A stretch of 64,000 nucleotides of DNA from Plumapathes pennacea (Eukaryota > Cnidaria > Anthozoa > Antipatharia > Myriopathidae), in NCBI GenBank assembly GCA_964036295.1, contig OZ038468.1, positions 1,944,001 through 2,008,000 on the forward strand, given 5' to 3'. The notes beneath the pieces are model-generated. The model saw only the letters and a program-made list of their open reading frames with translations, was not told the DNA's origin and ran no database searches. The position numbers and the translations under genes were made by a program. This document shows positions 1-64,000 of this stretch, one piece after another; position 1 is the first letter of the stretch, and each line of letters starts with the position of its first letter.

Positions 1-924
1 GTATAGTTAATGAACTGCTAAACTCTTGTTGAAGCAGAAACTCCTGTTTAGTCAGAAGTTAGCACCGCCACCTACATACACAATAACTGTTAGGATCTTT
101 TATGTTGTCAAAGGACAGTCATGCAGCTAATAGAGCTATAAGGAAGGAAATTGCAGAAGGAGAATAAACTAACATCAATAAAAGTAGACTAAAATGCATA
201 GAGCATGTTCATTTTAAGAAGAACTCCAGCAGTGACAATTAGCTAATGTGCTGGCCAGTGGTATATATGTAGAGTCAATTTCATCCCCTGCATATAAACA
301 CTTTTTATTATATATTCTCTTAAAAATTTTAGCTTTATTATTAGATTAGAATAGTTTTCTTTTTACTATTTAGCCATTTTCACACATGACCCCACAAGTG
401 GCAACGCTTAAACCTTATCGTGTATAAATAAAAGACTTGTATTGTATTGTATTATTCTGAAGTGGTAAATATGGCAATGCAATACAAGATATATAAAGTC
501 CAGTAACATGATCTTTGTACATATAAAGCCTGTAAAAGCTATTTGTAGGAAGTGGTGGCAGCAGTTTTATACTGTAGCAACTCGTTATTTGTGACATTTA
601 GCTGCGACTACCATACCTTTAGTACATATAATCCCTCTTGTTCAATGACTTCCTGGTTTTCCACATCAGCCATGTAGCATATAGTCTGTTGTCCTTTAGA
701 ATGACCATGGATTTAGTAATGGATTGAAGTATCTATATATCCACAGCAAGGAGATTGGAGGATTTGCAAAAATACTATTAGATCAATCGACAATTTAGAA
801 CTAAAATAAGTGGTACTGTGGTCAATCATAACAATAAATTAACATGATTTTTAAATTGTTGTTCCAAACGTTTGTTCGCTAGATTGAAGCCGTGCGAAAA
901 TAGCATAGTTAGTCTACTTTATGA
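1..924. other. Non-coding upstream flank
   Basis: No open frame here has convincing protein character. The stretch is AT-rich. Around 300-456 the sequence ends in an AATAAA-like motif followed by a short TTGTA-type tandem tail, which resembles the 3' tail of a non-LTR retrotransposon fragment, but no reverse transcriptase coding sequence is visible, so this is only a suggestion. Confidence 0.4.
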
Positions 925-1274
925 ACCAAACAAAAGTCACGCGATTATCTAAAAAAATGTAGGGTCACGCTATCAAGCTATCACGCTATTATTTGAGACT
1001 GTCCTGCATTCTCGTGATTTGGAAAAATGGAGACAAAACAAGTTATTATGCGAAGAAGATGTTGTTTTAGAAGCCTTGGTCGCTAACCTGCGTGAAGTCA
1101 ACCTAGACACTTCACAACAACAGACCCATTGTTCACCAAATTTATTACTAACCAAACAAAAATCACGCGATGGTCTAGTAAGCATTGTTGTTTGAAGAAT
1201 AAGATAATAGCCAGTGACAGTTCAGTACAGGTAATCAATCTTCATATAACATTGCAATCTCGTGACTTCGAAAC
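925..1274 (+). promoter_or_regulatory. TRIM gene 5' flank with a diverged internal duplication
   Basis: Two segments recur. ACCAAACAAAAGTCACGCGA near 927 is matched by ACCAAACAAAAATCACGCGA near 1152. A start-codon context near 1006 (GCATTCTCGTGATTTGG, then ATGGAGACAAAACAAG) is matched near 1254 by GCAATCTCGTGACTTCG and the real start ATGGAGGTGAAGCAAT. The upstream copy reads only about 19 codons before a stop. This looks like a decayed local duplication of promoter plus start. No TATA box was recognised. Confidence 0.5.
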
Positions 1275-3488
1275 ATGGAGGTGAAGCAATTGTTTGATAT
1301 CCTCAGGAAGGAAGCCGAGTGCTCTTTCTGCATTCATTCAGTCAACAAACCCAAGATCTTGCCATGTCTGCACAGCTTTTGCCTTGACTGTCTCAACAAA
1401 TACGCGGCCACCAGAAGACGACAAGGACACACAACATTCGACTGCCCCGAGTGTTTGGCCACGTTCCAGTTGCCCGACAACGACAAGTTCGATGCCTTTC
1501 AGACAGCTTTCCACAAAAACCGACTGCTTGATATTCTGGCGCTGGACAAGAGCGGTACAGACAAGCAGAAAAACTGCGACAATTGTGACAAAAACGTCGC
1601 TGCAAGTTCTTACTGTTTCGAGTGCCAAACATTCCTGTGTGGAGCTTGTCTGGACAAACACAATGGCTTAAAGGTCACAAGAGCTCATCGCCAAGCGTCA
1701 CTGCAGAATTTACAAACTGCCGACATTGAAGCACTTATTAAAAGACCCGTACTGTGTGACAAGCAGTATCACGAGAGAGAACCACTAGAATACTACTGTG
1801 AAGACTGCCGAGTTTGTATCTGTCACAAGTGCACAGTGGTTGGGCACAAGAAACATTCGATGCTCGACATTCCAGGCGTTGCTGAGCAGGACAAAAGGCA
1901 GATTATTAAAAACGTGGAGCAGATGAAGTCCAGAGTTTCAGAGTGCCATCAGAAAATTGAGAAAAGCAAGAAAAACTTTGAACGCGTTGAACAACAGATA
2001 AATGAAGCAAGACACACAGCACAAGCGACAGTGGAAGAACTGATAAGAGATTTGAAAGAACACGAGGCGAACATGATGAGAGAACTGGACGAAGTCCACC
2101 AGACACAACGACAAGCCCATTTGGCGGATCTGGAGAAATTTGAGTTGAGTTTAGCTCAACTCAACAGCGCCATTGAGTACGCCGAGGCCATTATGACGAG
2201 AAACATGGGACCGGAAATTGTTCAAACGAAAGAGGGTATTGCTCAACGCTATGATGAACTAGTGAGAGGCCAAAAATTTACACCAAACAAACCTTCCCGT
2301 GTGGGTTTGGTAAAGAATAACGAGTTGTGTCGGACCGTGCGCCAGTCGGCCCTGGGGCGAGTTGTTGTGAGCTTGACTGACCCCTCACGCTCAGTGGCTG
2401 AAGGCAAAGGTTTACAAGAAGCAAAGCGTGGAGAGAAAGCTGAGTTTACAGTCATCACAAAAGATACTGAAGGGCAACAGTGTTATGACAAGCGTGACCA
2501 AGTCACAGTCCACATTCAAACAGCCGCACAAGAAGAACTTGAAGTGAAGATTGAAGGCAAGAAAGATGGGACATATCACGTGACTTACGTGCCACAGAGA
2601 TACGGACAGCATCACGTGATGATCAACGTGAATGGACAACCGCTGACTGGTAGTCCATGGAATGTTGACGTGACTCCACATCAGTACCAGGCCCTCTCGT
2701 CATTTGGTTCAAATGGAACTGGGAAAGGGCAGTTTAATGGTACCTTGGGAATATCTGTGAGCAGCACTGGTAACATCGCTGTGGCTGATTATCACAACAG
2801 GAGAGTACAAGTGTTCAACTTAGATGGAGAATTCCTGAGAGCGTTTGGTCAGGGAAAACTGAAGGGACCTACAGCTGTAGCATACACCAGTACTGATCAT
2901 ATCATTGTGGTGGATGGAATGCTTGAGGGGCAGGCTTTGATGTTTACAGAAAGTGGAGCATTCCTCAGACAGTTCAGTCTTGTCCATATCAAGTGTCCCT
3001 GTGGTGTCTCTGTCACAAGTGATGGCCGCGTTATCGTGTGTGACACGGAGGACAAGTCTGTCAAAGTCCTCTCCCCTGACGGGGAAGAGTTGATCCAGTC
3101 CTTCAGCGCCCCGGACTGTAGTGCACCCCCAAAGTACACAGTTTATCACAAAGAGAAGTTCTTTGTGTCGTACTTGAATGGAAACTGCATCAAAGTGTTT
3201 GACGTGAACGGAAAATATCTTCATGATATTGGCGGCGGGGGGACTGGGGACGGACAGCTTAAGAATTCACGTGGTGTTGCTATCGACAAATTCGGTGACT
3301 TACTTGTGGTTTATGAAGAAAACCACAGACTGCAGGTGTTCACAACTGAGGGAGAGTTTGTCTCCGAGACAGGAGGTCACGGCATAGCACTTGGTCAGCT
3401 TATCATGCCTGAAGACGTAGCAGTATCCAAGGATGGTCACGTGTATATCACAGACTATGGTAACTGCCGCGTTCAAAACTTAATATAA
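1275..3488 (+). CDS. TRIM-NHL E3 ubiquitin ligase (TRIM2/3/71-like)
   Basis: Single-exon gene of 737 aa. The N-terminal C3HC4 RING finger has all eight ligands in place: C16, C19, C31, H33, C36, C39, C57 and C60. A first B-box lies at about 100-143 and a second at about 158-200, then a long coiled coil (about 200-315) rich in E, K and Q. A filamin/ABP280-type Ig repeat follows at about 360-466, ending in the typical GSPWNVDV motif, then six NHL-type repeats from about 472 to the C-terminus, enough for one beta-propeller. Members of this family act as RING E3 ligases, and the NHL propeller binds RNA or protein partners. The ATG at 1275 lies directly before the RING in a good start context (AACATGG). 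The full domain set and absence of breaks argue for a working gene. The lack of introns may reflect retroposition or an intron-less TRIM expansion. TRIM2/3/71 cannot be told apart here. Confidence 0.93.
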   Translation: MEVKQLFDILRKEAECSFCIHSVNKPKILPCLHSFCLDCLNKYAATRRRQGHTTFDCPECLATFQLPDNDKFDAFQTAFHKNRLLDILALDKSGTDKQKNCDNCDKNVAASSYCFECQTFLCGACLDKHNGLKVTRAHRQASLQNLQTADIEALIKRPVLCDKQYHEREPLEYYCEDCRVCICHKCTVVGHKKHSMLDIPGVAEQDKRQIIKNVEQMKSRVSECHQKIEKSKKNFERVEQQINEARHTAQATVEELIRDLKEHEANMMRELDEVHQTQRQAHLADLEKFELSLAQLNSAIEYAEAIMTRNMGPEIVQTKEGIAQRYDELVRGQKFTPNKPSRVGLVKNNELCRTVRQSALGRVVVSLTDPSRSVAEGKGLQEAKRGEKAEFTVITKDTEGQQCYDKRDQVTVHIQTAAQEELEVKIEGKKDGTYHVTYVPQRYGQHHVMINVNGQPLTGSPWNVDVTPHQYQALSSFGSNGTGKGQFNGTLGISVSSTGNIAVADYHNRRVQVFNLDGEFLRAFGQGKLKGPTAVAYTSTDHIIVVDGMLEGQALMFTESGAFLRQFSLVHIKCPCGVSVTSDGRVIVCDTEDKSVKVLSPDGEELIQSFSAPDCSAPPKYTVYHKEKFFVSYLNGNCIKVFDVNGKYLHDIGGGGTGDGQLKNSRGVAIDKFGDLLVVYEENHRLQVFTTEGEFVSETGGHGIALGQLIMPEDVAVSKDGHVYITDYGNCRVQNLI

Positions 3489-5701
3489 AAGTTTGTAATA
3501 CTTACTTGACACTGCATTAACTCTAAGATTTGAGTGTGTTTACTCGTAACATGGCCACGCGCCAAACATGAGGTTAATTGTTTCGGTTATTGAATTTTTC
3601 TGGTTATTAAATTTTTGTGTCTCTGTCGCTTGTTTTTCCCCTTGATGACGTGTATAAGTTGAAAACGAGTTTAAGGAAGTGTCCAGTTAAAACAAACTCT
3701 CGTGAATCATTTGAGCCTGCTAAAAGTTGATTTATTTGATATTTTTACTAACGCATCTAGACGTTACGAATCTAGTTATGAATGTAGTATTTCCCTGATT
3801 CTGTGATTTACTGACATTTCCCCGGTTTTTCTGCGTACGGATATTATGATAAGGAGTACTCCTATACAAACTTGACTAAAAAGGAACCTATTTCCTAAAG
3901 AAAAAAAGAGCTAGAGATATAATCGTAGTTTATAATACGTCTCATTTGATACTTATAAAGCCTTATTTGCTAGTTTAGTTTGTATTGCTGAGCTTGTCAC
4001 TTACCCATTTAGTACTTTAGTGTGTAAACCTTAGTTTGTTACGCCGTTAGCAAGGACATGTTCCACGTATAAGAGAGCATGCGCCTGATAACCCATTATG
4101 GTATGTATGATTTCGTATAACCCTCTCACTGTATGCTAATGAGTTCCACTAAATTATATCGAGATAGCAGTAAGAAAGCATACACACATAGATAGATATA
4201 TAAAGAAGGAAGAGACTGAGAGACATGGGAGTGACACTCTTAAGCGCAGAAATTATACTAGGTTTTGTCCCACGGTTATTTAGCGTATTTCGTAACTTAA
4301 GCCACCTACTCGTGGACGCTCATTTCTAAAAGGCTATGATCGAGTTAATTTCTTAAAAGAGAAGTCTCTTGTTTCTTAGTAAAGCTTGCGATACAAAAAA
4401 TAATTATACTGATTGTGAAAGTTAGATTTCAATCGTGCATTGCTTATTTATCCAAATCATATTTTTGTGCATTGTTTCATCTCATTAACGTTTAAAGGAG
4501 GTCATTAGCATATAAAGATTGGGTTATACGAAGCCACTCTATTGTCAACTTGGCAATATTATATTTGTAAAAAGTGCCCTTAAGTAAGTGGAATAAAAGC
4601 CTTTTGTAACGATATGCCCTCAGGATGAGGTCTTTATTTCCGCTGAACTCGTACTACAGAACTAATCTGAACAAAAACGCAACGTCAACAAAACGTGCTC
4701 TGGGCTTAGGAGCCGAGCTTTCAGTTTAGTCACGTGACCGACTCGTCACACCTTTGAACAGCACAGCGGGACAGACGCAAAAAAACCTTGTGGACTGATA
4801 ACTGATGCGGCGAACCGATCAGGGCGCGCGATTATATTATTTATATGAAGTAATCCATTCCCACTTGGTATCCTTGTTTGACTGATAAATGAATGTAGGA
4901 GTAACACTAACAACAGTGAAGGAGTGTAAAGGAAGATATGAGGACTTGTGTTCGTATTCCGCCAGTTATTTATTTCGCGAATGTTTAAAGTACAGCTACG
5001 GTGGAACATTCAGATCCACAGAAAATATCACTGTAGCAGTCTCTTTCCTGGGTCGTCACCTCATACACATGCACGTAAACGTCTTCTATCACAATTGGCA
5101 TGCACAAGCACTTTTTGTTTGTTTAGCATGAGCGCCAAAACGAACCGTAGTCCGAAAAGTCAGTGCGGCGAAAGGCGCTCTTTACCAACAACTTCTCGTA
5201 ACGGTGAGGCGAAAGTTACGAGAAAACTGTGCAACGCAAGATCAGAAACGGCGGCTAAAAGTTCCTGCAATCCTTACAAAAACAGGAGGGAATTGAGTGT
5301 CTTCTTCTTGCAACGTTGCGCGTAATAAAAATGCAGTTGCGAACGAAGTTGAAACAGTACAGTTTTAGGAACTTGTGCCCCAGTCGCGATGCGATACAAT
5401 TGCTATGAAAATTTTGCAGTTAAAGTGCGCCGTAGCTATTTCGCTGCCATGCAAAGATGAATAACTCGACCTGGAATACTTTCAGCTTCTGAACAGTTAA
5501 GTCAAATTGTTTATGTTCGTGTTACATAAGCAGAGTAGGCGGCTCATGTGCGTTTTGAAGTTCTTGTAAAACCGAGCACACATATAGGAATAAATCTAGC
5601 TAGCTAAGCAAAAACAGTCCCAAGAATATATATTACAACTGAACAAGAGTTGTTTTTTCTACCCAACCCTAATATATTATAAAAAGTGAAAACTTTTTTT
5701 G
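3489..5701. other. Intergenic region and probable TRIM 3' UTR
   Basis: No recognised coding sequence. The first ~1.1 kb is AT-rich and may be the TRIM 3' UTR. An AATAAA hexamer at 4592-4597 is the best poly(A) candidate. ORFs of 80-125 codons between 4746 and 5325 on both strands overlap one another and have random-looking composition, so they are not called as genes. Confidence 0.45.
4729..4738. promoter_or_regulatory. Palindromic E-box GTCACGTGAC
   Basis: A perfect 10-bp palindrome identical to the CLEAR/USF-type E-box bound by bHLH-zip factors of the MiT/TFE and USF families. It stands in a GC-richer patch with no assigned gene, so its target is unknown. A chance match is possible. Confidence 0.35.
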
Positions 5702-5995
5702 TCAAAAATCCTCCAACTCTATGTCGCTGCTAGATTCATCTTGCTCGAGTTTCGTCCTTCCATTTGCATTGCGCATTTTTGCACTTTGCATACACTTTCC
5801 ATTTCTGTAGAGTTCCACAAAGATAATGATACTGCTGATGAACAGGAAGGCGACCACAAGTCCAATAAACATATAGAGGGCCACATTTTCGTGGTGCGTT
5901 TTTGCTTCGGATGAAAGCGGCGGGCTTCCACTCATGATACCTATGGCGTGTAAATCGTCTGTCAAGTTGTTTTCTTGCCGAGTTGAAACCATCAC
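5702..5995 (-). CDS. Small single-pass membrane protein, unrecognised
   Basis: 97-aa frame with a clear layout. A polar N-terminus of about 37 residues carries one N-glycosylation sequon (NLT at 10-12) and no obvious signal peptide. One hydrophobic span follows at about 39-60 (ALYMFIGLVVAFLFISSIII). The basic juxtamembrane stretch (RNGKC, KMRNANGRTK) predicts a cytoplasmic C-terminus, and the tail is acidic (DESSSDIELEDF) with CK2-like sites. The layout and the ALY start of the span recall EVA1/FAM176-like proteins, but the resemblance is too weak for a name. Upstream on the minus strand lie an ETS-like CAGGAAGC and a CRE-like TGATGTCA, which supports a real promoter. It could also be the last exon of a longer gene. 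Confidence 0.5.
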   Translation of the reverse strand: MMVSTRQENNLTDDLHAIGIMSGSPPLSSEAKTHHENVALYMFIGLVVAFLFISSIIIFVELYRNGKCMQSAKMRNANGRTKLEQDESSSDIELEDF

Positions 5996-6032
5996 CGGAT
6001 TATGCTCATCCGCAAGTGAGCTTGCCCGAATA

Positions 6033-6060
6033 TGACATCACAATAACATCTGCTTCCTGT
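6033..6060 (-). promoter_or_regulatory. Candidate promoter motifs of the small membrane-protein gene
   Basis: Read on the minus strand, ACAGGAAG (ETS-like, 6053-6060) is followed by TGATGTCA (CRE-like, 6033-6040), about 40-60 bp before the ATG at 5995. Both are common elements in TATA-less metazoan promoters. Binding is inferred only. Confidence 0.35.
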
Positions 6061-6065
6061 CGGCA

Positions 6066-6102
<37 letters not shown>

Positions 6103-6115
6103 GGGAAGTAAATAA

Positions 6116-6449
6116 GGCCCTGTTTTCATGGAAGGAGGGTGACCCTCCCAGGAGGAACACCCTTCTCTATTCAAACTCCTTTCTCCGTTTACATGATAGG
6201 TAGGGTCACCCTAGGAATGAGGGTTACCCTATCTCCTTGCTAGGGTAACCCTCCCAGCAGGGACAACTTTTGGTCATGTGAACGCTCGAGGTTGGGTTAC
6301 CCTCCCAGGTTACTATCTCAAATCTCGCGACCGCGCGATGCCTTTCAGACTCTTGGCGAGATAGCCCTAGGGATAGCGCTTGGCATCTAATGGTGGACTG
6401 TCTTCTGACTTTCCTAGCAGGGTCACCCTCCTTCAATGTAAACAAGTCC
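6116..6449. mobile_element. MITE with TAA target duplication (Harbinger-like)
   Basis: A 334-bp element flanked by TAA on both sides (6113-6115 and 6450-6452). Left end GGCCCTGTTTTCATGGAAGG and the reverse complement of the right end GGACTTGTTTACATTGAAGG match in most positions, and both continue into GAGGGTGACCCT. The interior repeats the AGGGTNACCCT palindrome several times. A 3-bp TWA-type duplication and GG-starting ends fit PIF/Harbinger MITEs. No transposase is present. Confidence 0.65.
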
Positions 6450-8170
6450 TAAGATTGCTACTTTACGGCTTGGAAAGTGAAAAATAATTCAATACATGAA
6501 AGCCAAGACCGCATGCACTTACGACTGAATCGAAATTAAACTTGGGCAAATGATGGCAAGTGCACACGAATTGCTAAAGCCTGCATGGTTTTCACAAGTG
6601 ACAAAAACACAACAAGGACAGGACAACGCTATCCACTCTTTGATCAACCGGGCCCTGCTCGAAAGTAAAGAATGGTACGCGTGATTTCATTTGGCCGGTT
6701 TAGAAGAAAACTGTAGTGACTTATTATCAATAACTTAACCTCCGTAATGCATACAGCGCGCGACTGTAGGTCATGCATATATATAATGCCAGTTACCTTT
6801 AAATTTACGAGGATATAACTGTGGAATTTGAATATCAATATTCATCGCAAAAAAAAAAAAAAAAAAAAAGATTGCTTTTCAAAATCACTAATCTGATTAA
6901 TTTGTACAAACATCAACGTCTACGGAATACTGCACGTATATGCGGGTGTACTGTAAATTTTTGCGAGGAAGTTTGGTTGCCAAGGTATCACAAGTATAGC
7001 CTTATCTTTATGGGCCAAGGCTAACATACATTTATAAAAAATCGTACAAACTAAAGATCGAGCTGAGCGCAAAACGACGCGATTTTTTTTTCCGATATAA
7101 GCTGCTTCCGAAGATACTAAAAGCATGCAGGCACTATCAATGGGCTAGTCTCAACGTAATGTGGATTCTAATCATGATTCTCCAAACGTTTGTCTCTTTG
7201 CCAAAGATATTCCGGACCACTATAATGCGTTTTATGAAAAGACGTTGACAGTGACTGCAGATATTACATGATCAATGCATGCTCCATCTTGCTTCCAACT
7301 CCTCGCGATTATGATCATATTATGTTATAATTAACAGCTCAGTTGTAGTTCAACATGAACGGCTTACTGGATGAGTAGGTCGACCACGTAGCTCACCCAT
7401 ATTTAACAAATACTGTTCGAAACTAAAGCATTAGTTAGAATGTGTCGCGTAAACTTTTAAAGTATTTGGCTGTATTATCTGGCTAATTCAATTCACAGTG
7501 ACAGCAGCATTAGATTGCAGTGCTTGACTGATCATTTCTGTGTACACACATACACACATACATGGGCAGTGGTCAGTCTTTCGCTCACCCGTATCATTGG
7601 AAGGTCTGTTGGTTTACAAGGGTGTTCAACCATTCGCATCACTGCCTTTCCACTCGCCAATTTTTCCCCATAACTCTTGAATAAAGAGAAGGAAATACCA
7701 TTTGCGCCCTTATTAATATTAAACGCGCCGCGCGCTGAATCGTGGGATTTGTGACAATAAAGAACCTGTCGGGGTACGGGTGGTGCAATTAACCTCTGCT
7801 TGTGTGTTCTCTTGCTTGACCCCATTGTTTTCTGGTCAGAAAGTTTTTACATTGTGTGGGAATCCCCCTTCTCCTCCAGTATTGTGTATAAACTTCTAAA
7901 ACATTCAACGGCAAAACCCCCAGCCTGCACAACAGGAGCTTGGCTTGGATTTTTGGGTACGAAAGCGTCCAGGGAAACCCGGTCGCTGTTTCGAGCCAAG
8001 AGAAGCGATGCCAACTGATCGATACAGGACAAACACGCTTGCCAAATACACACAAAGGAGCTTGTTTCGCTGACTCGACCTTCTGCCGCGGACGGCCCTG
8101 GGAACGAGGTTGAGTGATTTGAGCGCCCACGATTATTATATGTAGCGGTAATTGTACTCAAGAGCATGCG

Positions 8171-8306
8171 TTGTACAATGGCTTTCCAAGATGGCGGCCA
8201 AACAGAATGATGTTTTTGTAAATATTGCGGTGTTTCGGTCGATCCTGACGCATTAATCTTACAGATTAGGTGGATTGAAGTCTGTGGTTTCGCTTTATTG
8301 GTAAAA
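8171..8306 (+). promoter_or_regulatory. PRCC promoter with YY1-type motif
   Basis: AAGATGGCGGCC at about 8189-8200 matches the YY1 core-promoter motif (AANATGGCGGC), typical of TATA-less housekeeping genes. It lies about 110 bp upstream of the PRCC start codon on the same strand. The transcription start is probably close by. This is a motif-level inference. Confidence 0.5.
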
Positions 8307-8909
8307 ATGTCGCTTGTGGCTTACGCAAGTAGCGACGAAGGAAGCGATGGCAGTGAAACAGAAGACAACGAAGTGTCTGCAAATTCAATGTCTCTTCAGT
8401 ATGCGGATGCCAAAACCACACAGGAACAAGCAGAAGCCTCAGTGACTTCGACAGACGCAAAGATCACCAGCGTTGCAAAGTCTAGTTCTGGATTGAAGTT
8501 ACCGGCCCCCAAATTTAGCGTGAAAGATCCCAGCCAAGATATAAAATCTTCCACAAAGTTTGAGAAGTTATCTTCAGTGCTTCCACCGCCAACTAAACCT
8601 ACACGTGAATCGTCGATCTCAGCTCCAGCAGACACTTCTAAGACGGAGAGTGAACTAATATCGGCTGGAGTCGAGGTGGGTGACGACAGCGAAGAAATCC
8701 TGGCCATAGAGGATTATGCGCCGTTAAAGAAAAAGCCTAAGATGAGTAAGGATGAAGAGGAGAGACCGAGGTCTGTTGGCGGTTTGTTTTCGCTGCTGCC
8801 ACCTCCGTGGAAATCTGGTATGAACGAGGCCAAGGGAAGCACAGGGAAGGATGCTGTTAAAGGAAAAAACAAGCAACCAGTGAAAATTGCTGTTCCGACA
8901 GCACCAAAG
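8307..8909 (+). CDS. PRCC: PRCC coding exon 1
   Basis: 201 codons. Begins MSLVAYASSDEG, the family's hallmark N-terminus, and includes the GLFSLLPPP motif near codon 160. A basic patch (KKKPK) may be a nuclear localisation signal. Ends AAG followed by donor GTGAGT. An upstream in-frame TTG at 8298 is not a start; 8307 is the first ATG. Confidence 0.9.
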
Positions 8910-11900
8910 GTGAGTACTGTACAATAATTATTACACCTTGGTAATTATATCGCTCAGTGAACTCTCTCTAAGGGGGACACCTTCAGGACTAGATTTAGTG
9001 TCCGCCTTAGAGAGGTGCTGCCTTAGAGAGAGTACAGTTACAGCGAGACAAGTGAAAATAAGCATGGGCCAAATCTGCATGCTGTCCGCCTTAGAGAGGT
9101 GTCCGCTTAGAGAGAGTGGACTGTCCACTCGAAATCCCATACAAGCAGAGGATTGACCCTTTCACTCCCAGTTCAAAATGCAACTTCTCCCATCCTTTTA
9201 GAAAGAAGATGTTTGAGTGATGTAATAAGAGTTGATAGCTTAACCAATTTTCATCTAAGCAAGGTATCAAAAGCCAAGTTATCCTTACTATATGATATAT
9301 CTCTGGTGAAAAACTGAAGGAGAAAATCGAAGTTGATCACTCTTGGGAGTGAAAGTTGGACAGTTTGCAATATTGTCATTGCATACAATAACTGTCTCTA
9401 TTATACGACTTCTGATTGGTTAATTGAAATTATTACACAACTTCACATTTACGAGTGCAAATACGGGCCAAAATGAGTGCAAAGATAGGAGCGTATTGCA
9501 CTCGTCAGGAACCAGATCAACTGGTTTATTAGCTTACGCGATCAATTTTTGCAAGCAAAGCTTACGAACGCATCATTTTTTGTTCCATTTTGCGCGCGGC
9601 TTCGTTTGTCGTATAATAAACAATTTATTACACAAAAAGTCATGCAATACAGCTGTATTTTTACTTGTCAGTTTTATTTTTTTCTCACCTGAAGCAGGCT
9701 CGAAAAAATAAAACCGACTCGTAAAAATACTCTGCCATATTGCACTCCTTCCCGTGTAATAACCTCTGTATACAAACAACAGCAGTTATTTATATTTTCC
9801 TTGTGTACAACATAATAATTAACACATAACAGGACTACATGCTGTCCAATTTGTAAATAATTGAATTAAAAAAATTCCTCTGACTGCCAAATTGCACAGT
9901 TTCAAGTTTTAGGAGTCCTCAGAATTTTTTTTATCCAATTATTTACAAATTGGACAGCATGTAGTCCTATTACAAATGCAAAGTGCACACAATCAATGCA
10001 ATATTGTTGGTCATTTCTGAAATGCCTGTTGCCTGTTACAGTATGAGGCCCAGATTGTGTTTCTTTGGGAGAATCAAGGAATCAATGTGCAGTAGAGTAT
10101 AAATAATATTATTTGGAAACATTACTAAAATGTTTATTGAAGAGATTTATAATAAGTAGCAAACAGATTTACAGACGTTGTAAACATTGAAGTTTAAAAA
10201 GTTGGGGCAAAATACACATGCACTGTACTGTAATGTACCAGCAACTAATAAGCAATATTATTGGATGAGGTTGAGCAAAATATAAGGATTTGCCATCATA
10301 CCATAATCATAAAATACTCTAACCTGCCAATATTTTTTCCAAAAGCAACTACAATTTTAACTACAGCTGGCACAATACTATACATATGGTCATAGATAAA
10401 TTGTTGTGTTCAATTTTATTTGATTCAGGCAGACTCTGATGAAGAAATGGACGATGAACCTGTTGTGCAGAAGCCAAGGCCTTCCAAGGTATTACAAGTC
10501 TATAGTTGCTAAACAAGATATTGAGTAACATATTTTGACTTCACCACATTCTAAATCCCTGCAGTAAATAGAGGCTGACTTTCATGTAGACAATCAACCT
10601 TATTGTAAAATACATTTCATAATGTACTACAGTGTCTATGCTAGTGATAAAAGTGGCATAATATGTGCCAAATGGGCAAGCAATAGTAATACAACTGTGT
10701 TCAAAATGGCATATGTGTGTATGTTAAAAAACATTTTATTAATAACAATTAAGGTAACTGCCAAATTTTTTTTTGTTAATATCCTGATAAAGCATTGATT
10801 ATTCAGGACATTAACAAAAGAAATTTGGCAGCTACCCTATGTTCAGTACCCTATGTTCAGTCATGATTCACTGGCCCAGATCACTGTTCTGAGCTACAAA
10901 TGTATTTGTTGGAAAAACCTACTAGCCTAACAAGTGAACACAGCTTTCACACCTGTGCTGTGTTTCCATAAAATGATGGTGTACAGCGCCTTTTAGATTA
11001 ATAATGTCGAAAGTAATCGTTTTAAGATTAGTCATCCAATTACTGCATTTCTGGCCAATCAGGAACAGAGTAAAGTAAAACATTATTGTGATCTTCTCAT
11101 GGTGTTGATGTTTTGTTGCACTTCTGATTGGCCTCTTAAAACCAAACACAAATTACTTTTGCTTCTGATTGGTTGAAACTGTTTCTTATACAGACCCTGT
11201 GATTTGTGGTGCACAGTGATTGGCCTCTTAAAACCAAACACAAATTACTTTTTGCTTCTTATTGGTTGAAACTGTTTCTTATACAGACCCTGTGATTTGT
11301 GGTGCACAGTACAGTAGAATCCTAATAACTTGAACAAAAAGTTGTTTCCCTATGTTTCATTAACACTGCAGTTTTACCCCCAATGAACTTGAACTCCCAA
11401 TAACTTGAAGCAATTTTTGTTTCCATTGGAGGTTCGAGTTGTCAGTGTATAATAAATACTTTTGCTTTGGTTTGGACAGTCATCCCAAAACCATTCCATT
11501 ACATTGTACTGTATGTGGCATTTGTATAGATTTTTTTATTACTTTTGATGCAGGGTGGCTCTGTATTATCCACTCTTCTACCAAAACCAAAGTACAGCGT
11601 GACAGTAAAGGCTGACAACCAGAACAGACCTTCAGTGAAGCTGACAAACCGCCCACTCATACCATACACGTTAACAAAGAAAACCACCAACACAAAAGAA
11701 ACCAAGACATCAAAACTGAACCAGGAGGAAGAGGAACATGTGAGTGACGAGGATGAGCCGGTTAGCTTCTTTACATTTCACGAAAAAGCCAAAGAAACAG
11801 CGAAAGAGAGCAACACGGAGGCAAAACCAGTTGACCGTGAAGTACACAAACATGAGAGTTTACCAAGGACTACTCTGCCTAGGACTCTTCAATCAGCAGC

Positions 11901-14900
11901 TGAACCTGCTCCATCTTCAAGTTCTGGCCTTCAAGGATCACACAACAGAACATTGCCCACTGGATTAGTGGAATCCGCACCACAACCCTCTAGTGCTGCT
12001 CCTGATTGCCCTGGTGTCAGTAGTTCTAGTGACTCGCTTGATGCACAGACATACTATTATGGTCAACAAGGTGTCCAGGAACAGCAGTATGAGGTGTCCA
12101 GCAGTGGACAGTATGCGGTGAGTGTCCATTTAGACATTTTACAGTGTGCTGACAACCAAGGCCTATCCTGTTTCCTGCATTGATGAATCTTATTTCCCAG
12201 AAATTTGCATCAATCCCTTAGTGTAGGATTGAGTTTAAGAACTTGTTCTTTACTGATTATAGTTGATGGACATAAAATAACTCGAAAAATGTGTCATTTA
12301 GGCCCAGGTTGTTTGACAAAAAACAGCCTGGCCTCCAGACCATTGGGCTGAATCTGACGCCTGAAAATTTCTTTCATATTTTTTAACAAAAGATCAGTTT
12401 AAAGTATTGTTTTTAATGCAATTACTTGCTTTACCAGCTTACAATAAAAAATGTTAAATATATTAACTATTTTGGGCTACATTTGTTTGGACCAATAATT
12501 TTTTGAAAGCAATAATAATTATTGCAAATGCCCAACTAAAGCTGCAATCACTTGATCAACTGTGAACTGAAAACTGCAAATGACAACTTTATCAATCAAT
12601 CAAATGCAACTTTATTTATAGGGTAACACTAAGTAATGTAAAAAAATGTAGTGAGAAGCACTACATGTAAAAAGCCCATGGCCTTCATACAAATGTTGTA
12701 AGAATTCTTACTAAAAATTCTGATAATTCTACATATACATAGCTTTGCAAATTAAAGGAAAACTAAAAAAAGTGTTGGGTGGCGTTTGACTAAGTTGACT
12801 TGAGTAACACTGTTCTCACTTCCTTATCTTATAACTCTAATATAAATGTTTCTTTTTTCATTTTAGAGTTACCCAACCTATGAACAGAGTGGCTACTCTG
12901 TCACTACATCATACTACAACACGACAGATTATGCACAAAACTACCCCACGGCTGATGTAGAGGATCAGACAGCCAATCAACAGGAGGCAATAGATGCACA
13001 GAAGGTATGGTAGTCACAGTTACATTTTGTAATAAATTTAACAATACGGTTGAAACTCCCATAAGCGGACACCCTTAGGAAGCAGCAAAAGTGTCCTTAA
13101 CTGGAGATGTCCACTTATGAGAATGTGTAAATATAGAGTTTAACTGAGCTAGAGTTTAAACAGGGTTTCGTACAGGCGTCTGTAAGTAGAGCTGTCTGCT
13201 TACAAGTGTCCGCTCAGAGAGCTTCGGCAGTTTTAACCCTTTCACTCCCAAGAGTGATTAACTTTAATTTTCTCCTTCAATTTCTCACCATTATATCATT
13301 ACAGTATGGAGAAGCTTTTGATAGCTTGCTCAGATGACAGCTGATTGAAGTGTTAATTCTCCCCGTATCTCTCACACATTTTCTTCTTGAATGGGTTGGG
13401 AGAATCTGCACTTTGAACTTGGGAGTAAAAGAGTTAAGGTGGTGTTACACTGGTCGATTTGCAACGACGATTTGCAACGATACGATGTTGCACTAAAAAT
13501 CGTTCAGGTGTAACACCCCATTGCGAACGATTTTTCGCGATGTTTGCAGTGCTGCAACGCGCTGCAAGTTTTTGAAAGCGATTCAAAAACTTGCAACACC
13601 GCTGCGTGAATTTGAAGCGAATCGGCGTTGCAAATCGTCGTTGCAAATCGACCAGTGTAACACCAGCTTTAAACAACCAGACTCCATAAATCAAAAAAAA
13701 GAAAAAGAAAGAAGTTTAGACTTAGATTTGCCACCCAACCATACATGTACTTTTTTTTTGTAATTTTGAAAAGGTCGTTTCTCAAAAATTATATAATACA
13801 TAACTTTCAATTTTCGTCGATATTTTTTTCGATTATAGAATGTATTTTTTAACTTGAGATTTTATTTATACTAATGAGGGAAAAATGTAAAACGAAGAGG
13901 CTGAGCGGTTGGTTTGAGGAGGATTGTAGAAAACACTCTGTGATTGCTACGCTTCGGGTTAAGTCACAACGAGGTTGGGAACAAGAGGCCAATCAGGAAC
14001 AAAACCAAAACACGGCGATTGGCATTTCGACGCACTGCTGATTAATGGTTTGTTTTTTTCAAATTCAATCGCAATTTGCCTTTGGCTTGTATTTGTAGAG
14101 CCTTGGCTTGTATTTGGTTAAAAACATTTTGTTTCAGTCTTATAATTGGCGCAGAAATTCCAGTAGAAGGAGTACAACATTTCCTTTCGTTAATTTTCAT
14201 TTGCCATGAAATCTGCACCGGAAGTAAAGAGATATCACTTTCACGCGCCTCTCCGATTGGTTAGAATTTCACCGGAAGTTAATTCTTTTTTTCGTTCGAA
14301 TCAGTTCAATTGCGCGGCGCGCGCGAATCGCTGACGTCATAAACGCAACTTCCAGTTTCGTACACTTTTGCGAATCTTGATCGAGAGAAGTTGTGAAAGA
14401 ATTCGCTGCGTTAAAAAGTGCTTCAGTTGGAGAAAAATGGGAAGCTCTTGCTCTTTAATTGGCTGCACCAGTTTAAAAAGTACACCGGTCATGTCGATAG
14501 CTAAGCCTGACCCAGATGTGGAAGCAAACAAGCAAAAACAACGGGTACAGAACACAGTACAGCGCTCCGAGGCGCCGATGCTTGTCCCAGGCCAACTGCG
14601 TCGTGATGAGTCTGTTAGCAAGCCGCGTCGGATTAATGTGCAGCCCCGGCCTGACTCAGCGGAAGAGCGGAGGGCCTATATTTCACTGGAAAAAGAGCGT
14701 CAACGCGTTATGGCCATGGATACTCAGTTGCGCTGTTCCAACGATGTTGATGATATCGAGAGTCGGTTCTCCAGAATTTATCGCGAGACGTCGCCCCATC
14801 GGCCAAATCTCGGGCGAAAAATCGAGGGAATTCCGACTGACGTGCGTGGATCAGTTCCAAGACGGATGAAGTGGAAGGAGCTGTACGTGAATGTCATGAA

Positions 14901-17900
14901 ACCTCAGGAGCAGATCATGTCCATTTATAGCACCACTGCTGCAAAGTGCGCAAATCCCAACCCAAGGGGGGTCCTGAACGTTAGCCCCGCCGCCCCGGAC
15001 GATTTGGCGGAGCGAGTTGAAGTCCGTACACCGCTCGCACAGAGAGCAGAGAGATTGAAAGCAATGAGAGCGCGACTCAAACAGAAGCTGAGGAAGCCGA
15101 GACTGAGGAAGAAGGACTCTACACGACGGCCGACTCGTGGAGACTGGGACATAATGAGTGTGATCTCGATCAGTGATGAAGACGATGAGGCGGAGGTGAT
15201 CCTGTACAGCAAAGACCACGATTGCGAAGAATTCTCGTCGGATGAAAATGGTGATCAAGAGAGTGGACGCGAATCTGAAGCTGTTTCATTGTGCCAGGGA
15301 GCCCACAGCTTGAGCGCAGAGGACAAGAAACCCCAGAGTCGCGCCGCATACACCCCAGAGTCTTACACAGGTGCGCGAAGGAGCTGCACTCCAACCAGGA
15401 AAACGTCGCGCGCTTTGTTTTCTGCCGAGCCGATCAACAACATCTGCAGGAAGACATCAAGCGACGACGTCGAGGAAGTGATTGTTCTTCCTGAGAAAGT
15501 CGCGAAGCCCGCAAGACGGAGGAGGGGTAACGTCTTAAGAGATGCGTTTTTTAGATTGAGCAAAACGTCTTCACGGGTCCATCCCCTGGTCGTTGTGGAA
15601 CAGCCTTCAACTGGAGGCGCCGGGGCTGAGAGGAGCAACAGCGGTGATTCATCTAAGGACCGTACAGCCCCGAGCACCCCAGCCGCTGAGTGCCAAACCA
15701 AGCCTTATCGTGTTATCAACGTGGCGCCTTCTGCTGCTGAAAGAAACTTTACGGAGGAGCCTTCTCGTGTAGCCCGGGTTCCTCCTCGTTTCAGCTGGAG
15801 TCCAGAACAGCTTTTTGCTCCTCGATTTAATGCATTCGAAAAATCTTCGAAGGAGTTCTGAATTGGTAAAAGACTACACGAACTTCTTTGAACTTTGTAT
15901 TGTTTTTAGTTGATAAAGTAGAAATCTTGAGTTTATTGTTAATTTACCATTTATTGGCGCTAATTAGCTTAGTCGTTAAAAACAGATAATTAATTTTGGT
16001 GATTTTGCAAGGCTCTTGGATATTGAAAATGTTGGGGACTTTTTAGCTGCTATACTAGAACGTTATTGAAGAGTTTTAACAATTTCTAATCGTCTATTAC
16101 TATGGCGAGAACAAGACAGATCGGGCAATGTGAAACGCAACACAGCCCTAAAGGAGTGGTAGAAAGTTTGTGAGTCATTATTTTTATCACTCAGAGGAAG
16201 TGTAACAAGAAAACGATAGAGGAAAGATGTGTGGCTAACTTCACACAAACACTTTCGGTGCGTGAAATAATGGATAGAGACGGTGGAAGGTGGTTCGAAT
16301 TCTTCCATGACAGCATAAAGTCTCTTAAAGCCTCTTTTGTCTTTAAAGTGTAGATATGTTGTTAAACATGGTTTGTCCTATGCTGAAGGCGTTTTCTCAA
16401 TGATGAATAGAATATGACGCCCGCCCAGTCAAAATCCATTGACCTCGATTATTGTATCTGAGACGTAACTTCTGATAAGATAACTTCAATTTATTTGCCT
16501 CAATATTTAATCTGTATTTCACTGTATATTTGTGCTGAATGAGTGGTAAATAAAGCAGCGAAACCCCAATAGACTGCACAGTTAATCGTGTCTTTACTAA
16601 ATTAAACATCGTATCTGAATATCCCTCGTCTCCTATCCAGTAACCTGTGAGGAGCTTGACATCGTTGTCCTCCAGGTCAACAAAATAACATCATTTGTGA
16701 CAGAAACTGCAAAGGGACAGGGTTGAAATGTATGCAAAAGGACTTGTAGTGGGTTGACCGTGGAAGTTTCTGCAGTGCTCTGTGTACATCATCTGACAAA
16801 GCGTTTCTTGTGCTCCGATCCTTGTTTGTTTATTTGTTTGTTTGTTTTCAAGTTGAAGAGGTTACAGGGAAGAAAGAACCGGGGCGAGCAAATCCACATT
16901 GTGGACATTAATGCCGCTGACCAGATTGGCGACACGTCGGGCATAGCGATCAGACAGAGAAGTGAAGAGAATGTCCACAGGCCCTCCAAGGTAGGACAGC
17001 AGGCTCACATCTTGTTTACTTATAAACAGGGGTTAGAATAGAATTTCGAAGTGACGACGTCACAGCTTGTTTACCTTTACTTGACAGTTAGAATTCGCTC
17101 ATTGCACGGTGCTGACATCTTGGATTCAAAGCGAGGCGAACCTGGCACGAAATTCGCCTGACGTGAAACAAGAGTTTCCTATCGCTCTAAGCCACCGAGG
17201 CGCCTACGGAGGAGATGCACATGTTTCACTTTAGGAGTTATAAGCACAAACTTTCACAGTAACCTCAGTTATGCCATGACAGCCTCGTTTTGAAGCTCGT
17301 GCCAGTTCCCGTGCAAGGAGCCCACAGAGTTTCGAAGTGATGACGTCACAACAAATATATTTCTGAGAAGTTTCCTTTTCTCTTCATTTTAGAAAAAGGG
17401 TGACATGCCAAGCTCCCAGCAAAGAAGAAAACACCAAATCACTTATCTGGCCTTCCAGGTAAATATATTATTTACTCGTTTTTTGCTTGTGACGTCACAA
17501 GCTATAAAATGCAGCGATTTTTTTTTTTTTTTTATTTTTCTGGGTTAGAGATCTGCATGCGATGATTGGTTGATATTATCATGTGATTTGTGATGACGTT
17601 GCGATCACGTGACTTGTCGAGCAAGCAGTTTCGCCATTTTGAAGACAGCAAGATGTGGGAGGTGGACTTGTGTGTTGCTTGCCTGAGTTGGCTCTGTGGA
17701 TTATTTTATGGACCGCTCATCTTACTTACAAACGCATACGCCAGCTGCGGTAGACCCATACTAAATTTCATTGAGCGGTTTTGGCTTGGGTCGGTCCGTT
17801 CAGCCTCAAAAGCCATATTGAAAGCCATGAAAGCAAATGCAATGAACTTATCAATGAACTGCATAACTATGCACAACTGTACAGAAATGTACGAAGAATC

Positions 17901-20826
17901 TGATATCCAGAACCTGGAGAACTTGAAGGAACAAGCTGAACGAAGGCGCTCGAGATACAAAGACGAGAACCTGTGTAAAGACGGCGATTCTTGACAAGCG
18001 CTTGATAGCGGATTATATGGAACTGTTTAGTATGAGGGTGAACTTGAAGGTAATTTGTATTCTTTTACTTTGTATTATTCTTGCTGATACAAGTAAAGCG
18101 TCAGAAAATCTGACTTTTGTTTGGAATCAAAATTTCACTCTGCGTGCATTTATGTTGTTGTTGCGACATTTTGGCTCGGTGCCATGAAGGTCAAACAATC
18201 AGTGGAACAGATGGCGTTATTATTTGAAAATTGGGAAATGGCTGAGGAAAAAGTGACCGTTGGTAGATCTTGCTTCGCTCAGTTTTATTGTATTCCCACA
18301 AATGTTTATGTGAAAGAAAACCGAAGTCCTCCAAGACGAAGTCGTGAGCCAAGCCACGTACCATTGAATTACCTTTCACGCATTTTGAACAAGAGTAGAA
18401 AAGCAGGCGACTAATACAAGAATACATTTCAAAGAATGTCCCAAAGTCGTCAAAAGTTCATGATTATACCCGAGCTTACGTACTTCACAATGCTAATGCG
18501 TTCCGTGAACGTGCATGTAAACAACATGGAAACAATAAAAAAGCCACAGATGGAAATGGAAAGAGAAAATTAGGATCACTAAACCATCGCTGCGAGAAAG
18601 CTAGAAGCTCAAAAAGAAGATTGCCAAAAGTAACCGAGGTGCTAAGATACGTTTGTATTTTAAAATGTGTTAAAACACAGGCATTGCAAGATCAGACGTA
18701 TTCAGAGATCAAAATCACAGAACCAAGTACAATGGGTTTTCTCTGTCAAGGGATATAGAAAAAAATTCCGGTCCTTCAGTTGTTGATCCAAACAAAACGA
18801 TCATCGCGGAAGCCATACTTTAAGAGCGATTTTGGCTTGCATTGTTTTTAAGCGTCGGAAGACTTGAAAATAGCCGTACACAAATGCTTGATGTGTTACC
18901 AGCGGGACCCCCGTAAAGTACGAAGGGTTGTGTTTTGCAAATGCTCGATTAAAGATACCGCTTCAACCAATGTATCTGTGTTCTGAGCAATATTTGTGTG
19001 AAAGAACATCGAATAAGTAGTAGAAGACGTGTCGAAACTTGATAGAACTTGAACTTTTTCCTGCGGGCAGAGCGTCTCCCTTTGTCGGAAACTCTGCGGC
19101 TTTGTGTAACGCGCGGCGTATACGAACAGTCGGCGTTTAACTTCGTTTTGCGTGCAGTAAAGGTTCTTTGTTTATTGTCTGAGGATATTGAATTACTAAT
19201 AGGATTGAGGCAAATATCACGCGAGATTAAGATACAAGATCTGTCAATGAAATGTCACGAGCATAATATCATAGAACGGGGAATCACGAATCATCAGCTA
19301 CTTAGCTTTCACTCACGCCGCTTTAACAAAAGCAGGAAAGACCGGCAGGCGATTACATCGAGAATATTTGTCACTGAATACCTCGACGTCTTCAAGGTTG
19401 ATATCCAACTATCCGAGCCGTAATTGTTCGCTCCACAAGTCCGTGATGCACGCCTTTGTTGTCACGGTATTCAAACGTCTGCAGCTTCCGATAGAGATTA
19501 ATTTCGTATCGACCCAGCATTTTGCGTTAAAGCTTAATGCATAGCAGTCTTGAACATATTAGTGATCAGACTTGTACATGTAGGATGCGTAACGTCTGAG
19601 ATGGCTTTTTCATACGAAGTAATTTCATCATGGGAAGTGTCATGTTTTAGGCCCCGTCCACACTACGCCGGATAAATTTGAAAACGCAACTTTATTCTTA
19701 CGGTTAGGAAAACGCTCTTCAAAGTGGATAAATTTGAAAACGACGGCTTTGCGTTTTGGTGTGGACGAAAAACATTTTGAAAACGGAACTTTTCGAAAAC
19801 CCTGACTCACGTGGTCACGTCAAGTGGTTTCAAAGATTGTCAGGGACGTTTGTAGAGCAATAACAATACATTTGGGCCCGGAAACATTTTATCCGTTTTC
19901 CAGTGTGGACGGAAAACATTTCTTGCGTTTTCAGAGTGAAAGTTGCGTTTTCAAATTTATCCGGCGTAGTGTGGACGGGGCCTTAATGTGCTACAGCTAC
20001 TTGAACATGATGCACACGCTGGGAAGATGAGATAAGGCTATTACGCCGTCTTACAGCTACTTAAGATGTCGGGTATTCCCCAGTCAATCCCATTACAAAA
20101 TGACAACACAGTTCCTCCACAAAACATGTCAGCTTGAAAATTCACTCAACAAGGTTGCCAGGTTGTATAGAAAGCGTCACACAAGTACTGTCACGTGCAT
20201 CGGAAAGCAATGAAAACTGGGTTGTTGCAAACGAAGAATATTCCTACGGGGCCTTCGATAATTGTTTTCTCTCAATTATTATAATACACTTTTTCGTGAA
20301 TATCTGTTTGACCAAAATTAGAAGAAAAGAGGGCAAGAAAAATAAAGGGAGCTCTTGGATCCGTCATTTGCAAAAACTGACTCGGCTATAATATCTTTTG
20401 CATATAAACGCACGACAAAAGTTCCTCTCCCGGGACCCCGCGTGTCTCTATTCATTGTACTAATGACGTCACAAGCGCACTGGCCACGGGCCTGTCTTGT
20501 CTAATCTTATATAACACTTAGGGCGCAACACTCCGTCCTCATTTCCAGGTTCTTTTCCCTGCCTTGTCCAAAGAGCGTGGGAACGAGGGACCGCATTGCG
20601 TCGCGCAAAGGATTATGGTTATTCTGTCTTAATTTCCCAGAAATCACCGGGACCCGAGTATCCGATCACGTGTTTGTCTTGGGTCACGTGGTGCACCGTG
20701 TATTAATCGTGCACTGCATTTCTGGTGTTCGTTTTGTAGGCCAAAGAACGAGAGCACGAGCTTCGTCAGCAGTGGGCGACCAACAGTCAGACAAGACGAC
20801 AGACACAGTCAAAGTACGGATTTTGA
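8307..20826 (+). CDS. PRCC: PRCC orthologue (spliceosome-associated, proline-rich), 7 coding exons
   Basis: Joined coding exons 8307-8909, 10429-10488, 11554-12117, 12867-13004, 16853-16990, 17393-17458 and 20740-20826 give 551 codons without stops. Human PRCC is 491 aa. Recognition rests on the N-terminus MSLVAYASSDEGSD and on the conserved C-terminal half: KRLQGRKNRG, QQRRKHQITYLAFQ, AKEREHELRQQW and RRQTQSKYGF, all in the family's order. The middle is low-complexity, with acidic, proline-rich and Tyr/Gln-rich parts. PRCC is a nuclear protein found with spliceosomal factors and reported to bind MAD2L2. In humans it is the TFE3 fusion partner in papillary renal carcinoma. All splice sites are GT-AG and every intron is phase 0. 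The start ATG has an A at -3. Introns 4 and 6 host other ORFs. Confidence 0.93.
8955..9125. mobile_element. MITE, TAAGNGGACAC-type, PRCC intron 1
   Basis: Imperfect terminal inverted repeats: GTGAACTCTCTCTAAGG at the left against the complement of CTTAGAGAGAGTGGAC at the right. The GGACACC/GGTGTCC motif recurs inside. Related in sequence to the element at 13049-13238. The ends are approximate. Confidence 0.5.
9157..9355 (-). mobile_element. MITE with CCCTTTCACTCCCA ends, PRCC intron 1
   Basis: About 199 bp. Begins CCCTTTCACTCCCA and ends TGGGAGTGAAAG. It is the reverse-orientation relative of the element at 13237-13433, whose length is almost equal (197 bp). Its flanks (TTGA, TTGG) look like decayed TTAA. 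Confidence 0.6.
9430..9762. mobile_element. Probable MITE with TTATTACAC ends, PRCC intron 1
   Basis: TTATTACAC at 9430-9438 is mirrored by GTGTAATAA at 9754-9762. Inside, a TATTTTTACTTGTCAGTTTT arm near 9656 pairs with AAAACCGACTCGTAAAAATA near 9711 to form a hairpin. The frames on both strands here are by-products of this element. Confidence 0.45.
9831..9968. mobile_element. Foldback element with ~46-bp arms, PRCC intron 1
   Basis: AGGACTACATGCTGTCCAAT at the left end is the exact complement of ATTGGACAGCATGTAGTCCT at the right end. Pairing continues through TTGTAAATAATTG and into the A/T-rich segment, leaving a loop of about 45 bp. Confidence 0.7.
10429..10488 (+). CDS. PRCC: PRCC coding exon 2 (20-codon microexon)
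   Basis: Acceptor TTGATTCAG, donor GTATTA. Encodes an acidic-then-basic peptide, ADSDEEMDDEPVV then QKPRPSK. Its phase keeps the frame of exons 1 and 3, so skipping it would not break the protein. Confidence 0.8.
10752..10838. mobile_element. Short foldback element, PRCC intron 2
   Basis: AGGTAACTGCCAAATTT at the left mirrors AAATTTGGCAGCTACCCT at the right. The arms extend through GTTAATATCCTGA and TCAGGACATTAAC. The right end is followed by a direct 14-bp duplication (TACCCTATGTTCAG at 10833-10846 and 10847-10860). Confidence 0.6.
11125..11309. repeat. Tandem duplication, two ~92-bp copies, PRCC intron 2
   Basis: Copy 1 at 11125-11216 and copy 2 at 11217-11309 both start TGATTGGCCTCTTAAAACC and end TTTGTGGTGCACAG. 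I see only one extra T and one substitution in copy 2, so the duplication is recent. Confidence 0.85.
11309..11450. mobile_element. Tc1/mariner-type MITE remnant, PRCC intron 2
   Basis: Starts TACAGTAGAATCCTAATAAC, a typical end of mariner-derived MITEs. Internal AATAACTTGAA motifs and a right part with GGTTCGAGTTGTC fit, but the right end is degraded. Confidence 0.4.
11554..12117 (+). CDS. PRCC: PRCC coding exon 3
   Basis: 188 codons between acceptor TTTTGATGCAG and donor GTGAGT. Starts GGSVLSTLLPKPK, a second LLP-type motif as in vertebrate PRCC, contains SFFTFHEKA (counterpart of the SLPEKA region) and ends in a Tyr/Gln-rich part. If intron 3 were retained the frame would stay open only to the stop ending at 12183. 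Confidence 0.88.
12118..12866. other. PRCC intron 3, nothing recognised
   Basis: AT-rich intron sequence. I see no ORF, hairpin or transposon end that I can support. Confidence 0.5.
12867..13004 (+). CDS. PRCC: PRCC coding exon 4
   Basis: 46 codons between acceptor TTTTTTCATTTTAG and donor GTATGG. Rich in Tyr, Ser and Thr (SYPTYEQSGYSVTTSYYN), which continues the Tyr-rich low-complexity segment seen in other PRCC proteins. Confidence 0.85.
13049..13238. mobile_element. MITE, TAAGNGGACAC-type, PRCC intron 4
   Basis: Left end GGTTGAAACTCCCATAAGCG and right end TTCGGCAGTTTTAACC are imperfect inverted repeats. GCGGACAC and GTGTCCGC lie inside each end. Same family as 8955-9125. Confidence 0.55.
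13237..13433 (+). mobile_element. TTAA-flanked MITE with CCCTTTCACTCCCA end, PRCC intron 4
   Basis: A 197-bp element between TTAA at 13233-13236 and TTAA at 13434-13437. Ends CCCTTTCACTCCCA and (complement) CTCTTTTACTCCCA. A TTAA target duplication and a CCC start are typical of piggyBac-type MITEs. It abuts one element on each side. Confidence 0.65.
13438..13668. mobile_element. MITE with perfect 39-bp inverted repeats, PRCC intron 4
   Basis: 13441-13479 is the exact reverse complement of 13626-13664 (begins GGTGTTACACTGGTCGATTT). TTAA lies just outside both ends (13434-13437 and 13669-13672). The inner arm repeats GATTTGCAACGAC. The ORFs here on both strands come from this palindrome. Confidence 0.8.
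14210..14436 (+). promoter_or_regulatory. Promoter of the nested intron-4 gene (2 ETS, NF-Y, CRE)
   Basis: Exact ETS consensus ACCGGAAGT occurs at 14217-14225 and 14271-14279. An inverted CCAAT box (ATTGG) is at 14256-14260 and a palindromic CRE (TGACGTCA) at 14332-14339, next to a GC/CpG-rich patch. This clustering 100-220 bp before the nested ATG at 14437 is what a TATA-less metazoan promoter looks like. Factor binding itself is inferred. Confidence 0.6.
14437..15861 (+). CDS. Nested single-exon gene in PRCC intron 4, unrecognised 474-aa protein
   Basis: An uninterrupted 474-codon frame wholly inside PRCC intron 4, same strand, with its own promoter. 14437 is the first in-frame ATG and has a strong context (AAAATGG). 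The N-terminus MGSSCSLIGC fits the N-myristoylation rule (G2, S6) with cysteines at 5 and 10 for palmitoylation. The middle has a long basic stretch near 205-230 (RLKAMRARLKQKLRKPRLRK). Two segments resemble SUMO-interaction motifs: VISISDEDDE from residue 242, and EEVIVLPE with VIVL at 348-351. The rest is Ser/Pro/Arg-rich and looks disordered. I recognise no family. Codon use and the length without stops argue for a real protein. Membrane anchoring and nuclear SUMO binding would be conflicting destinations, so at least one prediction may be wrong. Confidence 0.75.
   Translation: MGSSCSLIGCTSLKSTPVMSIAKPDPDVEANKQKQRVQNTVQRSEAPMLVPGQLRRDESVSKPRRINVQPRPDSAEERRAYISLEKERQRVMAMDTQLRCSNDVDDIESRFSRIYRETSPHRPNLGRKIEGIPTDVRGSVPRRMKWKELYVNVMKPQEQIMSIYSTTAAKCANPNPRGVLNVSPAAPDDLAERVEVRTPLAQRAERLKAMRARLKQKLRKPRLRKKDSTRRPTRGDWDIMSVISISDEDDEAEVILYSKDHDCEEFSSDENGDQESGRESEAVSLCQGAHSLSAEDKKPQSRAAYTPESYTGARRSCTPTRKTSRALFSAEPINNICRKTSSDDVEEVIVLPEKVAKPARRRRGNVLRDAFFRLSKTSSRVHPLVVVEQPSTGGAGAERSNSGDSSKDRTAPSTPAAECQTKPYRVINVAPSAAERNFTEEPSRVARVPPRFSWSPEQLFAPRFNAFEKSSKEF
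15862..16852. other. PRCC intron 4 remainder, 3' flank of nested gene
   Basis: No ORF I trust. An AATAAA at 16549-16554 is a possible distal poly(A) signal for the nested gene. No closer hexamer was recognised. Confidence 0.35.
16853..16990 (+). CDS. PRCC: PRCC coding exon 5
   Basis: 46 codons. Acceptor follows a TTTG-rich tract ending TTTTCAAG; donor is GTAGGA. Encodes LKRLQGRKNRGEQIHIVDIN, the start of the conserved C-terminal domain. Confidence 0.88.
17393..17458 (+). CDS. PRCC: PRCC coding exon 6
   Basis: 22 codons between acceptor CTTCATTTTAG and donor GTAAAT. Encodes KKGDMPSSQQRRKHQITYLA, the most conserved PRCC block. Confidence 0.9.
17653..17994 (+). CDS. Possible small gene in PRCC intron 6 (113 aa), unrecognised
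   Basis: Starts MWEVDLCVACLSWLCGLFYG with a hydrophobic Cys/Trp-rich first 30 residues (possible membrane span or signal anchor), followed by FWLGSVRSASKAILKAMK and an acidic/basic amphipathic C-terminus (NLENLKEQAERRRSRYKDEN). A YY1-like site in reverse (TCGCCATTTT, 17631-17640) and TCACGTGA lie just upstream. It could be a nested gene, a first exon or a relic. No family is recognised. Confidence 0.4.
   Translation: MWEVDLCVACLSWLCGLFYGPLILLTNAYASCGRPILNFIERFWLGSVRSASKAILKAMKANAMNLSMNCITMHNCTEMYEESDIQNLENLKEQAERRRSRYKDENLCKDGDS
18184..18414 (+). CDS. Possible second small ORF in PRCC intron 6 (76 aa)
   Basis: MKVKQSVEQMALLFENWEMA followed by a basic C-terminus ending LNKSRKAGD. The open frame continues upstream to about 18091 without an ATG and there includes TFWLGAMK, which shares FWLG with the ORF at 17653-17994. 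The two lie in the same frame, separated by stops. They may be remnants or exons of one locus. Low certainty. Confidence 0.25.
   Translation: MKVKQSVEQMALLFENWEMAEEKVTVGRSCFAQFYCIPTNVYVKENRSPPRRSREPSHVPLNYLSRILNKSRKAGD
18415..19649. other. PRCC intron 6 middle part
   Basis: Mostly featureless. A 124-codon open frame at 19049-19423 (no early ATG) ends in FNKSRKDRQAITSRIF, which resembles the tail of the preceding small ORF. Not called as a gene. Confidence 0.35.
19650..19982. mobile_element. MITE with GGCCCCGTCCACAC ends and TTA duplication (Harbinger-like)
   Basis: A 333-bp element between TTA at 19647-19649 and TTA at 19983-19985. Ends GGCCCCGTCCACACTACGCC and the exact complement at the right. 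Pairing extends through GGATAAATTTGAAAACGCAA. GTGTGGACG motifs recur inside. The TTA duplication points to PIF/Harbinger. No transposase. Confidence 0.8.
20740..20826 (+). CDS. PRCC: PRCC terminal coding exon 7
   Basis: 28 codons and a TGA stop after acceptor TTCGTTTTGTAG. Ends RRQTQSKYGF, matching the family's invariant C-terminus. The poly(A) hexamer follows within 50 bp. Confidence 0.92.
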   Translation, partial: AKEREHELRQQWATNSQTRRQTQSKYGF

Positions 20827-20868
20827 GACCATCACTTTTGTACGCTTAATGTATTTTGAATCTTGCCA

Positions 20869-20874
20869 AATAAA
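20869..20874 (+). terminator. PRCC poly(A) signal AATAAA
   Basis: Canonical hexamer 42 bp after the PRCC stop codon, implying a short 3' UTR. Confidence 0.6.
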
Positions 20875-20962
20875 TGGGAAGTATCTGCATCAACTAGTTT
20901 TATGACTAAGGTTACAGACCTTACGCATGACTCAATATGTTACACGTCAACGTGAAGTCAAG

Positions 20963-21708
20963 TTTGCGTCAGTTATGCCGCGGAAAACACTTGAAACTGG
21001 GCTCGGCTTTTGTATCCAGCAACTTTTAGGTAGAAACTGTAAACATTCCAAAAAAGAACGTCAACATTACTCAAGCGAAAAGCTAAGGACATGTGAAGGC
21101 ATCTAGTATAGTTTGCAATAGTTGCTGTCATTTTAAATAGGGTCTCCGAAATGATGACTTAAGAGTTTTTATGACAAGCACGCTTGAACTGACAAAAATT
21201 TGCAAGAAGTTGTTTACAAGTTGTTTAGTCAATTCTACTGAATTATATTGCTGTGAATGGCTGAAAATGTTACTTTGTAATCTCTGTGTTAGTTTCTTTA
21301 AAGCCATGCGATACCAGCTTTGTACACAAACATGCACGACGTCCAGAACACGGTCGTTCAACTGTGTTTTAAAAGCGATTTCGGGACAGTTCCATGGCTG
21401 AAAATGTTACTGACGTAAACAGCCAACGCCTAAGAAACCACGGAATGGAACCAATCTTCCGCTCTTCACTCAATAACGGATCTTTAGGAACCATTTGCGG
21501 TAGAAATAAGCTGTTGTTGAATCAGTATCTACTTTAAAGTAATGGAGGCCACTTTAAAGCTGCTAAGATGGGTTAGAACTATGAAACCAATACTGAATGA
21601 TTTCGTTCTAATAACATACGATATGGCCAGGGATTCATATAGACGTAATGGCCAACAGAGTCTATTAATCATGTTAAAGCTTAGAATCAGGACAAATGTG
21701 GAAATAAC
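20963..21708 (+). repeat. Tandem duplication, copy 1 (internally deleted)
   Basis: Segment A (20963-21252) is near-identical to 21710-22000, and segment B (about 21276-21708) to 22438-22868. Copy 1 lacks about 437 bp present in copy 2 between A and B. At its A/B junction sits GTGAATGGCTGAAAATGTTACT, which resembles sequence found later in segment B (around 21391). Confidence 0.85.
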
Positions 21709-21709
21709 G

Positions 21710-22868
21710 TTTGCGTCAGTTATGCCGCGGAAAACACTTGAAACTGGGTTCGGCTTTTGTATCCAGCACCTTTTAGGTAGAAACTGTAAACATTCCAAAA
21801 AAGAACGTCAACATTACTCAAGCGAAAAGCTAAGGACATGTGAAGGCATCTAGTATAGTTTGCAATAGTTGCTGTCATTTTAAATAGGGTCTCCGAAATG
21901 ATAACTTGAGAGTTTTTATGACAAGCACGCTTGAACTGACAAAAATTTGCAAGAAGTTGTTTACAAGTTGTTTAGTCAATTCTACTGAATTATATTGTCT
22001 ACCTTTTAAGCGCCTGAGCCACACCTTAGCAGCAATTGACTGTAAAAATAAACTTATTGATTCCTTATATTGTCCACCGCATGACTCTGCTATGATTCAT
22101 AACAGGAAGTTATTCAAGACAATATTTGCCGTGTTATCTTAAAAGAACAGCAAAACTAATGGCCAGCTTTCCAACGGAAGCTTTTTAATGTAAACAGTTC
22201 CAATATCCGATGGCACTTTCATTCTCAGCACGACGGCACAAAACTGAATATTATCAAGAGTACTGCATTGCAGCTGGGCTCATGCATTGCTATGACGAAA
22301 AGCTAAAGCTCGACGTCAGCCGACAGACTCTTCATGGGATTCAGCAAATCCACATCAACCTTTAACAGTCTTGATACATTCTGCGTTTCACGGTACACCG
22401 ATCAAAACTGAGTTATCAGAGGGACTAGAATTCAAGTTTGTAATCTCTGTGTTAGTTTCTTTAAAGCCATGCGATACCAGCTTTGTACACATGCACGACG
22501 TCCAGAACACGGTCGTTCGACTGTGTTTTAAAAGCGATTTCGGAACAGTTCCATGGCTGAAAATGTTACTGACGTAAACAGCCAACGCCTAAGAAACCAC
22601 GGAATGGAACCAATCTTCCGCTCTTCACTCAATAACGGATCTTTAGGAACTATTTGCGGTAGAAATAAGCTGTTGCTGAATCAGTATCTACTTTAAAGTA
22701 ATGGAGGCCACTTTAAAGCTGCTAAGATGGGTCAGAACTATGAAACCAATACTGAATGATTTCGTTCTAATAACATACGATATGGCCAGGGATTTTTATA
22801 GACGTAATGACCAACAGAGTCATTTAGTAATGTTAAAGCTTAAAATCAGGACAAATGTGGAAATAACA
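21710..22868 (+). repeat. Tandem duplication, copy 2 (full, ~1.16 kb)
   Basis: Full-length copy of the duplicated unit, including the 22001-22437 segment lost from copy 1. It has a 60-codon frame at 22701-22883 starting MEATLKLLRWVRTMKPILND, matched by 21542-21853 in copy 1, where the frame runs on across the duplication junction to 103 codons. Unrecognised; coding status uncertain. Confidence 0.85.
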
Positions 22869-23576
22869 AGAGCACAATACTAGGAAAGTATAAACTACTT
22901 GGTTCTCACCTTACGCGAAAACAATGATACTGTCTCCGTTTTTAGTAGAAATTACTTAGTTAAATAAACAGTATTTTTGCTTGTCCAGTACTATTATGTC
23001 TGGCTGATGCTTTACAACACTGGCCAGGGTGGCCGGATCGTGAGAAAAAAACAACAATTTATTTGCACATTTGTATCAGTTCACTTGCCAAACCGAATTT
23101 ATATCCTCGGCACCCCTCCCCTCAGCCAAAATTTAAAATGAGCGCCCCCCTCCCCTTGTTGTTTTTGCACAAGCGGTGAATTAACAGCATCAAAAATTGA
23201 TGTGACGTTCTGTGAACACGTTGTACACGTTTGGCGAACTAACTAAACGAAAATAATTACAAAGTGCGATCGCTATTAGAACAGTGTATGAACGTTTTGT
23301 TGTTGTAGTTGTGGGCAAACGTTACGCATTACAGAATACATCTGACCAAGATTGGAAGCAATTAACAAGCGCCACTGTACAAGTGTTTGTACAGTAAATT
23401 TGTAAACCAAGTACAAATGCAGGCGCAGGAGAATGAAAGCACTTCCGCTTACCCAGGTGCACGTTAACTTCCGGGTCTCGTTCCCAGGCTCTACCTGGAG
23501 GTAGGGAAAAGAGCCTGGGAACAGGATGAGTGCCCGATGAATAACGTTCAGCGGTTTACCTCTTGAAGAAGAACAA
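22869..23576. other. Intergenic, nothing recognised except a hairpin
   Basis: GTTCCCAGGCTCT at about 23483 pairs with AGAGCCTGGGAAC at about 23509 around a short loop. The CCTGGGAAC motif is also found near 8097, and a looser relative near 20578. The rest shows no gene. Confidence 0.45.
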
Positions 23577-23764
23577 ACATGGCGGTTGGAGTTGAAGTGT
23601 TTTCTTATGGTTTCGTGGCGTTAAAGGCTTTTTACGTTTGAAGATTTCTGAACACAAAGCTCGATCAGCCTTGCAGAACAGAGTTTGCCTATTTGTGCCG
23701 AGGAAGCATGGAAAAGACAATAACGATGTCGAAACCAGAGGAATTTCTATCAAATTAAGTGCGG
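23577..23764 (+). other. Possible orphan first exon with promoter motif
   Basis: AAACATGGCGG at about 23576-23586 resembles a YY1 core-promoter motif. A strong donor (GCGG then GTGAGT) follows at 23765, and a good acceptor (ATGTCTTTTCAG) is at 24813. One frame without ATG reads ALQNRVCLFVPRKHGKDNND before the donor. This may be the start of a non-coding transcript or of a truncated gene facing the satellite. Weakly supported. Confidence 0.3.
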
Positions 23765-24163
23765 GTGAGTGTTTTGATTTCCTATTCTTCTTCAACTTCT
23801 AAAGTATTACGTTCGGCCTTTCCACTGCTATGTTTTCTCTGTCAAATTTAAACTTAAATGAAAAGAAAACTACACCTCGGAGTTAACACCAGACAAGACC
23901 AGCGTCACTTTTATTATTTGCGTCATATAATGTACGGTAAAATTGTTCGACAGCGATCTCTCCGTCCCTAATTCACCAAAATCCAAAGCAGTCAGCTCAC
24001 AAGTAACACTGACAAGTACAACCATGCATATCGTCATAGCATTAACTGATACTGTTTTCTACTCAATGCTTCTTGGAAGTTTTCTCCCAGTTATTCTATT
24101 ATTGCTATAATTAATAATTATGCATGACTCTGCCGATCAGCGTACAATAATATTTAACAAATC
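23765..24163. other. Possible intron sequence, nothing recognised
   Basis: AT-rich stretch with no repeat or frame that I can support. Confidence 0.4.
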
Positions 24164-24474
24164 CATGGAATAAAACAGACACTTCCGCTCGACTTTAATC
24201 GTTCCATTGCTTGCCCTAGTCGCAGCACGGCAGCAGATATGCTTGTGATTGCTAAATTGTGATAGGGTCTTAGTTTCACGAAATCAAAGTGGATTTTACG
24301 AAAACTAAGATCCCCTGTTTAAACACACATGGAATCAAACACAGACACCTCTGCTCGACTTTATTCATTCTATCGATCTCCCCAGCTGCTGCACAGCAGC
24401 TAATATGCTTGTTATGGCTAAATTGTGAAAACGAAGCAGATTTTATGAAAACTAAGACCCTCATGTAAACAAAT
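24164..24474. repeat. Diverged tandem duplication, 164-bp offset
   Basis: Copy 1 (24164-24327) and copy 2 (24328-24474) both start CATGGAAT and share CAGACAC, GCTCGACTTTA, GCTAAATTGTGA and GAAAACTAAGA in order. Copy 2 has lost about 20 bp. GGGTCTTAG motifs of the same family recur at 24550-24612. Confidence 0.65.
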
Positions 24475-24732
24475 GTACCATCAAGCAAACACTTGCACAT
24501 GCAAGGTAACAGAACACAGCGTGGGCTTCTATAAGCAGTCTCACGAGAGTTTTGGGTGGGTCTTAGTTTTTGGGTCTTAGGTCTTAGGTCTTCATTTTCA
24601 CGGGTCTTAGTTTTTGTAACAACCTATGAAATCATTTGATCTGTGCCATTCTGTTGACTTATCTGATCACATTCCACATGAAATAGTCAGTAAATAATCA
24701 GTTTTCAATGTTATACGGTCAATCTATCAAAG

Positions 24733-24763
24733 CCCTTTCACTCCCAAGAGTGATCAACTTCAT
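24733..24763 (+). mobile_element. Truncated end of the CCCTTTCACTCCCA MITE family
   Basis: CCCTTTCACTCCCAAGAGTG followed by ATCAACTT matches the left end of the element at 13237-13433. The rest is missing. Confidence 0.5.
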
Positions 24764-24813
24764 GAAATAATTCAGTGATCATTTTCCTAATTATGTTGCC
24801 AATGTCTTTTCAG

Positions 24814-25260
24814 GTTGCGCAGCTTAGATTTACATATGGTCCGGTTCGATATTGAACATCGAGACGACGTTCGACTGAGAGTTGAGAGTGGTATTCTGCC
24901 TTGTTGTACCACAACGAGCGGCTGCTGTCGTCTCTAAATTGCTGTTTCATGCAGTACGGATCTCTGCCCACGATAAGTAAGAAGATAAACGACGCAAAGT
25001 CTCATTCTAAGCAAGAAACGCATCTCCTTCTCCAGAGGCAATTTGGTTCAAGATGAATTGACATCGCAATAAATCATTGCTCTCTGCTCTCTACAGAACG
25101 CCTTTAGAACCCGGAGACAATTTGCTCATGACATGTTGAATCCGCTACGGACAACATACCGAACAAAAAGTAGCGTATATTCAAAACGACACGAGCAGGC
25201 CGAAGGATTTGATGGTGTGCAGGACAACATTATTAAGATATAAGATGATACTGCGTGGCC
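24814..25260. other. Unique sequence between last MITE and the satellite
   Basis: Begins after a good splice acceptor. The first ATG (24836) opens a 33-codon frame (MVRFDIEHRDDVRLRVESGI) closed by a stop. No family recognised. It may be an exon of a non-coding RNA or nothing. Confidence 0.3.
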
Positions 25261-25265
25261 TTCAC

Positions 25266-25273
25266 TATAAAAG
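25266..25273 (+). promoter_or_regulatory. TATA box TATAAAAG pointing into the satellite
   Basis: A consensus TATAAAAG motif on the plus strand, about 50 bp before the satellite begins. A start 25-30 bp downstream would fall near 25296-25303, so a transcript would enter the array almost at once. A chance match in AT-rich DNA cannot be excluded. Confidence 0.35.
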
Positions 25274-25320
25274 GACATCAGAGGAAACCCTTTATTGCTA
25301 TTCACTTGAAATTACAGTTT

Positions 25321-28300
25321 TCACTTTTTGGCCAAAATCGGCAAAAAACCCTGTGCTATAGCCTTAGTATTTTGTCAAAATTCCAACATTTTTCGACCAT
25401 CTCAGAATCGCATGAAACTTTCAGGAAACATTGCCCGGACCATGCCGACAAAGTTTGCATAGTTTTTGTAAACTTTTAGCCCGCGCCTCGTGAGCAATTA
25501 GAGCAAATTAGAGCAAATGACGCACTAATTAATTCATCACACCTTTCGAGGAAAGGAGTCAGTTTAATCTGCTATATTTCGCCAACGGATAAAGATAGAT
25601 AAGGCAACCGTATTGCTAAAAGTCTTCTTATAGTCCAAGGAAGGTTTCCTGAAAGTTTCAAGAGTTTTCACTTTTTGGCCAAAATCGGCAAAAAACCCTG
25701 TGCTATAGCCTTAGTATTGTGTCAAAATTCCAACATTTTTCGACCATCTCAGAATCGCATGAAACTTTCAGGAAACATTGCCGGGACCATGCCGACAAAG
25801 TTTGCATAGTTTTTGTAAACTTTTAGCCCGCGCCTCGTGAGAAATTACAGCAAATTAGAGCAAATGACGCACTAATTAATTCATCACACCTTTCGAGGAA
25901 AGGAGCCAGTTTAATCTGTTATATCTCGCCAACGGATGAAGATAGATAAGGCAAATGTATTGCTAAAAGTCTTCTTATAGTCCAAGGAAGGTTTCCTGAA
26001 AGTTTCAAGAGTTTTCACTTTTTGGCCAAAATCGGCAAAAAACCCTGTGCTATAGCCTTAGTATTTTGTCAAAATTCCAACATTTTTCGACCATCTCAGA
26101 ATCGCATGAAACTTTCAGGAAACATTGCCGGGACCATGCCGACAAAGTTTGCATAGTTTTTGTAAACTTTTAGCCCGCGCCTCGTGAGCAATTAGAACAA
26201 ATTAGAGCAAATGACGCACTAATTAATTCATCACACCTTTCGAGGAAAGGAGCCAGTTTAATCTGCTATATCTCGCCAACGGATGAAGATAGATAAGGCA
26301 AATGTATTGCTAAAGGTCTTCTTATAGTCCAAGGAAGGTTTCCTAAAAGTTTCAAGAGTTTTCACTTTTTGGCCAAAATCGGCAAAAAACCCTGTGCTAT
26401 AGCCTTAGTATTTTGTCAAAATTCCAACATTTTTCGACCATCTCAGAATCGCATGAAACTTTCAGGAAACATTGCCGGGACCATGCCGACAAAGTTTGCA
26501 TAGTTTTTGTAAACTTTCAGCCCGCGCCTCGTGAGAAATTACAGCAAATTAGAGCAAATGACGCACTAATTAATTCATCACACCTTTCGAGGAAAGGAGT
26601 CAGTTTAATCTGCTATATCTCGCCAACGGATGAAGATAGATAAGGCAAATGTATTGCTAAAAGTCTTCTTATAGTCCAAGGAAGGTTTCCTGAAAGTTTC
26701 AAGAGTTTTCACTTTTTGGCCAAAATCGGCAAAAAACCCTGTGCTATAGCCTTAGTATTGTGTCAAAATTCCAACATTTTTCGACCATCTCAGAATCGCA
26801 TGAAACTTTCAGGAAACATTGCTGGGACTATGCCGACAAAGTTTCATTGTTTTTGTAAACTTTTAGCCCGCGCCTCGTGAGGAATTAGAGCAAATTAGAG
26901 CAAATGACGCACTAATTAATTCATCACACCTTTCGAGGAAAGGAGTCAGTTTAATCTGGTATATCTCGCCAACGGATGAAGATAGATAAGGCAAATGTAT
27001 TGCTAAAGGTCTTCTTATAGTCCAAGGAAGGTTTCCTGAAAGTTTCAAGAGTTTTCACTTTTTGGCCAAAATCGGCAAAAAACCCTGTGCTATAGCCTTA
27101 GTATTTTGTCAAAATTCCAACATTTTTCGACCATCTCAGAATCGCATGAAACTTTCAGGAAACATTGCCGGGACCATGCCGACAAAGTTTACATAGTTTT
27201 TGTAAACTTTTAGCCCGCGCCTCGTGAGAAATTACAGCAAATTAGTGCAAATGACGCACTAATTAATTCATCACACCTTTCGAGGAAAGGAGCCAGTTTA
27301 ATCTGCTATATCTCGCCAACGGATGAAGATAGATAAGGCAAATGTATCGCTAAAAGTCTTCTTATAGTCCAAGGAAGGTTTCCTGAAAGTTTCAAGAGTT
27401 TTCACTTTTTGGCCAAAATCGGCAAAAAACCCTGTGCTATAGCCTTAGTATTTTGTCAAAACTCCAACATTTTTCGACCATCTCAGAATCGCATGAAACT
27501 TTCAGGAAACATTGCCGGGACTTTGCCGACAAAGTTTGCATAGTTTTTGTGAACTTTTAGCCCGCGCCTCGTGAGGAATTACAGCAAATTAGAGCAAATG
27601 ACGCACTAATTAATTCAACACACCTTTCGAGGAAAGGAGCCAGTTTAATCTGCTATATCTCGCCAACGGATGAAGATAGATAAGGCAAATGTATTGCTAA
27701 AAGTCTTCTTATAGTCCAAGGAAGGTTTCCTGAAAGTTTCAAGAGTTTTCATTTTTTGGCCAAAATCGGCAAAAAACCCTGTGCTATAGCCTTAGTATTG
27801 TGTCAAAATTCCAACATTTTTCGACCATCTCAGAATCGCATGAAACTTTCAGGAAACATTGCCGGGACTTTGCCGACAAAGTTTGCATAGTTTTTGTGAA
27901 CTTTTAGCCCGCGCCTCGTGAGGAATTACAGCAAATTAGAGCAAATGACGCACTAATTAATTCAACACACCTTTCGAGGAAAGGAGCCAGTTTAATTTGC
28001 TATATCTCGCCAACGGATGAAGATAGATAAGGCAAATGTATTGCTAAAAGTCTTCTTATAGTCCTAGGAAGGTTTCCTGAAAGTTTCAAGAGTTTTCATT
28101 TTTTGGCCAAAATCGGCAAAAAACCCTGTGCTATAGCCTTAGTATTGTGTCAAAATTCCAACATTTTTCGACCATCTAAGAATCGCATGAAACTTTCAGG
28201 AAACATTGCCGGGACCATGCCGACAAAGTTTGCATAGTTTTTGTAAACTTTTAGCCCGCGCCTCGTGAGCAATTAGAACAAATTAGAGCAAATGACGCAC

Positions 28301-30524
28301 TAATTAATTCATCACACCTTTCGAGGAAAGGAGCCAGTTTAATCTGCTATATCTCGCCAACGGATGAAGATAGATGAGGCAAATGTATTGCTAAAGGTCT
28401 TCTTATAGTCCAAGGAAGGTTTCCTGAAAGTTTCAAGAGTTTTCACTTTTTGGCCAAAATCGGCAAAAAACCCTGTGCTATAGCCTTAGTATTTTGTCAA
28501 AATTCCAACATTTTTCGACCATCTCAGAATCGCATGAAACTTTCAGGAAACATTGCCGGGACCATGCCGACAAAGTTTACATAGTTTTTGTAAACTTTTA
28601 GCCCGCGCCTCGTGAGAAATTACAGCAAATTAGTGCAAATGACGCACTAATTAATTCATCACACCTTTCGAGGAAAGGAGCCAGTTTAATCTGCTATATC
28701 TCGCCAACGGATGAAGATAGATAAGGCAAATGTATCGCTAAAAGTCTTCTTATAGTCCAAGGAAGGTTTCCTGAAAGTTTCAAGAGTTTTCACTTTTTGG
28801 CCAAAATCGGCAAAAAACCCTGTGCTATAGCCTTAGTATTTTGTCAAAACTCCAACATTTTTCGACCATCTCAGAATCGCATGAAACTTTCAGGAAACAT
28901 TGCCGGGACTTTGCCGACAAAGTTTGCATAGTTTTTGTGAACTTTTAGCCCGCGCCTCGTGAGGAATTACAGCAAATTAGAGCAAATGACGCACTAATTA
29001 ATTCAACACACCTTTCGAGGAAAGGAGCCAGTTTAATCTGCTATATCTCGCCAACGGATGAAGATAGATAAGGCAAATGTATTGCTAAAAGTCTTCTTAT
29101 AGTCCAAGGAAGGTTTCCTGAAAGTTTCAAGAGTTTTCATTTTTTGGCCAAAATCGGCAAAAAACCCTGTGCTATAGCCTTAGTATTGTGTCAAAATTCC
29201 AACATTTTTCGACCATCTCAGAATCGCATGAAACTTTCAGGAAACATTGCCGGGACTTTGCCGACAAAGTTTGCATAGTTTTTGTGAACTTTTAGCCCGC
29301 GCCTCGTGAGGAATTACAGCAAATTAGAGCAAATGACGCACTAATTAATTCAACACACCTTTCGAGGAAAGGAGCCAGTTTAATTTGCTATATCTCGCCA
29401 ACGGATGAAGATAGATAAGGCAAATGTATTGCTAAAAGTCTTCTTATAGTCCTAGGAAGGTTTCCTGAAAGTTTCAAGAGTTTTCATTTTTTGGCCAAAA
29501 TCGGCAAAAAACCCTGTGCTATAGCCTTAGTATTGTGTCAAAATTCCAACATTTTTCGACCATCTAAGAATCGCATGAAACTTTCAGGAAACATTGCCGG
29601 GACCATGCCGACAAAGTTTGCATAGTTTTTGTAAACTTTTAGCCCGCGCCTCGTGAGCAATTAGAACAAATTAGAGCAAATGACGCACTAATTAATTCAT
29701 CACACCTTTCGAGGAAAGGAGCCAGTTTAATCTGCTATATCTCGCCAACGGATGAAGATAGATGAGGCAAATGTATTGCTAAAGGTCTTCTTATAGTCCA
29801 AGGAAGGTTTCCTGAAAGTTTCAAGAGTTTTCACTTTTTGGCCAAAATCGGCAAAAATCCCTGTGCTATAGCCTTAGTATTTTGTCAAAATTCCAACATT
29901 TTTCGACCATCTCAGAATCGCATGAAACTTTCAGGAAACATTGCCGGGACCATGACGACAAAGTTTGCATAGTTTTTGTAAACTTTTAGCCCGCGCCTCG
30001 TGAGCAAATAGAACAAATTAGAGCAAATGACGCACTAATTAATTCATCACACCTTTCGAGGAAAGGAGCCAGTTTAATCTGCTATATCTCGCCAACGGAT
30101 GAAGATAGATGAGGCAAATGTATTGCTAAAGGTCTTCTAATAGTCCAAGGAAGGTTTCCTGAAAGTTTCAAGAGTTTTCACTTTTTGGCCAAAATCGGCA
30201 AAAAACCCTGTGCTATAGCCTTAGTATTTTGTCAAAATTCCAACATTTTTCGACCATCTCAGAATCGCATGAAACTTTCAGGAAACATTGCCGGGACCAT
30301 GACGACAAAGTTTGCATAGTTTTTGTAAACTTTTAGCCCGCGCCTCGTGAGCAATTAGAACAAATTAGAGCAAATGACGCACTAATTAATTCATCACACC
30401 TTTCGAGGAAAGGAGCCAGTTTAATCTGCTATATCTCGCCAACGGATGAAGATAAATAAGGCAAATGTATTGCTAAAGGTCTTCTTATAGTCCAAGGAAG
30501 GTTTCCTGAAAGTTTCAAGAGTTT
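25321..30524 (+). repeat. Satellite block I, 15 units (5204 bp)
   Basis: First 15 units. Diagnostic variants include CCCGGACC and ATTTCGCC in unit 1, GTTTCATTG in unit 5, and TTTACATAG with GTGCAAATG in unit 6. Units 6-9 (27055-28442) are repeated as units 10-13 (28443-29830), an exact 1388-bp step. Confidence 0.85.
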
Positions 30525-32605
30525 TCACTTTTTGGCCAAAATCGGCAAAAAACCCTGTGCTATAGCCTTAGTATTTTGTCAAAATTCCAACATTTTTCGA
30601 CCATCTCAGAATCGCATGAAACTTTCAGGAAACATTGCCCGGACCATGCCGACAAAGTTTGCATAGTTTTTGTAAACTTTTAGCCCGCGCCTCGTGAGCA
30701 ATTAGAGCAAATTAGAGCAAATGACGCACTAATTAATTCATCACACCTTTCGAGGAAAGGAGTCAGTTTAATCTGCTATATTTCGCCAACGGATAAAGAT
30801 AGATAAGGCAACCGTATTGCTAAAAGTCTTCTTATAGTCCAAGGAAGGTTTCCTGAAAGTTTCAAGAGTTTTCACTTTTTGGCCAAAATCGGCAAAAAAC
30901 CCTGTGCTATAGCCTTAGTATTGTGTCAAAATTCCAACATTTTTCGACCATCTCAGAATCGCATGAAACTTTCAGGAAACATTGCCGGGACCATGCCGAC
31001 AAAGTTTGCATAGTTTTTGTAAACTTTTAGCCCGCGCCTCGTGAGAAATTACAGCAAATTAGAGCAAATGACGCACTAATTAATTCATCACACCTTTCGA
31101 GGAAAGGAGCCAGTTTAATCTGTTATATCTCGCCAACGGATGAAGATAGATAAGGCAAATGTATTGCTAAAAGTCTTCTTATAGTCCAAGGAAGGTTTCC
31201 TGAAAGTTTCAAGAGTTTTCACTTTTTGGCCAAAATCGGCAAAAAACCCTGTGCTATAGCCTTAGTATTTTGTCAAAATTCCAACATTTTTCGACCATCT
31301 CAGAATCGCATGAAACTTTCAGGAAACATTGCCGGGACCATGCCGACAAAGTTTGCATAGTTTTTGTAAACTTTTAGCCCGCGCCTCGTGAGCAATTAGA
31401 ACAAATTAGAGCAAATGACGCACTAATTAATTCATCACACCTTTCGAGGAAAGGAGCCAGTTTAATCTGCTATATCTCGCCAACGGATGAAGATAGATAA
31501 GGCAAATGTATTGCTAAAGGTCTTCTTATAGTCCAAGGAAGGTTTCCTAAAAGTTTCAAGAGTTTTCACTTTTTGGCCAAAATCGGCAAAAAACCCTGTG
31601 CTATAGCCTTAGTATTTTGTCAAAATTCCAACATTTTTCGACCATCTCAGAATCGCATGAAACTTTCAGGAAACATTGCCGGGACCATGCCGACAAAGTT
31701 TGCATAGTTTTTGTAAACTTTCAGCCCGCGCCTCGTGAGAAATTACAGCAAATTAGAGCAAATGACGCACTAATTAATTCATCACACCTTTCGAGGAAAG
31801 GAGTCAGTTTAATCTGCTATATCTCGCCAACGGATGAAGATAGATAAGGCAAATGTATTGCTAAAAGTCTTCTTATAGTCCAAGGAAGGTTTCCTGAAAG
31901 TTTCAAGAGTTTTCACTTTTTGGCCAAAATCGGCAAAAAACCCTGTGCTATAGCCTTAGTATTGTGTCAAAATTCCAACATTTTTCGACCATCTCAGAAT
32001 CGCATGAAACTTTCAGGAAACATTGCTGGGACTATGCCGACAAAGTTTCATTGTTTTTGTAAACTTTTAGCCCGCGCCTCGTGAGGAATTAGAGCAAATT
32101 AGAGCAAATGACGCACTAATTAATTCATCACACCTTTCGAGGAAAGGAGTCAGTTTAATCTGGTATATCTCGCCAACGGATGAAGATAGATAAGGCAAAT
32201 GTATTGCTAAAGGTCTTCTTATAGTCCAAGGAAGGTTTCCTGAAAGTTTCAAGAGTTTTCACTTTTTGGCCAAAATCGGCAAAAAACCCTGTGCTATAGC
32301 CTTAGTATTTTGTCAAAATTCCAACATTTTTCGACCATCTCAGAATCGCATGAAACTTTCAGGAAACATTGCCGGGACCATGCCGACAAAGTTTACATAG
32401 TTTTTGTAAACTTTTAGCCCGCGCCTCGTGAGAAATTACAGCAAATTAGTGCAAATGACGCACTAATTAATTCATCACACCTTTCGAGGAAAGGAGCCAG
32501 TTTAATCTGCTATATCTCGCCAACGGATGAAGATAGATAAGGCAAATGTATCGCTAAAAGTCTTCTTATAGTCCAAGGAAGGTTTCCTGAAAGTTTCAAG
32601 AGTTT
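30525..32605 (+). repeat. Satellite block II, copy of block I units 1-6 (2081 bp)
   Basis: The block-I variant series restarts at 30525: CCCGGACC near 30637 and GTTTCATTG near 32046, in the same order and spacing. It stops after unit 6, where the next unit switches origin. Confidence 0.82.
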
Positions 32606-35600
32606 TCACTTTTTGGCCAAAATCGGCAAAAAACCCTGTGCTATAGCCTTAGTATTTTGTCAAAACTCCAACATTTTTCGACCATCTCAGAATCGCATGA
32701 AACTTTCAGGAAACATTGCCCGGACCATGCCGACAAAGTTTGCATAGTTTTTGTAAACTTTTAGCCCGCGCCTCGTGAGCAATTAGAGCAAATTAGAGCA
32801 AATGACGCACTAATTAATTCATCACACCTTTCGAGGAAAGGAGTCAGTTTAATCTGCTATATTTCGCCAACGGATAAAGATAGATAAGGCAACCGTATTG
32901 CTAAAAGTCTTCTTATAGTCCAAGGAAGGTTTCCTGAAAGTTTCAAGAGTTTTCACTTTTTGGCCAAAATCGGCAAAAAACCCTGTGCTATAGCCTTAGT
33001 ATTGTGTCAAAATTCCAACATTTTTCGACCATCTCAGAATCGCATGAAACTTTCAGGAAACATTGCCGGGACCATGCCGACAAAGTTTGCATAGTTTTTG
33101 TAAACTTTTAGCCCGCGCCTCGTGAGAAATTACAGCAAATTAGAGCAAATGACGCACTAATTAATTCATCACACCTTTCGAGGAAAGGAGCCAGTTTAAT
33201 CTGTTATATCTCGCCAACGGATGAAGATAGATAAGGCAAATGTATTGCTAAAAGTCTTCTTATAGTCCAAGGAAGGTTTCCTGAAAGTTTCAAGAGTTTT
33301 CACTTTTTGGCCAAAATCGGCAAAAAACCCTGTGCTATAGCCTTAGTATTTTGTCAAAATTCCAACATTTTTCGACCATCTCAGAATCGCATGAAACTTT
33401 CAGGAAACATTGCCGGGACCATGCCGACAAAGTTTGCATAGTTTTTGTAAACTTTTAGCCCGCGCCTCGTGAGCAATTAGAACAAATTAGAGCAAATGAC
33501 GCACTAATTAATTCATCACACCTTTCGAGGAAAGGAGCCAGTTTAATCTGCTATATCTCGCCAACGGATGAAGATAGATAAGGCAAATGTATTGCTAAAG
33601 GTCTTCTTATAGTCCAAGGAAGGTTTCCTAAAAGTTTCAAGAGTTTTCACTTTTTGGCCAAAATCGGCAAAAAACCCTGTGCTATAGCCTTAGTATTTTG
33701 TCAAAATTCCAACATTTTTCGACCATCTCAGAATCGCATGAAACTTTCAGGAAACATTGCCGGGACCATGCCGACAAAGTTTGCATAGTTTTTGTAAACT
33801 TTCAGCCCGCGCCTCGTGAGAAATTACAGCAAATTAGAGCAAATGACGCACTAATTAATTCATCACACCTTTCGAGGAAAGGAGTCAGTTTAATCTGCTA
33901 TATCTCGCCAACGGATGAAGATAGATAAGGCAAATGTATTGCTAAAAGTCTTCTTATAGTCCAAGGAAGGTTTCCTGAAAGTTTCAAGAGTTTTCACTTT
34001 TTGGCCAAAATCGGCAAAAAACCCTGTGCTATAGCCTTAGTATTGTGTCAAAATTCCAACATTTTTCGACCATCTCAGAATCGCATGAAACTTTCAGGAA
34101 ACATTGCTGGGACTATGCCGACAAAGTTTCATTGTTTTTGTAAACTTTTAGCCCGCGCCTCGTGAGGAATTAGAGCAAATTAGAGCAAATGACGCACTAA
34201 TTAATTCATCACACCTTTCGAGGAAAGGAGTCAGTTTAATCTGGTATATCTCGCCAACGGATGAAGATAGATAAGGCAAATGTATTGCTAAAGGTCTTCT
34301 TATAGTCCAAGGAAGGTTTCCTGAAAGTTTCAAGAGTTTTCACTTTTTGGCCAAAATCGGCAAAAAACCCTGTGCTATAGCCTTAGTATTTTGTCAAAAT
34401 TCCAACATTTTTCGACCATCTCAGAATCGCATGAAACTTTCAGGAAACATTGCCGGGACCATGCCGACAAAGTTTACATAGTTTTTGTAAACTTTTAGCC
34501 CGCGCCTCGTGAGAAATTACAGCAAATTAGTGCAAATGACGCACTAATTAATTCATCACACCTTTCGAGGAAAGGAGCCAGTTTAATCTGCTATATCTCG
34601 CCAACGGATGAAGATAGATAAGGCAAATGTATCGCTAAAAGTCTTCTTATAGTCCAAGGAAGGTTTCCTGAAAGTTTCAAGAGTTTTCACTTTTTGGCCA
34701 AAATCGGCAAAAAACCCTGTGCTATAGCCTTAGTATTTTGTCAAAACTCCAACATTTTTCGACCATCTCAGAATCGCATGAAACTTTCAGGAAACATTGC
34801 CGGGACTTTGCCGACAAAGTTTGCATAGTTTTTGTGAACTTTTAGCCCGCGCCTCGTGAGGAATTACAGCAAATTAGAGCAAATGACGCACTAATTAATT
34901 CAACACACCTTTCGAGGAAAGGAGCCAGTTTAATCTGCTATATCTCGCCAACGGATGAAGATAGATAAGGCAAATGTATTGCTAAAAGTCTTCTTATAGT
35001 CCAAGGAAGGTTTCCTGAAAGTTTCAAGAGTTTTCATTTTTTGGCCAAAATCGGCAAAAAACCCTGTGCTATAGCCTTAGTATTGTGTCAAAATTCCAAC
35101 ATTTTTCGACCATCTCAGAATCGCATGAAACTTTCAGGAAACATTGCCGGGACTTTGCCGACAAAGTTTGCATAGTTTTTGTGAACTTTTAGCCCGCGCC
35201 TCGTGAGGAATTACAGCAAATTAGAGCAAATGACGCACTAATTAATTCAACACACCTTTCGAGGAAAGGAGCCAGTTTAATTTGCTATATCTCGCCAACG
35301 GATGAAGATAGATAAGGCAAATGTATTGCTAAAAGTCTTCTTATAGTCCTAGGAAGGTTTCCTGAAAGTTTCAAGAGTTTTCATTTTTTGGCCAAAATCG
35401 GCAAAAAACCCTGTGCTATAGCCTTAGTATTGTGTCAAAATTCCAACATTTTTCGACCATCTAAGAATCGCATGAAACTTTCAGGAAACATTGCCGGGAC
35501 CATGCCGACAAAGTTTGCATAGTTTTTGTAAACTTTTAGCCCGCGCCTCGTGAGCAATTAGAACAAATTAGAGCAAATGACGCACTAATTAATTCATCAC

Positions 35601-37809
35601 ACCTTTCGAGGAAAGGAGCCAGTTTAATCTGCTATATCTCGCCAACGGATGAAGATAGATGAGGCAAATGTATTGCTAAAGGTCTTCTTATAGTCCAAGG
35701 AAGGTTTCCTGAAAGTTTCAAGAGTTTTCACTTTTTGGCCAAAATCGGCAAAAAACCCTGTGCTATAGCCTTAGTATTTTGTCAAAATTCCAACATTTTT
35801 CGACCATCTCAGAATCGCATGAAACTTTCAGGAAACATTGCCGGGACCATGCCGACAAAGTTTACATAGTTTTTGTAAACTTTTAGCCCGCGCCTCGTGA
35901 GAAATTACAGCAAATTAGTGCAAATGACGCACTAATTAATTCATCACACCTTTCGAGGAAAGGAGCCAGTTTAATCTGCTATATCTCGCCAACGGATGAA
36001 GATAGATAAGGCAAATGTATCGCTAAAAGTCTTCTTATAGTCCAAGGAAGGTTTCCTGAAAGTTTCAAGAGTTTTCACTTTTTGGCCAAAATCGGCAAAA
36101 AACCCTGTGCTATAGCCTTAGTATTTTGTCAAAACTCCAACATTTTTCGACCATCTCAGAATCGCATGAAACTTTCAGGAAACATTGCCGGGACTTTGCC
36201 GACAAAGTTTGCATAGTTTTTGTGAACTTTTAGCCCGCGCCTCGTGAGGAATTACAGCAAATTAGAGCAAATGACGCACTAATTAATTCAACACACCTTT
36301 CGAGGAAAGGAGCCAGTTTAATCTGCTATATCTCGCCAACGGATGAAGATAGATAAGGCAAATGTATTGCTAAAAGTCTTCTTATAGTCCAAGGAAGGTT
36401 TCCTGAAAGTTTCAAGAGTTTTCATTTTTTGGCCAAAATCGGCAAAAAACCCTGTGCTATAACCTTAGTATTGTGTCAAAATTCCAACATTTTTCGACCA
36501 TCTCAGAATCGCATGAAACTTTCAGGAAACATTGCCGGGACTTTGCCGACAAAGTTTGCATAGTTTTTGTGAACTTTTAGCCCGCGCCTCGTGAGGAATT
36601 ACAGCAAATTAGAGCAAATGACGCACTAATTAATTCAACACACCTTTCGAGGAAAGGAGCCAGTTTAATTTGCTATATCTCGCCAACGGATGAAGATAGA
36701 TAAGGCAAATGTATTGCTAAAAGTCTTCTTATAGTCCTAGGAAGGTTTCCTGAAAGTTTCAAGAGTTTTCATTTTTTGGCCAAAATCGGCAAAAAACCCT
36801 GTGCTATAGCCTTAGTATTGTGTCAAAATTCCAACATTTTTCGACCATCTAAGAATCGCATGAAACTTTCAGGAAACATTGCCGGGACCATGCCGACAAA
36901 GTTTGCATAGTTTTTGTAAACTTTTAGCCCGCGCCTCGTGAGCAATTAGAACAAATTAGAGCAAATGACGCACTAATTAATTCATCACACCTTTCGAGGA
37001 AAGGAGCCAGTTTAATCTGCTATATCTCGCCAACGGATGAAGATAGATGAGGCAAATGTATTGCTAAAGGTCTTCTTATAGTCCAAGGAAGGTTTCCTGA
37101 AAGTTTCAAGAGTTTTCACTTTTTGGCCAAAATCGGCAAAAATCCCTGTGCTATAGCCTTAGTATTTTGTCAAAATTCCAACATTTTTCGACCATCTCAG
37201 AATCGCATGAAACTTTCAGGAAACATTGCCGGGACCATGACGACAAAGTTTGCATAGTTTTTGTAAACTTTTAGCCCGCGCCTCGTGAGCAAATAGAACA
37301 AATTAGAGCAAATGACGCACTAATTAATTCATCACACCTTTCGAGGAAAGGAGCCAGTTTAATCTGCTATATCTCGCCAACGGATGAAGATAGATGAGGC
37401 AAATGTATTGCTAAAGGTCTTCTAATAGTCCAAGGAAGGTTTCCTGAAAGTTTCAAGAGTTTTCACTTTTTGGCCAAAATCGGCAAAAAACCCTGTGCTA
37501 TAGCCTTAGTATTTTGTCAAAATTCCAACATTTTTCGACCATCTCAGAATCGCATGAAACTTTCAGGAAACATTGCCGGGACCATGACGACAAAGTTTGC
37601 ATAGTTTTTGTAAACTTTTAGCCCGCGCCTCGTGAGCAATTAGAACAAATTAGAGCAAATGACGCACTAATTAATTCATCACACCTTTCGAGGAAAGGAG
37701 CCAGTTTAATCTGCTATATCTCGCCAACGGATGAAGATAAATAAGGCAAATGTATTGCTAAAGGTCTTCTTATAGTCCAAGGAAGGTTTCCTGAAAGTTT
37801 CAAGAGTTT
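32606..37809 (+). repeat. Satellite block III, second full 15-unit copy (5204 bp)
   Basis: Repeats block I at an offset of 7285 bp, including the inner 4-unit duplication (34340-35727 and 35728-37115) and the last-unit variant GATAAATAAGG (near 37735, matching near 30450). The first unit is chimeric. I noticed very few differences from block I, for example CTATAACC near 36460. Confidence 0.82.
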
Positions 37810-40800
37810 TCACTTTTTGGCCAAAATCGGCAAAAAACCCTGTGCTATAGCCTTAGTATTTTGTCAAAATTCCAACATTTTTCGACCATCTCAGAATCGC
37901 ATGAAACTTTCAGGAAACATTGCCGGGACCATGCCGACAAAGTTTGCATAGTTTTTGTAAACTTTCAGCCCGCGCCTCGTGAGAAATTACAGCAAATTAG
38001 AGCAAATGACGCACTAATTAATTCATCACACCTTTCGAGGAAAGGAGTCAGTTTAATCTGCTATATCTCGCCAACGGATGAAGATAGATTTAGCAAATGT
38101 ATTGCTAAAAGTCTTCTTATAGTCCAAGGAAGGTTTCCTGAAAGTTTCAAGAGTTTTCATTTTTTGGCCAAAATCGGCAAAAAACCCTGTGCTATAGCCT
38201 TAGTATTTTGTCAAAATTCCAACATTTTCCGACCATCTCAGAATCGCATGAAACTATCAGGAAACATTGCCGGGACTATGCCGACAAAGTTTGCATAGTT
38301 TTTGTAAACTTTTAGCCCGCGCCTCGTGAGGAATTAGAGCAAATTAGAGCAAATGACGCACTAATTAATTCATCACACCTTTCGAGGAAAGGAGTCAGTT
38401 TAATCTGCTATATCTCGCCAACGGATAAAGATAGATAAGGCAAACGTAATGCTAAAAGTCTTCTTATAGTCCAAGGAAGGTTTCCTGAAAGTTTCAAGAG
38501 TTTTCACTTTTTGGCCAAAATCGGCAAAAAACCCTGTGCTATAGCCTTAGTATTTTGTCAAAATTCCAACATTTTTCGACCATCTCAGAATCGCATGAAA
38601 CTTTCAGGAAACATTGCTGGGACTATGCCGACAAAGTTTGCATAGTTTTTGTAAACTTTCAGCTCGCACGTCGTGAGAAATTAGAGCAAATTAGAGCAAA
38701 TGACGCACTAATTAATTAATCACACCTTTCGAGGAAAGGAGCCAGTTTAATTTGCTATATCTCGCCAACGGATGAAGATAGATAAAGCAAATGTATTGCT
38801 AAAAGTCTTCTTATAGTCCAAGGAAAGTTTCCTGAAAGTTTCAAGAGTTTTCACTTTTTGGCCAAAATCGGCAAAAAACCCTGTGCTATAGCCTTAGTAT
38901 TTTGTCAAAATTCCAACATTTTCCGACCATCTCAGAATCGCATGAAACTATCAGGAAACATTGCTGGGACTATGCCGACAAAGTTTGCATAGTTTTTTTA
39001 AACTTTTAGCCCGCGCGTCGTGAGAAATTATAGCAAAGTAGAGCAAATGAAGCACTAATTAATTCATCACACCTTTCGAGGAAAAGAGCCAGTTTAATCT
39101 GTCATATCTCACCAACGGTTAAAGATAGATTTAGCAAATGTATTGCTAAAAGTCTTCTTATAGTCCAAGGAAGGTTTCCTGAAAGTTTCAAGAGTTTTCA
39201 CTTTTTGGCCAAAATCGGCAAAAAACCCTGTGCTATAGCCTTAGTATTTTGTCAAAATTCCAACATTTTTCGACCATCTCAGAATCGCATGAAACTATCA
39301 GGAAACATTGCCGGGACCATGCCGACAAAGTTTGCATAGTTTTTGTAAACTTTTAGCCCGCGCCTCGTGAGAAATTACAGCAAATTAGAGCAAATGACGC
39401 ACTAATTAATTCATCACACCTTTCGAGGAAAGGAGCCAGTTTAATCTGCTATATCTCGCCAACGGCTGGAGATAGATAAGGCAAATGTATTGCTAAAAGT
39501 CTTCTTATAGTCCAAGGAAGGTTTCCTGAAAGTTTCAAGAGTTTTCACTTTTTGGCCAAAATCGGCAAAAATCCCTGTGCTATAGCCTTAGTATTTTGTC
39601 AAAATTCCAACATTTTTCGACCATCTCAAAATCGCATGAAACTATCAGGAAACATTGCCGGGACCATGCAGACAAAGTTTGCATAGTTTTTGTAAACTTT
39701 TAGCCCGCGCCTCGTGAGGAATTAGAGCAAATTAGAGCAAATGACGCACTAATTTAATTCATCACACCTTTCGAGGAAAGGACCAGTTTAATCTGCTATA
39801 TCTCGCCAACGGATGAAGATAGATAAGGCAAACGTAATGCTAAAAGTCTTCTTATAGTCCAAGGAAGGTTTCCTGAAAGTTTCAAGAGTTTTCACTTTTT
39901 GGCCAAAATCGGCAAAAAACCCTGTGCTATAGCCTTAGTATTTTGTCAAAATTCCAACATTTTTCGACCATCTCAGAATCGCATGAAACTTTCAGGAAAT
40001 ATTGCTGGGACTATGCCGACAAAGTTTGCATAGTTTTTGTAAACTTTTAGCCCGCGCCTCGTCAGAAATTACAGCAAATTAGAGCAAATGACGCACTAAC
40101 TAATTCATCACACCTTTCGAGGAAAGGAGCCAGTTTAATCTGTCATATCTCGCCAACGGCTGAAGATAGATATAGCAAATGTGTTGCTAAAAGTCTTCTT
40201 ATAGTCCAAGGAAGGTTTCCTGAAAGTTTCAAGAGTTTTCACTTTTTGGCCAAAATCGGCAAAAAACCCTGTGCTATAGCCTTAGTATTTTGTCAAAATT
40301 CCAACATTTTTCAACCATCTCAGAATCGCATGAAACTTTCAGGAAACATTGCCGGAACCATGCCGACAAAGTTTACATAGTTTTTGTAAACTTTCAGCCC
40401 GCACGTCGTGAGAAATTACAGCAAATTAGAGCAAATGACGCACTAATTAATTCATCACACCTTTCGAGGAAAGGAGCCAGTTTAATCTGCTATATCTCGC
40501 CAACGGATGAAGATAGATAAGGCAAATGTATTTCTAAAAGTCTTCTTATAGTCCAAGGAAAGTTTCCTGAAAGTTTCAAGAGTTTTCACTTTTTGGCCAA
40601 AATCGGCAAAAAACCCTGTGCTATAGCCTTAGTATTTTGTCAAAATTCCAACATTTTCCGACCATCTCAGAATCGCATGAAACTTTCAGGAAACATTGCC
40701 GGGACTATGCCGACAAAGTTTGCATAGTTGTTGTAAACTTTTAGCCCGCGCGTCCTGAGAAATTACAGGAAATTAGAGCAAATGAAGCACTAATTAATTC

Positions 40801-43800
40801 ATCACACCTTTCGAGGAAAGGAGCCAGTTTAATCTGTCATATCTCACCAACGGTTAAAGATAGATTTAGCAAATGTATTGCTAAAAGTCTTCTTATAGTC
40901 CAAGGAAGGTTTCCTGAAAGTTTCAAGAGTTTTCACTTTTTGGCCAAAATCGGCATAAAACCCTGTGCTATAGCCTTAGTATTTTGTCAAAATTCCAACA
41001 TTTTTCGACCATCTCAGAATCGCATGAAACTATCAGGAAACATTGCCGGGACCATGCCGACAAAGTTTGCATAGTTTTTGTAAACTTTCAGCCCGCGCCT
41101 CGTGAGGAATTACAGCAAATTAGAGCAAATGACGCACTAATTAATTCATCACACCTTTCGAGGAAAGGAGCCAGTTTAATCTGCTATATCTCGCCAACGG
41201 ATGAAGATAGATAAGGCAAACGTAATGCTAAAAGTCTTCTTATAGTCCAAGGAAGGTTTCCTGAAAGTTTCAAGAGTTTTCACTTTTTGGCCAAAATCGG
41301 CAAAAAACCCTGTGCTATAGCCTTAGTATTTTGTCAAAATTCCAACATTTTTCGATCATCTCAGAATCGCATGAAACTTTCAGGAAATATTGCTGGGACT
41401 ATGCCGACAAAGTTTGCATAGTTTGTGTAAACTTTTAGCCCGAGCCTCGTGAGAAATTACAGCAAATTAGAGCAAATGACGCACTAACTAATTCATCACA
41501 CCTTTCGAGGAAAGGAGCCAGTTTAATCTGTCATATCTCGCCAACGGCTGAAGATAGATATAGCAAATGTGTTGCTAAAAGTCTTCTTATAGTCCAAGGA
41601 AGGTTTCCTGAAAGTTTCAAGAGTTTTCACTTTTTGGCCAAAACCGGCAAATAACCCTGTGCTATAGCCTTAGTATTTTGTCAAAATTCCAACATTTTCC
41701 GACCATCTCAGAATCGCATGAAACTATCAGGAAACATTGCCGGGACCATGCCGACAAAGAGTGCATAGTTTTTGTATACTTTCAACCCGCGCCTCGTGAG
41801 AAATTACAGCAAATTAGAGCAAATGACGCACTAATTAATTCATCACACCTTTCGAGGAAAGGAGTCAGTTTAATCTGCTATATCTCGCCAACGGATGAAG
41901 ATAGATAAGGCAAACGTAATGCTAAAAGTCTTCTTATAGTCCAAGGAAGGTTTCCTGAAAGTTTCAAGAGTTTTCACTTTTTGGCCAAAATCGCCAAAAA
42001 ACACTGTGCTATAGCCTTAGTATTTTGTCAAAATTCCAACATTTTTCGACCATCTCAGAATCGCATGAAACTTTCAGGAAACATTGCTGGGACTATGCCG
42101 ACAAAGTTTGCATAGTTTGTGTAAACTTTTAGCCCGCACCTAGTGAGAAATTACAGCAAATTAGAGCAAATGACGCACTAACTAATTCATCACACCTTTA
42201 GAGGAAAGGAGCCAGTTTAATCTATCATATCTCGCCAACGGCTGAAGATAGATATAGCAAATGTGTTGCTAAAAGTCTTCTTATAGTCGAAGGAAGGTTT
42301 CCTGAAAGTTTCAAGAGTTTTCACTTTTTGGCCAAAATCGGCAAAAACCCTGTGCTATAGCCTTAGTATTTTGTCAAAATTCCAACATTTTCCGGCCATC
42401 TCAGAATCGCATGAAACTTTCAGGAAACATTGCCGGGACCATGCCGACAAAGAGTGCATAGTTTTTGTAAACTTTTAGCCCGCGCCTCGTGAGAAATTAC
42501 AGCAAATTAGAGCAAATGACGCACTAATTAATTCATCACACCTTTCGAGGAAAGGAGTCAGTTTAATCTGCTATATCTCGCCAACGGATGAAGATAGATA
42601 AGGCAAATGTATTGCTAAAAGTCTTCTTATAGTCCAAGGAAGGTTCCCTGAAAGTTTCAAGAGTTTTCACTTTTTGACCAAAATCGGCAAAAAACCCTGT
42701 GCTATAGCCTTAGTATTTTGTCAAAATTCCAACATTTTTCGACCATCTCAGAATCGCATGAAACTTTCAGGAAACATTGCCGGGACCATGCCGACAAAGT
42801 TTGCATAGTTTTTGTAAACTTTTAGCCCGCGCCTCGTGAGGAATTAGAGCAAATTAGAGCAAATGACGCACTAATTAATTCATCACACCTTTCGAGGAAA
42901 GGAGTCAGTTTAATCTGCTATATCTCGCCAACGGATAAAGATAGATAAGGCAAACGTCTTGCTAAAAGTCTTCTTATAGTCCAAGGAAGGTTTCCTGAAA
43001 GTTTCAAGAGTTTTCACTTTTTGGCCAAAATCGGCAAAAAGCCCTGTGCTATAGCTTTAGTATTTTGTCAAAATTCCAACATTTTTCGACTATCTCAAAA
43101 TTGCATGAAACTTTCAGGAAACATTGCCGGGTCTATGCCGACAAAGTTTGCATAGTTTTTGTAAACTTTCAGCCCGCGCCTCGTGAGAAATTACAGCAAA
43201 TTAGAGCAAATGACTCACTAATTAATTCATCACACCTTTCGAGGAAAGGAGCCAGTTTAATCTGCTATATCTCGCTAACGGCTGGAGATAGATAAGGCAA
43301 ATGTATTGCTAAAAGTCTTCTTTTAGTCCAAGGAAGGTTTCCTGAAAGTTTCAAGAGTTTTCACTTTTTGGCCAAAATCGGCAAAAATCCCTGTGCTATA
43401 GCCTTAGTATTTTTTTCAAAATTCCAACATTTTTCGACCATCTCAGAATCGCATGAAACTATCAGGAAACATTGCCGGGACCATGCCAACAAAGTTTGCA
43501 TAGTTTTTGTAAACTTTTAGCCCGCGCCTCGTGAGGAATTAGAGCAAATTAGAGCAAATGACGCACTAATTAATTCATCACACCTTTCGAGGAAAGGAGT
43601 CAGTTTAATCTGCTATATCTCGCCAACGGATGAAGATAGATAAGGCAAACGTAATGCTAAAAGTCTTCTTATAGTCCAAGGAAGGTTTCCTGAAAGTTTC
43701 AAGAGTTTTCACTTTTTGGCCAAAACCGCCAAAAAACCCTGTGCTATAGCCTTAGTATTTTGTCAAAATTCCAACATTTTTCGACCATCTCAAAATTGCA

Positions 43801-46800
43801 TGAAACTTTCAGGAAACATTGCTGGGACTATGCCGACAAAGTTTGCATAGTTTTTGTAAACTTTTAGCCCGCGCCTCGTGAGAAATTACAGCAAATTAGA
43901 GCAAATGACGCACTAATTAATTCATCACACCTTTCGAGGAAAGGAGCCAGTTTAATCTGTCATATCTCACCAACGGTTAAAGATAGATTTAGCAAATGTA
44001 TTGCTAAAAGTCTTCTTATAGTCCAAGGAAGGTTTCCTGAAAGTTTCAAGAGTTTTCACTTTTTGGCCAAAATCGGCAAAAAACCCTGTGCTATAGCCAT
44101 AGTATTTTGTCAAAATTCCAACATTTTTCGACCATCTCAGAATCGCATGAAACTTTCAGGAAACATTGCCGGGACCATGCCGACAAAGTTTGCATAGTTT
44201 TTGTAAACTTTTAGCCCGCGCCTCGTGAGGAATTAGAGCAAATTAGAGCAAATGACGCACTAATTAATTCATCACACCTTTCGAGGAAAGGAGCCAGTTT
44301 AATCTGCTATATCTCGCCAACGGCTGGAGATAGATAAGGCAAATGTATTGCTAAAAGTCTTCTTATAGTCCAAGGAAGGTTTCCTGAAAGTTTCAAGAGT
44401 TTTCACTTTTTGGCCAAAATCGGCAAAAATCCCTGTGCTATAGCCTTAGTATTTTATCAAAATTCCAACATTTTTCGACCATCTCAGAATCAAATGAAAC
44501 TATCAGGAAACATTGCCAGGACCATGCCGACAAAGTTTGCATAGTTTTTGTAAACTTTTAGCCCGCGCCTCGTGAGGAATTAGAGCAAATTAGAGCAAAT
44601 GACGCACTAATTAATTCATCACACCTTTCGAGGAAAGGAGTCAGTTTAATCTGCTATATCTCGCCAACGGATGAAGATAGATAAGGCAAACGTAATGCTA
44701 AAAGTTTTCTTATAGTCCAAGGAAGGTTTCTTGAAAGTTTCAAGAGTTTTCACTTTTTGGCCAAAATCGCCAAAAAGCCCTGTGCTATAGCCTTAGTATT
44801 TTGTCAAAATTCCAACATTTTTCGACCATCTCAGAATCGCATGATACTTTCAGGAAACATTGCTGGGACTATGCCGACAAAGTTTGCATAGTTTTTGTAA
44901 ACTTTTAGCCCGCGCGTCGCGAGAAATTACAGCAAATTAGAGCAAATGACGCACTAATTAATTAATCACACCTTTAGAGGAAAGGAGCCAAGTTAAATCT
45001 GCTATATCTCGCCAACGGATGAAGATAGATAAGGCAAATGTATTGCTAAAGGTCTTCTTATAGTCCAAGGAAGGTTTCCTGAAAGTTTCAAGAGTTTTCA
45101 CTTTTTGGCCAAAATCGGCAAAAAACCCTGTGCTATAGCCTTAGTATTTTGTCAAAATTCCAACATTTTCCGACCATCTCAGAATCGCATGAAACTTTCA
45201 GGAAACATTGCCGGGACCATGCCGACAAAGTTTGCATAGTTTTTGTAAACTTTTAGCCCGCGCCTCGTGAGAAATTACAGCAAATTAGAGCAAATGACGC
45301 ACTAATTAATTCATCACACCTTTCGATTAAAGGAGCCAGTTTAATCTGCTATATCTCGCCAACGGCTGGAGATAGATAAGGCAAATGTATTGCTAAAAGT
45401 CTTCTTATAGTCCAAGGAAGGTTTCCTGAAAGTTTCAAGAGTTTTCACTTTTTGGCAAAAATCGGCAAAAATCCCTGTGCTATAGCCTTAGTATTTTGTC
45501 AAAATTCCAACATTTTTCGACCATCTCAGAATCGCATGAAACTTTCAGGAAACATTGCTGGGACTATGCCGACAAAGTTTGCATAGTTTTTGTAAACTTT
45601 TAGCCCGCGCCTCGTGAGGAATTAGAGCAAATTAGAGCAAATGACGCACTAATTAATTCATCACACCTTTCGAGGAAAGGAGTCAGTTTAATCTGCTATA
45701 TCTCGCCAACGGATGAAGATAGATAAGGCAAACGTAATGCTAAAAGTCTTCTTCTAGTTCAAGGAAGGTTTCCTGAAAGTTTCAAGAGTTTTCACTTTTT
45801 GGCCAAAATCGCCAAAAAGCCCTGTGCTATAGCCTTAGTATTTTGTCAAAATTCCAACATTTTTCGACCATCTCAGAATCGCATGAAACTTTCAGGAAAC
45901 ATTGCTGGGACTATGCCGACAAAGTTTGCATAGTTTTTGTAAACTTTTAGCCCGCGCGTCGCGAGAAATTACAGCAAATTAGAGCAAATGACGCACTAAT
46001 TAATTCATCACACCTTTCGAGGAAAGGAGCCAAGTTAAATCTGCTATATCTCGCCAACGGATGAAGATAGATAAGGCAAATGTATTGCTAAAGGTCTTCT
46101 TATAGTCCAAGGAAGGTTTCCTGAAAGTTTCAAGAGTTTTCACTTTTTGGCCAAAATCGGCAAAAAACCCTGTGCTATAGCCTTAGTATTTTGTCAAAAT
46201 TCCAACATTTTTCGACCATCTCAGAATCGCATGAAACTTTCAGGAAACATTGCCGGGACTATGCCGACAAAGTTTGCATAGTTTTTGTAAACTTTTAGCC
46301 CGCGCCTCGTGAGAAATTACAGCAAATTAGAGCAAATGACGCACTAATTAATTCATCACACCGTTCGAGGATAGGAGCCAGTTTAATCTGTCATATCTCA
46401 CCAACGGTTAAAGATAGATATAGCAAATGTATTGCTAAAAGTCTTCTTATAGTCCAAGGAAGGTTTCCTGAAAGTTTCAAGAGTTTTCACTTTTTGGCCA
46501 AAATCGGCAAAAAACCCTGTGCTATAGCCTTAGTATTTTGTCAAAATTCCAACATTTTTCGACCATCTCAGAATCGCATGAAACTTTCAGGAAACATTGC
46601 TGGGACCATGCCGAAAAAGTTTGCATAGTTTTTGTAAACTTTTAGCCCGCGCCTCGTGAGAAATTACAGCAAATTAGAGCAAATGACGCACTAATTAATT
46701 CATCACACCTTTAGAGGAAAGGAGCCAAGTTAAATCTGCTATATCTCGCCAACGGATGAAGATAGATAAGGCAAATGTATTGCTAAAAGTCTTCTTATAG

Positions 46801-47900
46801 TCCAAGGAAGGTTTCCTGAAAGTTTCAAGAGTTTTTAATTTTTGGCCAAAATCGGCAAAAAACCCTGTGCTATAGCCTTAGTATTTTGTCAAAATTCCAA
46901 CATTTTTCGACCATCTCAGAATCGCATGAAACTTACAGGAAACATTGCTGGGACTATGCCGACAAAGTTTGCATAGTTTTTGTAAACTTTTAGCCCGCGC
47001 GTCGCGAAAAATTAGATCAAATTAGAGCAAATGACACACTAATTAATTCATCACACCTTTAGAGGAAAGGAGCCAAGTTAAATTTGCTATATCTCGCCAA
47101 CGGATGAAGATAGATAAGGCAAATGTATTGCTAAAGGTCTTCTTATAGTCCAAGGAAGGTTTCCTGAAAGTTTCAAGAGTTTTCACTTTTTGGCCAAAAT
47201 CGGCAAAAAACCCTGTGCTATAGCCTTAGTATTTTGTCAAAATTCCAACATTTTCCGACCATCTCAGAATCGCATGAAACTTACAGAAACATTTCCGGGA
47301 CTATGCTGACAAAGTTTGCATAGTTTTTGTAAACTTTTAGCCCGCGCCTCGTGAGAAATTACAGCAAATTAGAGCAAATGACGCACTAATTAATTCATCA
47401 CACCTTTCGAGGAAAGGAGCCAATTTAATCTGTCATATCTCACCAACGGTTAAAGATAGATAAGGCAGATGTATTGCTAAAAGTCTTCTTATAGTCCAAG
47501 GAAGGTTTCCTGAAAGTTTCAAGAGTTTTCACTTTTTGGCCAAAATCGGCAAAAAACCCTGTGCTATAGCCTTAGTATTTTGTCAAAATTCCAACATTTT
47601 TCGACCATCTCAGAATCGCATGAAACTTTCAGGAAACATTGCCGGGACTATGCCGACAAAGTTTGCATAGTTTTTGTAAACTTTTAGCCCGCGCCTCGTG
47701 AGAAATTACAGCAAATTAGAGCAAATGACGCACTAATTAAATCATCACACCTTTCGAGGAAAGGAACCAGTTTAATCTGCTATATCTCGCCAACGGCTGG
47801 AGATAGATAAGGCAAATGTATTGCTAAAGGTCTTCTTATAGTCCAAGGAAGGTTTCCTGAAAGTTTCAAGAGTTTTCACTTTTTGGCCAAAATCGGCATA
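37810..47900 (+). repeat. Satellite, diverged units without one clear higher-order period
   Basis: Units differ from one another much more than in 25.3-37.8 kb, with many private substitutions and small indels. New variants appear: GATTTAGC, GGCTGGAGATAG, GCTGAAGATAGATATAGC with GTGTTGC, and from about 44.9 kb CGCGTCGCGAG in place of CGCCTCGTGAG. Confidence 0.7.
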
Positions 47901-50900
47901 AAACCCTGTGCTATAGCCTCAGTATTTTGTCAAAATTCCAACATTTTTCGACCATCTCAGAATCGCATGAAACTATCAGGAAACATTGCCGGGACCATGC
48001 CGACAAAGTTTGCATAGTTTTTGTAAAGTTTTAGCCCGCGCCTCGTGAGGAATTAGAGCAAATTAGAACAAATGACGCACTAATTAATTCATCACACCTT
48101 TCGAGGAAAGGAGTCAGTTTAATCTGCTATATCTCGCCAACGGATGAAGATAGATAAGGCAAACGTAATGCTAAAAGTCTTCTTATAGTCCAAGGAAGGT
48201 TTCCTGAAAGTTTCAAGAGTTTTCACTTTTTGGCCAAAATCGGCAAAAAACCCTGTGCTATAGCCTTAGTATTTTGTCAAAATTCCAACATTTTTCGACC
48301 ATCTCAGAATCGCATGAAACTTTCAGGAAACATTGCTGGGACTATGCCGACAAAGTTTGCATAGTTTTTGTAAACTTTTAGCCCGCGCGTCGCGAGAAAT
48401 TACAGCAAATTAGAGCAAATGACGCACTAATTAATTCATCACACCTTTAGAGGAAAGGAGCCAAGTTAATTTTACTATATCTCGCCAACGGATGAAGATA
48501 GATAAGGCAAATGTATTGCTAAAGGTCTTCTTATAGTCCAAGGAAGGTTTCCTGAATGTTTCAAGAGTTTTCACTTTTTGGCCAAAATCGGCAAAAAACC
48601 CTGTGCTATAGCCTTAGTATTTTGTCAAAATTCCAACATTTTTCGACCATCTCAGAATCGCATGAAACTTACAGGAAACATTGCTGGGACTATGCCGACA
48701 AAGTTTGCATAGTTTTTGTAAACTTTTAGCCCGCGCGTCGCGAGAAATTAGATCAAATTAGAGCAAATGACACACTAATTAATTCATCACACCTTTAGAG
48801 GAAAGGAGCCAAGTTAAATCTGCTATATCTCGCCAACGGATGAAGATAGATAAGGCAAATGTATTGCTAAAGGTCTTCTTATAGTCCAAGGAAGGTTTCC
48901 TGAAAGTTTCAAGAGTTTTCACTTTTTGGCCAAAATCGGCATAAAACCCTGTGCTATAGCCTCAGTATTTTGTCAAAATTCCAACATTTTTCGACCATCT
49001 CAGAATCGCATGAAACTATCAGGAAACATTGCCGGGACCATGCCGACAAAGTTTGCATAGTTTTTGTAAAGTTTTAGCCCGCGCCTCGTGAGGAATTAGA
49101 GCAAATTAGAACAAATGACGCACTAATTAATTCATCACACCTTTCGAGGAAAGGAGTCAGTTTAATCTGCTATATCTCGCCAACGGATGAAGATAGATAA
49201 GGCAAACGTAATGCTAAAAGTCTTCTTATAGTCCAAGGAAGGTTTCCTGAAAGTTTCAAGAGTTTTCACTTTTTGGCCAAAATCGGCAAAAAACCCTGTG
49301 CTATAGCCTTAGTATTTTGTCAAAATTCCAACATTTTTCGACCATCTCAGAATCGCATGAAACTTTCAGGAAACATTGCTGGGACTATGCCGACAAAGTT
49401 TGCATAGTTTTTGTAAACTTTTAGCCCGCGCGTCGCGAGAAATTACAGCAAATTAGAGCAAATGACGCACTAATTAATTCATCACACCTTTAGAGGAAAG
49501 GAGCCAAGTTAATTTTACTATATCTCGCCAACGGATGAAGATAGATATAGCAAATGTATTGCTAAAGGTCTTCTTATAGTCCAAGGAAGGTTTCCTGAAT
49601 GTTTCAAGAGTTTTCACTTTTTGGCCAAAATCGGCAAAAAACCCTGTGCTATAGCCTTAGTATTTTGTCAAAATTCCAACATTTTTCGACCATCTCAGAA
49701 TCGCATGAAACTTACAGGAAACATTGCTGGGACTATGCCGACAAAGTTTGCATAGTTTTTGTAAACTTTTAGCCCGCGCGTCGCGAGAAATTAGATCAAA
49801 TTAGAGCAAATGACACACTAATTAATTCATCACACCTTTAGAGGAAAGGAGCCAAGTTAAATCTGCTATATCTCGCCAACGGATGAAGATAGATAAGGCA
49901 AATGTATTGCTAAAGGTCTTCTTATAGTCCAAGGAAGGTTTCCTGAAAGTTTCAAGAGTTTTCACTTTTTGGCCAAAATCGGCATAAAACCCTGTGCTAT
50001 AGCCTTAGTATTTTGTCAAAATTCCAACATTTTCCGACCATCTCAGAATCGCATGAAACTTACAGAAACATTTCCGGGACTATGCTGACAATGTTTGCAT
50101 AGTTTTTGTAAACTTTTAGCCCGCGCCTCGTGAGAAATTACAGCAAATTAGAGCAAATGACGCACTAATTAATTCATCACACCTTTCGAGGAAAGGAGCC
50201 AGTTTAATCTGTCATATCTCACCAACGGTTAAAGATAGATAAGGCAGATGTATTGCTAAAAGTCTTCTTATAGTCCAAGGAAGGTTTCCTGAAAGTTTCA
50301 AGAGTTTTCACTTTTTGGCCAAAATCGGCAAAAAACCCTGTGCTATAGCCTTAGTATTTTGTCAAAATTCCAACATTTTTCGACCATCTCAGAATCGCAT
50401 GAAACTTTCAGGAAACATTGCCGGGACTATGCCGACAAAGTTTGCATAGTTTTTGTAAACTTTTAGCCCGCGCCTCGTGAGAAATTACAGCAAATTAGAG
50501 CAAATGACGCACTAATTAAATCATCACACCTTTCGAGGAAAGGAACCAGTTTAATCTGCTATATCTCGCCAACGGCTGGAGATAGATAAGGCAAATGTAT
50601 TGCTAAAGGTCTTCTTATAGTCCAAGGAAGGTTTCCTGAAAGTTTCAAGAGTTTTCACTTTTTGGCCAAAATCGGCATAAAACCCTGTGCTATAGCCTCA
50701 GTATTTTGTCAAAATTCCAACATTTTTCGACCATCTCAGAATCGCATGAAACTATCAGGAAACATTGCCGGGACCATGCCGACAAAGTTTGCATAGTTTT
50801 TGTAAACTTTTAGCCCGCGCCTCGTGAGGAATTAGAGCAAATTAGAACAAATGACGCACTAATTAATTCATCACACCTTTCGAGGAAAGGAGTCAGTTTA

Positions 50901-51730
50901 ATCTGCTATATCTCGCCAACGGATGAAGATAGATAAGGCAAACGTAATGCTAAAAGTCTTCTTATAGTCCAAGGAAGGTTTCCTGAAAGTTTCAAGAGTT
51001 TTCACTTTTTGGCCAAAATCGGCAAAAAACCCTGTGCTATAGCCTTAGTATTTTGTCAAAATTCCAACATTTTTCGACCATCTCAGAATCGCATGAAACT
51101 TTCAGGAAACATTGCTGGGACTATGCCGACAAAGTTTGCATAGTTTTTGTAAACTTTTAGCCCGCGCGTCGCGAGAAATTACAGCAAATTAGAGCAAATG
51201 ACGCACTAATTAATTCATCACACCTTTAGAGGAAAGGAGCCAAGTTAATTTTACTATATCTCGCCAACGGATGAAGATAGATAAGGCAAATGTATTGCTA
51301 AAGGTCTTCTTATAGTCCAAGGAAGGTTTCCTGAATGTTTCAAGAGTTTTCACTTTTTGGCCAAAATCGGCAAAAAACCCTGTGCTATAGCCTTAGTATT
51401 TTGTCAAAATTCCAACATTTTTCGACCATCTCAGAATCGCATGAAACTTACAGGAAACATTGCTGGGACTATGCCGACAAAGTTTGCATAGTTTTTGTAA
51501 ACTTTTAGCCCGCGCGTCGCGAGAAATTAGATCAAATTAGAGCAAATGACAGACTAATTAATTCATCACACCTTTAGAGGAAAGGAGCCAAGTTAAATCT
51601 GCTATATGTCGCCAACGGATGAAGATAGATAAGGCAAATGTATTGCTAAAAGTCTTCTTATAGTCCAAGGAAGGTTTCCTGAAAGTTTCAAGAGTTTTTA
51701 CTTTTTGGCGAAAATCGGCAAAAAACCCTG
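47901..51730 (+). repeat. Satellite 3-unit block present three times
   Basis: The rare variant GCCTCAGTATTTTG, together with the preceding GGCATAAAACCC, occurs near 47918, 48961 and 50697. Each is followed in order by units with GTTAATTTTACTATATC and CCTGAATGTTTC. The offsets are about 1043 bp (3 units) and 1736 bp (5 units). A second shared marker, TTACAGAAACATTTCCGGG, is at 47281 and 50060. Confidence 0.7.
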
Positions 51731-52689
51731 TGCTATAGCCTTAGTATTTTGTCAAAATTCCAACATTTTTCGACCATCTCACAATCGCATGAAACTTTCA
51801 GGAAACATTGCTGGGACTATGCCGACAAAGTTTGCATAGTTTTTGTAAACTTTTAGCCCGCGCCTCGTGAGAAATTACAGCAAATTAGAGCAAATGACGC
51901 ACCAATTAATTCATCACACCTTTCGAGGAAAGGAGCCAGTTTAATCTGTCATATCTCGCAAACGGCTGAAGATAGAGGAGGCAAATGTGTTGCTAAAAGT
52001 CTTCTTATAGTCCAAGGAAGGTTTCCTGAAAGTTTCAAGAGTTTTCACTTTTTGGCCAAAATCGGCAAAAAACCCTGTGCTATAGCCTTAGTATTTTGTC
52101 AAAATTCCAACATTTTTCGACCATCTCAGAATCGCATGAAACTTTCAGGAAACATTGCTGGGACTATACCGACAAAGTTTGCATAGTTTTTGTAAACTTT
52201 TAGCCCGCGAGTCGTGAGAAATTATAGCAAATTAGAGCAAATGACGCACTAATTAATTCATCACACCTTTCGAGGAAAGGAGCCAGTTTAATCTGCTATA
52301 TCTTGCCAACGGATGAAGATAGATATAGCAAATGTATTGCTAAAGGTCTTCTTATAGTCCAAGGAAGGTTTCCTGAAAGTTTCAAGAGTTTTCACTTTTT
52401 GGCCAAAATCGGCAAAAAACCCTGTGCTATAGCCTTAGTATTTTGTCAAAATTCCAACATTTTTCGACCATCTCAGAATCGCATGAAACTTTCAGGAAAC
52501 ATTGCTGGGACTATGTCGACAAAGTTTGCATAGTTTTTGTAAACTTTTAGCCCGCGCGTCGCGAGAAATTACAGCAAATTAGAGCAAACGACGCACTAAT
52601 TAATTCATCACACCTTTCGAGGAAAGGAGCCAAGTTTAATCTGCTATATCTCGCCAACGGGTGAAGATAGATAAGGCAAATGTATTGCT

Positions 52690-55600
52690 AAAAGCCTTCT
52701 TATAGTCCAAAGAAGGTTTCCTGAAAGTTTCAAGAGTTTTCACTTTTTGGCCAAAATCGCCAAAAAACCCTGTGCTATAGCCTTAGTATTTTGTCAAAAT
52801 TCCAACATTTTTCGACCATCTCAGAATCGCATGAAACTTTCAGGAAACATTGCTGGGACTATGCCGACAAAGTTTGCATAGTTTTTGTAAACTTTTAGCC
52901 CGCGCCTCGTGAGAAATTAGAGCAAATTAGAGCAAATGACACACTAATTAATTCATCACACCTTTCGAGGAAAGGAGCCAAGTTAAATCTGCTATATGTC
53001 GCCAACGGATGAAGATAGATAAGGCAAATGTATTGCTAAAAGTCTTATTATAATCCAAGGAAGGTTTCCTGAAAGTTTCAAGAGTTTTCACTTTTTGGCC
53101 AAAATCGGCAAAAAACCCTGTGCTATAGCCTTAGTATTTTGTTAAAATTCCAACATTTTTCGACCATCTCACAATCGCATGAAACTTTCAGGAAACATTT
53201 CTGGGACTATGCCGACAAAGTTTGCATAGTTTTTGTAAACTTTTAGCCCGCGCGTCGCGAGAAATTACAGCAAATTCGAGCAAATGACGCACTAATTAAT
53301 TCATCACACCTTTCGAGGAAAGGAGCCAAGTTTAATCTGCTATATCTCGCCAACGGATGAAGATAGATAAGGCAAATGTATTGCTAAAAGCCTTCTTATA
53401 GTCCAAAGAAGATTTCCTGAAAGTTTCAAGAGTTTTCACTTTTTGGCCAAAATCGGCATAAAACCCTGTGCTATAGCCTTAGTATTTTGTCAAAATTCCA
53501 ACATTTTTCGACCATCTCAGAATCGCATGAAACTTTCAGGAAACATTGCTAGGACTATGCCGACAAAGTTTGCATAGTTTTTGTAAACTTTTAGCCCGCG
53601 CCTCGTGAGAAATTACAGCAAATTAGAGCAAATGACGCACCAATTAATTCATCACACCTTTCGAGGAAAGGAGCAAGTTTAATCTGTCATATCTCGCCAA
53701 CGGATGAAGATAGATATAGCAAATGTGTTGCTAAAAGTCTTCTTATAGTCCAAGGAAGGTTTCCTGAAAGTTTCAAGAGTTTTCACTTTTTGGCCAAAAT
53801 CGGCAAAAAACCCTGTGCTATAGCCTTAGTATTTTGTCAAAATTCCAACATTTTTCGACCATCTCAGAATCGCATGAAACTTTCAGGAAACATTGCTGGG
53901 ACTATGCCGACAAAGTTTGCATAATTTTTGTAAACTTTTAGCCCGCGCCTCGTGAGAAATTATAGCAAATTAGAGCAAATGACGCACTAATTAATTCATC
54001 ACACCTTTCGAGGAAAGGAGCCAAGTTAAATCTGCTATATCTCGCCAACGGATAAAGATAGATAAGGCAAATGTATTGCTAAAAGTCTTCTTATAGTCCA
54101 AGGAAGGTTTCCTGAAAGTTTCAAGAGTTTTCACTTTTTGGCCAAAATCGCTAAAAAACCCTGTGCTATAGCCTTAGTATTTTGTTAAAAATCCAACATT
54201 TTTCGACCATCTCACAATCGCATGAAACTATCAGGAAACACTTCTGGGACTATGCCGACAAAGTTTGCATAGTTTTTGTAAACTTTTAGCCCGCGCGTCG
54301 CGAGAAATTAGAGCAAATTAGAGCAAATGACACACTAATTAATTCATCACACCTTTCGAGGAAAGGAGCCAAGTTAAATCTGCTATATGTCGCCAACGGA
54401 TGAAGATAGATAAGGCAAATGTATTGCTAAAAATCTTATTATAGTCCAAGGAAGGTTTCCTGAAAGTTTCAAGAGTTTTCACTTTTTGGCCAAAATCGGC
54501 AAAAAACCCTGTGCTATAGCCTTAGTATTTTGTTAAAATTCCAACATTTTTCGACCATCTCACAATCGCATGAAACTTTCAGGAAACATTGCTGGGACTA
54601 TGCCGACAAAGTTTGCATAGTTTTTGTAAACTTTTAGCCCGCGCGTCGCGAGAAATTACAGCAAATTCGAGCAAATGACGCACTAATTAATTCATCACAC
54701 CTTTCGAGGAAAGGAGCCAAGTTTAATCTGCTATATCTCGCCAACGGATGAAGATAGATAAGGCAAATGTATTGCTAAAAGCCTTCTTATAGTCCAAAGA
54801 AGGTTTCCTGAAAGTTTCAAGAGTTTTCACTTTTTGGCCAAAATCGGCAAAAAACCCTGTGCTATAGCCTTAGTATTTTGTTAAAATTCCAACATTTTTC
54901 GACCATCTCAGAATCGCATGAAACTTTCAGGAAACATTGCTGGGACTATGCCGACAAAGTTTGCATAGTTTTTGTAAACTTTTAGCCCGCGCCTCGTGAG
55001 AAATTACAGCAAATTAGAGCAAATGACGCACCAATTAATTCATCACACCTTTCGAGGAAAGGAGCCAGTTTAATCTGTCATATCTCGCCAACGGCTGAAG
55101 ATAGATATAGCAAATGTGTTGCTAAAAGTCTTCTTATAGTCCAAGGAAGGTTTCCTGAAAGTTTCAAGAGTTTTCACTTTTTGGCCAAAATCGGCAAAAA
55201 ACCCTGTGCTATAGCCTTAGTATTTTGTCAAAATTCCAAAATTTTTCGACCATCTCAGAATCGCATGATACTTTCAGGAAACATTGCTGGGACTATGCCG
55301 ACAAAGTTTGCATAGTTTTTGTAAACTTTTAGCCCGCGCGTCGTGAGAAATTATAGCAAATTAGAGCAAATGACGCACTAATTAATTCATCACACCTTTC
55401 GAGGAAAGGAGCCAAGTTAAATCTGCTATATCTCGCCAACGGATAAAGATAGATAAGGCAAATGTATTGCTAAAAGTCTTCTTATAGTCCAAGGAAGGTT
55501 TCCTGAAAGTTTCAAGAGTTTTCACTTTTTGGCCAAAATCGCCAAAAAACCCTGTGCTATAGCCTTAGTATTTTGTTAAAAATCCAACATTTTTCGACCA

Positions 55601-58500
55601 TCTCACAATCGCATGAAACTTTCAGGAAACATTGCTGGGACTATGCCGACAAAGTTTGCATAGTTTTTGTAAACTTTTAGCCCGCGCGTCGCAAGAAATT
55701 ACAGCAAATTAGAGCAAATGACACACTAATTAATTCATCACACCTTTCGAGGAAAGGAGCCAGGTTTAATCTGCTATATCTCGCCAACGGATGAAGATAG
55801 ATAAGGCAAATGTATTGCTAAAAGTCTTATTATAGTCCAAGGAAGGTTTCTTGAAAGTTTCAAGAGTTTTCACTTTTTGGCCAAAATCGGCAAAAAACCC
55901 TGTGCTATAGCCTTAGTATTTTGTCAAAATTCCAACATTTTTCGACCATCTCAGAATCGCATGAAACTTTCAGGAAACATTGCTGGGACTATGCCGACAA
56001 AGTTTGCATAGTTTTTGTAAACTTTTAGCCCGCGCGTCGCGAGAAATTACAGCAAATTCGAGCAAATGACGCACTAATTAATTCATCACACCTTTCGAGG
56101 AAAGGAGCCAAGTTTAATCTGCTATATCTCGCCAACGGATGAAGATAGATAAGGCAAATGTATTGCTAAAAGCCTTCTTATAGTCCAAAGAAGGTTTCCT
56201 GAAAGTTTCAAGAGTTTTCACTTTTTGGCCAAAATCGGCAAAAAACCCTGTGCTATAACCTTAGTATTTTGTCAAAATTCCAACATTTTTCGACCATCTC
56301 AGAATCGCATGAAACTTTCAGGAAACATTGCTGGGACTATGCCGACAAAGTTTGCATAGTTTTTGTAAACTTTTAGCCCGCGCCTCGTGAGAAATTACAG
56401 CAAATTAGAGCAAATGACGCACCAATTAATTCATCACACCTTTCGAGGAAAGGAGCCAGTTTAATCTGTCATATCTCGCCAACGGATGAAGATAGATATA
56501 GCAAATGTGTTGCTAAAAGTCTTCTTATAGTCCAAGGAAGGTTTCCTGAAAGTTTCAAGAGTTTTCACTTTTTGGCCAAAATCGGCAAAAAACCCTGTGC
56601 TATAGCCTTAGTATTTTGTCAAAATTCCAACATTTTTCGACCATCTCAGAATCGCATGAAACTTTCAGGAAACATTGCTGGGACTATGCCGACAAAGTTT
56701 GCATAGTTTTTGTAAACTTTTAGCTCGCGCCTCGTGAGAAATTATAGCAAATTAGAGCAAATGACGCACTAATTAATTCATCACACCTTTCGAGGAAAGG
56801 AGCCAGTTTAATCTGCTATATCTTGCCAACGGATGAAGATAGATAAGGCAAATGTATTGCTAAAGGTCTTCTTATAGTCCAAGGAAGGTTTCCTGAATGT
56901 TTCAAGAGTTTTCACTTTTTGGCCAAAATCGGCAAAAAACCCTGTGCTATAGCCTTAGTATTTTGTCAAAATTCCAACATTTTTCGACCATCTCAGAATC
57001 GCATGAAACTTACAGGAAACATTGCTGGGACTATGCCGACAAAGTTTGCATAGTTTTTGTAAACTTTTAGCCCGCGCGTCGCGAGAAATTAGATCAAATT
57101 AGAGCAAATGACACACTAATTAATTCATCACACCTTTAGAGGAAAGGAGCCAAGTTAAATCTGCTATATCTCGCCAACGGATGAAGATAGATAAAGCAAA
57201 TGTATTGCTAAAAGTCTTCTTATAGTCCAAAGAAGGTTTCCTGAAAGTTTCAAGAGTTTTTACTTTTTGGCCAAAATCGGCAAAAAACCCTGTGCTATAG
57301 CCTTAGTATTTTGTCAAAATTCCAACATTTTTCGACCATCTCACAATCGCATGAAACTTTCAGGAAACATTGCTGGGACTATGCCGACAAAGTTTGCATA
57401 GTTTTTGTAAACTTTTAGCCCGCGCGTCGCGAGAAATTACAGCAAATTCGAGCAAATGACGCACTAATTAATTCATCACACCTTTCGAGGAAAGGAGCCA
57501 AGTTTAATCTGCTATATCTCGCCAACGGATGAAGATAGATAAGGCAAATGTATTGCTAAAAGCCTTCTTATAGTCCAAAGAAGGTTTCCTGAAAGTTTCA
57601 AGAGTTTTCACTTTTTGGCCAAAATCGGCAAAAAACCCTGTGCTATAGCCTTAGTATTTTGTCAAAATTCCAACATTTTTCGACCATCTCACAATCGCAT
57701 GAAACTTTCAGGAAACATTGCTGGGACTATGCCGACAAAGTTTGCATAGTTTTTGTAAACTTTTAGCCCGCGCCTCGTGAGAAATTACAGCAAATTAGAG
57801 CAATTGACGCACCAATTAATTCATCACACCTTTCGAGGAAAGGAGCCAGTTTAATCTGTCATATCTCGCCAACGGATGAAGATAGATATAGCAAATGTGT
57901 TGCTAAAAGTCTTCTTATAGTCCAAGGAAGGTTTCCTGAAAGTTTCAAGAGTTTTCACTTTTTGGCCAAAATCGGCAAAAAACCCTGTGCTATAGCCTTA
58001 GTATTTTGTCAAAATTCCAACATTTTTCGACCATCTCAGAATCGCATGAAACTTTCAGGAAACATTGCTGGGACTATGCCGACAAAGTTTGCATAGTTTT
58101 TGTAAACTTTTAGCCCGCGCCTCGTGAGAAATTATAGCAAATTAGAGCAAATGACGCACTAATTAATTCATCACACCTTTCGAGGAAAGGAGCCAGTTTA
58201 ATCTGCTATATCTTGCCAACGGATGAAGATAGATAAGGCAAATGTATTGCTAAAGGTCTTCTTATAGTCCAAGGAAGGTTTCCTGAATGTTTCAAGAGTT
58301 TTCACTTTTTGGCCAAAATCGGCAAAAAACCCTGTGCTATAGCCTTAGTATTTTGTCAAAATTCCAACATTTTTCGACCATCTCAGAATCGCATGAAACT
58401 TACAGGAAACATTGCTGGGACTATGCCGACAAAGTTTGCATAGTTTTTGTAAACTTTTAGCCCGCGCGTCGCGAGAAATTAGATCAAATTAGAGCAAATG
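52690..58500 (+). repeat. Satellite 4-unit higher-order repeat, ~1391-bp period
   Basis: AGCCTTCTTATAGTCCAAAG is found at 53389, 54780, 56171 and 57561, steps of 1391, 1391 and 1390. Independently, ACCAATTAATTC is at 53639, 55030, 56421 and 57811. Two markers with the same spacing show a real 4-mer repeat, distinct from the 1388-bp 4-mer in block I. Ends are approximate. Confidence 0.8.
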
Positions 58501-61500
58501 ACACACTAATTAATTCATCACACCTTTCGAGGAAAGGAGCCAAGTTAAATCTGCTATATCTCGCCAACGGATGAAGATAGATAAAGCAAATGTATTGCTA
58601 AAAGTCTTCTTATAGTCCAAAGAAGGTTTCCTGAAAGTTTCAAGAGTTTTTACTTTTTGGCCAAAATCGGCAAAAAACCCTGTGCTATAGCCTTAGTATT
58701 TTGGTTAAATTCCAACATTTTTCGACCATCTCAGAATCGCATGAAACTTTCAGGAAACATTGCTGGGACTATGCCGACAAAGTTTGCATAGTTTTTGTAA
58801 ACTTTTAGCCCGCGCCTCGTGAGAAATTACAGCAAATTAGAGCAAATGACGCACCAATTAATTCATCACACCTTTCGAGGAAAGGAGCCAGTTTAATCTG
58901 TTATATCTCGCCAACGGCTGAAGATAGATATAGCAAATGTGTTGCTAAAACTCTTCTTATAGTCCAAGGAAGGTTTTCTGAAAGTTTCAAGAGTTTTCAC
59001 TTTTTGGCCAAAATCGGCAAAAAACCCTGTGCTATAGCCTTAGTATTTTGTCAAAATTCCAACATTTTTCGACCATCTCAGAATCGCATGAAACTTTCAG
59101 GAAACATTGCTGGGACTATGCCGACAAAGTTTGCATAGTTTTTGTAAACTTTTAGCCCGCGCCTCGTGAGAAATTATAGCAAATTAAAGCAATTGACGCA
59201 CTAATTAATTCATCACACCTTTCGAGGAAAGGAGCCAGTTTAATCTGTCATATCTCGCCAACGGCTGAAGATAAATATAGCAAATGTGTTGCTAAAAGTC
59301 TTCTTATAGTCCAAGGAAGGTTTCCTGAAAGTTTCAAGAGTTTTCACTTTTTGGCCAAAATCGGCAAAAAACCCTGTGCTATAGCCTTAGTATTTTGTCA
59401 AAATTCCAACATTTTTCGACCATCTCACAATCGCATGAAACTTTCAGCAAACATTGCCGAGACCATGCCGACAAAGTGTGCATAGTTTTTGTAAACTTTT
59501 AGCCCGCGCCTCGTGAGGAATTGGAGCAAATTAGAGCAAATGACGCACTAATTAATTCATCACACCTTTCGAGGAAAGGAGCCAGTTTAATCTGCTATAT
59601 CTTGCCAACGGATGAAGATAGATAAGGCAAATGTATTGCTAAAGGTCTTCTTATAGTCCAAGGAAGGTTTCCTGAAAGTTTCAAGAGTTTTCACTTTTTG
59701 GCCAAAATCGGCAAAAAACCCTGTGCTATAGCCTTAGTATTTTGTCAAAATTCCAACATTTTTCGACCATCTCAGAATCGCATGAAACTTACAGGAAACA
59801 TTGCTGGGACTATGCCGACAAAGTTTGCATAGTTTTTGTAAACTTTTAGCCCGCGCGTCGCGAGAAATTAGATCAAATTAGAGCAAATGACACACTAATT
59901 AATTCATCACACCTTTAGAGGAAAGGAGCCAAGTTAAATCTGCTATATCTCGCCAACGGATGAAGATAAATAAGGCAAATGTATTGCTAAAAGTCTTCTT
60001 ATAGTCCAAGGAAGGTTTCCTGAAAGTTTCAAGAGTTTTTACTTTTTGGCCAAAATCGGCAAAAAACCCTGTGCTATAGCCTTAGTATTTTGGTTAAATT
60101 CCAACATTTTTCGACCATCTCAGAATCGCATGAAACTTTCAGGAAACATTGCTGGGACTATGCCGACAAAGTTTGCATAGTTTTTGTAAACTTTTAGCCC
60201 GCGCCTCGTGAGAAATTACAGCAAATTAGAGCAAATGACGCACCAATTAATTCATCACACCTTTCGAGGAAAGGAGCCAGTTTAATCTGTCATATCTCGC
60301 CAACGGCTGAAGATAGATATAGCAAATGTGTTGCTAAAAGTCTTCTTATACTCCAAGGAAGGTTTCCTGAAAGTTTCAAGAGTTTTCACTTTTTGGCCAA
60401 AATCGGCAAAAAACCCTGTGCTATAGCCTTAGTATTTTGTCAAAATTCCAACATTTTTCGACCCTCTCAGAATCGCATGAAACTTTCAGGAAACATTGCT
60501 GGGACTATGCCGACAAAGTTTGCATAGTTTTTGTAAACTTTTAGCCCGCACCTCGTGAGAAATTACAGCAAATTAGAGCAAATGACGCACCAATTAATTC
60601 ATCACACCTTTCGAGGAAAGGAGCCAGTTTAATCTGTCATATCTCGCCAACGGCTGAAGATAGATATAGCAAATGTGTTGCTAAAAGTCTTCTTATAGTC
60701 CAAGGAAGGTTTCCTGAAAGTTTCAAGAGTTTTCACTTTTTGGCCAAAATCGCCAAAAAACCCTGTGCTATAGCCTTAGTATTTTGTCAAAATTCCAACA
60801 TTTTTCGACCATCTCAGAATCGCATGAAACTTTCAGGAAACATTGCTGGGACTATGCCGACAAAGTTTGCATAGTTTTTGTAAACTTTTAGCCCGCGCCT
60901 CGTGAGAAATTATAGCAAATTAGAGCAAATGACGCACTAATTAATTCATCACACCTTTCGAGGAAAGGAGCCAGTTTAATCTGTCATATCTCGCCAACGG
61001 CTGAAGATAAATATAGCAAATGTGTTGCTAAAAGTCTTCTTATAGTCCAAGGAAGGTTTCCTGAAAGTTTCAAGAGTTTTCACTTTTTGGCCAAAATCGG
61101 CAAAAAACCCTGTGCTATAGCCTTAGTATTTTGTCAAAATTCCAACATTTTTCGACCATCTCAGAATCGCATGAAACTTTCAGGAAACATTGCTGGGACT
61201 ATGCCGACAAAGTTTGCATAGTTTTTGTAAACTTTTAGCCCGCGCCTCGTGAGAAATTACAGCAAATTAGAGCAAATGACGCACCAATTAATTCATCACA
61301 CCTTTCGAGGAAAGGAGCCAGTTTAATCTGTCATATCTCGCCAACGGCTGAAGATAGATATAGCAAATGTGTTGCTAAAAGTCTTCTTATAGTCCAAGGA
61401 AGGTTTCCTGAAAGTTTCAAGAGTTTTCACTTTTTGGCCAAAATCGCCAAAAAACCCTGTGCTATAGCCTTAGTATTTTGTCAAAATTCCAACATTTTTC

Positions 61501-64000
61501 GACCATCTCAGAATCGCATGAAACTTTCAGGAAACATTGCTGGGACTATGCCGACAAAGTTTGCATAGTTTTTGTAAACTTTTAGCCCGCGCCTCGTGAG
61601 AAATTATAGCAAATTAGAGCAAATGACGCACTAATTAATTCATCACACCTTTCGAGGAAAGGAGCCAGTTTAATCTGTCATATCTCGCCAACGGCTGAAG
61701 ATAAATTTAGCAAATGTGTTGCTAAAAGTCTTCTTATAGTCCAAGGAAGGTTTCCTGAAAGTTTCAAGAGTTTTCACTTTTTGGCCAAAATTGGCAAAAA
61801 ACCCTGTGCTATAGCCTTAGTATTTTGTCAAAATTCCAACATTTTTCGACCATCTCAGAATCGCATGAAACTTTCAGGAAACATTGCCGGGACCATGCCG
61901 ACAAAGTGTGCATAGTTTTTGTAAACTTTTAGCCCGCGCCTCGTGAGGAATTGGAGCAAATTATAGCAAATGACGCACTAATTAATTCATCACACCTTTC
62001 GAGGAAAGGAGCCAGTTTAATCTGCTATATCTTGCCAACGGATAAAGATAGATAAGGCAAATGTATTGCTAAAGGTCTTCTTATAGTCCAAGGAAGGTTT
62101 CCTGAATGTTTCAAGAGTTTTGACTTTTTGGCCAAAATCGGCAAAAAACCCTGTGCTATAGCCTTAGTATTTTGTCAAAATTCCAACATTTTTCGACCAT
62201 CTCAGAATCGCATGAAACTTTCAGGAAACATTGCTGGGACTATGCCGACAAAGTTTGCATAGTTTTTGTAAACTTTTAGCCCGCGCGTCGCGAGAAATTA
62301 GATCAAATTAGAGCAAATGACACACTAATTAATTCATCACACCTTTAGAGGAAAGGAGCCAAGTTAAATCTGCTATATCTCGCCAATGGATGAAGATAGA
62401 TAAAGCAAATGTATTGCTAAAAGTCTTCTTATAGTCCAAGGAAGGTTTCCTGAAAGTTTCAAGAGTTTTTACTTTTTGGCCAAAATCGGCAAAAAACCCT
62501 GTGCTATAGCCTTAGTATTTTGGTTAAATTCCAACATTTTTCGACCATCTCAGAATCGCATGAAACTTTCAGGAAACATTGCTGGGACTATGCCGACAAA
62601 GTTTGCATAGTTTTTGTAAACTTTTAGCCCGCGCCTCGTGAGAAATTACAGCAAATTAGAGCAAATGACGCACCAATTAATTCATCACACCTTTCGAGGA
62701 AAGGAGCCAGTTTAATCTGTCATATCTCGCCAACGGCTGAAGATAGATATAGCAAATGTGTTGCTAAAAGTCTTCTTATAGTCCAAGGAAGGTTTCCTGA
62801 AAGTTTCAAGAGTTTTCACTTTTTGGCCAAAATCGGCAAAAAACCCTGTGCTATAGCCTTAGTATTTTGTCAAAATTCCAACATTTTTCGACCATCTCAG
62901 AATCGCATGAAACTTTCAGGAAACATTGCTGGGACTATGCCGACAAAGTTTGCATAGTTTTTGTAAACTTTTAGCCCGCGCCTCGTGAGAAATTACAGCA
63001 AATTAGAGCAAATGACGCACCAATTAATTCATCACACCTTTCGAGGAAAGGAGCCAGTTTAATCTGTCATATCTCGCCAACGGCTGAAGATAGATATAGC
63101 AAATGTGTTGCTAAAAGTCTTCTTATAGTCCAAGGAAGGTTTCCTGAAAGTTTCAAGAGTTTTCACTTTTTGGCCAAAATCGCCAAAAAACCCTGTGCTA
63201 TAGCCTTAGTATTTTGTCAAAATTCCAACATTTTTCGACCATCTCAGAATTGCATGAAACTTTCAGGAAACATTGCTGGGACTATGCCGACAAAGTTTGC
63301 ATAGTTTTTGTAAACTTTCAGCCCGCGCGTCGTGAGAAATTATAGCAAGTTAGAGCAAATGACGCACTAATTAATTCATCACACCTTTCGAGGAAAGGAG
63401 CCAGTTTAATCTGTCATATCTCGCCAACGGCTGAAGATAAATATAGCAAATGTGTTGCTAAAAGTCTTCTTATAGTCCAAGGAAGGTTTCCTGAAAGTTT
63501 CAAGAGTTTTCACTTTTTGGCCAAAATCGGCAAAAAACCCTGTGCTATAGCCTTAGTATTTTGTCAAAATTCCAACATTTTTCGACCATCTCACAATCGC
63601 ATGAAACTTTCAGCAAACATTGCCGAGACCATGCCGACAAAGTGTGCATAGTTTTTGTAAACTTTTAGCCCGCGCCTCGTGAGGAATTGGAGCAAATTAG
63701 AGCAAATGACGCACTAATTAATTCATCACACCTTTCGAGGAAAGGAGCCAGTTTAATCTGCTATATCTTGCCAACGGATTAAGATAGATAAGGCAAATGT
63801 ATTGCTAAAGGTCTTCTTATAGTCCAAGGAAGGTTTCCTGAAAGTTTCAAGAGTTTTCACTTTTTGGCCAAAATCGGCAAAAAACCCTGTGCTATAGCCT
63901 TAGTATTTTGTCAAAATTCCAACATTTTTCGACCATCTCAGAATCGCATGAAACTTTCAGGAAACATTGCTGGGACTATGCCGACAAAGTTTGCATAATT

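What the first reader, a model, noticed from the sequence alone, without database searches (positions are those of the whole stretch)
25316..64000. Large gene-adjacent 347-bp satellite of dinucleosomal length
About 111 uninterrupted copies in one orientation, starting sharply beside unique DNA and running off the window. 347 bp equals about two nucleosome repeats. This makes it a candidate centromeric, pericentromeric or heterochromatic satellite lying only 4.5 kb from the housekeeping gene PRCC. I do not recognise the unit from any family.
Basis: partly seen in the sequence, partly recalled or inferred. Interest (0 to 1): 0.75.

Follow-up and report, generated by a model that had tools for sequence, protein, structure and literature searches.

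The report
Long 347-bp satellite array beside PRCC
A run of more than a hundred near-identical 347-base repeats really does start about 4.5 kb past the PRCC gene of what is probably an animal genome, but it looks like an ordinary satellite array, and nothing in the sequence shows that it is a centromere.

Summary
From 25316 to the window end at 64000 lie 111 complete head-to-tail units of 346-348 bp plus a 149-base partial unit, on one strand, uninterrupted, with mean pairwise identity 95.6%. The array starts sharply, 4,490 bp past the stop codon of a PRCC gene on the same strand.

The length is about two nucleosome repeats, but I found no AA/TT phasing, no CENP-B box better than chance and no protected domain in the unit. 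Genome copy number could not be measured: no genome is held.

Two added features. Each unit carries a 31-bp inverted repeat (27 of 31; best of 200 shuffles 21), possibly a transposon-end relic, but without target-site duplication or compensatory changes. The gene-side edge (units 1-36) is the youngest part, with nested multi-unit duplications differing at 2 of 5,204 bases; the interior is older, with a weak four-unit period.

Best reading: an ordinary satellite array, homogenised by unequal exchange or replication, recently growing at its edge. A centromeric role is untested. New member of a known kind.

The parts
25316..64000 (+). 347-bp satellite array, 111 complete units plus a 149-base partial unit, running off the window
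25316..37804 (+). young edge of the array (units 1-36): nested block duplications with offsets of 4, 6, 15, 17 and 21 units; units 1-15 and 22-36 differ at 2 of 5,204 bases
37805..63851 (+). older interior (units 37-111), mean pairwise identity 0.953, weak four-unit higher-order period
25413..25443 (+). left arm of the 31-bp inverted repeat, as placed in unit 1 (unit positions 98-128); recurs through the array
25630..25660 (-). right arm of the inverted repeat, as placed in unit 1 (unit positions 315-345); recurs through the array
25266..25273 (+). TATAAAAG box-like site 50 bp before the array; one of 2 on the + strand of the 25.3-kb flank (the other at 3484); function not shown
8307..20826 (+). 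PRCC gene, from the ATG of the first to the stop codon of the last coding exon (five coding pieces read by eye, so at least four introns), 4,490 bp left of the array

Best explanation
This is the edge of an ordinary complex-monomer satellite DNA array, probably in an animal genome. Shown: a 347-bp unit without a long reading frame, head to tail, homogenised to about 95.6%, with block-wise duplications. Inferred mechanism: the array grows and is kept uniform by unequal exchange, or by break-induced or slipped replication, between units in register. This copies blocks of several units at once, which is why the interior has a weak four-unit period and the edge beside PRCC carries nearly identical 4-, 6-, 15- and 21-unit blocks. 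The 31-bp inverted repeat is most likely a relic of the founding sequence, perhaps a small inverted-repeat transposon, or a structure that favours amplification. No sequence-specific job for the unit is shown.
For: Register kept in 111 of 111 units, lengths 346-348. The six exact repeats of 900 bp or more all have offsets of a whole number of units: 4, 6, 15, 17, 21 and 21. Units 1-15 and 22-36 differ at 2 of 5,204 bases, units 1-6 and 16-21 at 0 of 2,081, units 6-9 and 10-13 at 0 of 1,388. In the interior, identity peaks at lags 4 and 8 (z 5.9 and 6.4 against 1,000 permutations), and the pattern can be read off units 79-96. No significantly conserved or variable 60-bp domain along the unit (permutation P 0.70 and 0.15 for variable columns; 0.14 and 0.55 for distinct alleles). 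No open frame over 68 codons in a unit trimer, no tRNA, and no Rfam match near its cut-off in the parts scanned, window 1-30000 and 25316-26703; the array beyond 30000 was not scanned with Rfam.
Against: A block-wise young edge is not the usual expectation (edges are commonly described as the more diverged part of satellite arrays; recalled), so a special process, or an assembly error, could be at work there. Genome abundance and location are unknown, so 'ordinary satellite' rather than 'locus-private macrosatellite' is not shown.
Confidence: 0.62

Rival explanations
1. It is a centromeric or pericentromeric satellite: the unit is a major family of the genome, and the window happens to catch the boundary between a chromosome arm and the centromere.
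For: Large, homogeneous, one-orientation array running off the window with higher-order structure; unit length about two nucleosomes. If the source is a coral (a guess from recall), single repeat probes do map to centromeres of single chromosomes in FISH papers, and one says that in Acropora repeat signals are mainly centromeric (passages of PMC9005458 and PMC12355185).
Against: No CENP-B box: best site has 2 of 9 core mismatches, and 126 of 300 shuffles do as well or better. No AA/TT phasing. No insertion in 38.7 kb and a gene 4.5 kb away, neither decisive. Abundance not measurable.
Confidence: 0.22
2. The unit descends from a small non-autonomous DNA transposon (MITE) of 248 bp with 31-bp ends plus about 99 bp of flank, made tandem by recombination; a statement of origin that can hold together with either reading above.
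For: Inverted repeat of 27 of 31 bases at unit positions 98-128 and 315-345; best of 200 dinucleotide shuffles 21. The outer 17 bases of the consensus match perfectly, as in transposon ends. Published mechanisms for MITE-to-satellite conversion exist (passages of PMC12628747).
Against: No target-site duplication beyond chance in either orientation of the element. No dispersed copy in 25.3 kb of flank and none in the collections searched. Inverted repeats are also frequent in satellites in general (same review). Changes in the arms break pairs without compensation, so no structure is being kept.
Confidence: 0.3
3. The edge block duplications, or the sharp join between unique DNA and satellite, are assembly artefacts.
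For: Near-identical multi-kb blocks (2 differences in 5,204 bp) are what assemblers duplicate or collapse (general knowledge); no reads could be checked.
Against: The blocks are nested with different offsets (4, 6, 15, 17 and 21 units), and the two 15-unit copies differ at 2 places; the interior varies unit by unit as real arrays do.
Confidence: 0.1
4. A retrozyme array: tandem repeats of about 150-450 bp with a hammerhead ribozyme, copied through circular RNA.
For: Size class and tandem form; such repeats occur in corals, mussels and salamanders (passages of PMC7229834).
Against: No hammerhead among the matches of two Rfam scans, one over the first 4.7 kb of the array with E up to 1 and one over four units with E up to 10.
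Confidence: 0.02

Closest known systems
Complex-monomer satellite DNAs with higher-order repeats (review PMC10048060, passages seen; the higher-order comparison is recalled)
   Same: Head-to-tail units without coding content, high homogeneity, dyad structure inside the monomer, block duplications in whole units
   Different: This unit matches nothing in the collections searched; location and abundance unknown
TCAST satellite and its gene-associated elements in Tribolium (PMC3411249, abstract and passages)
   Same: Gene-neighbouring satellite copies; forms with terminal inverted repeats
   Different: Gene-near TCAST arrays in the passages are short (up to tetramers); this one exceeds 111 units. 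The TCAST sequence itself was not compared
Porites 188-bp satellite (PMC10236652, passages)
   Same: Intergenic tandem repeat (there in coral genomes), with a palindrome or inverted repeat
   Different: 188 bp with a palindromic telomeric sequence; this array has no TTAGGG on either strand
Metazoan type I hammerhead retrozymes (PMC7229834, passages)
   Same: Tandem units of a few hundred bp, low GC
   Different: No hammerhead found here in the parts scanned

Membership tests
Satellite DNA | Long head-to-tail array of a non-coding unit with high identity | tested here: met
   111 units, 95.6% mean pairwise identity, longest open frame in a trimer 68 codons
Satellite DNA | High copy number in the genome, several loci | not testable with these tools
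   No genome held
Higher-order-repeat satellite | Multi-unit blocks repeat with higher identity than neighbouring units | tested here: met
   Blocks with offsets of 4, 6, 15, 17 and 21 units at the edge; interior lags 4 and 8, z about 6; irregular, not a clean higher-order array
Centromeric satellite | CENP-A chromatin or position at primary constrictions | not testable with these tools
   No chromatin, FISH or genome data
Centromeric satellite (CENP-B type) | CENP-B box | tested here: not met
   Best site 2 of 9 core mismatches; 126 of 300 shuffles as good or better. Motif recalled
MITE-derived satellite | Terminal inverted repeats | tested here: met
   27 of 31 bases, best of 200 shuffles 21
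MITE-derived satellite | Target-site duplication | tested here: not met
   Best flanking repeats of 2 and 3 bases, within chance; could be lost in a tandem unit
MITE-derived satellite | Solitary dispersed copies in the genome | tested here: inconclusive
   None in 25.3 kb of flank; whole genome not held
Hammerhead retrozyme | Hammerhead ribozyme in each unit | tested here: not met
   window 1-30000; 25316-26703
Porites 188-bp satellite | Telomeric motif in the unit | tested here: not met
   0 TTAGGG on either strand in the array

The most novel reading that the evidence does not exclude
A satellite founded by an inverted-repeat transposon has become a centromere-linked family that grows from its gene-side edge, where a TATA-type start site 50 bp outside the array drives transcription into it, with that transcription tied to the recent block amplification beside PRCC.
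Probability: 0.05. Interest if true: 0.65.

Novelty: new member of a known kind. Interest (0 to 1): 0.25.

Why it matters
An assembled junction between genic DNA and a long satellite is useful: it gives an anchor for mapping the array and a readable record of how arrays grow, here by whole-unit block duplication concentrated at the edge. If the unit proved to be the main satellite of its genome, it would give a candidate centromere probe. If the source is a coral, as I guess, that would help a group where, in the passages I saw, centromeres are placed by FISH markers, recombination and transposon density.

Tried and rejected
Retrozyme, tRNA, 5S or other RNA-gene array: rejected in the parts scanned (one search gave 5 matches with E 1.4-7.7, all far below their families' cut-offs). 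Ancestral dimer or trimer inside the unit: rejected (identity at lags 172-174 and 115-117 is 0.23-0.27, mean 0.26). An 11-bp lag does stand out (0.378, above all 500 shuffles), but its multiples 22 and 33 do not, so I give it no meaning. RNA or DNA hairpin under selection: rejected, as the changes seen break pairs and none is compensated, although one unit folds as DNA better than all 100 shuffles (z -3.6), which follows from the inverted repeat. Methylation decay: not clear; CpG observed/expected is 0.89 in the array and 0.87 in the flank, transitions at CpG are not in significant excess (13 at 24 sites against 48 at 111, Fisher P 0.37), but CpG positions are more diverged, 5.3% against 3.3% for other G and C. 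The first inverted-repeat shuffle test (300 mononucleotide shuffles) let arms overlap and gave a maximum of 26 against 27; it is superseded, which demands separate arms. Absence of AATAAA in the array (0 on both strands) is expected about half the time for a 347-bp unit at the flank's density (hand calculation), so not used.

Relatives: four 20-23 base stretches of the unit in viral contigs gave 2 records, each with one 20-base match in what looks by eye like a reading frame, the shown stretch being the same in both; no longer similarity and only one short, unrelated tandem repeat in each. Two stretches in genome contigs gave none. Phages gave 97 records, of which the 10 listed are 20-32 base matches at E 9; plasmids gave 3 records of 32 bases at E 2. 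By their descriptions these collections hold microbes, viruses and plasmids, so this says little about novelty. A paper search for pieces of the unit found none. Searches for coral, cnidarian or 347-bp satellites listed nothing that I recognised as this repeat; only listed rows were seen, and one listed paper on the plant Crepis holds the words '347 bp' once (PMC12589258, listing only). The organism is not established: PRCC and a TRIM-NHL protein point to an animal (inference), and coral or another anthozoan is my guess from recalled features of the flanking repeats, from no call.

Full report
Observation. The array is real and as described. Tandem Repeats Finder reports one array 25316-63997, period 347, 111.4 copies. 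Cutting by junction gave 111 complete units, 80 of 347, 25 of 348 and 6 of 346 bp, with a 149-base partial unit at the end; mean pairwise identity is 0.956, range 0.914-1.0, with 83 distinct sequences. The start is sharp: unit 1 is 97.4% like the consensus, and no piece of the unit longer than 21 bases, and none with E below 0.18, lies in the 25,315 bases to the left.

Surroundings. To the left is PRCC on the same strand. The hand-joined coding pieces match Pfam PRCC (PF10253) at E 1.2e-18, profile positions 1-189 of 189; the first coding exon begins at 8307 and the stop codon ends at 20826, 4,490 bp before the array. A TRIM-NHL type protein (RING, B-box, filamin, NHL) lies at 1266-3485. A TATAAAAG site sits at 25266, one of 2 on the + strand of the flank; whether it starts transcription is unknown.

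Anatomy of the unit. The array is 38-40% GC; the unit has no long reading frame (68 codons at most in a trimer), and no tRNA or known RNA family near its cut-off in the parts scanned. Its most marked feature is a 31-bp inverted repeat, positions 98-128 against 315-345, 27 of 31 bases complementary, where the best of 200 dinucleotide shuffles reaches 21. The outer 17 bases match perfectly in the consensus; across the 83 distinct units each of these 17 pairs is kept in 72 to 83 of 83. Changes in the arms break pairs and none is compensated; at one position that does not pair in the consensus (120/323) a T variant makes a pair in 47 of 83 units. No target-site duplication beyond chance flanks either form of the element. 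This fits a transposon-end relic or a plain satellite dyad; the two cannot be separated without solitary copies.

How it grew. The six exact repeats of 900 bp or more all start within units 1-36, one running about 120 bp into unit 37, and their offsets are whole units: 4, 6, 15, 17, 21 and 21. Units 1-15 and 22-36 differ at 2 of 5,204 bases, while pairs in units 37-111 differ by 4.7% on average. With a 500-bp threshold, four more exact repeats of 504-744 bp appear in the interior. The interior shows a weak four-unit period (lags 4 and 8, z 5.9 and 6.4; lags 3, 5 and 7 also raised, z 3.0-3.8; lags 34, 35 and 38 lowered, z about -3), visible in units 79-96. So copying is by blocks of whole units, and the most recent rounds are at the gene-side edge. 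Unequal exchange and replication-based copying both predict this; I cannot tell them apart.

Nucleosome and centromere ideas. The length is close to two nucleosome repeats, but the unit is no dimer, AA/TT phasing is not above shuffles, a CENP-B box is not better than chance and no domain of the unit is protected against change beyond chance. CpG is not depleted against the flank. None of this excludes a centromere, since centromere repeats need share no length (PMC4053949, passages). Copy number and location are the tests, and no genome is held.

Known relatives. None found in the collections I could search, which hold microbes, viruses and plasmids. Among coral repeats in print whose passages I saw, the Porites 188-bp satellite has a telomeric sequence, which this array lacks, and hammerhead retrozymes have a ribozyme, which was not found here. 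The FISH probes named could not be compared. That the source is a coral is a guess from memory, not a result.

Verdict. It is most likely an ordinary satellite array and a new member of a known kind; the centromere reading is open but unsupported here.

Noticed in passing
window 25266-25273: TATAAAAG on the + strand 50 bp before the array start; the only other on that strand of the flank is at 3484. A start about 30 bp on would transcribe into the array.
   Followed up: partly
window 20954-21250 with 21701-21997, and 21274-21708 with 22437-22867: Two pairs of direct repeats, 97.6% over 297 bp and 96.1% over 435 bp, between PRCC and the array: a recent local duplication or dispersed repeat.
   Followed up: no
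window 9625-9762, 9827-9972, 10750-10839: Three self-inverted stretches inside a PRCC intron; the first gives weak miRNA-model matches on both strands, far below cut-off. Perhaps small inverted-repeat elements.
   Followed up: no
window 11125-11310: A 93-bp tandem duplication, 2 copies, 97% matches, in a PRCC intron.
   Followed up: no
window 1266-3485: A 740-codon stop-to-stop frame with RING, B-box, filamin and NHL matches, a TRIM-NHL type protein seemingly in one exon.
   Followed up: no
unit consensus, array 25316-64000: Self-identity of the unit at a lag of 11 bp is 0.378, above all 500 shuffles, without raised multiples at 22 and 33; unexplained.
   Followed up: partly
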